Program-made: the position numbers and the translations under genes | The notes under the pieces: model-generated | The model's input: only the letters and a program-made list of their open reading frames with translations | What the model was told of the DNA's origin: nothing | The model's database searches: none | From: Bryum argenteum | Lineage: Eukaryota; Streptophyta; Bryopsida; Bryales; Bryaceae | Direction of reading: 5' to 3' | Assembly (NCBI GenBank): GCA_037043015.1 | Contig: CM073325.1 | Span: 16,285,001 to 16,349,000, forward strand | Length of the DNA: 64,000 nt | Part shown: positions 1-64,000 of the stretch, in pieces | Layout of the letters: the number at the start of each line of letters is the position of its first letter | Numbering within the stretch: position 1 is the stretch's first letter

Positions 1-809
1 ACGTTACCAAGCGGCCTCTTGTGTTTATCTGTCGCATTTATGATGATTTCTCTCATTGTGACATTCTCCGGTAATGCTCCCGAAGTTGGTGGAGAAATTG
101 GTGAGGAGGTTGAGGTTGGAGGTACGTACATGGGATCCAATAGCTCTAGTTGCATCTCTCTTAGAGTTGGATTAAGTTCCTGGTACTTCGAAAAGCTGGA
201 GAGATATGTATAGATGCTGTAGTCTCTCGCGGACCAAAGAAAATCTGCAGCTCTAATTCCAGCCTCATTTCGCTTCTGAAAGTAATCCTTTCGGTAAAAC
301 GTTTGGTCAGAATGCACAAACTTCTTGACTACTTTACCATCGTCGTCCAAAAACAAGCTGAGAATGTAAACCAGTAGTTTCAAACAACGCCGCTTCGCAG
401 CCCAATGCAACAATGTGTTTCCTCTGTCTGAAGAATTTATGGGTGTCATGCAAGGATGAGTATCTTTCCACGTATCTCTCGTCAAAGAGGTAAAGGATCC
501 TAACAAAGACGGATTTGACTTCAAACCCTTTAACAGAGTTCTACAGTCACCAGTCCTCTTGGCTTCCACCCAGTATTCAGGCTCTCTATAAAGCGGGGGT
601 GGCCCGCGTGACCCGGGTGGCCCGGGTGACTCGGGTGACTTGGGTGGCCCGCGTGGCCAGGGTGACTCGGGACTCCTTAAAAAGGATGGGAGGCTTCCGG
701 ATCCATCTTCACCCCGAAGATCGGTCGATTTGAACTGGTAGTATTCCAAGTCTTCATCGTCTGAAACATCTCCAAACTTCGTAGTCTCTCCGTATGGGGA
801 CTCGTCCAT
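1..809 (-). CDS. Ankyrin-type gene, 3' part cut by window start
   Basis: One open minus-strand frame runs from an ATG at 809 to base 1, about 269 codons without a stop. From about codon 75 it aligns with the intact ankyrin-PGG gene at 47529-50583: shared stretches include GDCxTLL, LLxWAAKxRCLxLLVYI, SLFLD, AADFLWS, MQLELxDP and ENVxMREI. The start MDESPYGE matches the MDGSSCGK start of that paralogue, and both follow a homologous 5' leader exon with a TTTTCAG or TTCCCAG acceptor. The ankyrin repeats and PGG membrane domain expected downstream lie outside the window. An odd Pro/Gly/Ser-rich linker at about codons 45-70 is absent from the paralogue and comes from a 9-bp minisatellite (598-672). 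Function unknown; by family a membrane-linked signalling or defence protein of the ACD6-like type. Confidence 0.8.
   Translation of the reverse strand, partial: MDESPYGETTKFGDVSDDEDLEYYQFKSTDLRGEDGSGSLPSFLRSPESPWPRGPPKSPESPGPPGSRGPPPLYREPEYWVEAKRTGDCRTLLKGLKSNPSLLGSFTSLTRDTWKDTHPCMTPINSSDRGNTLLHWAAKRRCLKLLVYILSLFLDDDGKVVKKFVHSDQTFYRKDYFQKRNEAGIRAADFLWSARDYSIYTYLSSFSKYQELNPTLREMQLELLDPMYVPPTSTSSPISPPTSGALPENVTMREIIINATDKHKRPLGN
598..672. repeat. 9-bp minisatellite inside the ankyrin-type gene
   Basis: The plus strand shows a run of variants of GGTGACCCG and GGTGGCCCG. On the coding (minus) strand it is in frame and encodes a Pro/Gly/Ser-rich, collagen-like segment (PESP, RGPP, PGPPGS). Confidence 0.75.
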
Positions 810-1985
810 CTCAAAGGTATGGCCTGGGAGGTCCGGATATTATCTGAAAAGAATGTGTCAATACACGTAAGGCCAACAATCCAGCCAACTATCTGCACAT
901 GAAGCTCATCTACCTCCACTTCCAGGGGCTTGCTTCACAACGGCACTGAACATTTCAACACGAGGAGCGTTCGACGACTAGAAGTCCACAGCAGCTATGG
1001 CGTCCACCGACGATTTGCATGTAAGAGGAGGCTCGGTCGATACAAAAGATAAAATACATCAGCTGAAATTTGCATATTCTGAGCCACGCCCAAGACGATG
1101 ATATATTGATATGGCACTTGCACAAAGAGATCTGATAGATCGGAATAGACAGTGACGTCTTAAGTAATCAAAGATAATATAGTCCTCGTAAGACACTGTA
1201 AGACCGAAAGATGATGTTTTTCGACTTTCAGTCATCCATATGTACAAAGTCACTCTTCAAATCAGAAGATTGGTTGCAAAGGCACCTGAAAAATCAAGCA
1301 CAGCACGCTAATTGAGAACCCCGAACAGAAAGTTCAACGTTCAAGACTGCTGTAACGAACTTCTTCGATCAACCGTTCTCACTCCGAAAGAGTACGTTTG
1401 AGGAACACGATCAAGTTCACTCTTCCTCTAAGATCATGATCTGAAACCACTGACACACAAGGTACGATGATAATCTACAAATACAAGAATCTGTATTTCA
1501 AGCATAGTTTACTCACATCTGGAAATAGGAGATCGACAACCGTGACTGTGGATGAAAAGTGCGACAAAGTAACTCACGGAAAGTGGAGCTTCTGTTGGAA
1601 CTTGGCGCAAAACTACTGGATCGCAAATCACCCTGATGACGAAGAACAAGTGAAAATCTATCGTAAGCAGTGATTGTCATGGGCATGCCAAATTTGTCTC
1701 CTGCATAGGAGCAGCTGCATAGTGGATAGAACCCAGAACTGGCAAGCAGAACAGAGCAGAGCACGTACCACATCCAAATTGTTGCGAAGCACGCTAGCTG
1801 CGCAAGAGTGGAGCTTCAACTTGCGCTCCAAAGGCTGAGGAGACCAGGAAAGGCAGACTGAAAACTAAAGATACCAAAGGAGGACCAGGAAGGAAGAAGC
1901 GAGACTTGAACGCCTCGGTAGGCAGAAAGCCGCAGACGAGGAAGAACTTTGGCTCAAGAGATGCAGGGAGTTCCGAGGTCACTTA
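810..1985 (-). promoter_or_regulatory. 5' leader, leader intron and promoter of the left-edge ankyrin gene
   Basis: This minus-strand stretch matches the region upstream of the ankyrin gene at 47529. A leader exon next to the ATG (843-810) follows an AG acceptor at 845-844. A leader intron runs from about 1516 (donor GTGAGT) to 844. The upstream leader exon around 1517-1620 matches 46620-46695, including the block that reads GAAGCTCCACTT. A further block at 1785-1930 (GCCTACCGAGGCG on the minus strand) matches 45758-45895 and 46279-46430. No single TATA box stands out. Confidence 0.6.
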
Positions 1986-4900
1986 CTAGGCCAGAGGGCC
2001 TGCAATGGGGTCTTTTCATTGTACTAGAAGCATCCATTTCTGACCAAGTGCCTAATACCACCAATCCACCATATAGAGCTGCCTAGTTTTGCGAGCTTTG
2101 GAAGATCTGTTAGAGTCTTTCTTGTGCATAGGTTTTTTTTTATTATACGAAGATAAAATTGGTATATTGAACTGTTGAATTCAACAAGCACTCTTGGAAT
2201 ATGTGTTGGACTTACTTTCTTCAGCAATTTTAAATTCTTGCATAGGATTTTTTGTTTACATGTGTCCATACCAAGATGATATGGTACACTCAATGTTTGA
2301 ATTCAACAACTACTCTTGATTTTATTGTGATGTATGGCTGTCAATTCGCGTAGATTTTAAACCTTGTGTAAAGAGTTTCTGTGTTTACATGTGTCTATAG
2401 TACATCATAGTAAAATGATATAGTACATACACCGTCCACATTTGGCCGTGCTCCTCACTTGTTGTGATGTATGACTCTCAGTAATTGTCTTTCAAGTGAA
2501 GTGTGAGTTCTAATACTTGTAATGAACACAATTGTAGGTTAGCATTTGATGCTTGTATGCCCAAGTGCTTTATGCTCTCTTGGGAGAGTAAAAAACTCAA
2601 TCTCAAGAAATTGATAGGTTGGGAAAACTACTAGATGATCAATTTATCATCTAATTATCTATAAATATAATAAAATACTGTACGGGGATCCTTCCTACCC
2701 ACCAACGTACCAACCTACCAACAAATCAACATACAAACCTACCAACCTACGAATCTTTTTATACGTTTTTTGGATTATGCTAAAAAAATAATAAATAATA
2801 AACGGTTTGAGAAATGGTAGACAAGGGATACTTTTTTGAAAGTACCATGTAAAGATTTTTCCCGTTGGGGACGGGGACCTTTCTAGTACAACAATAATTT
2901 GTTTTGTTGGTATGAAGAAAGTAAATGTAAATGTAAATGAGAGGTCATGAGGGTATATATTGAAAATTTTGAGTGTTGACCATGGCAAGTGAGATGAGAT
3001 GAAGGTGAACAAGTTTCTAGTTGGTGATTTTGTTACGGCTATCAATTGGCTATCAATTTTTTAGTAGAAATGTGACCCTAAAGTGAAAACGATGAAATTT
3101 CACAGTCTAAAATTTTAGTACTAATATGTTATGATTCTCCACTCTATGAGGGCATGAGGCTTACTGCGTCAAAAATTGGTCTAAATGACCTCCAATAAGT
3201 CTACTATAAGATTGAACAGTTGAGATTTGAATAAGTTACCTTCATTTACATCTATGGCATTTAATTTGAGAATGTGTTTTTTGGCTAAAAATTGGCTATG
3301 GTGTATATGGCTTTTACATGAATTGCAAGTTAAAGAGATATTTAAGAAAAGGCTAAGATGTTTTTTTTACTAAGTAAAAATAATGTAAACACCATTCATG
3401 AATAACACTCTTTTACAGATGTGAAGCGTTATATTCTCAAACCAACTACGCACAAACCAAAATTAGAGAAATGTACCTATTTGCGGGACCCCCGGTCCCC
3501 ATTGGGGTTTTGTGATTTGGTAAACACCATCGCTTCATCACTTTTTGTTTAAGTTAGTGAAAAGGTACGATATAATTTTGAAGTTGATGTTTTGTTCATT
3601 TGGGACCGTAGGACCCCACCACATGGTTCATATGATCACTTTTGAACCACAAGTTTATCTTACTAACTTTCATGACCACTCTTGTTTTGGAAGTTGAGGT
3701 TTCTTTGAGATGTCTGGATGTATTTTGGAGTGCATCGAACAAATGAAGGGTCAAAATTAAGATCCGACCGTATAAATGTGTAGTGAACTTCATATACATG
3801 CTAGGGGCCAAACATGGGTCAGATCTACCGTATGAACTAGAAATTATGATGTTCCCAGTCAAGTCTAGTATATAGCGTATACATGACCTCGAAGTTTTTT
3901 ACTAGAATTAGAGACCATAATATCCAGATATGGGCAAAACACATGTGGTCAATATTATAGAGTTTGAAGATCTATCCAACAACACCATGAGCGTTGCATT
4001 TCAAGCATTTATGAAACTGAAATTGTGAAAAGAGACCAATAACCCAATTCCTTGTATATGGTAGCGTACGAGAAATACATAGAATATCGTAGCAAATATG
4101 GTCAGATTGAAAAATCACACATGGTCACATTCATCAGATGCCAAGCCTTGATGTACAATCAGTGTGCAAATAACATGTGGTTGTTTTTTGGGGAGGATTT
4201 CAGGATGTACAAACGTATACGCTTTGATAGACGGTGTTGGGTTGCCAAAAGAAATCAACTCTTCTTTTGTCGACGAAGCCAATTGAGTAGTACCCCTGTA
4301 TTCCCATGTTCCCAAGGGACCCTTAGAATTGGTGTCATGTGTCCTCGACAGCCGTATTTCCTTAATCTTTCTCACTTCTTTCCACACCAGCTACCGTATC
4401 TCATACTCATCACCATGTATAAACAACACTACGAGGCGGAGTACGAGTCCAAATGCATCATTGTTTTGTGTAGTAGATCCAGCACACACTCCTCTTCCGG
4501 GGTTGTTCTCTAACATTTTGTTGTTTCTACACATATTCTACTCAATCATGGAATAATCACACTTTAGCGACCATATTTGGTTGATTGGTCATGAAAGGGT
4601 TAAGCCAAAAAAAATGCAATTTTGAAAACAACATTCAAACATGGATGAAAATGAAGGCAAACTAATCAGATCTAAACCTTAGAATCTTGTAATAGACTTT
4701 TTGTATACCATGTGGAAGAACATTTGAGTCATGAGAGTGCATAAATTGCAACATCACAACAAATTAGTGTGCAAAACAAACTACAAAATTCCACCAATTG
4801 ACTTTATAGTGGACATACTACCAACAAACAAGTTGCAATGAAAAAATCACCAATTATAAACTTTTTCATATTTTCAATTCATCTCTTGAAAACGCTTGCA

Positions 4901-6313
4901 CCAAGAAACTTTAGCAGAAGATTTTTTTTGGCTCAAAGAATAGACTTAGAGTGGTGAAAATTGCCAAGAAGTTTACAATGGCAAAATAATTCAAAACTAG
5001 ACCTCTTGGACTCAAATCGATGCCTTAACTTCAAAACTACTCTATTTGAAATCCATTCCAAAACATAAAATTGAAATCCGAAGGTGGATGAAGGAGATAT
5101 AGCTCCTCAAAAATCATCCATTTCTTTCACCTATTTCATAGTAAAGTATCATTGCAAATCCAACCACCAAAAGTACTTGGATCAAAAAGCTTCCAACTAT
5201 GAAGTTGTTGGAAATTATCCTAAGATCACACTTGTACAAAGAGAATTCATGAAATAAAATAAAAATCTACATTCAAAATGAGGAATTGGAGTTGTAAAAC
5301 ATACCACTAATGAAACCGTCACAAAAATTCACGCCCTAAATTTAAAACATCTCAAATCAAGATAAGGCTTGAATCGTCACAAGAAAGTAGACTTCGTACG
5401 GAATCCAACCCAACAGATTACCTCCAAAATGATCAAAGTTAACATCTGGCGCATCTAGGGGTCAAAACGTGTGCACCCAAGAAGGCTCTCTCGAAACACT
5501 GCTTAGAAAATGCTGAAATAAAACCAGTCATAGTACAGAAGTCATCGAAAATATCAAATGCTACTGTACTTTGGCATGTTGCAGTATCTCACGTATCTTC
5601 TTCATGTTAATTATATACTCAACAAGAAGGCTGGAAATGGAGAACAACATACTGGCCGCTCACACTGATTGCTAATTTGCTATCAGTATGCTTAGAATTA
5701 AAAATGAATAATATTACGATATGGTAATCGGTAGAAGTGCACAGGATCCTCGGAGAAGGTGAGCAGACACTTCAGTTGGCTACAGTCATCTCTCAACACT
5801 TGGATTTTATGAATAGATTACAAATAGAATCATCATGGGATTACAAATATCCCTCCTGATAATGACGAATAGAGTACAAGGCCTTTGTGCCTTCGTGTTG
5901 CCATGAATATTGAGATGATACAACCACATTTGATGTTGCACCAAATGAAATAGGACTGAGTGAAAGATGGATTGTATATATGATTGATTTTAGACTTCGT
6001 TGTTATTCTTCACATGATCCCTCTTACAGTGGCGGTGGCAATGGAGGCACTGTTGCAAAAATGATAGACGCAATGGCCATGCAAAATGACATTGTATTTG
6101 TGATCATATTAATCCGAATTGGCAAGCTACTATCTTGTACTAACAGAATTTGATTCAAGGACAAGAGGTGGTCTTATGTGATGTTGTAGCATCCAAAGCT
6201 TCAACAACAGAGATTACATTTCGTGCAGTATTCAGATTGTATTTTGAAACTGGTATATGAGTCTTTCAACATGCAAGACATTAATCATGCTTCTAACTAC
6301 TAGTACTTAAGAA
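1986..6313. other. AT-rich intergenic region without a supported gene
   Basis: No ORF here has recognisable domains or a splice-supported structure. A diverged tandem duplication of about 120 bp lies at 2165-2285 and 2290-2410 (shared GAATTCAACAA and GTTTACATGTGTC). A short CCAAC/CTACC-rich microsatellite sits at 2693-2750. ORFs at 4052-4513 (+) and 4115-4387 (-) overlap each other and are not recognised. A stretch near 6020-6280 has fragments of coding-like sequence broken by stops and may be a relic. Confidence 0.5.
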
Positions 6314-7258
6314 TTAACCCCTAAAAATCCACGAAAATCAATTTGGGTTTTTGAGATTTCGGACAGCTCATTCTAAGGAGTTAAATTGATATTTTTGCCT
6401 ACGATTTTTACTGGGTGCTCCCCATACTGTAATGTGTATGTGGAAAAATTTGCAAAGCCAAATTTTAATTTTATAACCTTCATCTAGAAATTTCAGGTTT
6501 CGAGTCCAAAACGTGCAGTTTAAAATAATCTTTTCTGAAAAATATTTTTTTGAAAATATGTTCATCACTAAATTACTATTCAAATTCCAAAGTGTCCGAA
6601 GTCAAAAAGTTTGCCAATCTTACAAGGGCAGCCTCCAAAACTTTCAAAAACAATCTTCACAATTTCTAGTAATTTTACAATTTTTTCTTTCAAAAATTGC
6701 CAAAATATGAGATTTTGGATTTTTTCCAAGATTTTTTTTTTTTTTTTTTGAAAATTCAAATTATCATAAATTCACGTACTCACCGTCCAAATTTTCTCAA
6801 ACTAAATATATCATATGTGGTGCTTGTTTTACTATATTGTTGTTTTTAGACCTTCTTTCATAAAATAATTTACAATAAGGTCAAAAAGTGGAATTGGTCT
6901 CTAAAAATTTGCATGAGTGTACCCAAATTGATTACCTACATGGAAAAAAATGACGGAAAAATGTTTGGAAAAACAATCATCAAGTTGCCCTTGGCACCAT
7001 TTAAACAATGCCTCTCACGCAGCGGCAAAAAAAAGTGTTGGACAAACTTTGATTGTTACGATCTCACAAATGACAAACATCCAACGGTTGAAATTTTTAC
7101 TAGTCCTTTGTATACAAGTTAGGTACAAGATCTTACGGTTCAAAGTCTAAAACCAGAAGAAAAAAAAGTTTCTCCATTTCCCCATTTCCCAACAAAGGTG
7201 AAAAATGACAGTTTTTGGTTCTAGAGGTCAAGGAAACGCTTGGATTTTTAGAGGTTAA
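6314..7258 (+). mobile_element. Non-autonomous DNA transposon, TTAACCCCTAAA family, copy 1
   Basis: The left end reads TTAACCCCTAAAAATCCA and the right end, reverse-complemented, TTAACCTCTAAAAATCCA, so the terminal inverted repeat is about 18 bp with one mismatch. TAAGAA flanks both sides (6308-6313 and 7259-7264), a 6-bp target-site duplication. The 945-bp interior has no convincing ORF and contains a poly-T run near 6730. The interior is homologous to 52281-53220 in the same direction and to 38932-39722 and 53918-54778 in the reverse direction. The superfamily is not clear from the ends. Confidence 0.75.
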
Positions 7259-7766
7259 TAAGAATATTTTTGACGCGAATGAAATTTTCTTAGAGCAAAG
7301 TACAACCCACTTCCACAATTTGTTACTGCTCAAGATATAATCAAAGTATTATGCTACACTCATGGGATTTATTTATTAATACTTTGTTTGATCTCTAGAT
7401 AACCTCATACTCCTCCCGATTGTTGGTCCATGCTACACTAAATTTGATATTTAGTGTTAGATACACTAATTTACATAAACATGTTATAAGTTTTTATTGT
7501 TGTTCAATAATTTTACCCACTATATTGGCCAAGATGGGGGTCCTTATATAGTATCATTATCAATGCTCTTGGTAAATTTTTTTAAACAAAAGTAAAAACT
7601 TATAGCATTTCAAATCTTATAATAATCTAACACTAATTATCAAATTTAGTGTAGTGGGGCAAATTTTGGGGGATTGCTCTCTTCTCTCTCTTTTTCTTTT
7701 TATTTATTTACTTATTTCTTTTCACAATTGTCTATGGAGTTTTTGTTCAATTTGAGGCAACTCCAA
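7259..7766. other. AT-rich spacer left of the giant element
   Basis: No ORF or repeat structure is supported here, apart from a pyrimidine-rich run at 7675-7725. Confidence 0.5.
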
Positions 7767-7789
7767 GGGGTGGAAGCATGCTAGGGTGG
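7767..7789 (+). repeat. Left terminal inverted repeat of the giant element
   Basis: This 23-bp stretch is the exact reverse complement of 34313-34335. It begins GGGGTGGAAG and ends GGGTGG. Similarity stops at the inner edge apart from scattered AAAGTAC motifs. Confidence 0.8.
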
Positions 7790-8181
7790 CACACTTACGG
7801 CCACTTCGAAGTACTCAAAGTGTACCCAAAGTCAACGGACTTGAACTCCGGGTCCTGTGAAAGTACTGTGAGTACTTCTGGCTATATTTAGATGACGTGT
7901 CGAGAAGGCGCTTCGTGCGTATTAATGATGGGATCCTGACAGTCTGACAGTCAATTTATCGTCGGATTTTGGCAATAATGACGTTGAGTTGTAATGTGTG
8001 CTGGCAGTCAGCCACCGTCGATCACCGGTAGGAGTTGGAAAGGTGACTGGTGACGGCCGGTTTAGGTCGTCTCGCAGGTCGTGCCCGTGAGCTTCAGCGA
8101 TGCCCAGTCTTCGTTTTGCTCGTTTTGCGTTGTCGGAGGAGTTTTTCGCTAGTTTTTTGCTCTTGCTTCGTTCTTTCGCAT

Positions 8182-8904
8182 TGTTGCTTTGTTGTTATGC
8201 ACTGAACGGCTGAAGTCGAGGGTTCCAGTTGTGCGCTGTAGTGTAAGTGAGGGTTAACTTGAGTTGTGCGCTGTCGAAGGAGGTTCGGCGCAGCTGTGCA
8301 GCCTGTGTTGTCCGCAATTGTCGGACTTAAAGAGGGAGTGTCCGCTCTAGGTTTTAGGTTTAGAAGTGAGAGCGAAGGTAGTGACTCTGAGGTTGAACGT
8401 TGTCCAAGGAGGTTCGGCGCATGCAACTGTGCTGTCAGCAAGTGTGGGACTGATGCCGAGAAGTGTGCACGCTAGGTTTTAGGTTTAGAAGTGAGAGTGA
8501 AGGTAGTGGTTCTGAGGTTGAACTTGCGGGGCCGACTTTTGCTTGGTGCCTGTAGGTGAGAGACGACTGGGGAGGGGGAGTTGGCATCGCATTGCCCTCG
8601 GTATCGTGAGCTTCAGGTAAGCTTTTTGTGAAACTTGTACTAGTGTTTTTTTTCGCTGTTGCTTTGTTGTTTTTTGCTGTTGCTTTGTTGCTGTGCACTG
8701 AACGGCTGAAGTCGAGGGTTTTCGTTGTTATTCATAGATGGACTTTTGCTTGGTGCCTGTAGGTGAGAGACGACTGGGGAGGGGGAGTTGGCATCGCATT
8801 GCCCTCAGTATCGTGAGCTTCAGGTAAGCTTTTTGTGAAGTACCAGTGTCTTTTTTTGGTTTCATTAATTACTTGCTTGCGCTAATGTTAACCGGGAATG
8901 GCAG
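8182..8904 (+). promoter_or_regulatory. Repeat-built promoter and 5' leader of the SET-domain gene
   Basis: Three diverged duplications are interleaved here. One unit (8350-8399 and 8474-8524) shares GGTTTTAGGTTTAGAAGTGA. A second (about 8534-8633 and 8741-8840) ends in GCTTCAG followed by GTAAGC, a good splice donor, in both copies. A third (about 8182-8222 and 8684-8722) shares CACTGAACGGCTGAAGTCGA. An acceptor GGCAG ends at 8904, just before the first coding ATG at 8923, so the duplicated donors probably serve a leader intron. Confidence 0.55.
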
Positions 8905-8922
8905 GAACAAAACGTGGGCAGG

Positions 8923-11900
8923 ATGAAGTTCACAGACAAGGAAGGGAGGGTGAAGCCAGCACCTTCGAAATCTAAATCCTCACCGAGTGGATCAAAGTCC
9001 TGCCCTACCAAGAAGAGTTTGGTAAAGGCAGCAGATGCTGCTCCGAAGAAGGCGGAGAAAGCCTCCAAGTCAGCCGCAGCGGACGAGGGTCAGGAACCTT
9101 CGGAGTACAAAGACGAATTAGATGACGTGCTTGAGCAAGATATGGTGGATGTTGAATCTGCCATCAAGAAGTGTCGACCGCCTCCTCTGCAGATCCTTGC
9201 ATCAGAGTGGACCGAGAAATATGGGTTGGAGGGGAGCGGATTGAACCCAAAGCCGTTCAACACAACCTTCAAGTCTAAGGAGGAGATGGCGGAGGTATTT
9301 GGCAAGCGGATTGGGAGAAGAGGCAGGAACGGCTACAAATGGCAGGACTGTCCGATTGCAGAAGTGCTATCAAGGGTGCGGCAGCTGCATCCTATAATCT
9401 ATGGCCACGACCCTCATCACATGCCTCCACACGTGAAGGTGAAATTCGCTGAAGGGATTGTACATGAGCACCAGCATGGAGTAGGGTCTGTCAACTGGGC
9501 AGCGTTTGCACAAGAGGTAAATAACACTCAACGCACAAGGCGTGTAACGAAGACCATGAAGCTCGAGTACATGAAGGAATGTGGAGTGTCTACTGTGACG
9601 AAGGAGGACCTGAAGCACGTGAAGGTGGAATTACCAGCAGGATTGCAAGGTGCCGATGCATCCAAGAAGGTCAGTTATCCTTCATTGTATTGTTTGAGAA
9701 TTCCATTTTAAATTTTAGTTTCAGGAAAAAATTGTTATTCATAAGATCGATGTGCAAGGGCTATTGGCTCTAATTCTTGTTGCGCTGTTTTTTGGTGGCA
9801 GGAAATGTCGGAGGTTTGTGGGAGTCGCATTCCTACAAAGCAAGAGGATGACCTTGCAATGCGCACGGCTGAGAGGATGGGGCGCATGGGTGACACCATC
9901 AGAATTTTGAACATGGAGATTGGGAAAAATAAGGTAGCCCTTGCTGCCACAAGCTTGAGGAGGAAGGAAGCGAAAGATGCGGTCAAGGTAGCTGGGGCTA
10001 ACCGGGAGGACCTCGAGGGGCAGCTGAAGAGTCTGGAGTCTGAACTTTCGGATCAACCAGACTCCAAATTCGAGAAGATAGTCGTGGAGAGGATGATGAA
10101 AAAGAACAATGAAAAGATGGAGATTGCTGCAGGGGAGCTTCGGGCTGCGGTGGCAGAGTTGGAGCTGATTGAGAGCACACTGGAGCGTGAACAACGGCAG
10201 CTAAGTGCCTTAAACGATGAAGTGCAACAACTGAAGTTTGGAGGGCGGCCTTCGGGGATGCAGCCGTGGCCACTGTTTTATCCGAGCGTATCTCTAAAAG
10301 ATTGCCCTACCACTTATATAGCTGTCACTGTTTGTACTTTGTGTGCATTTCCTTTCCCAAATCATGACATTATCGTTGCAAGTTGTAAGCATCTTTATCA
10401 CCCTTGGTGCGCAATGGTTGTTTTTGGCAAGGGTAGAAGTACAAAATGCGTGCAGAGAACCTGCATGGGATTAGTGCACCCGAGTTGGCACGAGAGCTTT
10501 GGGTGGGGCATTCCAGCTGAGGAGTTACAGCAGCGGGCAGACCAGCTCTACACAGATGGCGAGTCAGCTCATTTGCAGCACCAACGAGATAATTATGCCA
10601 AACTAAACGAATCTGATTTTGGTACGTCTTACTTCAACTCCTGTTTTTCAGTAACCTTCCATGTAGTTAATGTTTAGCTTCATACAAATGTACATCCCGC
10701 TGGTTTATTAATTAGTCATTTGATATTGTATGTACATGAGGGAAGTACACTTATCTGAATAGTAGCGAAACTGGTTACCAACTCGCTGTAATGGAGCTCT
10801 CAATATAGTCTAAGTCACCTTTTGTTGCAGTGTATTGTACTCGTGATCGGGAAGTGAGTACATTTTGTATAGCGTGCAAACAATGGTATAGTGATAGTAT
10901 TGGAGAAGATGTTTGAATGTAGTTTGTGTATTGTGTTCAGTACTCATATAGTCTAGGAGTAAACAACGAAAACAAAATATACTTTGTATAGTCTGGACTC
11001 ATTGGGTAGTATTTGGTACTCAGTAGCACATGATTTAAGCTTTTTTTTTACATAGGCTACTCCCTAGTACCTATCTTTGTACTCAGTATGTGTATAGGTA
11101 GTGAAGAGCACCATAAAGTACACTCATGTACTCAACTAAGGTAGTGTATGGTAATTTTGTACTAAATTCAGTATGCATGGTCACCAATTGTGAATAACTT
11201 ATCGTTTAGTACGTGTTATGTACATGAATAGGTACCTGAGCCGTTGGCACATAGTACTCATTAACTATACAACAGTACTGTAGTGAGTTTTAGAGTATAC
11301 TATGTACTCTATACATGTGTAACTAACAAACAAACATTGACAACATGCTATTTTTTTCTCAAAGCTTTTGCGCGCCATCAGCTTCTGATTTTGTTTTGTA
11401 CTTGCATTCAGCTGTGATTAAGAGACAATGCCAACCACTCCCAGGGTCCAAGGAAGTCAACACTGTTGTAAGGAAGGAGCAACCAAATCCGACCACTCCG
11501 GACACCACAACAACACCAGTACATGCTGGATTAGGTGAAGGCAAGGAGCAACCAAATTCGACCACTCCGGGCGCCACAACAACACCAGTACATGGAGATT
11601 TAGGTGAATGCTATGCGATGCCAACCCCTCCGGCATTTATATCCTCTAGATTGCCCCCTTCGCGACAGCTGCCTTCACTGCCAAGACCGGTGCTTGCAGT
11701 TGCAGCTAGCCCGAAGAAGCAGAAAGTTACTGCGTTGCTTGGACCATCAAGTTATGCAGGTTTGTTATCATGCCTCGGTTGTTGCTTGAATGTTTCTAAA
11801 TATTGAAATTAAGTTTGCATGTTGAGATACTAAAGATGTGGTTGTATTGGCAGGATTGTTGAAAGGCATTCCTGCCCAAGATGCGGCCTCCGATGAGGAC

Positions 11901-12784
11901 ACGGCATCCTCAAAGAGAGATGAAGGTGATGCGTCAGACTCGGAAGCTCAGAGTGACGATGAAGGGGGCGAGTCACCACAATCACCATCGATCCACGAAT
12001 TGGAAGTCCAGATGTTGCCGCAGCAGTCCACAATAGCGGCAAGTGAAACTTCGACACTCCCTGAATTGCCAAACAAGTCAGCACCATGGTGCAACAAGTA
12101 GAAGTCCAGATGTTGCTGCAGCAGCCCACAGTAGCGGCAAGTGAAGCTTCTGAACTTCCTGAATTGCCAAGCAAGTCAGCACCATTGGTGCCCGATGTTG
12201 ATACTGTAATGCAGCAGCCCGTGGTAGTAGCAACTGAGGCTTCCCTTGAACAATTTGGGGACATCGAGGCTGCTATCCAGCTTCCAGAATTGTCCAACAA
12301 GAACGACACCAACGACAACAACAACGGCGAGGTGATGAACATGGTGTTTAGTATTGTTGAGGCAACTCAGGAGCCGGGAGCAAGAGTTGCGCAAGGCCTT
12401 TCGGGAATAGGTGATCCAGATCCAATGGATGTCGTGGTTGATATCCCGGTTGTGAAGAAAGGACCATCAGCTCACCTCCTAACTGTAGAGCAAGCTGGAG
12501 CGGTGAAGGAGGGCACCATCACAGACTTTGGTGTAATGCAAGAGGGGAATTTGGTAGCTCATGTGCCAAAAGTAGTATACCCTTTGGCTGAGGCTGTTCC
12601 TGTTGTCGAGAAGAGCGGGACTAATGATGAGGGGACAACGCGCAAGACAAGGCTGCGAATTGCCAAGGGCCCAGAAGAACCTGGAGAGGACGATCAGACC
12701 CCTGGCAAGAAGCAGAAGATGAAGGATCTGGTTCAAGTGGAGAAGGAAGCAGGCGAGGCTCTAACGAAGCAAAAGCCGAGGCAG
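8923..12784 (+). CDS. N-terminal exons of SUVR-like SET protein (coiled coil, RING-like)
   Basis: Four exons join in frame: 8923-9669, 9802-10621, 11412-11759 (or from 11382) and 11854-12784. Introns are GT-AG with matching phases (0, 1, 1). The first ATG after the leader acceptor is at 8923. The product starts with a Lys/Ser/Ala-rich tail, then a conserved-looking globular part (about residues 80-230), a Glu/Lys-rich coiled coil (about 270-400), a RING-like Cys/His cluster (C-x2-C then CKHLYHPWC), and low-complexity acidic and Pro/Thr-rich segments. The last exon ends in phase 0 at CAG followed by GTGAGC and would splice to 26928, across the inserted CACTA element. A 1-bp loss near 12085 shifts the frame inside a tandem repeat. 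With that base restored, exon phases add up across the whole gene. The joining to the SET exons is inferred from strand, phase and position. Confidence 0.65.
10622..11411 (+). other. GTAC-dense intron of the SET-domain gene
   Basis: This intron holds roughly 17 GTAC tetramers in under 800 bp by eye, against about three expected by chance. Most are in the contexts AGTAC or GTACTC. The same motif is dense in 29930-32150 and at both ends of the element. Confidence 0.6.
11996..12200 (+). repeat. About 100-bp tandem duplication with a 1-bp frameshift
   Basis: Two adjacent units each encode EVQML-QQ...LPEL...KSAP. The second reads CACCATTGGTGC where the first reads CACCATGGTGC. The missing T at about 12085 moves the first unit into a frame that stops at 12101. 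Confidence 0.8.
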
Positions 12785-12926
12785 GTGAGCAGAAAGAAAG
12801 GTTGTCGACGATAGATTGTTTGTCAATGTCTGTATTTTGTTGTTTTACTTTGAAGTGGTAGGCAGTCTTCCATGCTTTGTACATGATGATAAGTTTTGCA
12901 CTTATCTTCAAATTTTATATATCTAT

Positions 12927-13110
12927 CACTACAAGAATGTTCCACTGCGAACTACGGCCCGGAAGCTACGTTTGGGACACTGGCCTCTTTTTTGCGGATT
13001 TTTGCTACGTTTATGGCGGCCTAGATTTTCGGCCCAGCGCTGCTACGTTATCTCGGGGGTTCGTACAGATGGAACTACGTTAGCTTGGGAACGCGTAGTT
13101 CCCCTACAAG
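12927..13110 (+). repeat. CACTA left TIR and subterminal CTACG repeats
   Basis: The TIR is 12927-12956. The next 150 bp hold about half a dozen CTACG or CGTAG motifs (AACTACGG, GCTACGTTT, GCTACGTTA, AACTACGTTAG, GCGTAGTTC). Such subterminal arrays are TnpA-binding sites in known CACTA elements. Confidence 0.75.
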
Positions 13111-14108
13111 TAAGCGCTGTTATCCTGGTGGGGCATAAATTGCGGCCTCGGGGGTTTCACCGAGTATGCTATTCTGGGGTTTCGACAGTACGTCTCGGTA
13201 GAGCGGATACTGGATTGTACATAAGGTAAGTATGACATGGCATTGCTGGGAGTAGATTTGCCCAGGTTCTTGCATTCCCCGAACTAGTTAAAATAGATGA
13301 CTTACTGAGACCGAAAATTCTCGTATGGCATACATGAACCGTGAGGTGAAAATATAACTAATCGGTAAAAACCCGAGATGATAAAACTCTATCTACAATG
13401 CAAAGTAATGTCTGATTGGCTTACTGTTGTGTACATTCGTGATATTGATATGAGATTCACGATTTCTATCTCGTATTCTGTACAAATTACTGAGACTGTA
13501 ATAATCAAAGTGATCATAACGTAATTTCATACAATGGAAACACATTTTCTATGGTAAGGTAAAAAGTGATTACGTGGAACAACCTTATTTTTTTGCATGT
13601 GGTTTACTGTTTGCTTGGGGTTTACTGTAAAAAGTTCGAATTCGGTGATTCTCTTACCTCGAACTTCACACGCAATCCGTTTCACTGTGGAGATATTAGT
13701 ATGAATATAACCACATACTCAAACGAGTTTGTTTGTTTGATTCAAACGAGTTTGTTTGTTTGATTCGGTTTATCAAAATGCAATACTGATGTAGACAGAA
13801 TACAAATGTGGCGACGTTGATCATACTCATGTATTGACAACAAATTTCCGTAGAGATTTATACATTTGTAGTCATAACTACGGGAACACTGCTCGTCAAG
13901 TATACGAACTCTTAATGCTAGCCCACATTCGTGACTGGCACCGGCTTCGCATCACATCGGTTGCATTCCATTGAATTGTATACTTCCATTACAATGAATA
14001 GAGTAAAGATACTAGTATGTGTATACCATCCTAGAAATAAAGCTCTGCTGGACTGTTAGGAGCAAAGACAGAATACACTAGAAGGGCAACTTCTCCGTAC
14101 CTATTACT
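13111..14108. other. CACTA internal non-coding stretch, left side
   Basis: No supported gene. A perfect 24-bp tandem duplication sits near 13720-13765 (CAAACGAGTTTGTTTG repeated). Confidence 0.5.
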
Positions 14109-14561
14109 CTACTGAATGAAACGAGAGAAAACTCTGAACCTGCCTGGAGCTTCTTTAAAGCGCCATGGACCAACCTTGTTGTATTTCAGGAGCTGCTGAC
14201 GGTCCATTAGATCAGTGCAGTGGATAAATGCACACCAAAACTCTGACACTAGTCTCATCTTCAGCATGTTTTCCACTTGAGAATTGGGGTTTCCTGTGCG
14301 TATCTTTGGCCACACCTCTTCTGCAACTATAACATTTGGGATTCCGGGAATTAGTTCTTGTCCCTCAAACCCATGCTCTGGAATGAAGTCAATGTCCCCA
14401 TTACTTCGTTTTCGAGCCTGCTCCATAGTCATTCTCTTACTGCTACCGTGAATTTGGTATTCATTGCCAAGTGCGAGCACCGTCCGCTTTCGCCGTGTCG
14501 TCCCCTGCTTGCAGATATTGTCTCCGACCTTTGCAGCTTTATCTTCCTTTATATTGAATTC
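14109..14561 (-). CDS. Hypothetical exon in the CACTA element
   Basis: An open minus-strand frame follows a good acceptor (TACTCTAG ending at 14562) and runs 151 codons to a stop at 14109. The product begins EFNIKEDKAAK, has a basic patch (RRKRT) and a central Trp/Pro-containing segment. I do not recognise a domain. It lies 3' of tnp2 on the same strand and could be a downstream exon of it or a separate element protein. A short open segment at 15293-15490 on the same strand may also belong. Confidence 0.4.
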   Translation of the reverse strand, partial: EFNIKEDKAAKVGDNICKQGTTRRKRTVLALGNEYQIHGSSKRMTMEQARKRSNGDIDFIPEHGFEGQELIPGIPNVIVAEEVWPKIRTGNPNSQVENMLKMRLVSEFWCAFIHCTDLMDRQQLLKYNKVGPWRFKEAPGRFRVFSRFIQ

Positions 14562-15586
14562 CTAGAGTACAAAAGCTGCCCAGTGTCAGTATAAATTACA
14601 TTGTGTACTGAAATTCTATCATACATATCTACCGCAAACTCAGCTTACATATCGGGTTCTGTATGCAATTCTGTTGGTTTTCGATTCTGTAAACCGTACC
14701 ACTTGTACCGTTGAAAATTTGGGAACGAGTATATATGTCAAGAATTGGTTGATTTACGAAATGCAGCTGACGTTAGTTCTGCGCTTCTGCATGACAGTCT
14801 CCCAGATAATACATGTACTGATACCTAATTCACGTTATACGCCAGTAACGTCCGAAATGAAAACTCCCACACTTATACTGTAAATACGGCATTCCTCGTT
14901 CTGCTTCGATACCTCACCAACAATTATTTGTTATTTAAGTAGCAGAAGCGGTTCTGCCAAAAACATATTCGCCATCACAAGTATCACCCTATTCACTACT
15001 TCGCATGAAAACCACACAGCAATATTTGCTTACATTTACCGTAGTTAAGACGTGTGCTGTAGACCGGTAGTGCAGAACTCCTCGTTCGGTAGCGTCCATT
15101 CCTCACGTACTGTGACCTGCGAACACCGTACCGTCCCTGTATCGAGGCTTAGATAGTAGAATTATGACTGTAATGTGCATTACCAATTTTTTTGGGTCAC
15201 ACCTCAATCCCTTCTATCTAGAAGCTTTTCCTCTACCTTCCACTAATCGACACTTACAATTTTGACTGCATTTGTCCGTAGTTCGTAACCGCTTAGCAAA
15301 GTGCGGGGAAGTCATCCAGATTTTCATCGTACCTGTGCAAGAGCCTCCTCCCTTCAAATTTTCCATTGCAGACATACAAATCTGAAGTTACCTCACCATG
15401 TGGCGCCATTACCGCTTCTCCACCTAATCTTCCGTCTCCTTTATTCCCCGACTCCTCCGCCATTTCTACCACACATCTGCGGTTTACCAAATAACGACAC
15501 CGTTACTTCCATAAAAATCGAAGGGATGAACGACTAGTAATTACAGAGATAAACAACTGCTGCATTGTAATAACCTGTTTACGTGA
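14562..15586. other. CACTA internal stretch between the hypothetical exon and tnp2
   Basis: AT-rich with no firm gene. The minus-strand open segment 15490-15293 (66 codons) is the only coding candidate and has no recognised domain. Confidence 0.4.
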
Positions 15587-18500
15587 TCACATATCCGCTG
15601 AATCTAGAAACGGCAGGGGTTGGCTGACATCCAATTCTCCATCACTCTCTATCTCTGCTAACTCGTCTTCAACCTCGAATTGGTCGAATCCCACTGGGAA
15701 ATCCCAAGTTGGTGGGTTCGGATCGTCATCCTCGGGGTAATTTTCCTCCGCTACTTCTTCGGCACCTACTTCACTGTCACCTTCGTCCTCTATCCCGATA
15801 TTGAATCCTTCGCCTGCATCATCATCAGCCTTGGTGGCCACCAAATCCGACCTATTTCTCAGAGAAACAGAGGGAACGGTGGACGGTCCTGCTCTTTGCT
15901 CCACAGGAATGACGATGGGGTTGGAATTAGGGTTGACTTCGCCGAAATTTGCAGGACCTACTGCCGCCCTCTTGTACACTACTAAATTTGATCGCGGTTG
16001 TACCTTTACAACCATTTTCCAACCGCGGTTTACTAAATCATCTACAAAAAAAAACCTGACTTACGTCTTTCGGGAATATGAAAGGATCATCGTCAACGGA
16101 GGAGGCGCTTATAAAGTCCCCTGCCTTCACACGATGAAAGCCACACTCATCTTCAAAAACAGTGGCATTCGTCCCCCGCTGTCTAATGATTGAATTCCAG
16201 AACTGACACTTGAAAAAAACTGTCTCAAAGCTATCAAAATTCAGTTTCACAATGGTATCTATGTAGCCATAATACTTTGTTTGTTCCCCCCCAGCTTCGT
16301 AGACAACTGAGACCCCTGAGTCAAACGTAGTTTTCTTGTTCAAATCCCTTGCCATAATACGAAAACGGGACCCATACGCCCAACACATAGTAAAAAATTG
16401 GCCCTTCTCTCCTGGTCCAACCACAATGTCAATTACCATTTGCGAAACTGGCTTCTGAGAGGCTATATCATCTCGAATTGCTGCTTGTACCCAGTCTTTG
16501 AATGTGGGTTTGTTGGCCATCATTTCACACTCTACTACATATCGCTCCCTCCATTTCTCCATACATGGAGCATTCAATAATAAGAAACGATGGGCTTGTT
16601 CCCTGAATATGTTATCCAAAAGCTTGAGGGTAGATATTTTAGGTAGGACAATTCCTATTGATCGTGCATCCTCCTCCGTCGGCTTTTGGAGACGTGTAGC
16701 ATTCTTGTGCAACCTTTGAGTAAATTCATTCACATGAAACATTGATTCCGCACATATGTAGCCCTCTGCAATAGATCCTTCAGGGCGGGCGCGCTGCTGT
16801 ACAAAGTCTTTCAAGACCTTCAAATATCTCTCGATGTGATACATCCAACGGATGGAAACTGGGCCTGCAAGTTCCACTTCTTCGACTATGTGAATAATAT
16901 TATGCATTTGAATGTCAAAAACTGAAATCGGTAAGTGCATTTCCATTTCACATAGGATTTCGGTTGCCTCCAACTTCATCTTCGGGCAATCTGAGATCTT
17001 AATTTCCTTTGAGCACACCCAACGAAAGAGAGCAGATAGTCGGTACACAATTCGTCGAATTGCCTCCGTTAAAGTGCCCCTCACCGCAATGGGAAGTAAA
17101 TCATGCAGTAAATTATGGTAATCATGTGTTTTGAAACCTATCACCTTGCGGTTGTTGAACTTGTACCGAAAGCTTGAGCCATACCCGAATGGAGCCCGTG
17201 TGTTAGATATCATGTCAATGATTGAATCATATTCATCGTTTGTCCATATCCAGTCGGCTGGAGAATAAGTCCACTTTGTTGCACCCTTCTCATCCACTCC
17301 ATCTTCCTCTGGGTGAAAACGTTGCAGGACATTGAAATGCTTCAAGGACCTTCTTAACGCCAGTGAATCAGATTTTGTCCCTTTGCAATTAGAGAAGGTT
17401 TTAAATAAGGATGCGCATATGTTTTTCTCCGTATGCATAACATCAAGCAGATGAGGAATCAATAGATTCTGGCCAACACCCCCCCCAAAAAAAAATTAAT
17501 CATATATACTCTAAGATACAACGATGGGCTTTTAGAGAAATGGTTACAAAAAATGCAAATAGTTCATATGTACATACTTACAAGAACAAACAAACGACAA
17601 AGCAATGGGTTCAGCATGAGGTACAGTAACTCCTTATTTGACATCATATATATGAAATTTTTTGTACATGTGTATTCACCCTATTCACTTCTGTATTACT
17701 TAAGTTCAAAATAGAATAGTAATATCTATGTACGGACTTATCTTAGAGATGGTATTGACTTTAATGGTTACTACATTTTTCAAATGGAATTTCTTCGTTC
17801 CATGAACTTCATCAGATTATATTCCTCATATTTCCTTATCAACAGCGCCCTGCTTCAGGTTTAGTATAAAGTATTCACCAAACATTGTTAGATGTACCTG
17901 AATAGATGAGTGGAATGATTTCTGTACATACCTTCTAATAAGGGAGACGGAAAAGTATGGACTTGTCCTTCATGCCTGAGTCCTTCAGCTGCACAGTCTT
18001 GTTCACAACTTTTTTCCACATTTTTAGCCAAAATGTACCCGTAGTTCTCATAGGTTTAGGAACCTTATTATATGACTCACCGTTAAATTTTTTACGGTTC
18101 CTAGTTGCTCTATATTTGTGGTGCATTGGAAGGTATTTCCTATGCCCATAATACACAACCTTCTTCAAGAACATACACTTCTTCGATTCAATAGATATTG
18201 GACCACAAGGGGGGCATGCTTTCAGGCCTTGGGTTTGAAGCGACGAAAATACGCCATAACCCGGAAAATCATGCAATGACCATAGCATCATAGCATGTAG
18301 TTTGAAATTAACTTTCGTATTCGCGTCGTAAGCATCAACACCATCCACCCATAGTCTTAACAGATCATCAATGAGAGGCTCCATGTAAGTGTTGAAGTTC
18401 TTTACTTTTCTTTTCCCTGCACATATGGATCAATATTGAAGTTATTATTATCTGTACCAAACTTGTTATTGTAATCGAAACATCACTCTATATTTCTGGT

Positions 18501-20946
18501 CTCTACTCATAATTCCGTTATGCAAAACGGGGAAATTCTTATCCTTGGGAGCATTGCATTATTAAACATGTGCTTTATGTATCTACTACATGGGTATTTC
18601 TGGATTCAGAAACTTCAATCACTATTCAAATTGCTGGAGGTAAAGAGTCAAACCTGGTACAATTGTGGATAAGAGGATGTGACCTTTATACATGCCAAGC
18701 TTTGGATTCAAATTCAAGATAGTACATGTAATGGGCCAAAGGGAATGGCTTGCTGAATTGAGTCCTGCAGGATTTATGCCATCTGTGCTGATTTGTAACA
18801 TTACACTTCTAGCATCTCTCATTTTTTCGTACCTATTCTCCATGGCCTTCCAAGCGGGACTATCACTTGGTATTCGCATGACGTCATCTTGGCTCCTATT
18901 ATCACGATGCCAAATCATGCATGGAGACAATGTAGGGCTCCGATAATATGCCAACAATCGTGGTATTAGTGGGAAATACCACATTTTATGTACAATCAAT
19001 AAAATTTGTGTTAGTAATTATGGAGACATAACTAAAGAAAATTTATAATATGAAATTTTCCCGTGAACGTACAAGGATAAAAAAACCATTCTGATGTTCA
19101 AATGTATTGGTAATTAAAATTGAGAGTTTGGTTCATTCATGATTTCTACAAAGATTGCCTTCCCAAATTTTCTAATATAACATAGTAAAAAAATAAATGC
19201 ATAACTTACCTTTCTTGGGACCTGCTTGCTTTGTGTGGTATCGCTGAAACGTGAAAGATTACATTTGGGACAAACCTTCCAATCTTTTTTGACGGGGCCA
19301 TAGTAGAGTGTTAGGTCACATGGACAGGAGTGGTATACTTTGTAGTCTAGGCCCACATCACTAACTATTTTTCGAGCCTCAGCACGAGAGGTGGGAATCT
19401 TTGGATGTAAGTGGGCCGGTATAATTTTCTCAGATAGAGCTTTGAAAATAGCATCCATGGCCACATTAGATATTTGTTTGTCTGCCTGGATACTAAGCAA
19501 CAAAAAAATGATGGATAATCGGCTAGATGTTGCCCCGTCAAAAATCATGGTATCTGCCTCTTTTTCAATATCTGCAACTTTGAGTCCTATATTTTCTCTT
19601 ACCTCTGGACTAACTTGGACACCATCTTCCTGATATCCACGGAGTATATTCATATATTCCTCTAAGACAAAGTCTTCATCCCAATTAAAAATAACATCTT
19701 CCTGGGACTGATCAGGTTGGTCTACATCAGTGTTCCCCTCGAAGCTAGGATCTCGATCAACGCGGTCTATACATAATCGTTGCGCCTCGTAAAGACCCTA
19801 GAACATAACAAGAGCTCATTGCAATTAGGCAACTATAATATAGTTTCTACCCTACCCCCACCTTTGATATTAATTATAAAACTATAAAGTACTCCAACAA
19901 AAATCATATGCATATGAAAAATTATTAAAGGAATTGTTAAACTTCAATGGAGGAGTATGATTTTACAAGGTGAAGACCTTTTCTTTTAACTAATTGCGAA
20001 CAAGTGACATATGCAGTAATCAAGCAAATCATATCGCATTACAATGCATGTGTAGTTTATTATTTCAAATGCAGATAATACTAACATTCATGTACCTAAA
20101 TTTTTACATATTTATCAATGTAACCCCATATATTTCTATAATATTTGTCCCACTCAGTTGTTATTATGCATAGTGAATTCTGGTTTATTATATGATACTG
20201 GAAATTTGCTTAGTAAATGACCCCTCCATTCATTTTGAGAGCCTGATCCTACGTTATTTGAAGTAGCAACTGAAATGCGGTCTTAACCTCCTTATACTGC
20301 ATACTCGTATACTCATGTATACGTTCCTTATATTCTGCTACACAGACTACGTAGACTTATTTTAAGGTATAGTTTATTTTCATAGGGAAGTGCTAGAGGG
20401 AATGGTATGTACTGTTGGGTGTATTATGCTAATAATTTTTTATGAATGCATTATACATACTTGTTATTTGAAAAAAAAAAAACTTCAGAAGATAGTTTTG
20501 GATCTAAGAATGTGACAATAATGGAAAATTTTCCAAAGTAAATGGCAGATAAATTATTGTCATTCTAAATGTAGCGATAATTTCTGTCATGGAAATTTAT
20601 TCAATATACATATAAGTGTGCCCGGTATCAACAAATATCTTGAAAATGGTATGAAACTCACCTGATACTTAGCGGACATGTTATACCGTTCGATATGATT
20701 ATCAACGATTGATAGGAACCGCATGCTTGGCTTCTCTTTCTCTGCACATCTACGACATGGACAATAAACCTTGAATTCGGGTTGTTGTAATTGATCGTCA
20801 CTTCTGGTATCGATCCCCCGTCTTCTTTTTCTAGCATTTGTAACAAGCGGAGGAGGGGATTGCGTCGAGGTCGGGACGGTCAGTACATCTATAGAGTTCC
20901 TAGGAGTGCAATCTGCGACATTCACAACCTTGTGTGTACGAGGCAT
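15587..20946 (-). pseudogene. tnp2: CACTA tnp2 transposase, decayed
   Basis: Minus-strand exons at 20946-20662, 19797-19210, about 19000-18654, about 18416-17932 and 17468-15587 give a TNP2-type transposase. In order: an N-terminal CPCRRCAEK ... HIERYNM segment (transposase-associated domain); YHSCPCDLTLYYG and CPKCNLSRF; WYFPLIPRL with WHRDNR; then LRLWVDGVDAYD and LHDFPGYGVFS of the TNP2 core; LLDVMHTEKN; a DUF4218-like part (MEMHLPISVFDIQ, YLKVLKDFV); and a DUF4216-like part (YYGYIDTI) with an acidic tail. Three faults are visible. The conserved LPYW reads LPY then TAG (17937-17935), a Trp-to-stop change. A T9 tract at 16046-16054 shifts the frame where T8 would restore VFFVDDLVN. No AG acceptor is found before the exon starting near 19000. 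TNP2 binds and cuts element ends with TnpA. Confidence 0.85.
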
Positions 20947-22621
20947 GCTGCAAATCCTAAAAAAATTCCTGTATACAATGCATAAGAACTTAGTACACCG
21001 GTATAGGATTAAATTCTATAGCAAATCAATGTTTAATAACACTTCTTCACACAAGTTTGGTTAAACTGGAATTCCCATTTTACACAAAAAAAATAGGCTG
21101 GGAAATTCAAAAAAAGAAAAAAGGAAATAGCCAAAATAAAATAAAAAGAAAAATGTTTTCTTTGAAGTTACAAGTTATAAAAAACAACGCGGGCACTTTA
21201 GATATTAAGTTTTTAATCGGCTACGTCGAGTGCAGCACCAAAATTTCAAAATCAATAGAACATATCCATGATGTGGATTTTATCATTATTACTAATGAGG
21301 ACGACTGCGAGGTAACGCTCTGTTAACACTCGAGCGTGTACCGGCTAACCAAGCGTTACGTGATGATGCATACTGTACGTCATCATTCACCCACTACCAT
21401 CCTCTGCGAGGGGTCTGGCAGAGGAGCCCATTCTTCGGGTTATTTCATTTTCTCTGAGCTGCACTCGTCTGTTTGAGCTCGAAGTTTATGTCAGCTGCGT
21501 TTGTTTTCTCGCACACACCTTGTTATCTCGTCCATTGCGATAAGTGCACCGCGTCATACTGAGCGAGCGCAGGTCAAGAAGCGGGCGGGTGTCGATATTG
21601 TCGGAGCTCTTTCTGTTTGCAGGACCCGCTCAATAATCTAAGTTCAGGACTCTTGAGATTGTGAGAACAGAAGCCCATAGTGTTCTTGAGGGCTTGTTCA
21701 TGTCGATGAGCGCGACTCAAGGCCACGACGGGCTTCAGTTTCTCACACAGTGATATCAGGGGTTTTGTGTCGGTTGTTTCGCTCTATTAGCTTCACAGTT
21801 CAGAGTCCGTAGCGAGGTAGAGAAAAGAGTGTGTACCTTGAGTGGTAGGTGCTGGCGATGTTCTAGCTGCCACTTGCAGTCGCAATAGCTTTCAGGCTCC
21901 GGAGTCCTTAACTTCACCTTCGGGGTTCTGTGTTTCTGAGTGAAGTGATGTCCAATGAGGAGTAGCACTGAGAGCCACGAGTGACAGTCGCCACTGAAGT
22001 AGTGTTGTCTTATGATTTCGTGGCGCTGTGAGTTATCTCGTCGTAGGTACTAGTGCAGAGTCGCGAGTGATGTAGAGTTGTGTGGTGATTCCCTAGAGCT
22101 GTGAGTTATCTCCGAGTTGTTACTGCTGCAAAGTCGCGAGTGAACCAACGCTGTGAGGAGGACTACGTATTGTAGTGTCCAGTGTAATGCAGACAATTAC
22201 TGAGGGCGCCGTTGATGCAGATGATACGAATGTCCTCCTCGTGAAGGAGGTTGACAACTCCTGTCGACGGGAGGCTCCACGGGCTTCAGAACTGAGGAGG
22301 CAGAACCACGTGCGGTGAGAGGGACGGCGAAGAAGCGAAGGAAGCATGGAGGAGAGAAGCAGCCCGTCTGGAAGAAGAGAACGCGCGTCACGAGGTCGAA
22401 TGCAGGAGAAGTTGAGGAAACGATAACCATGTACCTTCGCTCCGCCGATACGGTCAACGACTCGGTCAACGATACGGTCAATAAAATCTCCAGCAAAACG
22501 GAAGAACGTCTCAAAGAGGCGTTACCTGAACATTGTCGAGGAGGCACAGTCAAGCGGCCGTGAAGGGAGCATACGTCCGCAATCGACGTCAACGAGCAAA
22601 GGTGGGAAGTCCACCGATTCA
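20947..22621. promoter_or_regulatory. Divergent promoter and leader region of tnp2 and tnpA-like genes
   Basis: The two CACTA genes start back to back here. A diverged duplication (about 22020-22085 and 22090-22145) shares TGAGTTATCTC and GTCGCGAGTGA. An open plus-strand stretch from about 22430 to 22621 is in frame with the ATG at 22622 and may be extra coding exon. No clear TATA box was found. Confidence 0.4.
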
Positions 22622-25600
22622 ATGAGCGCATCGAAGGTAGGTGACACAATCCTTGTTGCAGCTGAAGAGGAGGAACCGGCACAACGTGAGGGAAAGGAGC
22701 ACGAACCTCGCAGTGGGGTGATGGGAACGAAGGACGATCCTCGCAGTGGGGTGATGGGAACGAAGGACGATCCTCGCAGTGGGGTGATGCGAAGTCTGCG
22801 GTCGAGGAGTTCGAGCGGTGGAGCGAAGAAGAGCTTGGAGGTTTCGCTTGGACTCCCGCAAGCGTCAATCCCGGCAGCACTGCTCGACTCCAAAGCAGCT
22901 GATGCCGAGGTAATCTCGAATGCAGCAGCACCTCCGCACTCGGCCGTGGTCGAATTAGAGAATGTGCGGACAATTGAAGCAGCTCCAAGGTCCGAACTCG
23001 TAGGGGAAGCGACAATGGACACAACTTCAACGGAGCTTGCGGCAGCGACAACAGCGAATGCGACAGCCCCTGAGGCTCCAAAGTCCGCCCAACCCAACGC
23101 AACAGGTACTTCTTTTCAACCCGAGGATGCGCTGAAGGATGTGAATTCAGCCTGGATAGTAACGATCCGAGCAGGAGCACCGTCGGCTGTAGTCGAAGCA
23201 GAGAATGTGCACACTGCACTGGCGCCACCACCGTCAACGCAGGTGGGAAAAGTGGAGATATCGAGCACCGAAGCAGCAATGTCTCCCGTGGCCGGAGCAG
23301 AGGAGGTGGTATCAATTCTAGCAGTACCGTCTCCTGAGGTCGGAGAAGCGGAGGTACAGCCTGTCCTTGAAGCGAACGCCACTCCTGTGGAAAATCACGG
23401 AGGTATGAGTACAATCCCCATAGAGTAGTCCGAAATTTCTGTAGTTTACATGTGCATGTGGAAAACTACTGATTACTGTGAGTTGAACGCAGACTTTGCA
23501 ACTTTCTCATTCCCGGATGCGGGTGGAGATACAGTCGAGGGAGGGGCAGTAGAATTTCCAACAACTGAAGATGCTGGAGACGACACACACTCGCCAGCGC
23601 ATGAAAATTCAGAGTATCCAACGAAGTCCGTGGAGAAAGGTGATGTCGCAGCAGGGGTGGAAAACAACGTCGAAAACCAAGGACAGCCTTCTTCGGATGA
23701 GCTCACGCTAAATCCTGGTAGAAGAAATGGCAAGGCAGCGAAGAAGATCCCCGCAGCTTCGAAGGAGGTGACGAGCCCTTCGAAGCAAGTGACGAGCCCT
23801 TCGAAGCAAGTGACGAGCCCTTCGAAGCAAGTGACGAGCCCTTCGAACCAGGTGACGAGCCCTTCGAACCAGGTGACGAGCCCTTCTTTGAATTTGCAGA
23901 GTCCTTCCACCATAGGTATTGTGCCTCGTTGTCAAATTACCGTACAAGATTGCATTAAATCAATACGGTTAGCAAAAGAGCGCTCGAGGAGTCCTTCGCC
24001 CATAGGAACACCAACGTCAGAGCCGCATGGAAGTCCTCCGAGTCGACCACCCCGACCTCAAAGACCGAGAGATGTAAATTCACCGAGCGCTCTGAAGTTG
24101 GTGCTGAAACCGGAGAACATTCCGAGTACCGAAGCGGAAGGTGGCCAGACAGTCGATGTGGCAAAGAGCCTGGACAGCATTCTAAGCCTTCTTCCACCAC
24201 AGGAGGTAGCGGCCTACTTTGCGAAGAAAGCAAGTGTAAGTTTCTTTTCCGGGCAATAACTGTATATTTCTGTACTTCTTCTCATGTAAGTCCTCTGCTT
24301 CTAACTACGTAAGTACAGGAATTGGAAGCAAAATTGGGAGGATCCAAAGGAGGAGATGGGGCCAGTAAGCCGAAAGACGAAGTGAAGGTGGACAAATCCC
24401 CCTCAGTGAAAGAAGTTACATCAGCAAGGAGGCTGAGGAGGAAGAAAAAGGAGGCGGAGAAGAAAAAGAAAATGGCAGTCATCGAAAAGGCCATGAGAGA
24501 CTTGGAGAATCAGAAGGCGGCGCTGGTGGGCGGAGGAAAGCAGAAAGGGAAGACTCCAGCCCCATCACGACGCGAAAGCAGCAAAGGACAAGCGTCCAAG
24601 CGAGCAGTGGTCCCAGTCGAGCAATCAAAGGGGACTAAGGTAAGCCACTCAAAGGGGGCCAAGAAGAGGAAGTCGGGTTCTGTAGATTCATGCACTCCTA
24701 GTCTACTAACCGAGAACAATGTAATATCAGATCCTCATTCAATAGGAATTTGGGACACCGTGAAGGATGTGCCACCGTGTGAGGTAAATGCGGTGGGGGC
24801 TCCAATAGGCACGTTTTGGGAGCACATGCAGAGTTACACACACGATAGAGCTCCATGGTTATTCGAATGGGACCTGCCGTGGCCAAAGCAGTCGAAGGAA
24901 ATGAAGCGAGCTTTTGCGAATAGGATTCAGTTACTGTACCCCGGTAAATATGACATAGATTATGTAATGGAGGATGTAGCCACTAACATCAGACAAAGGA
25001 GGCAGAGAACTAGGAACCACATGAAGAAGTATAAGTCCAAGAATTTCACACCGATCGCTCATGGTCTTACGGTGAAGTCTTGGAATAATATTTGGGCATC
25101 AATTTCTAACCCAGACTACCAGGAAAAGGCTAACAAATGCAAAGCTGCTGCCGATGCAAGAACTGAACGGATCAAGTACACCCACAGGTTGGGCTCACTG
25201 GGAGTGGCAGGCTTGGTGAAGAAATTCGTAAGTTCACTCATACTACTCCCATGAATAATTTCTTATTTGCAGTAACAGGTTCTTCTATATTGGCAGTGTA
25301 CTTGTGCTTATGATTGGTATGTATCACCTGTGGGACACGGCACGGGGTAGCTTTCATTCATGTTAGGCAGTGATTGATTGTAGTATTTCAATTCCAATTA
25401 CGAATTTGCGCTAACATTTGTTTTATCCTCTATGGTGGCAAACGTGTCAAAGGAGGATGAATTCAACAGGGTACCGACGGAAGAGGAGGTGGGATTCGCG
25501 AAACGGGAGGGACTTCGGAAGTTGTTTGAAACTGTACAGAACCGAATCAGCGGAGTAGTGGCAACGCAAGCACATGAGCAGACCGGTGTGGCTGCGAAAA

Positions 25601-25899
25601 CAGATAAGCTAACGAATTCGACTGCATCGAGAGGAAAGAAGAAGAGGAACGTGGTCGCATCTTCCGACTGCAGCGAGGAAGAAAGTGCTCAGACATCTTC
25701 CGACGATGAGGAGGAGGCTGATATGTCTAAAGGAGCTTCAAGCTCTGATGACTCTGCCGACACGAGCAACGCTGACAGCGGCGACTGTGACGAAGGAGAG
25801 GATTCGGAGAAGGTGCAAAGCGAAGACGAGGACAACGAAAATGAGATTGAAGGTGACGGGAACTCCTCAGATGCTGCGACCTCGGATCATGCTGAGTAA
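22622..25899 (+). CDS. tnpA-like DNA-binding protein of the CACTA element
   Basis: Exons 22622-23402, 23493-24235, 24319-25227 and 25453-25899 join with GT-AG introns in phases 1, 0 and 0. The first exons are Ala/Val/Glu-rich low-complexity sequence. Exon 2 has seven copies of the heptapeptide TSPSKQV or variants. Exon 3 starts with a Lys/Glu-rich coiled coil, then a folded part with WLFEWDLPWPK, NRIQLLYPGKYD, MEDVATNIRQRRQRTRNHMKK, SWNNIW and a closing YTHRLGSLG. That order resembles the plant transposase family Ptta/En/Spm, the TnpA-like partner of TNP2, which binds subterminal repeats. The C-terminus is acidic and Ser-rich. Frames are intact. The true start could lie upstream, because the frame is open from about 22430. 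Confidence 0.7.
22708..22790 (+). repeat. 33-bp tandem repeat in the tnpA-like gene
   Basis: Two full units plus a partial third encode RSGVMGTKDDP in tandem (RSGVM occurs three times). The units are almost identical at the DNA level. Confidence 0.8.
23765..23890 (+). repeat. 21-bp tandem repeat (TSPSKQV) in the tnpA-like gene
   Basis: About six near-identical copies of ACGAGCCCTTCGAAGCAAGTG, with AAG changed to AAC in the last ones. They encode the seven-residue repeat in frame. Confidence 0.85.
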
Positions 25900-26689
25900 A
25901 GCATTTCTCAGCTGTATGTTAGGGGAGGGAGTGGAATGTATAGAGTAATTTCTTATTCACATTTTCATGTGCTTTGGATTTATTATGTTTGTAGATACTG
26001 CATATGTTGCTTTCTACTAGGCTGTCAAACTTCATCAACTGCTCTGCTTGACTATATTCAATGGTACTATCAGAACTTTTTCCGGGAACAGTTGAACAAT
26101 TCTTTTCAACAGTATGATTTATGTTCCTGCTTGTATTTCACGCAGTCTAAGTTATAGGAATGAATTGGTGCCATCATCTCTCAGTGATGCATATTATGTA
26201 CAAAAGAAACATAAAATGTCGTTGTAATAAGGGGTGACCTGAATATACGTACGTATGGGGGGTATGACGAGGATTGCCCTCCGAACAGTAGGATAACCAC
26301 ATATCCAATGGCTGCGCAGTGCGATTTAAAATTTTGAAGTTATGACATGGCAAGTTACTATTAGCCGGAGATAAGTCTAATCTAGCAGTTATGTGAGGTC
26401 AAATGGGCCACACGTGCCACTAAACCCCGAAGTACCCGCCAATTAACTGTTTTATCTTAGGTAAAGTTTCATATACTAAATCAAATCTACAGTTACTGTA
26501 GTCATAACTATAAAGTGAAAATGAAAATTACTAGGAAGGGAGAACTCCAAAAATAGAAGTACTTCTTCGGTCGAGTTACTGTATGGTAAGGAAATATGTT
26601 TTCACGACCCCGTTAAACCGCAACAGTAAGGTTAAAACAACACTCCATGGGAACGCGCTTATCCAGGGAACAGAACGTTCCCAGTCAAA

Positions 26690-26845
26690 ATACTGTCCGT
26701 AGCTCCACCTACACCCCAACGTAGTGAAATTTTTAATTACGTCTGATTACAACTTTTGCTACGTTTTCGGGACGCCTTCACCGATTTCTTCCAGACCAAA
26801 TTGCTACGATTTTGGCGTAGTTCCCAATGGAACATTCTAGTAGTG
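26690..26845 (-). repeat. CACTA right TIR and subterminal CTACG repeats
   Basis: The TIR is 26816-26845. Copies of CGTAG, CTACG and TTACG recur through 26695-26820, mirroring the left end. Confidence 0.75.
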
Positions 26846-26927
26846 TATGAAGAGAGGATAACTGAACTTATCTTCAATTGTTTTATGTGTATTCTTGAGC
26901 TCTTCACTTTTTTCATGACAATCGCAG

Positions 26928-28129
26928 ATTACATGGTATGATGAAACTGATATTGCTAGAGGAATGGAGCAGATTCCAGTATCAGTCTGTGTGCCCGTGG
27001 AAGGCCCATGCCCCATGGCACCATTTGTGTATGTTGCATTGTCTATTTTATCTGAAGCAGTTGTCATTGATGACGAGCGGGAAAGCAGCTGTACTTGCTA
27101 TGGACAAGATTGCAACATGAACCCAACTGCTTGTGAATGTATTAAGAAGAATGGCGGTCTCCGTGCGTACGGAGTTGACGGTTTATTGCAGAGTGTCGAT
27201 GCATCTGAGGTATGCAAGGTACTACTTCGGTACTTTCTATACCTCTTTTGCTTCAAATTTCTTCAGTAGCATTAAACGACGGCTTTCGTTTGTGTGATTT
27301 TGTGTGATTTTTTTTTGTGCTTTGTATTTTTTGTTGCTTGTGAAGGTGTCCGGCTACGAGTACTGTGAACCGGGGGAGGGTTGTTACGTGTCGGAAGACA
27401 ATCATTCGTGGAATCCTGTCGATGGTTCACCTGTTTGTGGAGGACACATTCCAAGGAAATTTATTTTTGAATGCAATATTACTTGTCTATGTCACGCGAG
27501 ATGTGGTAACAGGGTGGTCCAGAAAGGTCTCACCTTGTGTTTGAACGTTTTTTGGACTGGTAATAGGGGATGGGGTATAAGAACTATTGATGCCATTGTG
27601 AAAGGACAGTATGTCCTTGAGTATCATGGTGAGATTTGTACAAATGCAGAAACCATGAGGAGGACACAGCTGCGACCACAAAATGGCTTGTATGCCCTCA
27701 GCTTGGACGCCGAATGGAAGGCAGAGGCGGCTAGCAATGACGAAACGGCCTTAAACATAGACGGACTGATGTACTGTAATGTTGCGCGTTTTTTGAATCA
27801 CAGATGCGAAGATGCTAACTTGGTGGACATGCCGGTGAAGATCAACCGCAGCGACCCTCGGCTTTACCACGTAGCATTTTTTGCGAGCAAAAATATCGAG
27901 CCCTATGAGGAGCTAACTTGGGTAAGCCACGAAATCTACATTATACTGTTTAGCTGTTTAGTTATTCACTTGATAGCAATGGCCATGCGGTTTCTAAATC
28001 TATTTTTATTTGGCTACGGTTTTAATACAGGACTACGGTTTACGACCAGCTGATGGTGAGACTATGGAAGGACTTTGCCTGTGTGGAAGTGCTTTTTGCC
28101 GATATCCTGCCAAGAGAACGGAAGTATAG
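26928..28129 (+). CDS. SUVR-like histone methyltransferase, pre-SET, SET and post-SET exons
   Basis: Exons 26928-27209 (or to 27218), 27346-27921 and 28031-28129, all joined in phase 0 with GT-AG borders. The first exon opens after ATCGCAG with ITWYDETDIARG, the region before pre-SET in SUVR proteins, and so needs an upstream exon. Pre-SET cysteines follow (CTCYGQDC, ACEC, CNITCLCHARCGNR). The SET domain has RGWGIRTI, the catalytic-pocket motifs FLNHRCEDAN and ELTWDYG, and the post-SET motif CLCGSAFC. The match to plant SUVR1/2/4-type (SUV39 class) enzymes is clear, including the VAFFASKNI-like stretch before ELTW. That class methylates histone H3 at lysine 9, a silencing mark. It lies inside the giant element and is probably continuous with 8923-12784, giving about 1,260 residues. 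The catalytic part looks intact; activity depends on the upstream frameshift. Confidence 0.88.
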
Positions 28130-29022
28130 TAGGTAGTATATTATTGTATATAGTAATGAGGACCCTTACATATTTGAAACAGTGATTTACTTTGCTTCAC
28201 TTAGATCTAATGAACCATGTAATTGAGTGTTTGGTAAGCTTAAGTGTTGACCAAGTGCTTCTAATAGCAGATTTTCATACCCGTAATTTTTTGTCATGGT
28301 TACGATTTTTGTACACATGGTTTTGGTGATTGCATGATCAATGTGAAATACTTTTCTAATATCAATAGTCTAGCAGATTGGTTATACTCTGCTATGTGAA
28401 TGGTCAATGGTCCCTTGTACATTCTCTGAATGGTGTAGTCTGTTATATACTTGTACTTCGATATGACGGTACTAGCACAAATGGAATGTGGTAGAATATA
28501 AAAAAAATAAGCTTTGTAAGACAATGAATATAATTAGTTAGCACGAAAAATAAAAAAAGTCCCAAACATGGACTAGCTCCTGTTTGGGTGTTCATTGTGT
28601 CAGGCAGGAACCGGTCCCCGCCCACATGAGAGGCAAGGTACTTTCCCCTCAAGATTTCTCTCGTCCCCGATCTGAACGAGGACTCGGTGTTCTGCTGACG
28701 AAAGGGACCCTGGTAAGTTCTATATTTATTTACCCTCTGAGGTAACTTTCCTAACTATATGGGATAAATAACTTTTACCAGCCCAGTAACATTTTCTCCT
28801 GGCGGTTATCTCGCCCAAGTATCGCCTGAGTACCACCATGGTCATAACCTGAGTACCACCAGAGTACCAAAAGTACCAGATGAATATGTGAAGTATACAA
28901 TTCTGATTGAAAAATTTAGATCCTTTATTTCAAAAAGTCAACATAGCATAAAACTGCAGCTTTATACTTCCCAAGTGAAGGAAACACATAATGAGACAAG
29001 TGATAAGTACTAAATTTGGCAG
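28130..29022. other. Convergent spacer between the two giant-element genes
   Basis: No gene seen. It contains a cluster of GAGTACCACC and AAAGTACC motifs at 28825-28880, matching the GTAC-rich character of the element's non-coding DNA. Confidence 0.6.
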
Positions 29023-32000
29023 TTAAAATGTACTATCCTCTGTTGCCCACCACACCGACAGTACTTGCTGGATCATTTCAAGAGTCCCTGCTGTTAGCTT
29101 GTAAACAACGCAATCACCCCGAACCGTATGTTGAGCGAGAATCATTGGAAACTTCACTGCTTGCACAAGATGAGGCCGAATATGTGCCACAGGGGATTTG
29201 TCACGCAAGACAAATGTGTTAGACCCGCTCCCGTACTTTTGGTAGTAATGGCCAATTATGGCATCGTCACCAGCATGAAATTCCTCCCCCCATGGGCAAA
29301 CGAAGTCTTCCTAGACCTCAAACTTCGGTACTTGACATTGGAGAACATAAAAGTCTACCCCCTCATCGTTACCCTCCAAGGCTGGAATCATAAAATTGTC
29401 ACCAACTTGGATAAGACTTGAATTAGTTTCGTCCACACTACCATGAATCCAATTGTCTGGCTCATCGTGAGTTTCGATCTGATCTTGCACAGCAGCTACG
29501 TTTGCTGGTCTGAGACGCACAACCCGCCAATCTGCGACATGCGACTTCTGCTCACATCTTACCCACTCTTGGTTAATGCCAGGGGCACAATAGCATGACA
29601 AATCACGAACCATCAAAACAGTGGGGTCAACCACTGAACAACCAAATATACTGTGAAATTGCCTAGAACCAGGAATAGTTTTGCACTTCCACTTGTTGAT
29701 TCTATCGACCTCCTCAAGGCCAATACACCAAAATACTCTAGCTATTGGCACCTCATTCATAACATTCGACGATCCAATAACACGATGGGAGAAATTAGCC
29801 TTTAAAAAATCAACACATTGTAATGCATTGGCTAATTCGTCCTCCGGGTGCTGGATCTGATGGGTACGCAATGCCTTCTTCACAACCGCTCCAGCACCGT
29901 CCCACTCTCCTGCATATGTAGTTGTGAGATACCTAGGTATTACAGGTTCCTAAGAGTACAGTCACTTGTATTCCATGCAGTTCACAGTACACTGTACAAT
30001 AACTGTACTCTAACGGGGTAATCAAAAGCTACATATATGAGCCCAAAAGTACAATTAAGTGTACCCAAAGTATAACACTATACATAAATTGTATTAAGAG
30101 TAACACTCGTTTGCAAATATGGTTAAGCCAGAGTGAGCTTCTACATAAGCGATTATAATACCCACCATGTTTGTATAATTACAAGAATGGAGGAGCAAAT
30201 AAAAGTACCGATTTCAATTATTTATTAAGTATTCATAATGAGGTTGAAATACGAAATTGATACCTTTTCCATGACCGCTACCGAAGAAGTTCCATCGCAT
30301 TGGGCACCCAGTGAGACCCGGATACCGGGCTACAAAATATATAGCCCGAGCCCCTTTAAATTGTGAGGAGCACCCATCACTGAAGACCCAATGCTCATTT
30401 GGTCTGATATCTGCAGCCATTAACCACTTCCAATGCAGAAGCATACAATGTTGCACAAACAATGAATCGTGTTTCTTGTCATCACTTATATAATAGTGGG
30501 TGTGTTTTATAATGCTTCCACCTTCTTCTTCTTCTGTTGGTGGCGTCTTATAGAAGGTAATGTGCACAAGAATGGTTATAGAGTTACTAAACCAATGCAT
30601 GCTTTGCACCTCATTCTGGATTGCAAAAGTATAATTTTCTGCAAAATCAATATGAGAGATTAACACTCCGGGTGGTACGTTCTTCATCATATTCCTGCAC
30701 TCACCATCTTGCCAATTTGCTACAAAATTGTGAGTGACAAATGATTGCACCTTCTTCTTTAGGTACGTTACAAACTCACCCGGGGATGTTTCCTTGAACA
30801 CCTCATGTATGCGCTTCTTCTCATAACCTGTGTCTTCATGAACCCCAATTACCTTCATTTCGAAGCATCTCCACTTAACCAACAAATCAGTAGCAACCGA
30901 CAACTCATGTGGACAAAAATGCATCTTCTTCACACCACACAATGTGCAATCACCCATTAAACAAGTGAGCTTATGCCACTTATCTAACTCCCCCTTTGCA
31001 CAAACAGATGCTTGCCAAAGCGATGAGATGCGATCAAACGTACAACTTGTTGCACTACAACCATCACTAGCTATACCACAGACCTCACAACCGCATGTGC
31101 TACCTACATGACAATGATTGCCTTTAGAGGTGTCTCTGAAGGTATCAAGAGCTTCCCTTAGCAAGTCTATTTCAACATGATTCACACAGCAACAACTGTT
31201 TTGATCCTTGAGTGTTTTGACGTACCAAGGCTTCAAATATTCGAATGCACGTTGCTTTATACGGCACTCAAGATGAGCTTCCGAAAAAGCTCTAAACAAT
31301 TGGGCCTAACAAGCAATACAAGCGCAAAGTTAGTATAGAAGACAACCCATTGGATAGACTGATCTAGCACATCATTACTAGGGTTACATTGAGTACACAA
31401 TTCTAGTGATGAGGGTACTTACCCAATTATAATAGGTACTCAAAGTACCTCCTATCAAGGTCTGATACTTACCCCTAGAAGTACCAACTTTGAGTAGTAC
31501 TTAGTATTGTCGTGCACCTTATACTAATATATGTACGCAATGTACTGAAGACACATGGAACCCTCAAAAATTTGTAACCATTGTATCAGAGGGTGTACCT
31601 AAAGTACAAATGTGTATACCAGAAAAACTTAGATACTTTTACTTATCTACCCATATTGCAACGTCTATACCCTAATTATGAAGTACAACCTCTGTACTTG
31701 TATAACTCCGTGAGTACAGTAACTACAATTAAATTACTACAAAAGTACAAATTAGGGGGGACTACTGTGATAGCGATAACCTATGTACAGACACCACCAT
31801 GCAAATACCTTTGTAAGAATTACTATCACCACCAAGTACCTATAATACAAATAGACCTCTACTTACGTACAGAATCAAACAAGGCTTGTCGGATGAGTAT
31901 CTGAAGTTCTACTCTATACTATCCACCCTGACGTGAACAACATAATCTACATGTTGACAACCATGCACATTCATATGTAGCAAACAATTTCCCAACTTAG

Positions 32001-33409
32001 ACATCAAGTACTCATAAGAAACAGAAATTAAACAATAAGTTCAACCATATTTGTTAAATCAAGAATGTCAGGCTTCTCATTGCAACCAGAACCTCCATGG
32101 ACCATATTACACCGTTGCAGAATCACAAATAGGGACTTATACAACATCAAACTCACCTAGTATCTATTAGATAGTGAGTTGCATGCACCATATACTCCTT
32201 TTTGCCTAAGCGCCGTCGCGTCACATCTTTCTTGTTTGGAGACACACGAGATCTCTCATGCCACCATGCACGCACTGTTTCCTTCACATAGTCTGACAAC
32301 CCTGCACGCTTAGCCCGCTCCAAGAGTTTGTACTGTGCATGGACATTGTCACAGCCACCTCTTCTCTCTACAGCGTTCATTATATTTCTCGGATGCACCT
32401 ACAGAAACGCCCTCAACTATATTAGCACAAATCAAATGTAGTTTCTACATATACATCATCTCCAGTTCGTGCTAAACACCAAAAGAGCAGTCCTAGAGTC
32501 GAGCATGTCGGGTCGCTACTATGAACACGCAGGAATGATGCTGCGGCCCATACTATCACCCTTCTCCTACCAAGTATTGAGGTGCATGGAAGTGATTCAC
32601 CGGTCATGGTGGAATTCATGGCTGAAAAACAGAATATTCAACAAAGATTCAAGAAGCCCTGAAGCGATTGAGGACTCTATACCTGCTTCGAATTCTAAAT
32701 GCATAGAGTACAAGTTGCCTAGCTCTACTGCAAGTGCGAATGTTAGAATACGTTCAAAGGAACATTCATGGTCTCATACCCTCTGCACTATTGATTCCAG
32801 GCCATGCAAAGACACATACAAACCCTAAATACTAGACAAGACTAAAAACTTTGACAAACGCACCTGCAGCACCCTTGAAAGCACTCGCGTTGCTTCGATG
32901 CCTTCACTTACGGCTGCATCCAAAAGAACCCCCTTTCTTGCCAAGAATGCCTTTGAGTGCGCACCTTTAACGGCATGTAACTCGTTCCGGTAACTCTTCA
33001 AGAACGTGTAGATGGATTTTGCGTCAGCAGGCTGTGGATAATACTCTGGAAGCATGGGCCATATTGAATCGTGATTCAAGGTCTTTTCAAGCACCGTCCT
33101 CTTGCAAGTTGGTGTCTTGCATTCTGCAAGCTCCTTCACGATACAAGTCGCCAGGTTGTTTGACTTCCGACTACTCGTACGCTCAGGCATTCCAACGCTT
33201 TCCACGGAACCTTCCATGGAACGCCTCAGTGTTTGAACATTCCGGCTAGATGCTAATAGCCTCTCCCGATATGCACGCATTCGTAGTCGCGACTGTTCCG
33301 CTTCAACCTGGCGTCTCCGTTCAGTTGCTGCTGCAGTGGCCGCTCGTACTTGTGGACCAGGTCGGCTCACGCCCAGCCGCCTCCGCATGCCACTGCGTTG
33401 ACTGCCCAT
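29023..33409 (-). pseudogene. DDE transposase-like gene of the giant element, with in-frame stop
   Basis: Minus-strand exons 33409-32864, 32398-32157, about 31305-30264 and 29909-29023. The start MGSQRSGMRRR is basic and Arg/Glu-rich. Exon 3 has a Cys/His-rich part (CGCEVCG, CTLCGVKKMHFCPHE) and then the core: HIDFAENYT, VFSDGCSSQFKG and, across the next splice, GSGHGKGEWDGAGAVVK. This D ... D ... E/D series with an HGKG glycine loop is what an RNase H-fold transposase shows, and I know it as a repeated theme in plant and animal transposon-like genes, but I cannot name the family. A TAG at 29313-29311 interrupts a frame that otherwise continues to 29023 (EDFVCPWGEEFHAGDD...). The exon 2 to exon 3 junction is out of phase, so a small exon is missing from my model or a frameshift exists. 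Confidence 0.65.
29930..32150. other. GTAC-dense introns and flank of the transposase-like gene
   Basis: The non-coding parts (29930-30080 and 31380-31900) are packed with GTAC in contexts such as GGTACTCAAAGTACC and AAAGTACAA. The coding exon between them is not enriched. Confidence 0.55.
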
Positions 33410-34312
33410 AACGATGTAAACCCTAAACGCTAAACCACTGTTTGCAATGCTAGCAACGATATGAGAGCTCCTCAACACAGAAACCTCAATCCACCTCAAA
33501 CGACTACTTCGACAGAAAACAAAATTGGGTTCAACAAAATCAACTAAAAATTTCGTTAACCCTAAAGCCGCAAGAAGAGGAGAAAGACGAAGTGGCCCTG
33601 ACATCGGATCCTCTCGAAAAGCGCCTCAGATTCTTGAAGTGCCAACGGCGCCTGAACAATTGTAATGACGGTTCCTAATCTTGAATGCAGCCAGCGATGA
33701 GGCCGTGACGAGGTTCGCATCTGGACCGTCGATTATTACTAAAATCGACCGTCACTAGTACTCTAAGTACACAAGGAGTATAGTTTCAAGGAATTCCCGC
33801 TCTTCCTCCATTTGCACTTTGGCGCCAAAAACCGACTGGTCGTTTCCCTACCCACCTGAAGATGACTAACACCAGTAGGATTGCGTCGAGAAAGACCCAA
33901 AAAAATTCTTTTTTGACAAAATTAAACCATACAAAAGTTTTTGCCCTTTGACCACTCAAAATTAGATAAAAAAAAAGGGTTTTTGGGAGGCAATGATGCA
34001 CATTGTTGAATATTACAATGTGCCCTCTCTAAGCATATAATTTGTTGAGTACTTTGCTAGCTAATTTTATCTAAACTTGAGTACTTTATGTGTTTGTTAC
34101 AGACCGTAACGTACTTTTCTAAAAAACAAAAAAGGCAATTTAAGTAATGCTCCACATACGTTTGTAAAAAATGGTCTTGTGATTTGCACAATTCATCACT
34201 TCCTTTACCATAGTCGCCAAAAATCTTAGTACTTTACGATGTGGAAGGGTCCATAAACGGCCTTCGAACATGGAAATTCACTGGAATTTAAGCCCGTAAC
34301 GTACTTTTTGTT
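33410..34312. promoter_or_regulatory. Right subterminal region and upstream DNA of the transposase-like gene
   Basis: No gene is supported here. At least four GTACTTT motifs lie between 34050 and 34310, close to the right inverted repeat. The spacing fits a subterminal protein-binding region, by inference only. Confidence 0.4.
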
Positions 34313-34335
34313 CCACCCTAGCATGCTTCCACCCC
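34313..34335 (-). repeat. Right terminal inverted repeat of the giant element
   Basis: This is the exact reverse complement of 7767-7789. It lies about 0.9 kb upstream of the ATG of the transposase-like gene. GTACTTT motifs cluster just inside (34050-34310). Confidence 0.8.
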
Positions 34336-34973
34336 AAGGTCATTAATGACAATCCAATATGGGGCCAAATGCCCCATGTCACTTGTAGATCATAGTCATC
34401 GTTCTCCATAATAGTACAGTAGTTTCCTACCTTTACCCCTCCCCAAGAAAAAGCTCACACGGGGAGATTATAGCAATTCAGCTTACAATTACCCTAGGCA
34501 CATGAGGCATATGGGCGTGAAGTAACAGTGTACAGAAGTACTAATGGATTCAAGTAGAATGATATATTAATCATTATATGTAAATGAGAAGTACAGCCTT
34601 CTCATAAGAAGGAGAAGATAACGTTTGAAATAACAGAAGAGTGTATCGTTTGAATCTATCTAATCAGTAGTACATTAACAGCTACTGCACTAACAATGGA
34701 TAGGCAATTTGCGTGGGGCTAGCAGATTGACTCCTTAAGAAGTTGCTTGAATGCTCAGCTCAATCTCTTCCCTCAATTTTGACGCACTCACTCTTGCAAA
34801 GTCTTGTATAGACAATCCGGATGCACGGTAGTAAGCAAGGGAGATGTGCGTGTGAAGATTTTTCTTACTCATTTAGTCTAGCATGTGATTGGTTGTGCGA
34901 GTTGAGGAGTGGTAAACATTTCGTAAACGGGCGACAATCGCAGGGGGAAGTCGGACTCTTTCATGGGTAAGCG
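34336..34973. other. Spacer right of the giant element
   Basis: AT-rich, no gene or repeat structure that I can support. Confidence 0.5.
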
Positions 34974-35169
34974 TTCGTAGCAGCTACCAAGGAGGATGGA
35001 GGAGGGGTAATGAGCCCCTAATTTTTTGATGTATAGACATTAAATGCCAAGGAGTAGGCTTCCAAAGGTAACTTGGGGTCGCAGACCTCAAATTTGAATT
35101 CAAAATTATCAAAAACGGCCTTGGGAGGTCCCCACGGATTCTAGGGTGCCTCCTTGTAGCTGCCACGAA
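34974..35169. mobile_element. Short inverted-repeat element (MITE-like)
   Basis: The left end reads TTCGTAGCAGCTACCAAGGA; the right end, reverse-complemented, reads TTCGTGGCAGCTACAAGGAG. The ends match over about 20 bp with one substitution and one gap, 196 bp apart. No ORF and no clear target-site duplication. Confidence 0.55.
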
Positions 35170-36190
35170 CCATTGCCCCTCTTTCATCTACCTTCGTTTG
35201 AACAAACCCCGAATGTTGGAGGCACAAATATGCCTTCACACTGCTCCGTTCGCCTCATATGCTCACGCTAATTCCAAATTTTGAGGAAGATACCTACATG
35301 TCACTGCTGTTAGTTAGGACAGTTGTAAAATCAAACAGATTAGTATGGTGAAACTACACTTCACCACAAAATATCCATTTTTGCAATTTCAAAAATAGAG
35401 CAATAAGGAATATAGTTTCTGCACTTTGAACAAATCCAAGCGTATAATTTTCCAAAACAATCAACATTCTTAGTTTGAATTAAGTCATGTCGAAACTGAC
35501 CACGAGGTAGGGTACTTTTCACGGTAACCTTGCTCTTCTATTTTTCACGTCCACAGCACAAAAGTAACAATTCATCCATTGGAAGATGAAAGACGTATGG
35601 CGCATTCATGTGTTTGGCCGCTCCACTGTTCACTTGCACACGAGGAGGTCATAACAGGGGATATCCATGGTAAAATATACCCGTGTGAAAGATTCACTCT
35701 CTTTCCATACTCAGGTTTGTCGGTACTCCTCACTGAGGATGGCATCTCAGAATGCTGCCTTCATGCAGTCGACGGCCATTTTACTTCATTGGGGGCATGA
35801 ATGAAGTTTGTTTTATTGCAAATGTGAGTTACAGGCTCCGCTTACAAGAATTTTATGCTGATGAGGTTTCTGTTTTCTGATTATACAAGCACACTACTGC
35901 CAGATTGCAGACCTTATTGGCGCCTTCTTCCACCTCATTAGATATCCCTGACTCTGGTGGATGGCGATGAGCCGATCGAGTGGTGACCCACGGATTTTTA
36001 TCACATTTTTTCATCAAACAAAAATTAGGAGAACTACAGAAATGCTCAGAGCACCAAATAGATTCCGTATACAAACTTCAGTTTCTGGTTGGTAAATGTC
36101 GTCAAAAAATAAATCAACAAGACGATGTATAGTACACATTGCAGGTCATTGACCGCTGCTATTCGAGTTCCACTCGACGGATTCAGATTT
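35170..36190. other. Intergenic region 3' of LHCB copy A
   Basis: A 73-codon ORF at 35579-35800 (+) has no recognised domain and no splice or promoter context. Nothing else is supported, apart from the 3' untranslated part of the LHCB gene just before 36190. Confidence 0.5.
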
Positions 36191-37211
36191 CTAATTTCCG
36201 GGAGTGAAGTTGGTGGCGTATGCCCATGCGTTGTTGGCAACGGGGTCTGCCAAGTGGTCGTTCAGGTTCTCCAACGGACCCTTGCCCGTCACGATCGCCT
36301 GCACGAAGAATCCGAACATCGAGAACATCGCCAATCGCCCGTTCTTGATCTCCTTCACCTTCAACTCCGCGAACGTGTCGGGGTCGTCAGCCAAGCCCAA
36401 GGGGTCGAAGCTGCCTCCCGGGTAGATGGGGTCTGTCACATCGCCCAATGGACCTCCTGCTACTCTGTATCCCTCCACGGCTCCCATCAGGATCACCTGG
36501 CATGCCCAGATGGCCAAGATGCTCTGAGCGTGCACAAGGCTGGGGTTGCCCAAGTAGTCCAAACCTCCGTCAGCGAAGATCTGAGATCCGGCCTTGAACC
36601 ACACTGCCTCACCGAACTTGACACCGTTCTTGGCCAGCAACTCAGGGGTGAGGCACCCAAGAGCTCCGAGCATGGCCCAGCGGGCGTGGATGACCTCGAG
36701 CTCCCTGTTGCGGGCGAAGGTCTCGGGGTCGGACGAGAGTCCGGCGGTGTCCCAGCCGTAGTCACCAGCGAACTCACCGTTGAGGTAAGAGGGGGTGTTC
36801 TCGGAGAAGGGGCCCAACCACTTGGGGCGGTCAGCACCGTACCTGTAATACCATTCAAAGCTCCGAGTTACTACAAGCGCAAGGAGCATTGTGGAGACCT
36901 TTCTATTAGGCAGCCATTGAGAGCATGGCCTCCTAGGAGTAAGCATACATTGCCTGAGGCCATACACGCGCAATGTACCAGACCAGGGAAATTTAGATCA
37001 ATTGGACACAATTGTATCATCGAAGTGAGACAATGTGGGGAAGGTAGGGGAGTGCTCACCAGATGCTGTCGGAGGAGGAGGACTTGGAGGCAGTTTTGCG
37101 CATGGTGATGCGGGCATCGCTGGTGCCGACCTTGCGGGCGAGCTCGTTGACGGGCTTGAACAGGCTCTGCCCAGCTAATGCAGTGGAGTGCATGGCGGTA
37201 GCGGCGGCCAT
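36191..37211 (-). CDS. LHCB: LHCII chlorophyll a/b-binding protein, copy A
   Basis: Exon 1 is 37211-37060 (152 nt) and exon 2 is 36842-36191 (652 nt), joined within the Trp codon of WYGADR. The product is 267 residues: a chloroplast transit peptide of about 35-40 residues ([16 protein letters not shown]), the WYGxDR trimerisation motif, and three membrane helices. Helix B has [16 protein letters not shown], helix C GAVEGYRV, and helix [16 protein letters not shown], carrying the Glu, His, Arg and Asn chlorophyll ligands. HLADP follows near the end. It forms the major light-harvesting antenna of photosystem II in the thylakoid. Copy-specific features are SLFKPV in the transit region and GCLTPEL. 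Frames are intact. Confidence 0.95.
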
Positions 37212-37400
37212 GGCTACACAACAGCTCTTGCACACGCAAGGGACTGTAAGAGCAGAGGGGGAGGTGAAGCGAGAGCAGCGAAGGTTGTGGTAGGCGAGGG
37301 CGGGCGGGATTATAAGGAAGCCAAGTAGCAGGCCAGTGGCATCGGGACGGGGGTGAGAGAATCGTCAAGATCGAGCACTGATAGGATAAGGTGCGCAGAT
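37212..37400 (-). promoter_or_regulatory. LHCB copy A promoter
   Basis: A TATA-like TTATAA lies near 37312 on the minus strand, about 100 bp upstream of the ATG. The CCGCCAAG block of copies C to E is not seen here. Confidence 0.4.
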
Positions 37401-37439
37401 GCGGGACAATGATACGAGCACAACCAATTCTAGCACGTG

Positions 37440-37690
37440 GGGCCTCGCCACTAAGGACCTGCGCCTCACTGCCTGCCCGTTGGCCACTGCCCGGCCTTGA
37501 ACGAGCTCCGTCGCCCAGCCGTCGTCTGCGCAGTTCGTCGGTGATGCTCCATCGCTCCCCGCAGCAGCGTTCCTTGTCAGCTCCGTTCGCCAGGGCGCTC
37601 CCATGGCGCCCTTTAAACCAGACCTCCCTCCCGCCGTTGCCCTTCGCAACTTTGGTCCCGCCTCCCTCCGAGCTCGACTTACACTCCTGC
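37440..37690 (+). repeat. GC-rich inverted duplication, left copy
   Basis: About 250 bp is repeated in reverse orientation at 38580-38825. The shared core includes GCCCGGCCTTGAACGAGCTC and GCGCAGTTCGTCGG. It is much richer in G and C than its surroundings. ORFs cross it on both strands, but none is recognised. Confidence 0.7.
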
Positions 37691-37740
37691 ATCTCGGAGC
37701 TACTCCCGCTCCGTGCCACCTTCCTACGCCTCTCCGGTTC

Positions 37741-38579
37741 CTGTTACAGCGTCTTTGACCGTTCTAAGCCTTTCAGCCTCCACATGCTATTTGGTCCAGG
37801 CCAGTTTCACTTTAATCTCTGTTAGAGTATCTGCAAAGGATCATGTGAAGGACCTACCCTCACAGAGCACAGATACTTGACTGCAAACTTGCACACTCCC
37901 GGCTCAGCATCAAGCTTCAAAGATATATAATTTGCGAAAAGAACTGAGAAAACATGAAGGCCTAACAGCAACGGCTCCGCACACACCTCACCATTAGACG
38001 AAGCACCCTTCGCCACTACAGATTATCTTGCAGTCACCTCTTATTCTGCAGACATGAATACTTCAATGGGGACTAAGCTTCATACTTCTTTAAAACTTGT
38101 CATAGCATTCACTTTCCATTTGATAGAGAGACTCGGGTAGCAGGTTAGGCAATTGCAAGATTTCACCAAGCAGGAAACAAGACTGTGTAAGGGATCTTCC
38201 GCTCCTATAAAAAAATGTTGGAAGAAGGCCACCACGAACTGTATCGAGATATGACGCAAATTTATACCTTCTTCAGATTATTCCAATATTTTTCTTCAGA
38301 TTGATTGAGTATAATGCGATATGGAACGATATATGGTTTTGACTTGAAAGAAATTAGAATGCTTTCTCTTTAAAGTCTAGCGAAAAGGAAAAACCAGCTT
38401 CAAATTGTGCGTTCGGTGTTACGGTGTTATGTGATGGTACTTGAATGTACGGACCTTGAACTTCAGTACTCCATTTTGAGCACCGGATCGGAGTCCTCTG
38501 TCAAGAAACGAATTGGTATTAAGGGAGTGTAAGTGATTTCTGGGAGTGTCGAAGGTACTGCGAGGGTTGGAAACGGTGT
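37741..38579. other. Spacer inside the GC-rich inverted duplication
   Basis: No gene is supported. Confidence 0.45.
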
Positions 38580-38825
38580 AACAGGAGTAGTAAGGTGGCG
38601 CGGAGTGGGAGGAGCTGCGAGGTGTAACTGGGGGACGGAGGTCAGGTTTAAATGGCACTGTGGGAGCGCCCTGGCGAACGGGGCGGACAAGGAACGCTGC
38701 TGCGGGGAGCGGTCCTCGCGATCGGAGTGTCCCCGACGAACTGCGCAGACGATGGCTGGGCGACGGAGCTCGTTCAAGGCCGGGCAGTAAGGCACACGTT
38801 CCTCACTGTCCCGTGCTTAGTGGCG
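38580..38825 (-). repeat. GC-rich inverted duplication, right copy
   Basis: Reverse-complement match of 37440-37690, with small gaps. It lies between LHCB copies A and B. Confidence 0.7.
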
Positions 38826-38931
38826 AGGACAGGCGACAGCGGCTGCGGCTCCTGGCCATGGAATTGCTCAATGAGACTTGCATCTGTGGCTGGAGAGTAA
38901 TTAGTCCCGAAAGGGGAGCAGTCTCAAATCA

Positions 38932-39722
38932 ACCAAAAACCCTCTAAACTGCTATGATGCAAGATGCAAATTTTTGAATTTTGACAAAATTAGATGTATG
39001 TAATATCTAACTTGTACATGAATATCAAATCTATGATTCAAATTCCTCACTATTTGTGAGATGACTGAGATCATAACGTTCAAAGTTGGAAAAAAAGCTT
39101 TTTCCATGTTGTAGAACGGCAAAGTAATGTTTTTGGGGCGAAAAGAACCATCTTTGAAAGGAAATTGAACAGAAGGCTCTTCAAAATCTTGTTCCTAGTT
39201 GAGTAAAGAATATATCTAAAGAGTATTCACCCTCATTGGACCTATAAAACTTGAAGAAATTCTTGCTTTTGCACATGGAGGTATGTGCAAAGGCTCATTT
39301 TTAACAATTAGAAAGGCATGTAAAAAATTATTGAATTGAAAATCCAAACGGTGAGATCATGGCTTCACTACCTTTTCTACTTGTTAAAAAAACAAAACTT
39401 GATAAAAGTTAACATCTCAATTTTGGTGAATTTTTGAGCTTTATGTGTTTTAGTCAAATTTGTGAAAATTTTGAGAATAAATGAGCATATACTGCAATTT
39501 GGGCAATTTGGGGTAGATCTAAAGTAGGATTTACAAACTTTGGCCACATATATCTCCTAGAGTATGAGGAAATTTGGAGCATGAGATGACTTTTCATAAG
39601 GGTATAGAAAATCTCTGCAACTTCCAAAAGGTTTCAAATTCATGCGTTATAAAAATAGGAAGTCAGAAGTTGACTGAAGGCCAATCGACCTGATTTTGGC
39701 TTCTCTCACTTCTAGGGGTTAG
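38932..39722 (-). mobile_element. TTAACCCCTAAA-family transposon, copy 2 (inverted, decayed ends)
   Basis: The interior (from about 38950) is homologous to the reverse complement of the 6314-7258 element. Shared blocks include CTAACTTGTAC, ACGTTCAAAGTTGG and the TATGATCTCA region. The right edge has CTAGGGGTTAGG, a degraded form of the family end. The left edge is only vaguely similar (CCCTCTAAAC). Confidence 0.55.
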
Positions 39723-40440
39723 GCATCCAGTAAGCTTTCATGAATTGCTTTGCTAGCCCGCTTCAATAATAGGTTGTTGCAGATTGATTCAAAAAAAGAA
39801 CAAGTGCACAGGTATTTGAGGTTGCGTGAGGAGATTGTTTGTGTTACAAATTCTTGGATACATAAATCATACGACAGGGTGTCGAGATCCCATAAATAGT
39901 GATGAAGAGATGGCAGTTACCAAATGAGAGTATTCTAATGGGACCTGGGGTTGTGCCATTGAGTTCATATGCCCGGAGGTCATCAGACCAATGGTGGGAC
40001 CATTAACATCTCAACAACTCAACGCTTTAAACCTCTGAATTTCCTCATGTGGATTTGAAGCTTAAAACCTCGTTCTTTCTCTACTTGCTCTACCATATAC
40101 TCTGGGGCAAATCAAATCTTACAAATAATGTTTTTGCTCTCTCAAATAAAGTGTTCTAATCCTATTGATGTTAATCACCAATCGTCTAGTTCAAGCTAGT
40201 GCAAGCCTCACAAATGATTATTGGCAAATCATGTGCCTTAACCCTTGATAGACAACACATATCCAAGAGCCATTCTTTGTAATGTATTTGGAAAGATGTG
40301 ATGTATTATGAGCACTTTACATAGGGATTCAAATCATTCATGAGGTGCCTGCTCCATTTTAGAGCACTCCACTATAAGCCCGGGCGTTTCAGAGTCCACT
40401 ACAGTAACCAAAAAATCACTCAGTGAATCCACTTGGCACG
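39723..40440. other. Intergenic region upstream of LHCB copy B
   Basis: AT-rich, no supported gene. Confidence 0.5.
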
Positions 40441-40666
40441 CAGTTGCGCCAGTTCTAGTAGACAAATGAACCCCCTCACCTTATCCAGCAGCGAGCCAAT
40501 GCCATAATGGCTGTAGATTCTGCAACTCAGAGTATAAAGTTTCATTCTCTCTCCTTCTTCAATAGATCAGTGTGAATTCTAGTTACGTTAGCTCGAACCA
40601 TCTAAACGATTTGCCTATTCACTTCGTTGCAGCGCGCTTGTTACAGAGACCCTACTAGCAGCAGCT
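40441..40666 (+). promoter_or_regulatory. LHCB copy B promoter
   Basis: CCTTATCCAG (an I-box/GATA-type element, GGATAA on the other strand) lies near 40478, followed by GCCAATG (CCAAT-type) and a TATA-like AGTATAAAG at 40531. The order I-box, CCAAT, TATA, ATG is typical of light-regulated LHCB promoters. Confidence 0.55.
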
Positions 40667-41679
40667 ATGGCCGCCGCTACCGCTATGCACTCCACGGCCT
40701 TGGCCGGGCAGAGCCTGCTCAAGCCCGTCAACGACCTCGCCCGCAAGGTCGGCACCAGCGATGCTCGCGTCACCATGCGCAAGACTGCCTCCAAGTCTTC
40801 CTCCTCCGACAGCATCTGGTCAGCATACTCTTTCCTCGTCCACATTGCCTCATTTCGTTGTTTCTGACTCCCTAAAAAACGGTGCATTGCGTGTATTTGG
40901 TCTTGGGGGATGGAGGGCTGCTTGTCTTGGAATAGTAGGCGCTGCTCTCAATGGTATTGCTTCATAGAAAGACCTTCACAATGCTCGTTCTGCGAATAGT
41001 AACTTGAAGCTTTGTATCGTATTTCAGGTACGGTGCTGACCGCCCCAAGTGGTTGGGTCCCTTCTCCGAGAACACCCCTTCTTACTTGAACGGTGAGTTC
41101 GCTGGTGACTACGGCTGGGACACCGCCGGGCTCTCGTCCGACCCCGAGACCTTCGCCCGCAACAGGGAGCTCGAGGTTATCCATGCCCGCTGGGCCATGC
41201 TCGGAGCTCTGGGGTGCATCACTCCGGAGTTGTTGGCCAAGAATGGTGTGAAGTTCGGTGAGGCAGTGTGGTTCAAGGCCGGATCTCAGATCTTCGCTGA
41301 CGGAGGTTTGGACTACTTGGGCAACCCCAGCCTTGTGCACGCTCAGAGCATCCTGGCCATCTGGGCATGCCAGGTGATCCTGATGGGAGCCGTGGAGGGA
41401 TACAGAGTAGCAGGAGGACCATTGGGCGATGTGACAGACCCCATCTACCCGGGAGGCAGCTTCGACCCCTTGGGTTTGGCGGACGACCCCGACACGTTCG
41501 CGGAGTTAAAGGTGAAGGAGATCAAGAATGGGCGATTGGCGATGTTCTCAATGTTCGGATTCTTCGTGCAGGCGATCGTGACGGGCAAGGGACCGTTGGA
41601 GAACCTGAACGACCACTTGGCAGACCCAGTTGCGAACAACGCATGGGCATACGCCACCAACTTCACCCCCGGAAACTAG
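40667..41679 (+). CDS. LHCB: LHCII chlorophyll a/b-binding protein, copy B
   Basis: Exons 40667-40818 and 41028-41679 (152 and 652 nt, as in copy A) encode 267 residues. The transit region has [10 protein letters not shown] and DARVTMRK. The mature part matches copy A except GCITPEL. The [20 protein letters not shown] and IKNGRLAMF motifs are all present. The 3' part of exon 2 shares GTGACGGGCAAGGG with copies A and C. The 3' UTR (TTTGTCGAGCTTATG) resembles that of copy C. Intact. Confidence 0.95.
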
Positions 41680-43012
41680 ATAAAATTTGTCGAGCTTATG
41701 TCAAGATTTTGGAACCTTGTAATCTGAGTGTAAAGAATGATCCGCCCTTCCAGGTGTCCGTGCCTTTGTCAATGAGGATCACTGAATCGAATAAAACGGC
41801 TCGTTCACCTTCCAAATTCGATATTTGCAACACACATACAAGATGTTGCTAGTTTCTGAGTATGTGTATCAGTGCATGCACTAATATCTGTTGCTCAAGT
41901 TGCTCTTTCAATGGTGAGATGATTGATTCGTCCAGCCTCTCGAAGATTCGATACGACCGAGTCAGAAGCTCATCAATGGGTTATTAGAATCGAGTGTATC
42001 ACTTCCATTATAAAGACTGTGAGAGCAAATTGAATTGCACCATTTGTCCTGATGTGCAAATAGTTGGAAGTGAGGTTCTCGTATCAACGTTGAAGTATGA
42101 ATCTCCTTACTATTCTACCCCGGCCACCCCATGTGCTTGTCAATGCAAATCTCATTTCTGTGGGCGATTGTGACATCAGTCCCCTAGCAGAAAAACCTTA
42201 AACATTTTATGTAATACACGAAGCTGGTGGGAGGAGGAACTGCTAGAGAATATGAGAGACAGCTGATATGTCGACGACATGTACAAAATTGGTGGTACCC
42301 ATCAATAGCTCTAATCCACCTTGATGAAGATTCAAATTCCACGATGTTGCAGATGGCGGAATTCGATTTTGTGAATGAGAAGCTGGAATTTTGGAGTGCC
42401 ATAGATACTTCACACGAAGTCCACTCTTGAAGAAAATTGTTAAGGATGGAATGAAGATCGATTCTAGTTTTTGTGCTTGAAAATTGCAAATTCATTCAAG
42501 ATGGTACTTTTTTGTTGTTTTTGGTTCAAGATGTTATACAATATATTGGAGTAAACATTCCACAGTGCACCAATTGGATGCAGGTGTCTTTATTGTATAT
42601 AGGTTTTGTAGATTGGGAGTCTTGTTGTATTGTTTGGCTTGGCGTTGGTACCTTAATTTGAGAAAGAAAGGCCACGTTTTTTTAACTCTAAGCTATGGCA
42701 ATATTGACAATGTGCGACATAGAAGTTTTAGTTGTTTGCACAAAAGCAACATTAAAATTGATAGTGTATGATAGGGTTGTGGATCTTCAAGTAATTGTTT
42801 TGGCTGATCGGTTTTCTCATGCCATCTTTCTTGTTGGAGCTAACACAAATTTTTTGTGTCCAAATCTAGTGCACCTTGAGTTCTTCTTCACATACACAGT
42901 TACTCCAACATACTTCCTCCTCTCGTGAAGTCTGAACTTGTTTACATGTTCAACACCAATCATCCTCCAACATCAGTGTAGATGTTCCTTGGATGAAGGT
43001 GCAACACACGGG
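41680..43012. other. Intergenic region 3' of LHCB copy B
   Basis: The first about 150 bp is the LHCB 3' UTR. The rest holds several short unrelated ORFs and no recognised gene. Confidence 0.5.
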
Positions 43013-43290
43013 AAAGAGCACTAGCTCCATATCATCCTTTGCTACTGTAGCATCGAGAAAAACTCCCTACCTAGCAAAAAACACTTCTCAATGGGCAATT
43101 TTCAAAGAGTGTAGCTTAGTTCTAAAACTTTCAAAAAACATGTAGATGGATTTGGCTTCATGGCCTGGATTTACTTTCAAATACCTGTAGCCAACTAGTG
43201 TTGTAATTGGGAAATTTCTCTACTATCTTGCACTTACAATTAAGTGTTTCATACACCTTCAAGTTTGCTCCTACGAGTTTGTTTGATATT
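43013..43290 (-). pseudogene. Relic of the giant-element transposase exon 1
   Basis: Translated on the minus strand this reads AKSIYMFFESFRTKLHSLK, stop, EVFFAR, stop, GVFLDATV. It matches AKSIYTFLKSYRNELHAVK ... KAFLARKGVLLDAAV in exon 1 of the gene at 33409-32864. Upstream, CKIVEKF resembles the exon's CKRTVLEK. Several stops show that it is dead. It shows that the transposase family is present more than once here. Confidence 0.75.
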
Positions 43291-44240
43291 TGAGACGATA
43301 AGCGCCTTGTCATATATACTTATTAATCCCATAACACGTAATTCATTATAATGGGAATATTCAAATTATCAAATTGATGACAATTGAGTTTGGGTTGAGC
43401 CAAATGTACTGTGTGAGTACATTTAGCTCGACTCGAGCTAAACCCACATTTCTCAAACTCGGTGAATAATACCATAATAACGAATTACGTGTTTGAACTT
43501 CAAAGGTTTGCAACAACTAGCGCTCCTCCTGAGCGGTGGTTGCCGACTAACTTCGTCCTCCTCATTGCCTGTTCTATACGATTGCCTTCGGCCCGCACCA
43601 CCCGCTATGCTTCTACGATAAGTGTACAACTGCTGCTGCAATAATTTATGGTCTTAGCAGAGAGGTCCTAGATGGTGCTCAACCACTTTTGCGTTTTACA
43701 TTTTTTGATCACTCCTAATAAAATCCAACACACTTTTATACAATTTAACTAAATGCACAACAAACCTATTGTCATAAGAAAGAAGGAATTGCCGCAACGT
43801 TTACAAGTCAAGACTCAAGAGTACCAAATAAGAATAATCTTCAACAAGTACAGACCTAAATTACACCCAAACCTAGTCGACTACTTTTGGAGGAAGACAA
43901 AGTGCCGACGGTGCACCATGAAGAAGATGAGAATAGTTATTAACCATGTAAGTTGATGGAAAGCTTACAAAAAGAACAAAAATTGGATAAATTTTGAGTA
44001 AATTGTGCCCAAAACCAATTTTGGCACTTTGACCATAGAAATCACTACATGGGCAATTGAAACTTTCCTACTTATCAAATATGCATAAATTAATATGCAT
44101 ATGAGATTTGTACTTTGTGTTTTTTTTTTCTACACCAAATGTTATGTACTAACTTTTTTGAAAGTTAAAATAGTATAAATCTACATTAGTCCATGATATG
44201 TTTTTCAAAGAGGAGTACAATGAAATATTATTATTCATAA
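43291..44240. other. AT-rich intergenic stretch
   Basis: Only short ORFs (such as 43753-43956) with no recognised domains. Confidence 0.5.
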
Positions 44241-44412
44241 GAGACGCTTTACATCACGAGTCAATGCGTACATGGGGCCAAAAGAGGTCAAAATTCTCTC
44301 AGCATGATTGGCTCATATCTTCTAGACAATCCGAAAAATGGACCAATTTTGTTGAATTTTTGCCCTCTTTTTAGCCCCATGTACAGCTTGACTCCCCATG
44401 TAAAGCATCTCT
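44241..44412. mobile_element. MITE, GACGCTTTACAT family, copy 1
   Basis: The ends are GAGACGCTTTACAT and, reverse-complemented, GAGATGCTTTACATGGGGAG. The inner arms also pair (GTACATGGGGC on both sides). About 170 bp, no ORF; it would fold into a long hairpin. Confidence 0.7.
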
Positions 44413-44524
44413 GAGCCTTGCAAACATCGTTGCTAAAAGCATTATTTCTTTTGTATTAAGAGGACTTGTAGACATGCCATCGAAGTTGAACACGCCTTGA
44501 AAAAACAAATCGTGATGTAGTAAG

Positions 44525-44698
44525 GGACGCTTTGCATGGGAAGCCAAGCCGTACATGGGCTCATGGAGAGGAATAATCCTCTTAACTTGATTGGTTCATT
44601 TCTTGAACTATGAGTGATGGTCTAAATACATTGAGAGAATGTATGCCCTCTTTTAACCCCATGCTCGGCTTAACTCCCCATGTAAAGCATCCCTAAGT
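44525..44698. mobile_element. MITE, GACGCTTTACAT family, copy 2
   Basis: The left end is AAGGGACGCTTTGCATGGGA; the reverse-complemented right end is TTAGGGATGCTTTACATGGG. The arms pair for about 45 bp. It lies about 110 bp from copy 1. Confidence 0.7.
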
Positions 44699-45131
44699 GT
44701 ATTTCCCCTTTGGAATTCTCAATCAATTCCTGTTGTTCCTAATCAAAAACTCAAAATAGGTTATTTATGTATAATTATGTGTCAAACAAGGAGTTGAAAA
44801 TGTTAATGGTATGGTTACGGATGTTCGCTTTTCTTAATTCACTATATCCAAAATTAGCAATGAAATGAACTTTATACCCGTGCATAATATATTCATATAT
44901 ATTCATATATATATATATATATAACATATATTCATACCTTATGGAAGGAATTCATGATTCCAGTTTGGCTCACTTTTTTTCCACATGCTAATGTACTACA
45001 AAAATATCAACACCTATATAAAAACAAATTAACAAAATTACTTAGAAAATTACTTACAATATTTACTTCACTACAGATTAGGAGATTGAGCCATTATTGA
45101 GCACTCTTCCTTATTCCCTGTCTCTATTCCT
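44699..45131. other. AT-rich stretch with an (AT)n microsatellite
   Basis: A dinucleotide AT run with TATTCA variants lies at 44885-44935. No gene. Confidence 0.6.
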
Positions 45132-45525
45132 CCTGCTGTCTTGAATGCGCTCTCACTGGTCCCACACCGCACCCGCTCTTCTTTTCCTTTCGAGCCCTTG
45201 AATTCTTTTATGGCGTCTTTCGGGCTGAAGCCCTTCTTGCCCTACGAAACACAAAACACATAATTCAAAATTGTAAGTGATCACGAAAGAAGCTACTTCA
45301 ATCTCGGTAGTAATGTAGCTACTTCAATGCCGTAAGATTGTAATGTGACTCCTTAAATTCTTATTCAATCGCTCGTGATTATTGACTTTTTCATCTTTGT
45401 GTTTGTGTTTTGTGGGGCATGAAGGGATTCAGCCCGAAAGACGCCATAAAAGAATTCAAGGGCTCGAAAGGAAAAGAAGAGCGGGTGCGGTGTGGGACCA
45501 GTGAGAGCGCATTCAAGACAGCAGG
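45132..45525. repeat. Long hairpin locus: 96-bp perfect inverted repeat
   Basis: 45132-45227 is the exact reverse complement of 45430-45525, with about 200 bp between. Similarity continues less perfectly outwards for some 30 bp or more on each side. Each arm, read outward from the loop, encodes FSPKDAIKEFKGSKGKEERV in frame. A transcript through both arms would form a near-perfect stem, which could feed small-RNA production. Confidence 0.8.
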
Positions 45526-45757
45526 GGGAAATAGAGACGGGGTCCCTTATTGGGGACCTTCCTATAATTTTTCACTTCAGACTAGCCATGCTGACATTGC
45601 ACGTACCATACCATTTTACTGACTATTTAGCAGAGCTGACACCAGACGTACTGTACCATTTTTCATGGCAGCCATGCTCACAATGCACTGCAAGTCCTCT
45701 TCTTCACCCTCTCGTCCAAGCGTTTTCAGAAACTGTCTGTGTGGAAATTGCTCTGTG

Positions 45758-45895
45758 GTCTGCCTACCGAGGCGTCAAGTCTCACTTGCTTCCTTCCTGG
45801 TCCTCGTGTGGTATCTTTCACTTTCAATCTGCCTTGGCTGGTCTCATCGGTGGAGCGGACGTTGAAACTCCCACTCTTGCTTGCTTCGTCACAAC
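45758..45895 (+). repeat. Ankyrin-gene promoter module, orphan copy
   Basis: It matches 46279-46430 (upstream of the intact ankyrin gene) and the reverse complement of 1785-1930. Shared: GCCTACCGAGGCGTCAAGT, CTTTCACTTTCA and GAAACTCCCACTC or its variant GAAGCTCCACTC. No gene follows it directly. Confidence 0.7.
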
Positions 45896-46199
45896 TCCAT
45901 AATTCACTTGAAAAACAATATTAAGAGCATCATCGTACATCACAGAAAGTGAAGAGCACTGTCCAAAGTCGGACGGTACATGTCCCATATCATTTTATTA
46001 TGGCGTACTATAGACACACGCAAACATAGAATCTTTACACACATTATAAAAATTACTAAGAATTGACAACCATACAAGAAAGTCAAGACTCAAGAGTACT
46101 TGTTGAGTACTTATATGGTAGTTTATGAACCTGGTCGGAAAAGGGTGCTTCTACCTTTAAGTACAAATGAATGTTGAGACCCCATTGAAGGCTCTCTCG

Positions 46200-47528
46200 C
46201 CCAAGTGAACTCGGGAAGTGACCTCGGGAAGTTCCTGCATCTCTCGTGCTAGAAGTTCCTTCCTCGGCCGCTCTCCTTTGCCTACCGAGGCGTCAAGTGT
46301 CGCTTGCTTCCGTTCTTGCTTGCTTGTGGTTATTTCACTTTCATCCTGCCTTTGCTGGTCTCATCGCAGGAGCGCAGGTTGAAGCTCCACTCTTTGCGCA
46401 GCTTGCTTCGTGACAACTTGCACGTGTGTACGTTCGCTGCTCTGTTCTACTAACCTGTACTGGGTCCGATCCGCTGTACAGCTGCTCTGAGTTCATTCTA
46501 AGAGACAATTGCCGTTTGTGCATGCTCATAACGATAACTGCTGACGAGTGATTTGCACTTGTACTTCCTGATCAGGGTGATTTGTACGTGCTTTGCGACC
46601 TAGTAGATTTGCGTCAAGTTACAGCAGAAGCTCCACTTCCCGTGTGTTGCTTTGTCGCACATTTTATCTAGTCACAGTTGTCGATCTCTAAATCTGTGAG
46701 TACTCTATGCTACAACCAGGATGTGTACGATTGTCTTTGTAGATTAGCATTGTTTATTTTGTGTGATATCAGGTGATGTTCTTAGACTCAGTGAGGGATC
46801 GATTGTGTCCCTACAACGTACTCTTCCGGAGCGAAGTGTTTATCGAAGTTATATAAGTTTAAGACGTTGTAATCAGATCATTTCAGATGTTTTACGAACT
46901 GTCTCCTGATTTGAAGAGTGATTTCGCATACTTAGTATGATTTTTCGACGTTGCAGGTTACACTCCCGGTCATACAGTGGCGAGGACAAACGAGGACTTT
47001 ACATTCTTTAGTGTGAAGTCTGTTGAAAGAGCCATTGATAGTATTTTCTTCAGCGAAGCTCTGAAACATATTTGAATTTCAACCGACGTATTAAAACTTT
47101 TGTATCGACCAAGCCTCGACTTATATGCAATCCTGGACGCAATAGCTGCTGTGTACATACCACTAACTAGTCATCGATTCCGTGAGTTTTCTGTAAGTAC
47201 CTCATGGCCTTTCGATCATCACGACTGACAATCATGTAGGTCTGTCGACTGAAGAATTTTGGAGTCAAATTCTCATTACCAAATTTTACGCCCATCTTTG
47301 GGTTATAACAACCATGGTATAGTGTAATAAACTGGTTGAGATTGCTCTGTGTTGACGTAGGCGTTTTCGATCAAATGCACTTCCTGTATAGGTGTTCAGT
47401 GCAAGCTTGTGTAACTAGGAGTACATTAGCTCCATGTGCAGCTAGTGACTCTATTGATGGCCTTACATGCATTTACATATGCTTTCCCAGATTATATATA
47501 CGGACCTCTGAAGCCCTATCGTTTTAAA
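46200..47528 (+). promoter_or_regulatory. Promoter, 5' leader and leader intron of the ankyrin-PGG gene
   Basis: The module at 46279-46430 and the leader exon ending near 46695 (followed by GTGAGT) match the left-edge gene on the minus strand. The leader intron would run from 46696 to an acceptor TTTCCCAG just before ATTATATATACGG near 47490. The coding ATG at 47529 follows. An in-frame ATG at 47436 lies in the intron by this model. Confidence 0.6.
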
Positions 47529-50500
47529 ATGGACGGCTCGTCCTGCGGAAAGCTAGCGCTCCCAAAGCCCGAAGGTGTTTCGAACAATGAAATCACAAAA
47601 GCTGAGGAAGCTTGGACCAGGGCCGAATGGATTCGTGCTCTTGATGAGGCCAAAGGCGTCTTCGAAAGATTGAAGAAAATTTCAGAGGCCATGCCGCCGA
47701 TAGACGCAGACTCCTCTGAGACAGAAGAAGCTATGAAAGTACGACAACCTCCCAGAGTTCATGATGAACCTCCTGAGCAGGCTCTTGACGCAACAATCAC
47801 AAGCTGTCCTTGTCGGATCGATTCGAGTGCTGTTAGAAACGAGTGGGACACAGCCATGAGCCTTGGTGACTGTGTGACGCTGTTAAGGGCTTTGGAGAAA
47901 AATCCGTGTTTGCTGGATCGGAGTCTCCCTCCGCGTCCTGTCCCTGATCCGAACTACCAACCTTCAAATATACCAGTAACAGTACTGCAGTGGGCAGCGA
48001 AGCAGCGTTGTTTGGAACTACTGGTGTACATTTTCAGCTTGTTTTTGGACAGAAATGGCAACTCAATCAAAGAGTTCAAGCATTGTGACACAGGGATTGA
48101 CCGAATCAAATACTTTGAGTGGAAAAATGAAACGGGGCTTACCGCTGCGGATTTTCTCTGGTCAGTAAGAAACTCCCGCATTTATGATTTATTTGCTCAC
48201 CTTGCGAATCGGAAGTACAAAAGGCTCATCATTCATGGAAATTTGAGAGAAATGTTACCAATGATGCAACTAGAACTAATGGACCCCAATTACGTACTTC
48301 CAAATTCAGCCTCCTCTATAACTTCGGCAGCCACACTGGATGAAAATGTCAGTATGAGGGAGATTGTGTTGAAAGCGACAAAGAAACACAAGAAGCTGCT
48401 TGATGACTTCAGGCGACGTCATACTTGCTATGATTATAATTTTGTGGACGACTACGATGTGTTGCTATTCCAATTCGCTTGTGAGCATCTTCTTTCCGAA
48501 AAATGTATAGAGTACGTGAGGGCGGTGATAAGAGAGGTTGTGAAGGAGGGACCAAAAGCGGTCGAATATCTGTTCAACTACCGGAGTGCTCAAGGCGTAG
48601 CCCCTTTGCATGGTGCTTACATTAATTTGCAGTTTCCACAGAGGTTCCTTGAAGTGCTTGACATGCTGAAGGAGGAATTGGGCACGGGAGAGGAATATGG
48701 GGAGTGCTGCAAATCACGAGATTTTGCAGGGTGGACAGTCTTGCATCTGGCGGCTTCTCAAGGCCACGAAAATGTTGTAAAACACCTTTTGGAGGTGGGC
48801 AGAGTTGATGTGAATGCTGAAGTGAAAAGCAATTCAAGAGTTGATGCGAATGTTGAAGTGATAAACAGAGAAGGAGATGGGGCCACTGCCCTTCATCTTG
48901 CTATCATATACGATCGCTTGGAAGTTGTCCGTACTCTACTTGAACATGGGGCAGACGTGAATATGGTGTTGAAAGACTCTTTCAAATACAAGGGCATTGC
49001 AGAGTTTGAATTACAATGTTTTACGCCATTGTATTTAGCGATAGCTGTGGGGAGAGCAAACATCGTCAAAGCATTGATTGATCAACCTCAGGCAAGCTCA
49101 TTCTTCCCTTCTTCATGATCATAATATTTCAAAGACACATTACATTTGATATCATCAATCAAAGCAACTAGAGATGTAAAATTTTAGTGAAATCTAAATG
49201 ATTAATTATATGGTTAGAGTATTTTAGAATATTAATTTCAATGTGAAGAATGTTGAAGCAATTTTTGTAATAAATCCTCCCTACTTACTAATTAGCAACA
49301 ACTAGCAACAACTAGTTTTAAGGTTTATATGAAAGTTCTAATCTTTTGACCTAAAGAGTATTTGTTAGTGCAAGCAAAACAAGATTTGAACCTTTAACTT
49401 TCGGTTTTTTTTATCAATAGATTGAAGTTTCACATTTGTATGAAATTGTTTTACAACAAATAGTGATTCTTCTCCCTCTTTAATATAAATTGCCCAAAGT
49501 TGCCTAACCAAGCATTTAATTTGTAGTCCTAATGGTGCTCAATCATTTCAATCTACTTGTATGAAGATCTTTTTCATGTAATGTATTAAGGTCATCAATG
49601 AAAGAGTTTATAACTTCGCAAATCTTTAATGTGAATAGGTTGAAGATGGGGCGTCAAAGGCTGGTGATAAAATTTCAGCTATTCATATTGCTGCTATAAA
49701 GGGAGATCCAAAAATCTTGGGGTACCTTACAAACAATCCAAAGTTTGACATATCAGTACTATACAATGGTTGCACAGCATTACATTTTGTTGTCGATGGA
49801 GGTTATGATGAAGATTTTTATAAAAAATCTTTGAAAATGTATTGTCATGACGCTGATGACTTTACAGTATTCCAGAAGGAAAATACGACAATCATTGACA
49901 CAGACAGAGAGGCATGTATATCCATGTTGATTCAAGGCGGTCTTGATGTATGGAAAAAGAATGAGAAAGGCCATATTCCAGAACCTGGACCCAATGCAAG
50001 TAGTGATGTTCGCCATTTTTGGTATCAAAAACTTTTCACCGAGACACAAGATGCAAAACAAAATCTAAATGTTGCCGGAAATGCAATCTCGGTTGTTTCA
50101 GCTTTGGTTGCTACAGCATCATATGTGGGTCCACTTCAACCACCTCTTGGCCTTGATTTTAATTCAATACAAGATGGTAGTTTGCCAATACGCGTTTATA
50201 TGGTCACAAACACATTGTCATTTTATATGGCAATCACATCTATCATCTTTGCAGTGGTGCCTTCTTTGCCGATGCCACAAGAAGGATTATATGATGAATG
50301 GCAACGAAGTCAAAAGTCAATCATTTATGCAATCCATCTTTTACTCTTAGCGGTCATGACTTTTCTTATTTCGTTTGGTGCGGCAACAAATGCGGTTGTA
50401 TCTTCTGAATATTCATGGAAACATAAAGGCCTTGTATTCTATCCAGTATTATTGGGAGGGATGATGTCTATGATAGCTATAAGTTTATTCTATTTGCGCC

Positions 50501-50583
50501 TATTTAGGCTTGCATTTGTGAAGAATGAGACGATCAAACAGATATACCAATATATTTTCAGAGTAAACAGGGAGAAAAGGTGA
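47529..50583 (+). CDS. Ankyrin-repeat, PGG-domain membrane protein
   Basis: Exon 1 is 47529-49091 and exon 2 is 49639-50583, phase 0, about 835 residues. The first about 390 residues are a divergent helical region shared with the left-edge gene. Ankyrin repeats follow: GWTVLHLAASQGHENVVKHLL, TALHLAIIYDRLEVVRTLLEHGADVN, CFTPLYLAIAVGRANIVKALI, AIHIAAIKGDPKILGYL and CTALHFVVDGG. The C-terminus is a PGG-type domain with NLNVAGNAISVVSALVATASY and about four hydrophobic helices. Such proteins (ACD6-like) sit in membranes and act in defence and stress signalling in flowering plants; the role here is unknown. The start MDGSSC is chosen because the paralogue starts at the same place. The intron has a GC donor (CAG then GCAAGC) with an AG acceptor. 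A small in-frame duplication gives RVDVNAEV and RVDANVEV. Confidence 0.88.
49092..49638 (+). other. GC-AG intron of the ankyrin-PGG gene
   Basis: The donor reads CAG followed by GCAAGC, and the acceptor GAATAG is followed by GTTGAAGATGG. Both ends are in phase 0 and the ankyrin repeat continues across the join. Confidence 0.75.
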
Positions 50584-52280
50584 AAGCAAAGATGAAGATC
50601 ACTTGTCAAATGAGGATGAGAAGACACTACATGTCATACATGTTGTGGAGGAGGAGCATGCTAAATGCACTTATGCATATTAAAAATCGACAACAAAATC
50701 TAGAAAACTATGACCTAGTCACATAGAGATTCATATCATCACTAGGAAGGTTACGTCTTTTATGATCATTGAAACTTGGCTAGTTGGTCAAGTGCACTTG
50801 AAAATAATTGAATAGTCTGACACTTGAGTCGGTAGTCAAGTGTGTGTGAAAGTAGAATCTTGATTAGAACATCATGGAGAACTTGTTCTTGCCAGGGATA
50901 CTTATTTTGGTATGACATCACAAGAAAGCTTGACCACTCAAGAATAAGAAATACTTAGGCATATATTACTTTTTGGTGAATTCATGTGGTAATTTGATTG
51001 TAGTGTAGTTCTTTTAAAAAAATTATCTATTACAAGTATCTTCATAATGCTTGCCATTCTCTAACAATACAAATTTTTTGGTACATGGATCATATTTATT
51101 CATAACAATAATAATTTGATTGAAAGATACATATTTTCTAATATTCAACTATCTTGAATCTTCAAATCCATGTTATAGTTGATATGAGTAGAGATTTCTT
51201 TCAAAAATAATATTATCCTAGTTTCTTAGACATCATGTTTTTATAATAATCTTAGTGTTTACATGCCTTCATCTTCTTAAAATTATGCATCAACTTCTTT
51301 AGTTAGATCTAATGTGTAAAAATGAAGCTATGAGGAAAAAATTCCAATTGCCTTATTGCACTTCAAGTACTTGGCATCATTGATTGAGTTTTGGGAAAGA
51401 AAAAATACTTTGAATAATATAGGTTGGAGAAAGTAATGTACATTAAGTCTTACGAATAAAGTGATTGAGCCACTTGGAGTTCAAGTACATTAAGTCAAAG
51501 CAGAAGAAAAATCTTAGATAGAGTGTCTTATAACTAGAGTGCAATTGTCTTATAACTAGAGTGCAATTTTTTTCTAGGTTTAATTTCTTGGTAGTAGACA
51601 TTAAGGGTCGCTTTACACTATGGACCATGAAAATTGACCACAACCTTCTAAATTTTGTGATTGGAGAGTAAAATGCTCTTGATCTCTTTTGGCTTTACAC
51701 TACCTCAAAAAAAGAAGAATGACCACTAACTTTGAGGCTCCCAAAGAATGCTAAATTTTCCACAGTGAATAATGTTTTCATTACCTCGATTAGTTGAGTC
51801 AAAGCAAAAAATGAGGTTCATGGAGATTCCAGGAGACCATGAATCTCTATTTATTTTTTATTTTTTATTTTTTTACTGGATTAATATGTAGAATACAATT
51901 TAGGCTCAAAAAATTTATTCTTCAAAATATAGGCTGAAAATGTAGATTGATGTATCATATATTTTTATTCTTATCAACTAGATAATTTTGACCCCGAATG
52001 TAAAAAGAACAACATTTTGGATGGCAGGCAACAACTTTGATGACCCATAATTCTCCATTTAAAGTTAATTTTGGATGAAAACACTTGGCTTAGGTTCCAA
52101 ATCTAATCTAGTTTTTGTAGTAAAATTGCATAACAATTTATGAATTTATGACATGCATTCTAGTCCAGGCAACTTATGTTTTTGGGTTTCAAACATGGAG
52201 CATGTTTTACCATTGCACGCCAACTATGTGAAATCATAAATATTTTTTTATGATCTTCGTTTCCATGACTAGGTGTGATC
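50584..52280. other. AT-rich intergenic region 3' of the ankyrin gene
   Basis: No gene is supported. A 22-bp direct duplication (GTCTTATAACTAGAGTGC) sits near 51525-51566. TAAGGGTCGCTTTACAC at 51601 resembles the GACGCTTTACAT MITE end, but no partner end was found. Confidence 0.55.
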
Positions 52281-53220
52281 TTAACTCCAAAATACCCAAG
52301 CAACCAAAATGGCTTTTTGCAAAATTAGCCAGCCCACATGAAGGAGTTAAAAGTAATATTTTTGCTTAAGATTTTTACCGGGTGCTCCCTAAATTGCACA
52401 TGGTATGTGGTAAAATTTGCAAAGCCAAATTCCAATTTTAGAACCTTCATCTAGAAATTTTTTGTTTCAAGTTCATATAGGGCAATTCAAATTTAGAATT
52501 TTTTAGAATTTTTTTTTTAAATTTCTTTATTACCAAATCATTGTTCAAGTTCTAATGTGACATAAGTCAAAAAATATTTCAATTTCACAAAGACAACCCT
52601 CAAATATTACAAAAACAATCTTCACAATTTCCAATAATTTCCAAATTATTTCATACAAAATTTGTCAAAATTCAAGATTTTGGAATTTTTTCAATTTTTT
52701 TTTTTTTTTTTGTTCAAAGTTCACAAAGTTCATAAAGACACCTACTCTTTGTTTAGATCTTTATTTGATCCAACTGTATCTAATGAAATGCATGTTTTAC
52801 TATATCGTTATTTTTAGACCTTATTCTAGAAAATAATTTGCAGAAGATCAAAGAAACAAATTCAATCCCTAAAATTTTGCATGAGCGTGCCCAAATTGAT
52901 CACCTACTTGGAAAATAATGAGCAAAATGTTTGGAGTAAAAATCATCAAGTCTCCCTTGACACCATATAGACTTTGTTTTTCAAACAAAGCCCAAAAAAA
53001 CGTTTCTACCAGCTTTGAATGTCATAATCTTGCAGTTGGTAAAAATCCAACTGTTGAAATTTCACTTGGTATTAGTGCAAGTAGTAAGGTTCAAGATGTT
53101 ACAGTATAAGATACAAAGAATGTAAATTAAAGTGAATCATACCCCAACTTGTACAAGGTGGTCAAAATTGCACTTTTTGATTTTGGAGATCCAAAAAGTG
53201 CGTAGGCCTTTAGGGGTTAA
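52281..53220 (+). mobile_element. TTAACCCCTAAA-family transposon, copy 3
   Basis: The left end is TTAACTCCAAAATACCC and the right end, reverse-complemented, is TTAACCCCTAAAGGCC. The interior aligns with 6314-7258 in the same direction (AAGGAGTTAAA, GGGTGCTCC, AACCTTCATCTAGAAATTT, the poly-T run). It is 940 bp against 945 bp for copy 1. The flanks give no clear target-site duplication. Confidence 0.65.
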
Positions 53221-53917
53221 GATGAAGTGCAATAACTCCATAATCAAAAGGTTTCACTTTTGGTATTGGATTTGTAATGATCGTCCTATTTAAAAAATTG
53301 GAAAAAAAAATATGGTTCTTAACCCCTAAAGGTCTGAGCGTGCCGTGGCGGCCAGTACAATACGGTGTATTTTGGTTGTATTTGGAGTGAATGCACACCT
53401 TTAATGGATTTGAGTTCAAAGAAGAAGTTGACATTTGTATTAATGCGGTTCTAGTGAGCTATTACGATTCCAGTTTAGAGTTTCTTGTTGGTAGCAAATC
53501 CTAATTATACTACAGCGTATATACTATCCCCAAGGGACTTTTAAGGGTTAAAGAGATTTTTCTCCTTCGTCCACAATGAAATTTTTTACATCATTTGTTG
53601 GGTCCGGTTTATGTAGTAATAACCTACCACTGTGGTTATGTCCTTTGTAGAGAAACAACATTGGGGAGCATTAGGGGTTAGAATAAACTTCTCTTAACAC
53701 GCAAATATTGAGCCACACTTTTTGCGGTAGGCACACTAATTAAGAGGATGGTATGACTCAAGTGATACATAATCGATTTTTTATTTTTTATTTTTTTTAT
53801 TTTTTATTTTTTTATTTTTTATTTTTTTTTCGAGATATTTAGTTGACCAAATGAATATCTTAGTGAAGGACAGCGTAGCTTAGCACAAGGAGAAGCTCAT
53901 TCCATTGTTACACATTT
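53221..53917. other. Spacer between two inverted TTAACCCCTAAA elements
   Basis: It holds extra copies of the end motif at about 53315 (TTAACCCCTAAAGG) and 53664 (TTAGGGGTTAG in reverse), possibly a further small element of about 350 bp. A T/A-rich microsatellite (TTTTTATTTT units) lies at 53775-53832. Confidence 0.45.
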
Positions 53918-54778
53918 ATCCCCTAAAGTCGACTAGTCTCAAAACTGCCAGAAAGTCTCAAAAATGCGGAAATCTACCCTCTTCTAATCTAAGGTGAAAA
54001 TTTTCAAATATTTACATATTTTTAAGTAAGTAACCGTAAGATTTAGTACCTAACTTGTATGTGTATATGTGAAGCAAATCTCATTTTCAAATTCCTTATC
54101 GATTGTGAGATCAAACTGTTCAAAGTTGGAGGAATAGGTTCTTTCTCTTGTTGTAAAAAGGGTAACTAGTTTTTTGAGGATCAAAATAACCATTTTTGGT
54201 AAAAAATTTGATATGGGGCTCTTCATATTCTTTTTCTAGGTAAGTTAGGAACATGTATAATTATGCAATTTTTACCCACATGCGACCTATAAAACCTAAA
54301 GAAAGCTTTGAATCTTCACATGGAGGCGTGTTAAAATTGAACCAAAATGGTCTACCTTTGAAAATAGAAATGGCATGTACAGAATTATTGGATTAAAGAT
54401 CCGAACGGTGATACTATACCTTAGAACCTTCTTCACATGTACAAAATAAAAAACTTGAAAAAAGTTAAATCTCAATGTTTGGTGAATTTTTGAAGTTTTT
54501 GCAATTTGATTCATATGGGCAGATTTTGAGAATAAATGAGCACATACCGCAGTTTGAGCAATTCAAGATAGATTTTAAATAGTGTTTTCAAACTTTGACC
54601 GTGAATATGTCTTAAAGCATGAGGAATTTCAAAGCGTGAGACGACTTTTAAGAAAGATATGGAATAACTCTACAACTTGTGTAAACTTTCAACTTCATGC
54701 CAACTAATTATAATTAAACCAAAGGTTGACCAAAGTCAAAACAAACAAGAATATGCCATTGGTCAACTTTAGCAGTTA
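53918..54778 (-). mobile_element. TTAACCCCTAAA-family transposon, copy 4 (inverted)
   Basis: The left end is TTATCCCCTAAAGTCGAC. The right end, reverse-complemented, is TTAACTGCTAAAGTTGACC. The interior aligns with copy 2 in the same direction (CTAACTTGTATG, CAAACTGTTCAAAGTTGG). With copy 3 it makes an inverted pair about 0.7 kb apart. Confidence 0.6.
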
Positions 54779-56017
54779 ATTATGAGCGTATTTCCACCAC
54801 TTTTTTATGTAAGTGGCAAGAAGTGGCTCTCTAGAAAGAAAATACCTTGTTTTGAGGTCTTCAATAAAAACTTGAGGATTCATTTTATCACATTGAATGT
54901 GAATGGATAAAACATAATTGGAAAGTACGTCCCAAAGGCTCATCAAGGGTAGGTCAAATGGTCACTTTATTCACGCCTACTCCCAAGAGGGTCTCATTTT
55001 CTTCTGTTTCTTGTAAAAGGCTCTTTCTCATTGCTCCTCACTTCACACACTTCATTCAAGTTATAAGGTTACATCAACAAAAAAGCACGGAAGTATGAGA
55101 GAAGGCTTTTCCTATGCCTTTGGCAACACCCTAAATTACACATGCAGTTCTAAGTTTCTAGTTAGATTTGACGGATATTGGTTACTTAGTAGCGTGTTTA
55201 TTAATAAGTAGATATATATGAGGCTTAAGTGGCATCATCGTCAACGTCATGTGGGCTCTTTTCCTTATACCTTTCTAACTCTTAGCTCTTAGTTTCTTCT
55301 TCTCCTCTCCTCACCACTTCCTTATACATACTTATAGAGAAAATTTTAAAAAGTGTAGTTTTTCTTCAAGCTATGCTTGCACTTTGGAACATATATATTT
55401 CTTCAATTGATTCATATGGCGGGACCATGAGACCCCCAAATACTTCTTTTTCAGACTAGCAATTACTTGATTAGTTTTTGAGTAAGGATACCCCAAAGCA
55501 AATAATCAATTCAGCTCTTCAAAATTTATAGTCACATTTATTTCAATTTGCAATTATTGTGAAAACCATGAATTTGAGTTTAAGTGATTGTCTTCACGTT
55601 TGAATAGATCCCGGCTATAAAAGTCACACGATGCTTAAAATTTATCAAATCATCCTTATTGATGAAGCAATGGGTGTCATGGGAAGCCGCATTTTCTGAG
55701 GGACCCGCCATATGGTTCAATTGATAGGTTGGAAGGATTAAAAAAAACCCATAACAAAAAACATAAGAAAAATTGCAAGTGGAAGTGAATTTTTCTCACG
55801 TAGTTAAAAGCTACTTTGTACACATCATAAAGAAGAGGTAACATCATTTGAAAGTACATACTCTTTAGAGAAATAATGTAAGACAACACACAAGGTATTT
55901 GATCAATTGAAGTTACCATTGATGTTATGTTGAGTGAGCATAATTATCACCAAGGGTAGGTAACATGGACTTTTTATTCCCAGCAACCCAAAAAGGAGAT
56001 TGATGTTCTAACTACTT
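54779..56017. other. AT-rich intergenic region
   Basis: No supported gene. One 80-codon ORF (55677-55919, -) has no recognised domain. Confidence 0.5.
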
Positions 56018-56173
56018 GGGGACGCTTTACATGGGAGTCAAGGAGAGCATGGGGCTGATGGAGGGCCAAAATTCTGTCAATGTAAGTGGTTCATTTTTTG
56101 AATTACAAGTAATGCACCAGTCACATTGAGAGAATTTTAGCCCTCCTTCAGCCCCAGGCTTGACTCCCAATGG
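56018..56173. mobile_element. MITE, GACGCTTTACAT family, copy 3
   Basis: The left end GGGGACGCTTTACATGGGAG pairs with the right arm CAGGCTTGACTCCCAATG. The inner arms ATGGGGCTGATGGAGGG and CCCTCCTTCAGCCCC also pair. It lies just upstream of the copy C promoter. Confidence 0.65.
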
Positions 56174-56233
56174 TCTCAGGAAAGAGGTTCTCAAAGTAGT
56201 GGTTGTGAGTCATATGAGTTTAATCGTAAGTTG

Positions 56234-56517
56234 ATACCGCCAAGTAAAGCCAGGAGTTCATGACCAGGAGCCTGCTCCAAAACAAGCTACTGGATATGGT
56301 GGGTAAGCCAGGTCGGCTGGAAATCCTTCTGCTCTTCAGCTCATCCAATCCGCTCTCTTGTATTGATTTCAAGTACTCCGGCCAATCCAATGCAACATGT
56401 TGGATAGTGTATTCAAAGTATAACAGGCGCCCCTTCCTCTCATCCATCAACTACACTGCGCTTCATTCTTGTCTAGTTTCTGAGAATCTCGGAGCAGTCG
56501 TCAGCATTCCCGCAGCC
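56234..56517 (+). promoter_or_regulatory. LHCB copy C promoter
   Basis: ACCGCCAAGTAAAG at about 56236 is followed by CTGGAAATCCTTC and CATCCAATC, then a TATA-like AGTATAAC near 56418. The first and second blocks recur upstream of copies D and E. Confidence 0.55.
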
Positions 56518-57443
56518 ATGGCCGCCGCTACCGCCATGCACTCCACAGCCTTGGCTGGACGGAGCCTCCTCAAGCCCGTCAATGAGCTTGCCCGCAAGGT
56601 CGGCACCAGCGATGCCCGCATCACCATGCGCAAGACTGCCTCCAAGTCCTCCTCCTCCGACAGCATCTGGTGAGCCCTCTTGATTCTGCATTGCAATGTA
56701 GTTTGTGAATAGTTGCATTGGCAGGTGTGTTATTGCTTAGTGCTGTGCCGATGAGGGGATTGTGACTGAGAGTTGAGTGCTGTTTCAACAGGTACGGTGC
56801 TGACCGCCCCAAGTGGTTGGGCCCCTTCTCCGAGAACACCCCCTCTTACCTCAACGGTGAGTTCGCTGGTGACTACGGCTGGGACACCGCTGGACTCTCG
56901 TCTGACCCCGAGACCTTCGCCCGCAACAGGGAGCTCGAGGTCATCCACGCCCGTTGGGCCATGCTCGGAGCTCTTGGGTGCCTCACCCCGGAGTTGTTGG
57001 CCAAGAACGGTGTTAAGTTCGGTGAGGCCGTGTGGTTCAAGGCCGGATCTCAGATCTTCGCTGACGGAGGTCTGGACTACTTGGGCAACCCCAGCCTTGT
57101 GCACGCTCAGAGCATCCTGGCCATCTGGGCATGCCAGGTGATCCTGATGGGAGCCGTGGAGGGATACAGAGTAGCAGGAGGACCATTGGGCGATGTGACT
57201 GACCCCATCTACCCGGGAGGCAGCTTCGACCCCTTGGGCTTGGCTGACGACCCCGACACGTTCGCGGAGTTGAAGGTGAAGGAGATCAAGAACGGGCGAT
57301 TGGCGATGTTCTCAATGTTCGGATTCTTCGTGCAGGCGATCGTGACGGGCAAGGGACCGTTGGAGAACCTGAACGACCACTTGGCAGACCCAGTTGCGAA
57401 CAACGCATGGGCATACGCCACCAACTTCACCCCCGGAAACTAG
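56518..57443 (+). CDS. LHCB: LHCII chlorophyll a/b-binding protein, copy C
   Basis: Exons 56518-56669 and 56792-57443, with the same sizes and the same split Trp codon as the other copies. The transit region has [17 protein letters not shown]. The mature part has GCLTPEL and is otherwise the shared sequence with all LHCII helix motifs. The intron is only 122 bp. The 3' UTR resembles copy B (TTTGTCGAGCTTATG). Intact. Confidence 0.95.
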
Positions 57444-58437
57444 ATTCAATTTGTCGAGCTTATGTTAGCCTCATCATGAGGATATAGCATGTTGTACAGT
57501 TGAGGTATCGAACTAAGGTTAAAGTGTCGATGAATTGTAAGTTAACGACTACTTAACGAATTCACAGTGAATTTTCTGGTATTTATTTCGCAGCTACATT
57601 GCCTCTTTGGTCAATGATTATGCAGTCATGTTCTGGCCGCCCGCACTGGGAGCCTGGAGAAGTGACCTTGTTACTGACGACGACATTGATATCATTGAAG
57701 CTAGACACTTCCGGTTCGGTAACTCCTGAATGCATTACTCGATATGTCCACGGCTAGAGTGGCGATGTTTGGAGTCCTTCAAAGCTGTTCGATTGAAAGC
57801 AAAACAAACTGGATTGATTATGAAATGTGACATTTATGGCTTTTATCACCATACCCAACTGCAGAGGGAATTTTTGCAAGTTGCACAATGCATAACCTGA
57901 TGCCAGGTTACTGTGCGTTCATATTCAAACAAATTCTTTGTTCGTGACGTTACGAACACTATATTTGCACAACTGGAGAAATTCTCGCAAATCGTTGATC
58001 ATTCTACAGATTCGTCACATGGATGTGAGCACTTGAGATAAAGTCTTCGCTCCTGATAGAATCGCTGAAAGAAGTGAGTAATTTTCGTAATGATTTTCTA
58101 AAGAGCTGAAATATCTAGACATAAAGCATTGCAGGAGAAGAAGCGAGTATGTTCACACTTGAAAGGATGAAATTGCATCTCGTAGAATTGAGGAACCAGG
58201 GTCTCATTATCACAAATGTAGCCTTTTTCTTTCCAAGAAGACTGGAATCTCAGCACGCAAGGTGTACATGAAAATTCACCTGTCCGAACCCAACGACTGA
58301 AACACTTCGGAATTCAATTTGCTCAACAGAACAATGAGAAAATTCTGTATGGCAACGAACTAGCAGAATGAAAGATCTTTGGATGGGGATGGTCGCAGAA
58401 GTTGTTAGCATGAGTGCCGAGGTAAGATTTATGTTAT
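57444..58437. other. Intergenic region between LHCB copies C and D
   Basis: 3' UTR of copy C, then unique sequence with no supported gene. Confidence 0.55.
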
Positions 58438-58654
58438 GACACCGCCAAGTAAAATTGGAGTCTCGGTCCAGGATAAGTCATCCTGGTCGAATGGAAATCT
58501 TCCCTTATCCAATTACAGCTCGCCCCTCGCAGACAACGTAAAACTATGGCTAGTATAAACTACCGTCCCCCGTTCCTTGTGTCACAACCGCACTGTCTTA
58601 CTCCACACTCTTGTCTAAATTTCGCAGCGTGATTCGAAGAGCCCTTGTGAAGCC
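58438..58654 (+). promoter_or_regulatory. LHCB copy D promoter
   Basis: ACCGCCAAGTAAAA at 58441, GGATAAG near 58475, GGAAATCTTCCCTTATCCAA around 58494-58513 (I-box plus CCAAT-like) and a TATA-like AGTATAAAC near 58552. Block order matches copy E. Confidence 0.6.
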
Positions 58655-59681
58655 ATGGCTGCCGCTACCGCCATGCACTCCATCGCTTTGGCTGGGCAGA
58701 GCCTGCTCAAGCCTGTGAATGAGCTCGCCCGTCAAGTGGGCACCAGCGATGCCCGCATCACCATGCGCAAGACCGCCTCCAAGTCCTCCTCCTCCGACAG
58801 CATCTGGTGAGCGATCCGCTAACTTGCTCACATTGCCTCATTTCATTGGTGTCTGAAGTATACAATTTCCTTGGTAATGTGCGTTATAAAGTGCCGGAGA
58901 TGTAGCTTGCGTTGAAGAAATGTTGGATCAAATCGATCCTCCAGCACGGCTCTCAGTGGCATTGCCACAATGGAAGTTCGCTATGTTCCTTGCGCATGTA
59001 GTAACCCGAAGCTTTGTATCTTGTTGCAGGTATGGTGCTGACCGCCCCAAGTGGTTGGGCCCCTTCTCCGAAAACACCCCCTCTTACCTCAACGGTGAGT
59101 TCGCTGGTGACTACGGCTGGGACACCGCCGGACTCTCGTCCGACCCCGAGACCTTCGCCCGCAACAGGGAGCTCGAGGTCATCCACGCCCGCTGGGCCAT
59201 GCTCGGAGCTCTGGGGTGCATCACCCCGGAGTTGTTGGCCAAGAACGGTGTTAAGTTCGGTGAGGCCGTGTGGTTCAAGGCCGGGTCTCAGATCTTCGCT
59301 GACGGAGGTTTGGACTACTTGGGCAACCCCAGCCTTGTGCACGCTCAGAGCATCTTGGCCATCTGGGCATGCCAGGTGATCCTGATGGGAGCCGTGGAGG
59401 GATACAGAGTGGCTGGAGGACCATTGGGGGATGTGACTGACCCCATCTACCCGGGAGGCAGCTTCGACCCCTTGGGCTTGGCTGACGACCCCGACACGTT
59501 CGCGGAGTTGAAGGTGAAGGAGATCAAGAACGGGCGATTGGCGATGTTCTCGATGTTCGGATTCTTCGTGCAGGCGATCGTGACCGGAAAGGGACCGTTG
59601 GAGAACCTGAACGACCACTTGGCAGACCCAGTTGCGAACAACGCATGGGCATACGCCACCAACTTCACCCCCGGAAACTAG
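58655..59681 (+). CDS. LHCB: LHCII chlorophyll a/b-binding protein, copy D
   Basis: Exons 58655-58806 and 59030-59681 encode 267 residues. The transit region has [11 protein letters not shown] and LARQVGTS. The mature part has GCITPEL and all LHCII motifs. Exon 2 shares silent variants with copies E and F (GTGACCGGAAAGGG, GTGGCTGGAGG). Intact. Confidence 0.95.
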
Positions 59682-61090
59682 AGCCTGAATTCGTCGAAAG
59701 TTTTAGTATGACGAAGAACTGGCAGGTTGTATAATAGAGGTAGTAGTGCAAGTAACCAAAGTTGTCGCTGAATGTATCAAATCATTGTTAATGATAACAC
59801 ACGGTGACGTTCTTGACATGAGTATACAGATTACCTTCCATGATGCTTACTTAGTCATCCTTACCTCTTGCGGCCAATGTTCTTTATACAGTCAAACCCT
59901 GTTTCGATCGCTCGAGGCAGTCATCCACCGACACCACCTGATATTGCTTCGCTGTGTTTGATTGACGTCCTGAGAACAGTACGGTGGAGGAGCGGGTGGA
60001 AGTGGATGGCATTGTACACCATCAGAATCGCATCCATGAAGTCGATCATTTTTTATGGATGTACTACGACTTTTCAAGAACGCCGATGAGGGCTTGTGTC
60101 AACTTGGAGGATGTCGTATGTCGGTGAATGGATGTAACAATAGTCGAAGGAGCGCTGTGAAGGTGTGAATCTTGTTCAGAATCTATCTTTACCGCAGACA
60201 ACCGACGTGCGAACCGGTAGGAATTTTAAACATCAGCAACCTCTGAGGTCGCAGACCCGCTTTTAAAACTTGTAAGGAATAGGGCAAATTGCATTCCGAG
60301 AATTGCAAACTCTTCCGCCAAACTCATTAGGAACTTTCAGAATTATCCAGGCTCGAACTCTGGATCCTATGTCGAATCAATATCTGTGTGCTTATTACGA
60401 ATCGGCGGAGCGCAACTTTTCGTTAACTGCACACGAATAGGAGTGATTTGATATGATCATGTAGTGGAATTCGAAAATAATGAACAGCTCTTCTTATGAA
60501 ACTGTCTTTTTCTTGTTGCTAGATTCAGATACCATTCGTAGGGCGCAACTGACGAGGTGACTAGGTGAGACGTTCCGTGACAAATCACTGACTGAGCAAC
60601 AGGAGAATGGCAGCGGCTAAGTAGATCTTCATGACGACTATCATACATTCTATGCCTGATGCCATACTATCAGCGAACTCGTGAGTGGTCAGTACGATCT
60701 TCATCTTATTTTTGACATATAGTATCAACTCAACGGTACAACCGAACATAAACAGTACTATGATTTCCACATGGAAATCACATCTGGATAAGGGCAACTA
60801 TCAGTTGCAGAATTCCGCAAATGAAGATACCATTGTAGCTTCCACTCTTTATGATCTGATTTCATCACCCCGATAGGCCATTATGAAGATACAATTGTAG
60901 CTCGACGGCTACTATTCTTTGACCGTGTACATGAGATCCCACTTTATTAAAGTCATAATTCGAGGGAAGGCATGCAGGTACTGAAGGCATCAATTTCACT
61001 GACACGAAGCTAATTTTGGGGGACGTGGTTGCCGAAAGATATTGAAAGAAATGGTTGTGAGCTCGTGTGCCGAATATAGTCTCGTGCAAT
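59682..61090. other. Intergenic region between LHCB copies D and E
   Basis: 3' UTR of copy D, then unique sequence with no supported gene. Confidence 0.55.
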
Positions 61091-61323
61091 GATACCGCCA
61101 AGTAAAGTTGGATTTCAAGACCAGGAACGCGATCCGCAACAAGCCACTGGAATCCATCCAAGCTATCCGGAAATCTCTCCTTATCCAGTGCCCAGCGCAC
61201 AATTATGGTGTCTCGTGTAGACTATAAGGCATCTCTCCGCAAGTCTTTCGACACTCAACAAATACTGCGGCTCCCGTTTCACCCTGAAGCTTGTAGAGTG
61301 CATTCCGAAGTCGTTTTGTTTCC
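61091..61323 (+). promoter_or_regulatory. LHCB copy E promoter
   Basis: ACCGCCAAGTAAAG at 61093, GGAAATCTCTCCTTATCCAG near 61169-61188, and a TATA-like CTATAAGG near 61222. It matches the copy D promoter block for block. Confidence 0.6.
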
Positions 61324-62251
61324 ATGGCCGCCGTTACCGCCATGCACTCCACAGCCTTGGCTGGGCAGAGCCTCCTCAAGCCCGTTAACGAGTTCGCCCG
61401 CAAGGTCGGCACCAGCGATGCCCGCATCACCATGCGCAAGACTGCCTCCAAGTCCTCCTCCTCCGACAGCATCTGGTAAGCCCTCCTGATTCTGCAATGC
61501 AATGTAGCTCTGAGAATGGTTGCATTGGCAGTTTGTGTAGTGATATGCGATTTGCTGGATTGAGATCATGCGTACTGAACGTCTAGTGCTGTATAACAGG
61601 TATGGAGCTGACCGCCCCAAGTTTTTGGGCCCCTTCTCCGAGAACACCCCCTCTTACCTCAACGGTGAGTTCGCTGGTGACTACGGCTGGGACACCGCCG
61701 GACTCTCGTCCGACCCCGAGACCTTCGCCCGCAACAGGGAGCTCGAGGTCATCCACGCCCGTTGGGCCATGCTCGGAGCTCTTGGATGCCTCACCCCTGA
61801 GTTGTTGGCTAAGAACGGTGTGAAGTTCGGTGAGGCCGTGTGGTTCAAGGCCGGGTCTCAGATCTTCGCTGACGGAGGTTTGGACTACTTGGGCAACCCC
61901 AGCCTTGTGCACGCTCAGAGCATCTTGGCCATCTGGGCATGCCAGGTGATCCTGATGGGAGCCGTGGAGGGATACAGAGTGGCTGGAGGACCATTGGGGG
62001 ATGTGACTGACCCCATCTACCCGGGAGGCAGCTTCGACCCCTTGGGCTTGGCTGACGACCCCGACACGTTCGCGGAGTTGAAGGTGAAGGAGATCAAGAA
62101 CGGGCGATTGGCGATGTTCTCGATGTTCGGATTCTTCGTGCAGGCGATCGTGACCGGAAAGGGACCGTTGGAGAACCTGAACGACCACTTGGCAGACCCA
62201 GTTGCGAACAACGCATGGGCATACGCCACCAACTTCACCCCCGGAAACTAG
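61324..62251 (+). CDS. LHCB: LHCII chlorophyll a/b-binding protein, copy E
   Basis: Exons 61324-61475 and 61600-62251. The transit region has MAAVTAMHS and VNEFARKV. The mature protein differs from the others by PKFLGPF in place of PKWLGPF and has GCLTPEL. All helix motifs are intact. Its 3' UTR start is the same as that of copy F, to which it is inverted. A 20-odd-bp tandem duplication (AGAGGGAATGTGAAGCA twice) lies at 62275-62318. Confidence 0.95.
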
Positions 62252-63791
62252 AAATCTAAATTAGTCGAATTGATTCTAGAGGGAATGTGAAGCAATTGAT
62301 AGAGGGAATGTGAAGCATTTCCTTCATTGTATAGTAGAGTGACCTATTTCCTCTTCTCTCTCTGGAGGTATTAAACATGAATAAAATTAGCCTCCTTACC
62401 AAGCACATATTGCTCTTTCTTGCACATGTTTGTGTGTTCTATCGAATTTTTATCGAGTCAACCTTACCTTCTCTGGTATTAAAGCTCGAGACGTTTTGTC
62501 AACATACATCAGTGCACCGCAGGACGAGAGGAAAATACACTTCGCAGAGTGTCAAACCCAACCAATCCTGAACTTCCGCTCTGGAGAAGGTTGACATCTT
62601 GTTTTGACTTGAAATGAAATCATGGCCATTTCTTGACATCATGCACTACATTGCAGACGACATCATTTAACATTACAGAGGTCATATATTTTTACTTTAA
62701 ACGAATCGAGGTTTCAATGATCACGGCGCCAATGGCACTCATCACGCTTCCATACTGACCTCAAGCACAACATTCAACAACCCATAGCGGCTCCACTCGA
62801 CTGCATATACGTAAACTCCCAGTTCATAGCCGTCGAAATTGCACATCGGTTCAAACGACTGCTTCGATGTGCTGATCACCTGCTTCGAAAATCAGATCAC
62901 CTGCTTCAAGTATCTTATCAACTCCTCCAATTATTTGATGCTTTGATACCTGCCTCGGTGCATGAAGACATGTATCGATGCTTCAATGACTAGGATGATT
63001 TTATCCATCACCTGCATCGTCGACTCTCTGATTTTTGCATGAACCATATGCAACTAATAGTACCGCGATGCAGTCAGGGGATGGAGTTGAGCGGGTGTGC
63101 ATTCAGAGATCCATATGCATGTAATGCCATCAAGCCTTATGCAGGCCATAGTTGTTATTCAACTGCAACAATTTTACGTGACATGTCTGACGTGTGCTAA
63201 ACTTAAATAGCGATGCCAATTCTGACTCTGATACGACGAAGGCCTCCCACCTTGCCATCTGTGACATCTGTTTCAGCTCTCTCCTCACGAGTCCATCGTA
63301 CCTCCCTTCGAAGATTCAATTTCATTTATTTCTCACAGTTAATGTAGGAGTTAATGATTGAAACATCGCATATATAACTCGGCTGTGCAGAGTGTACTTC
63401 TTCATTGTTGTTGTAATTACGTTATTGTATGATCCTTGTGCAATGGACACTAATTTTTCAGAGAAAGGTTGACTGATCGTATTTCATTGAAGTAGACATC
63501 TTACAGATAACAAAAGAATGTGCGGGTTCACTTTAAGACTCTATTGCATGGTTCTGAGTAATAGAATTCACGCGGACGAGTGATTCATCTGTGGATTTCG
63601 GTTTCCGTACACGGATACTCAGATACTGCAAGTGAAGATTTGAACAATAGGGATAGATATTCTTTCCGAATTTTCTGGGATCCGTAGACGAACGGGGACA
63701 AGCGCAATTTGGACAAAAACATTGAATTATCGTCGTATCTTACAACTTGCAAAAAAGTATCCTTCTCTATCAATTCGACTAATTTAGATTT
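62252..63791. other. Tail-to-tail spacer between LHCB copies E and F
   Basis: It holds the two 3' UTRs and unique sequence. Several GATCACCTGCTTC-like short repeats lie at 62855-63010. No supported gene. Confidence 0.55.
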
Positions 63792-64000
63792 CTAGTTTCC
63801 GGGGGTGAAGTTGGTGGCGTATGCCCATGCGTTGTTCGCAACTGGGTCTGCCAAGTGGTCGTTCAGGTTCTCCAACGGTCCCTTTCCGGTCACGATCGCC
63901 TGCACGAAGAATCCGAACATCGAGAACATCGCCAATCGCCCGTTCTTTATCTCCTTCACCTTCAACTCCGCGAACGTGTCGGGGTCGTCAGCCAAGCCCA
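63792..64000 (-). CDS. LHCB: LHCII chlorophyll a/b-binding protein, copy F, cut by window end
   Basis: The last about 68 codons of an LHCB gene on the minus strand, from [11 protein letters not shown] through [14 protein letters not shown] to HLADP and TNFTPGN, identical in protein to the other copies. The stop is at 63794-63792. The 3' UTR (GAAATCTAAATTAGTCGAAT) equals that of copy E. The 5' part lies beyond the window. Confidence 0.95.

What the first reader, a model, noticed from the sequence alone, without database searches (positions are those of the whole stretch)
7767..34335. A giant two-gene DNA transposon bounded by a perfect 23-bp inverted repeat
Seen: 7767-7789 and 34313-34335 are exact reverse complements, and just inside each end begins a gene pointing inward. 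Known: two-gene DNA transposons often have this layout. Inferred: the whole block is one mobile unit of about 12.6 kb before the CACTA insertion. I know of no described plant transposon family with these ends and this gene pair. The weak point is the lack of a target-site duplication longer than AA.
Basis: partly seen in the sequence, partly recalled or inferred. Interest (0 to 1): 0.9.

Follow-up and report, generated by a model that had tools for sequence, protein, structure and literature searches.

The report
Giant plant transposon carrying chromatin-writer gene
A 12.6-kb jumping gene in a plant genome, present in many copies, carries its own cutting enzyme and, facing it, a gene related to the histone-methylating proteins that plants use to silence jumping genes.

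Summary
The finding is real. The "missing" target-site duplication is present: 4 bp, CAAG in the window, exact in 31 of 32 paired copies. Eight of 19 tested insertions have related empty sites elsewhere in the genome. A 13,919-bp CACTA element is nested inside; without it the unit is 12,645 bp.

Gene 2 (- strand) encodes an RNase H-fold transposase with a conserved D-D-D triad. With 4-bp duplications this points to the Sola superfamily, although no Sola reference sequence could be compared. Gene 1 (+ strand) encodes a RING-like zinc module and a SET domain with post-SET, of the plant SUVR4/H3K9 class. The genes travel together: 77 of 112 transposase loci have a convergent SET locus within 15 kb, none in another orientation. 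Both are under purifying selection between subfamilies.

SET-carrying transposons are known from Phytophthora (HarbingerS, MuDR). My nine literature searches showed none in a plant or in Sola. What the SET protein does for the element is unknown; control of its own chromatin is my best guess.

The parts
7764..7767 (.). left copy of the 4-bp target-site duplication CAAG
7768..7789 (+). left terminal inverted repeat, 22 bp
8122..8839 (+). subterminal region with several direct repeats (two 99-bp copies 99% alike; 80-, 62- and 30-bp families), upstream of gene 1; possible regulatory region (inferred)
8869..9711 (+). gene 1, first open exon frame; N-terminal region with 3 database homologues
9745..10677 (+). 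gene 1 exon frame with RING-like zinc motif (about 10327-10449)
   Evidence: (weak Pfam RING matches, E 0.0018 and 0.059, below their cut-offs)
12065..12814 (+). gene 1 middle open frame, poorly conserved between subfamilies
12924..26848 (.). nested CACTA element 12927-26845 (CACTAC...GTAGTG, Transposase_21 and DUF4218 on - strand), with TAT duplication 12924-12926 / 26846-26848; a separate, later insertion, probably in an intron of gene 1
27298..28053 (+). gene 1 SET exon frame (SET domain about 27568-27921; NHxC-type motif RFLNHRC present)
   Evidence: Pfam SET E 5.4e-14; SETMAR, SUV39H2, Clr4, G9a in PDB; tree
28031..28129 (+). gene 1 last coding exon: DYG...C-x-CG-x3-CR post-SET motif and stop codon
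   Evidence: the motif is also in the four other copies looked at, two of each subfamily
29311..29949 (-). gene 2 (transposase) exon 4; holds third catalytic Asp at 29899-29901
30214..31305 (-). gene 2 exon 3; zinc-ligand-rich region and catalytic Asp 1 (30646-30648) and Asp 2 (30376-30378)
32151..32406 (-). gene 2 exon 2 (conserved between subfamilies)
32825..33625 (-). gene 2 exon 1 frame
34313..34334 (-). right terminal inverted repeat, 22 bp
34335..34338 (.). right copy of the 4-bp target-site duplication CAAG

Best explanation
Window 7768-34334 is one copy of a multi-copy cut-and-paste DNA transposon lineage, most likely of the Sola superfamily. SHOWN: 22-bp inverted repeats, 4-bp duplications, related empty sites, two convergent conserved genes, many copies. 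STRONGLY INFERRED from fold and alignment: gene 2 is a D-D-D RNase H-fold transposase that would cut at the inverted repeats and reinsert with a 4-bp stagger. INFERRED: gene 1 is one spliced gene joining a RING-like module to a SUVR4-type SET methyltransferase that the lineage acquired from a plant and has kept as a working part. LEAST CERTAIN: the SET protein acts on chromatin of the element's own copies (H3K9 class by relationship) to its own benefit, tuning rather than only escaping host silencing. The window copy is interrupted by a later CACTA insertion.
Against: No sequence comparison with a reference Sola transposase was possible. Foldseek itself gave no hit at E 0.001 or below; only the second aligner ranks integrases, and only among chains that Foldseek passed on. 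No transcripts, so exon joins are inferred. The pre-SET region is only partly matched (Pfam 15.8 bits against a cut-off of 29.1). 35 of 112 transposase loci have no SET neighbour in the lists, 22 of them among the 36 most distant ones, and 60 of 136 SET loci have no listed transposase partner, though both lists were capped. dS between subfamilies is mostly near or above 1, so the ratios are rough; within subfamily A ratios reach about 1.1. Several copies have stops.
Confidence: 0.8

Rival explanations
1. Same transposon, but the SET gene is a captured host fragment carried as a passenger with no function for the element.
For: Plant DNA transposons can capture host genes (general knowledge, recalled); the SET groups with plant SUVR4 genes; 22 of the 36 most distant transposase loci have no SET neighbour in the capped lists.
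Against: SET-transposase pairing is found with transposases down to about 54% identity; their divergences track each other (rho 0.89, 60 hand-picked pairs); SET dN/dS 0.12-0.29 between subfamilies, 4 of 5 defined; SET and post-SET motifs kept in both.
Confidence: 0.15
2. The transposase belongs not to Sola but to an undescribed superfamily that happens to make 4-bp duplications.
For: No Pfam transposase model matches; the target sites show no clear AT preference, whereas the Sola2 elements of slime moulds have AT-rich ones (PMC3627910 passage).
Against: DDD triad, 4-bp duplication and size all fit the published Sola description, which says that termini are very variable (PMC10741241 passage).
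Confidence: 0.2
3. Two neighbouring host genes and a chance inverted repeat, no mobile unit.
For: None found.
Against: Duplications, empty sites, and ends on contigs C1 to C11.
Confidence: 0.01

Closest known systems
Sola superfamily of DNA transposons
   Same: 4-bp target-site duplications, DDD transposase, inverted repeats within the published 11-1124 bp range, size within the range reported (2-9 kb, some over 15 kb); known in the moss Physcomitrella, said to be uncommon in flowering plants (PMC10741241 passage; PMC9033089 table passage, which also names Capsicum).
   Different: Carries a SET/RING-like second gene; target sites not clearly AT-rich as in the slime-mould Sola2 families (PMC3627910 passage). 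Sequence kinship to a Sola reference not tested.
HarbingerS and MuDR transposons of Phytophthora with SET histone methyltransferase genes
   Same: A DNA transposon that carries a SET methyltransferase gene (PMC12730594 introduction passage, citing Kojima and Jurka 2014, which I did not read).
   Different: Different host kingdom; the duplications are 4 bp, not the 3 bp of canonical Harbinger (passage) or the 7-12 bp of Mutator (PMC10741241 passage); SET here groups with plant SUVR4. The Phytophthora SETs were not compared.
VANDAL Mutator elements with the VANC anti-silencing protein (Arabidopsis)
   Same: Plant DNA transposon with an accessory gene acting on its own silencing; VANC targets often form tandem repeats (PMC5735166, abstract and outline only), and this element has direct repeats upstream of gene 1.
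   Different: VANC is not a SET protein (recalled); superfamily and duplication length differ; no silencing data here.
Fungal transposons carrying TET/JBP dioxygenases
   Same: Epigenetic enzyme carried by DNA transposons (PMC12730594, passages).
   Different: Acts on methylcytosine rather than histones; fungal; several other superfamilies.
SETMAR/Metnase (primates)
   Same: SET plus transposase; SETMAR is the closest solved SET sequence to this one.
   Different: SETMAR is a host gene that arose when an Hsmar1 transposon landed beside a SET gene (PMC6326780 abstract opening); here two separate convergent genes lie inside a mobile element. The tree puts this SET with plant SUVR4, not SETMAR.

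Membership tests
cut-and-paste DNA transposon | terminal inverted repeats flanked by a constant-length target-site duplication | tested here: met
   31 of 32 hand-picked pairs exact at 4 bp, 0 of 32 as a 5-bp duplication; re-dealt control mean 1.2, maximum 6
cut-and-paste DNA transposon | empty sites lacking the element and one duplication copy | tested here: met
   8 of 19 joined flanks match related loci across the junction
Sola superfamily | 4-bp target-site duplication | tested here: met
   definition from PMC10741241 passage
Sola superfamily | DDD transposase of RNase H fold | tested here: met
Sola superfamily | sequence similarity to Sola1/2/3 transposases | not testable with these tools
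   no Repbase or Sola reference at hand; PMC2727372 (recalled as the original description) not held
CACTA/CMCT | 5'-CA..TG-3' termini in most cases | tested here: not met
   termini GGGTGG..CCACCC in the 11 copies read; definition from PMC12730594 passage, which also gives 2-5 bp duplications, so 4 bp does not exclude the clade
[quoted passage not shown]
   the 41 residues between D306 and D348 of P0005 hold no C-x2-C (sequence)
Mutator/VANDAL | 7-12 bp duplications | tested here: not met
   4 bp; range from PMC10741241 passage
HarbingerS | Harbinger-type transposase | tested here: inconclusive
   no Pfam transposase match for exons 3, 4 and 1 or the 19 members of alignment A1, but no HarbingerS sequence was compared; canonical Harbinger makes 3-bp duplications, here 4 bp
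TTAA-specific elements (piggyBac, Kolobok; recalled) | TTAA duplication | tested here: not met
   TTAA in 1 of 31 duplications
SUV39/SUVR-type H3K9 SET methyltransferases | SET with NHxC-type motif and post-SET cysteines | tested here: met
SUV39/SUVR-type H3K9 SET methyltransferases | complete pre-SET domain | tested here: inconclusive
   only the C-terminal part matched, 15.8 bits against 29.1; an upstream exon may hold the rest
SUV39/SUVR-type H3K9 SET methyltransferases | methylates H3K9 | not testable with these tools
   needs an enzyme assay

The most novel reading that the evidence does not exclude
A plant DNA transposon lineage has carried, through at least two subfamilies and dozens of loci, its own histone H3K9 writer that couples a RING-like module to a SUVR4-type SET domain, and uses it to set the chromatin state of its own copies, either to persist in a tolerable silenced state or to block deeper host silencing. 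(Recalled: Arabidopsis SUVR4 is stimulated by ubiquitin, so a RING-like module beside it would be a suggestive pairing.)
Probability: 0.35. Interest if true: 0.85.

Novelty: new variant of a known kind. Interest (0 to 1): 0.66.

Why it matters
Hosts silence transposons with H3K9 methylation (general knowledge). Here the transposon lineage itself carries an enzyme of that class and has kept it under selection. That makes a direct test possible of whether transposons control their own silencing marks. It also accounts for much of a large SET-domain count in this genome (136 listed loci, host genes included, 76 of them beside a listed transposase) that gene annotation may misread as host genes (inference).

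Tried and rejected
Chance repeat: rejected. A 2-bp AA or 5-bp duplication: rejected. CACTA, Mutator and TTAA elements: rejected as in the membership table; HarbingerS left inconclusive. A Lanisha link (an EnSpm-like group cited in PMC12730594; that its authors are moss workers is recalled) was considered and dropped: the passages give it CMCT motifs, and its clade CA..TG ends in most cases; I did not read the Lanisha report. Pfam at E up to 5 for 19 alignment members gave only scattered hits, best E 0.02. A profile search of PDB sequences for the transposase gave nothing at E up to 1. Foldseek against PDB (top rows NurA and PIWI/Argonaute chains, E 0.0016 and above) and viral models gave nothing at E 0.001 or below. 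A candidate AAGTAC/GTACTT motif is dense at the right end (5 in 500 bp in 11 of 11 copies, against 1.5-2.7 per kb inside) but less regular at the left end (0-4 in 400 bp); no claim is built on it. The host could not be named.

Full report
1. OBSERVATION. The two arms are exact and far beyond chance: 2 matches in the window against a mean of 0.01 in shuffles; 118 + 144 in the genome at up to 3 mismatches against 0 for the reversed control. The inverted repeat is 22 bp, GGGTGGAAGCATGCTAGGGTGG. The outer base varies among copies because it belongs to the target site.

2. IT MOVES. I examined 32 paired copies: 11 read whole (the window copy and 10 fetched), and 21 by their ends (loci). The pairs were picked by hand from the listed ends (100 of the 262); at least one other listed pair (C3:10990092-10997650) was not tested. 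Thirty-one of 32 have an exact 4-bp duplication; the other, a short copy, differs at one base. Re-dealing right flanks among copies gave a mean of 1.2 matches and a maximum of 6 in 2000 shuffles. The 31 duplications show no clear base preference. I joined 70 + 66 bp of flank for 19 of these copies and searched the genome. Eight gave matches running across the junction. For seven (C6c, C9a, C5c, C4a, C1:7196271, C2:7239842, and C3:5165225 over 114 bp) the best match is 93-100% identical with query and hit of equal length; for C6a the matches are 76-86% and partial. These are related repeats without the element. Only 40 of over 2000 candidates were scored in each search, so 8 of 19 is a lower bound. 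The 10 fetched copies are 11.7-12.5 kb; end-to-end distances of paired ends in the lists run from about 0.6 kb to about 28 kb. Two subfamilies are clear: A (window, C10a, C6a, C1a, C6b, C6c; 83.9-95.7% alike) and B (C9a, C5b, C5c, C2a, C4a; 95.8-97.8%), with 72-75% identity between them over 4.0-5.5 kb.

3. THE NESTED ELEMENT. 12927-26845 starts CACTAC and ends GTAGTG, is flanked by TAT, and encodes Transposase_21 and DUF4218 proteins. It lies between two gene 1 frames, 112 bp past the end of the middle frame, probably in an intron (inference). Without it the host element is 12,645 bp.

5. GENE 1. On the + strand: an N-terminal frame with 3 database homologues, a frame with a C-x2-C..C-x-H-x2-H-x2-C pattern and weak RING matches below their cut-offs, a poorly conserved middle frame (no counterpart found in 2 of 5 B copies), a SET exon, and a short last exon with a post-SET motif, seen in the window and in two copies of each subfamily. 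The closest solved structures are SETMAR (E 2.3e-29), SUV39H2, Clr4 and G9a. In a 50-row tree the three element SETs fall with named plant SUVR4 proteins in a clade of 33 rows (support 100/99) apart from animal SETMAR, SUV39H2 and EHMT2; the root is at the midpoint only. Eleven of the 58 hits, those shorter than 195 residues, were left out of that tree.

6. THE GENES TRAVEL TOGETHER. Genome searches gave 156 SET matches (150 listed, merged to 136 loci) and 112 transposase matches. 77 of 112 transposase loci have a SET locus in front of them on the opposite strand (convergent) within 15 kb, median gap 2.1 kb, and none has a SET neighbour only in another orientation. By transposase identity to the window: 31 of 34 at 75-100%, 32 of 42 at 60-74%, 14 of 36 at 50-59%. 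Seen from the SET side, 76 of 136 loci have a listed partner; the other 60 include host genes, decayed copies and partners outside the capped list, not told apart. Both lists are capped (150 of 334 and 112 of 411 candidates scored). SET and transposase identities to the window correlate (Spearman 0.89 in 60 pairs picked by hand from the 77; 0.90 with the window itself left in). Between subfamilies dN/dS is 0.12-0.29 (SET, 4 of 5 defined), 0.05-0.15 (transposase exon 3), 0.13-0.19 (exon 4), 0.17-0.34 (exon 1) and 0.17-0.26 (RING frame, 3 of 5 defined); for the gene 1 N-terminal frame dS is saturated in all 5. dS is mostly near or above 1, so these ratios are rough. Within subfamily A values are higher, up to about 1.1, as expected of ageing copies.

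7. MECHANISM. Most likely the transposase excises the element at the inverted repeats and inserts it with a 4-bp stagger; the SET protein is a kept accessory part acting on chromatin. The first half rests on results above. The second is inference from relationship, selection and co-inheritance; whether it raises or lowers silencing is open.

8. COMPARISON. A review describes Sola as encoding a DDD transposase with 4-bp duplications, mostly 2-9 kb and sometimes over 15 kb, with variable termini, known from Physcomitrella and uncommon in flowering plants (PMC10741241 passage). This element meets the features that I could test, so Sola membership is probable but not shown by sequence. SET-bearing HarbingerS and MuDR transposons are reported from Phytophthora (PMC12730594 passages; the primary Repbase Reports were not read). 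Nine literature searches (listings and abstract openings) showed no SET-bearing transposon in a plant or in Sola. That covers only the open-licence PubMed Central papers held, not Repbase.

9. VERDICT. A real, well-delimited transposon lineage with an unusual second gene. New variant of a known kind; interest 0.66.

Noticed in passing
window 36191-36997, 41008-41679, 56766-57443, 58890-59681, 61544-62251: At least five very similar chlorophyll a/b-binding protein frames within about 26 kb, on both strands; one of them tested as Chloroa_b-bind.
   Followed up: partly
window 47430-50583: Ankyrin-repeat protein gene with a PGG domain; with the chlorophyll-binding genes this makes the host a plant (inference).
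   Followed up: partly
window 22427-25899: Inside the nested CACTA element, a + strand run of four frames, perhaps its second gene; the two frames put to Pfam (24313-25254, 25384-25899) had no match above a curated cut-off.
   Followed up: partly
G000 C1:3510974, C1:7196271, C1:27955907, C5:277659: Elements of about 0.6-0.85 kb with the same inverted repeats and exact 4-bp duplications: non-autonomous derivatives.
   Followed up: partly
G000, e.g. C2:12512001, C8:11272834, C3:13394234: More distant transposases (50-59% identical), these three with intact single frames of 632 aa and no SET neighbour in the capped lists; they may show the state before SET was gained or after it was lost.
   Followed up: no
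window 33835-34334: AAGTAC/GTACTT motif five times in the last 500 bp in all 11 copies read, against 1.5-2.7 per kb inside; candidate transposase-binding sites.
   Followed up: partly
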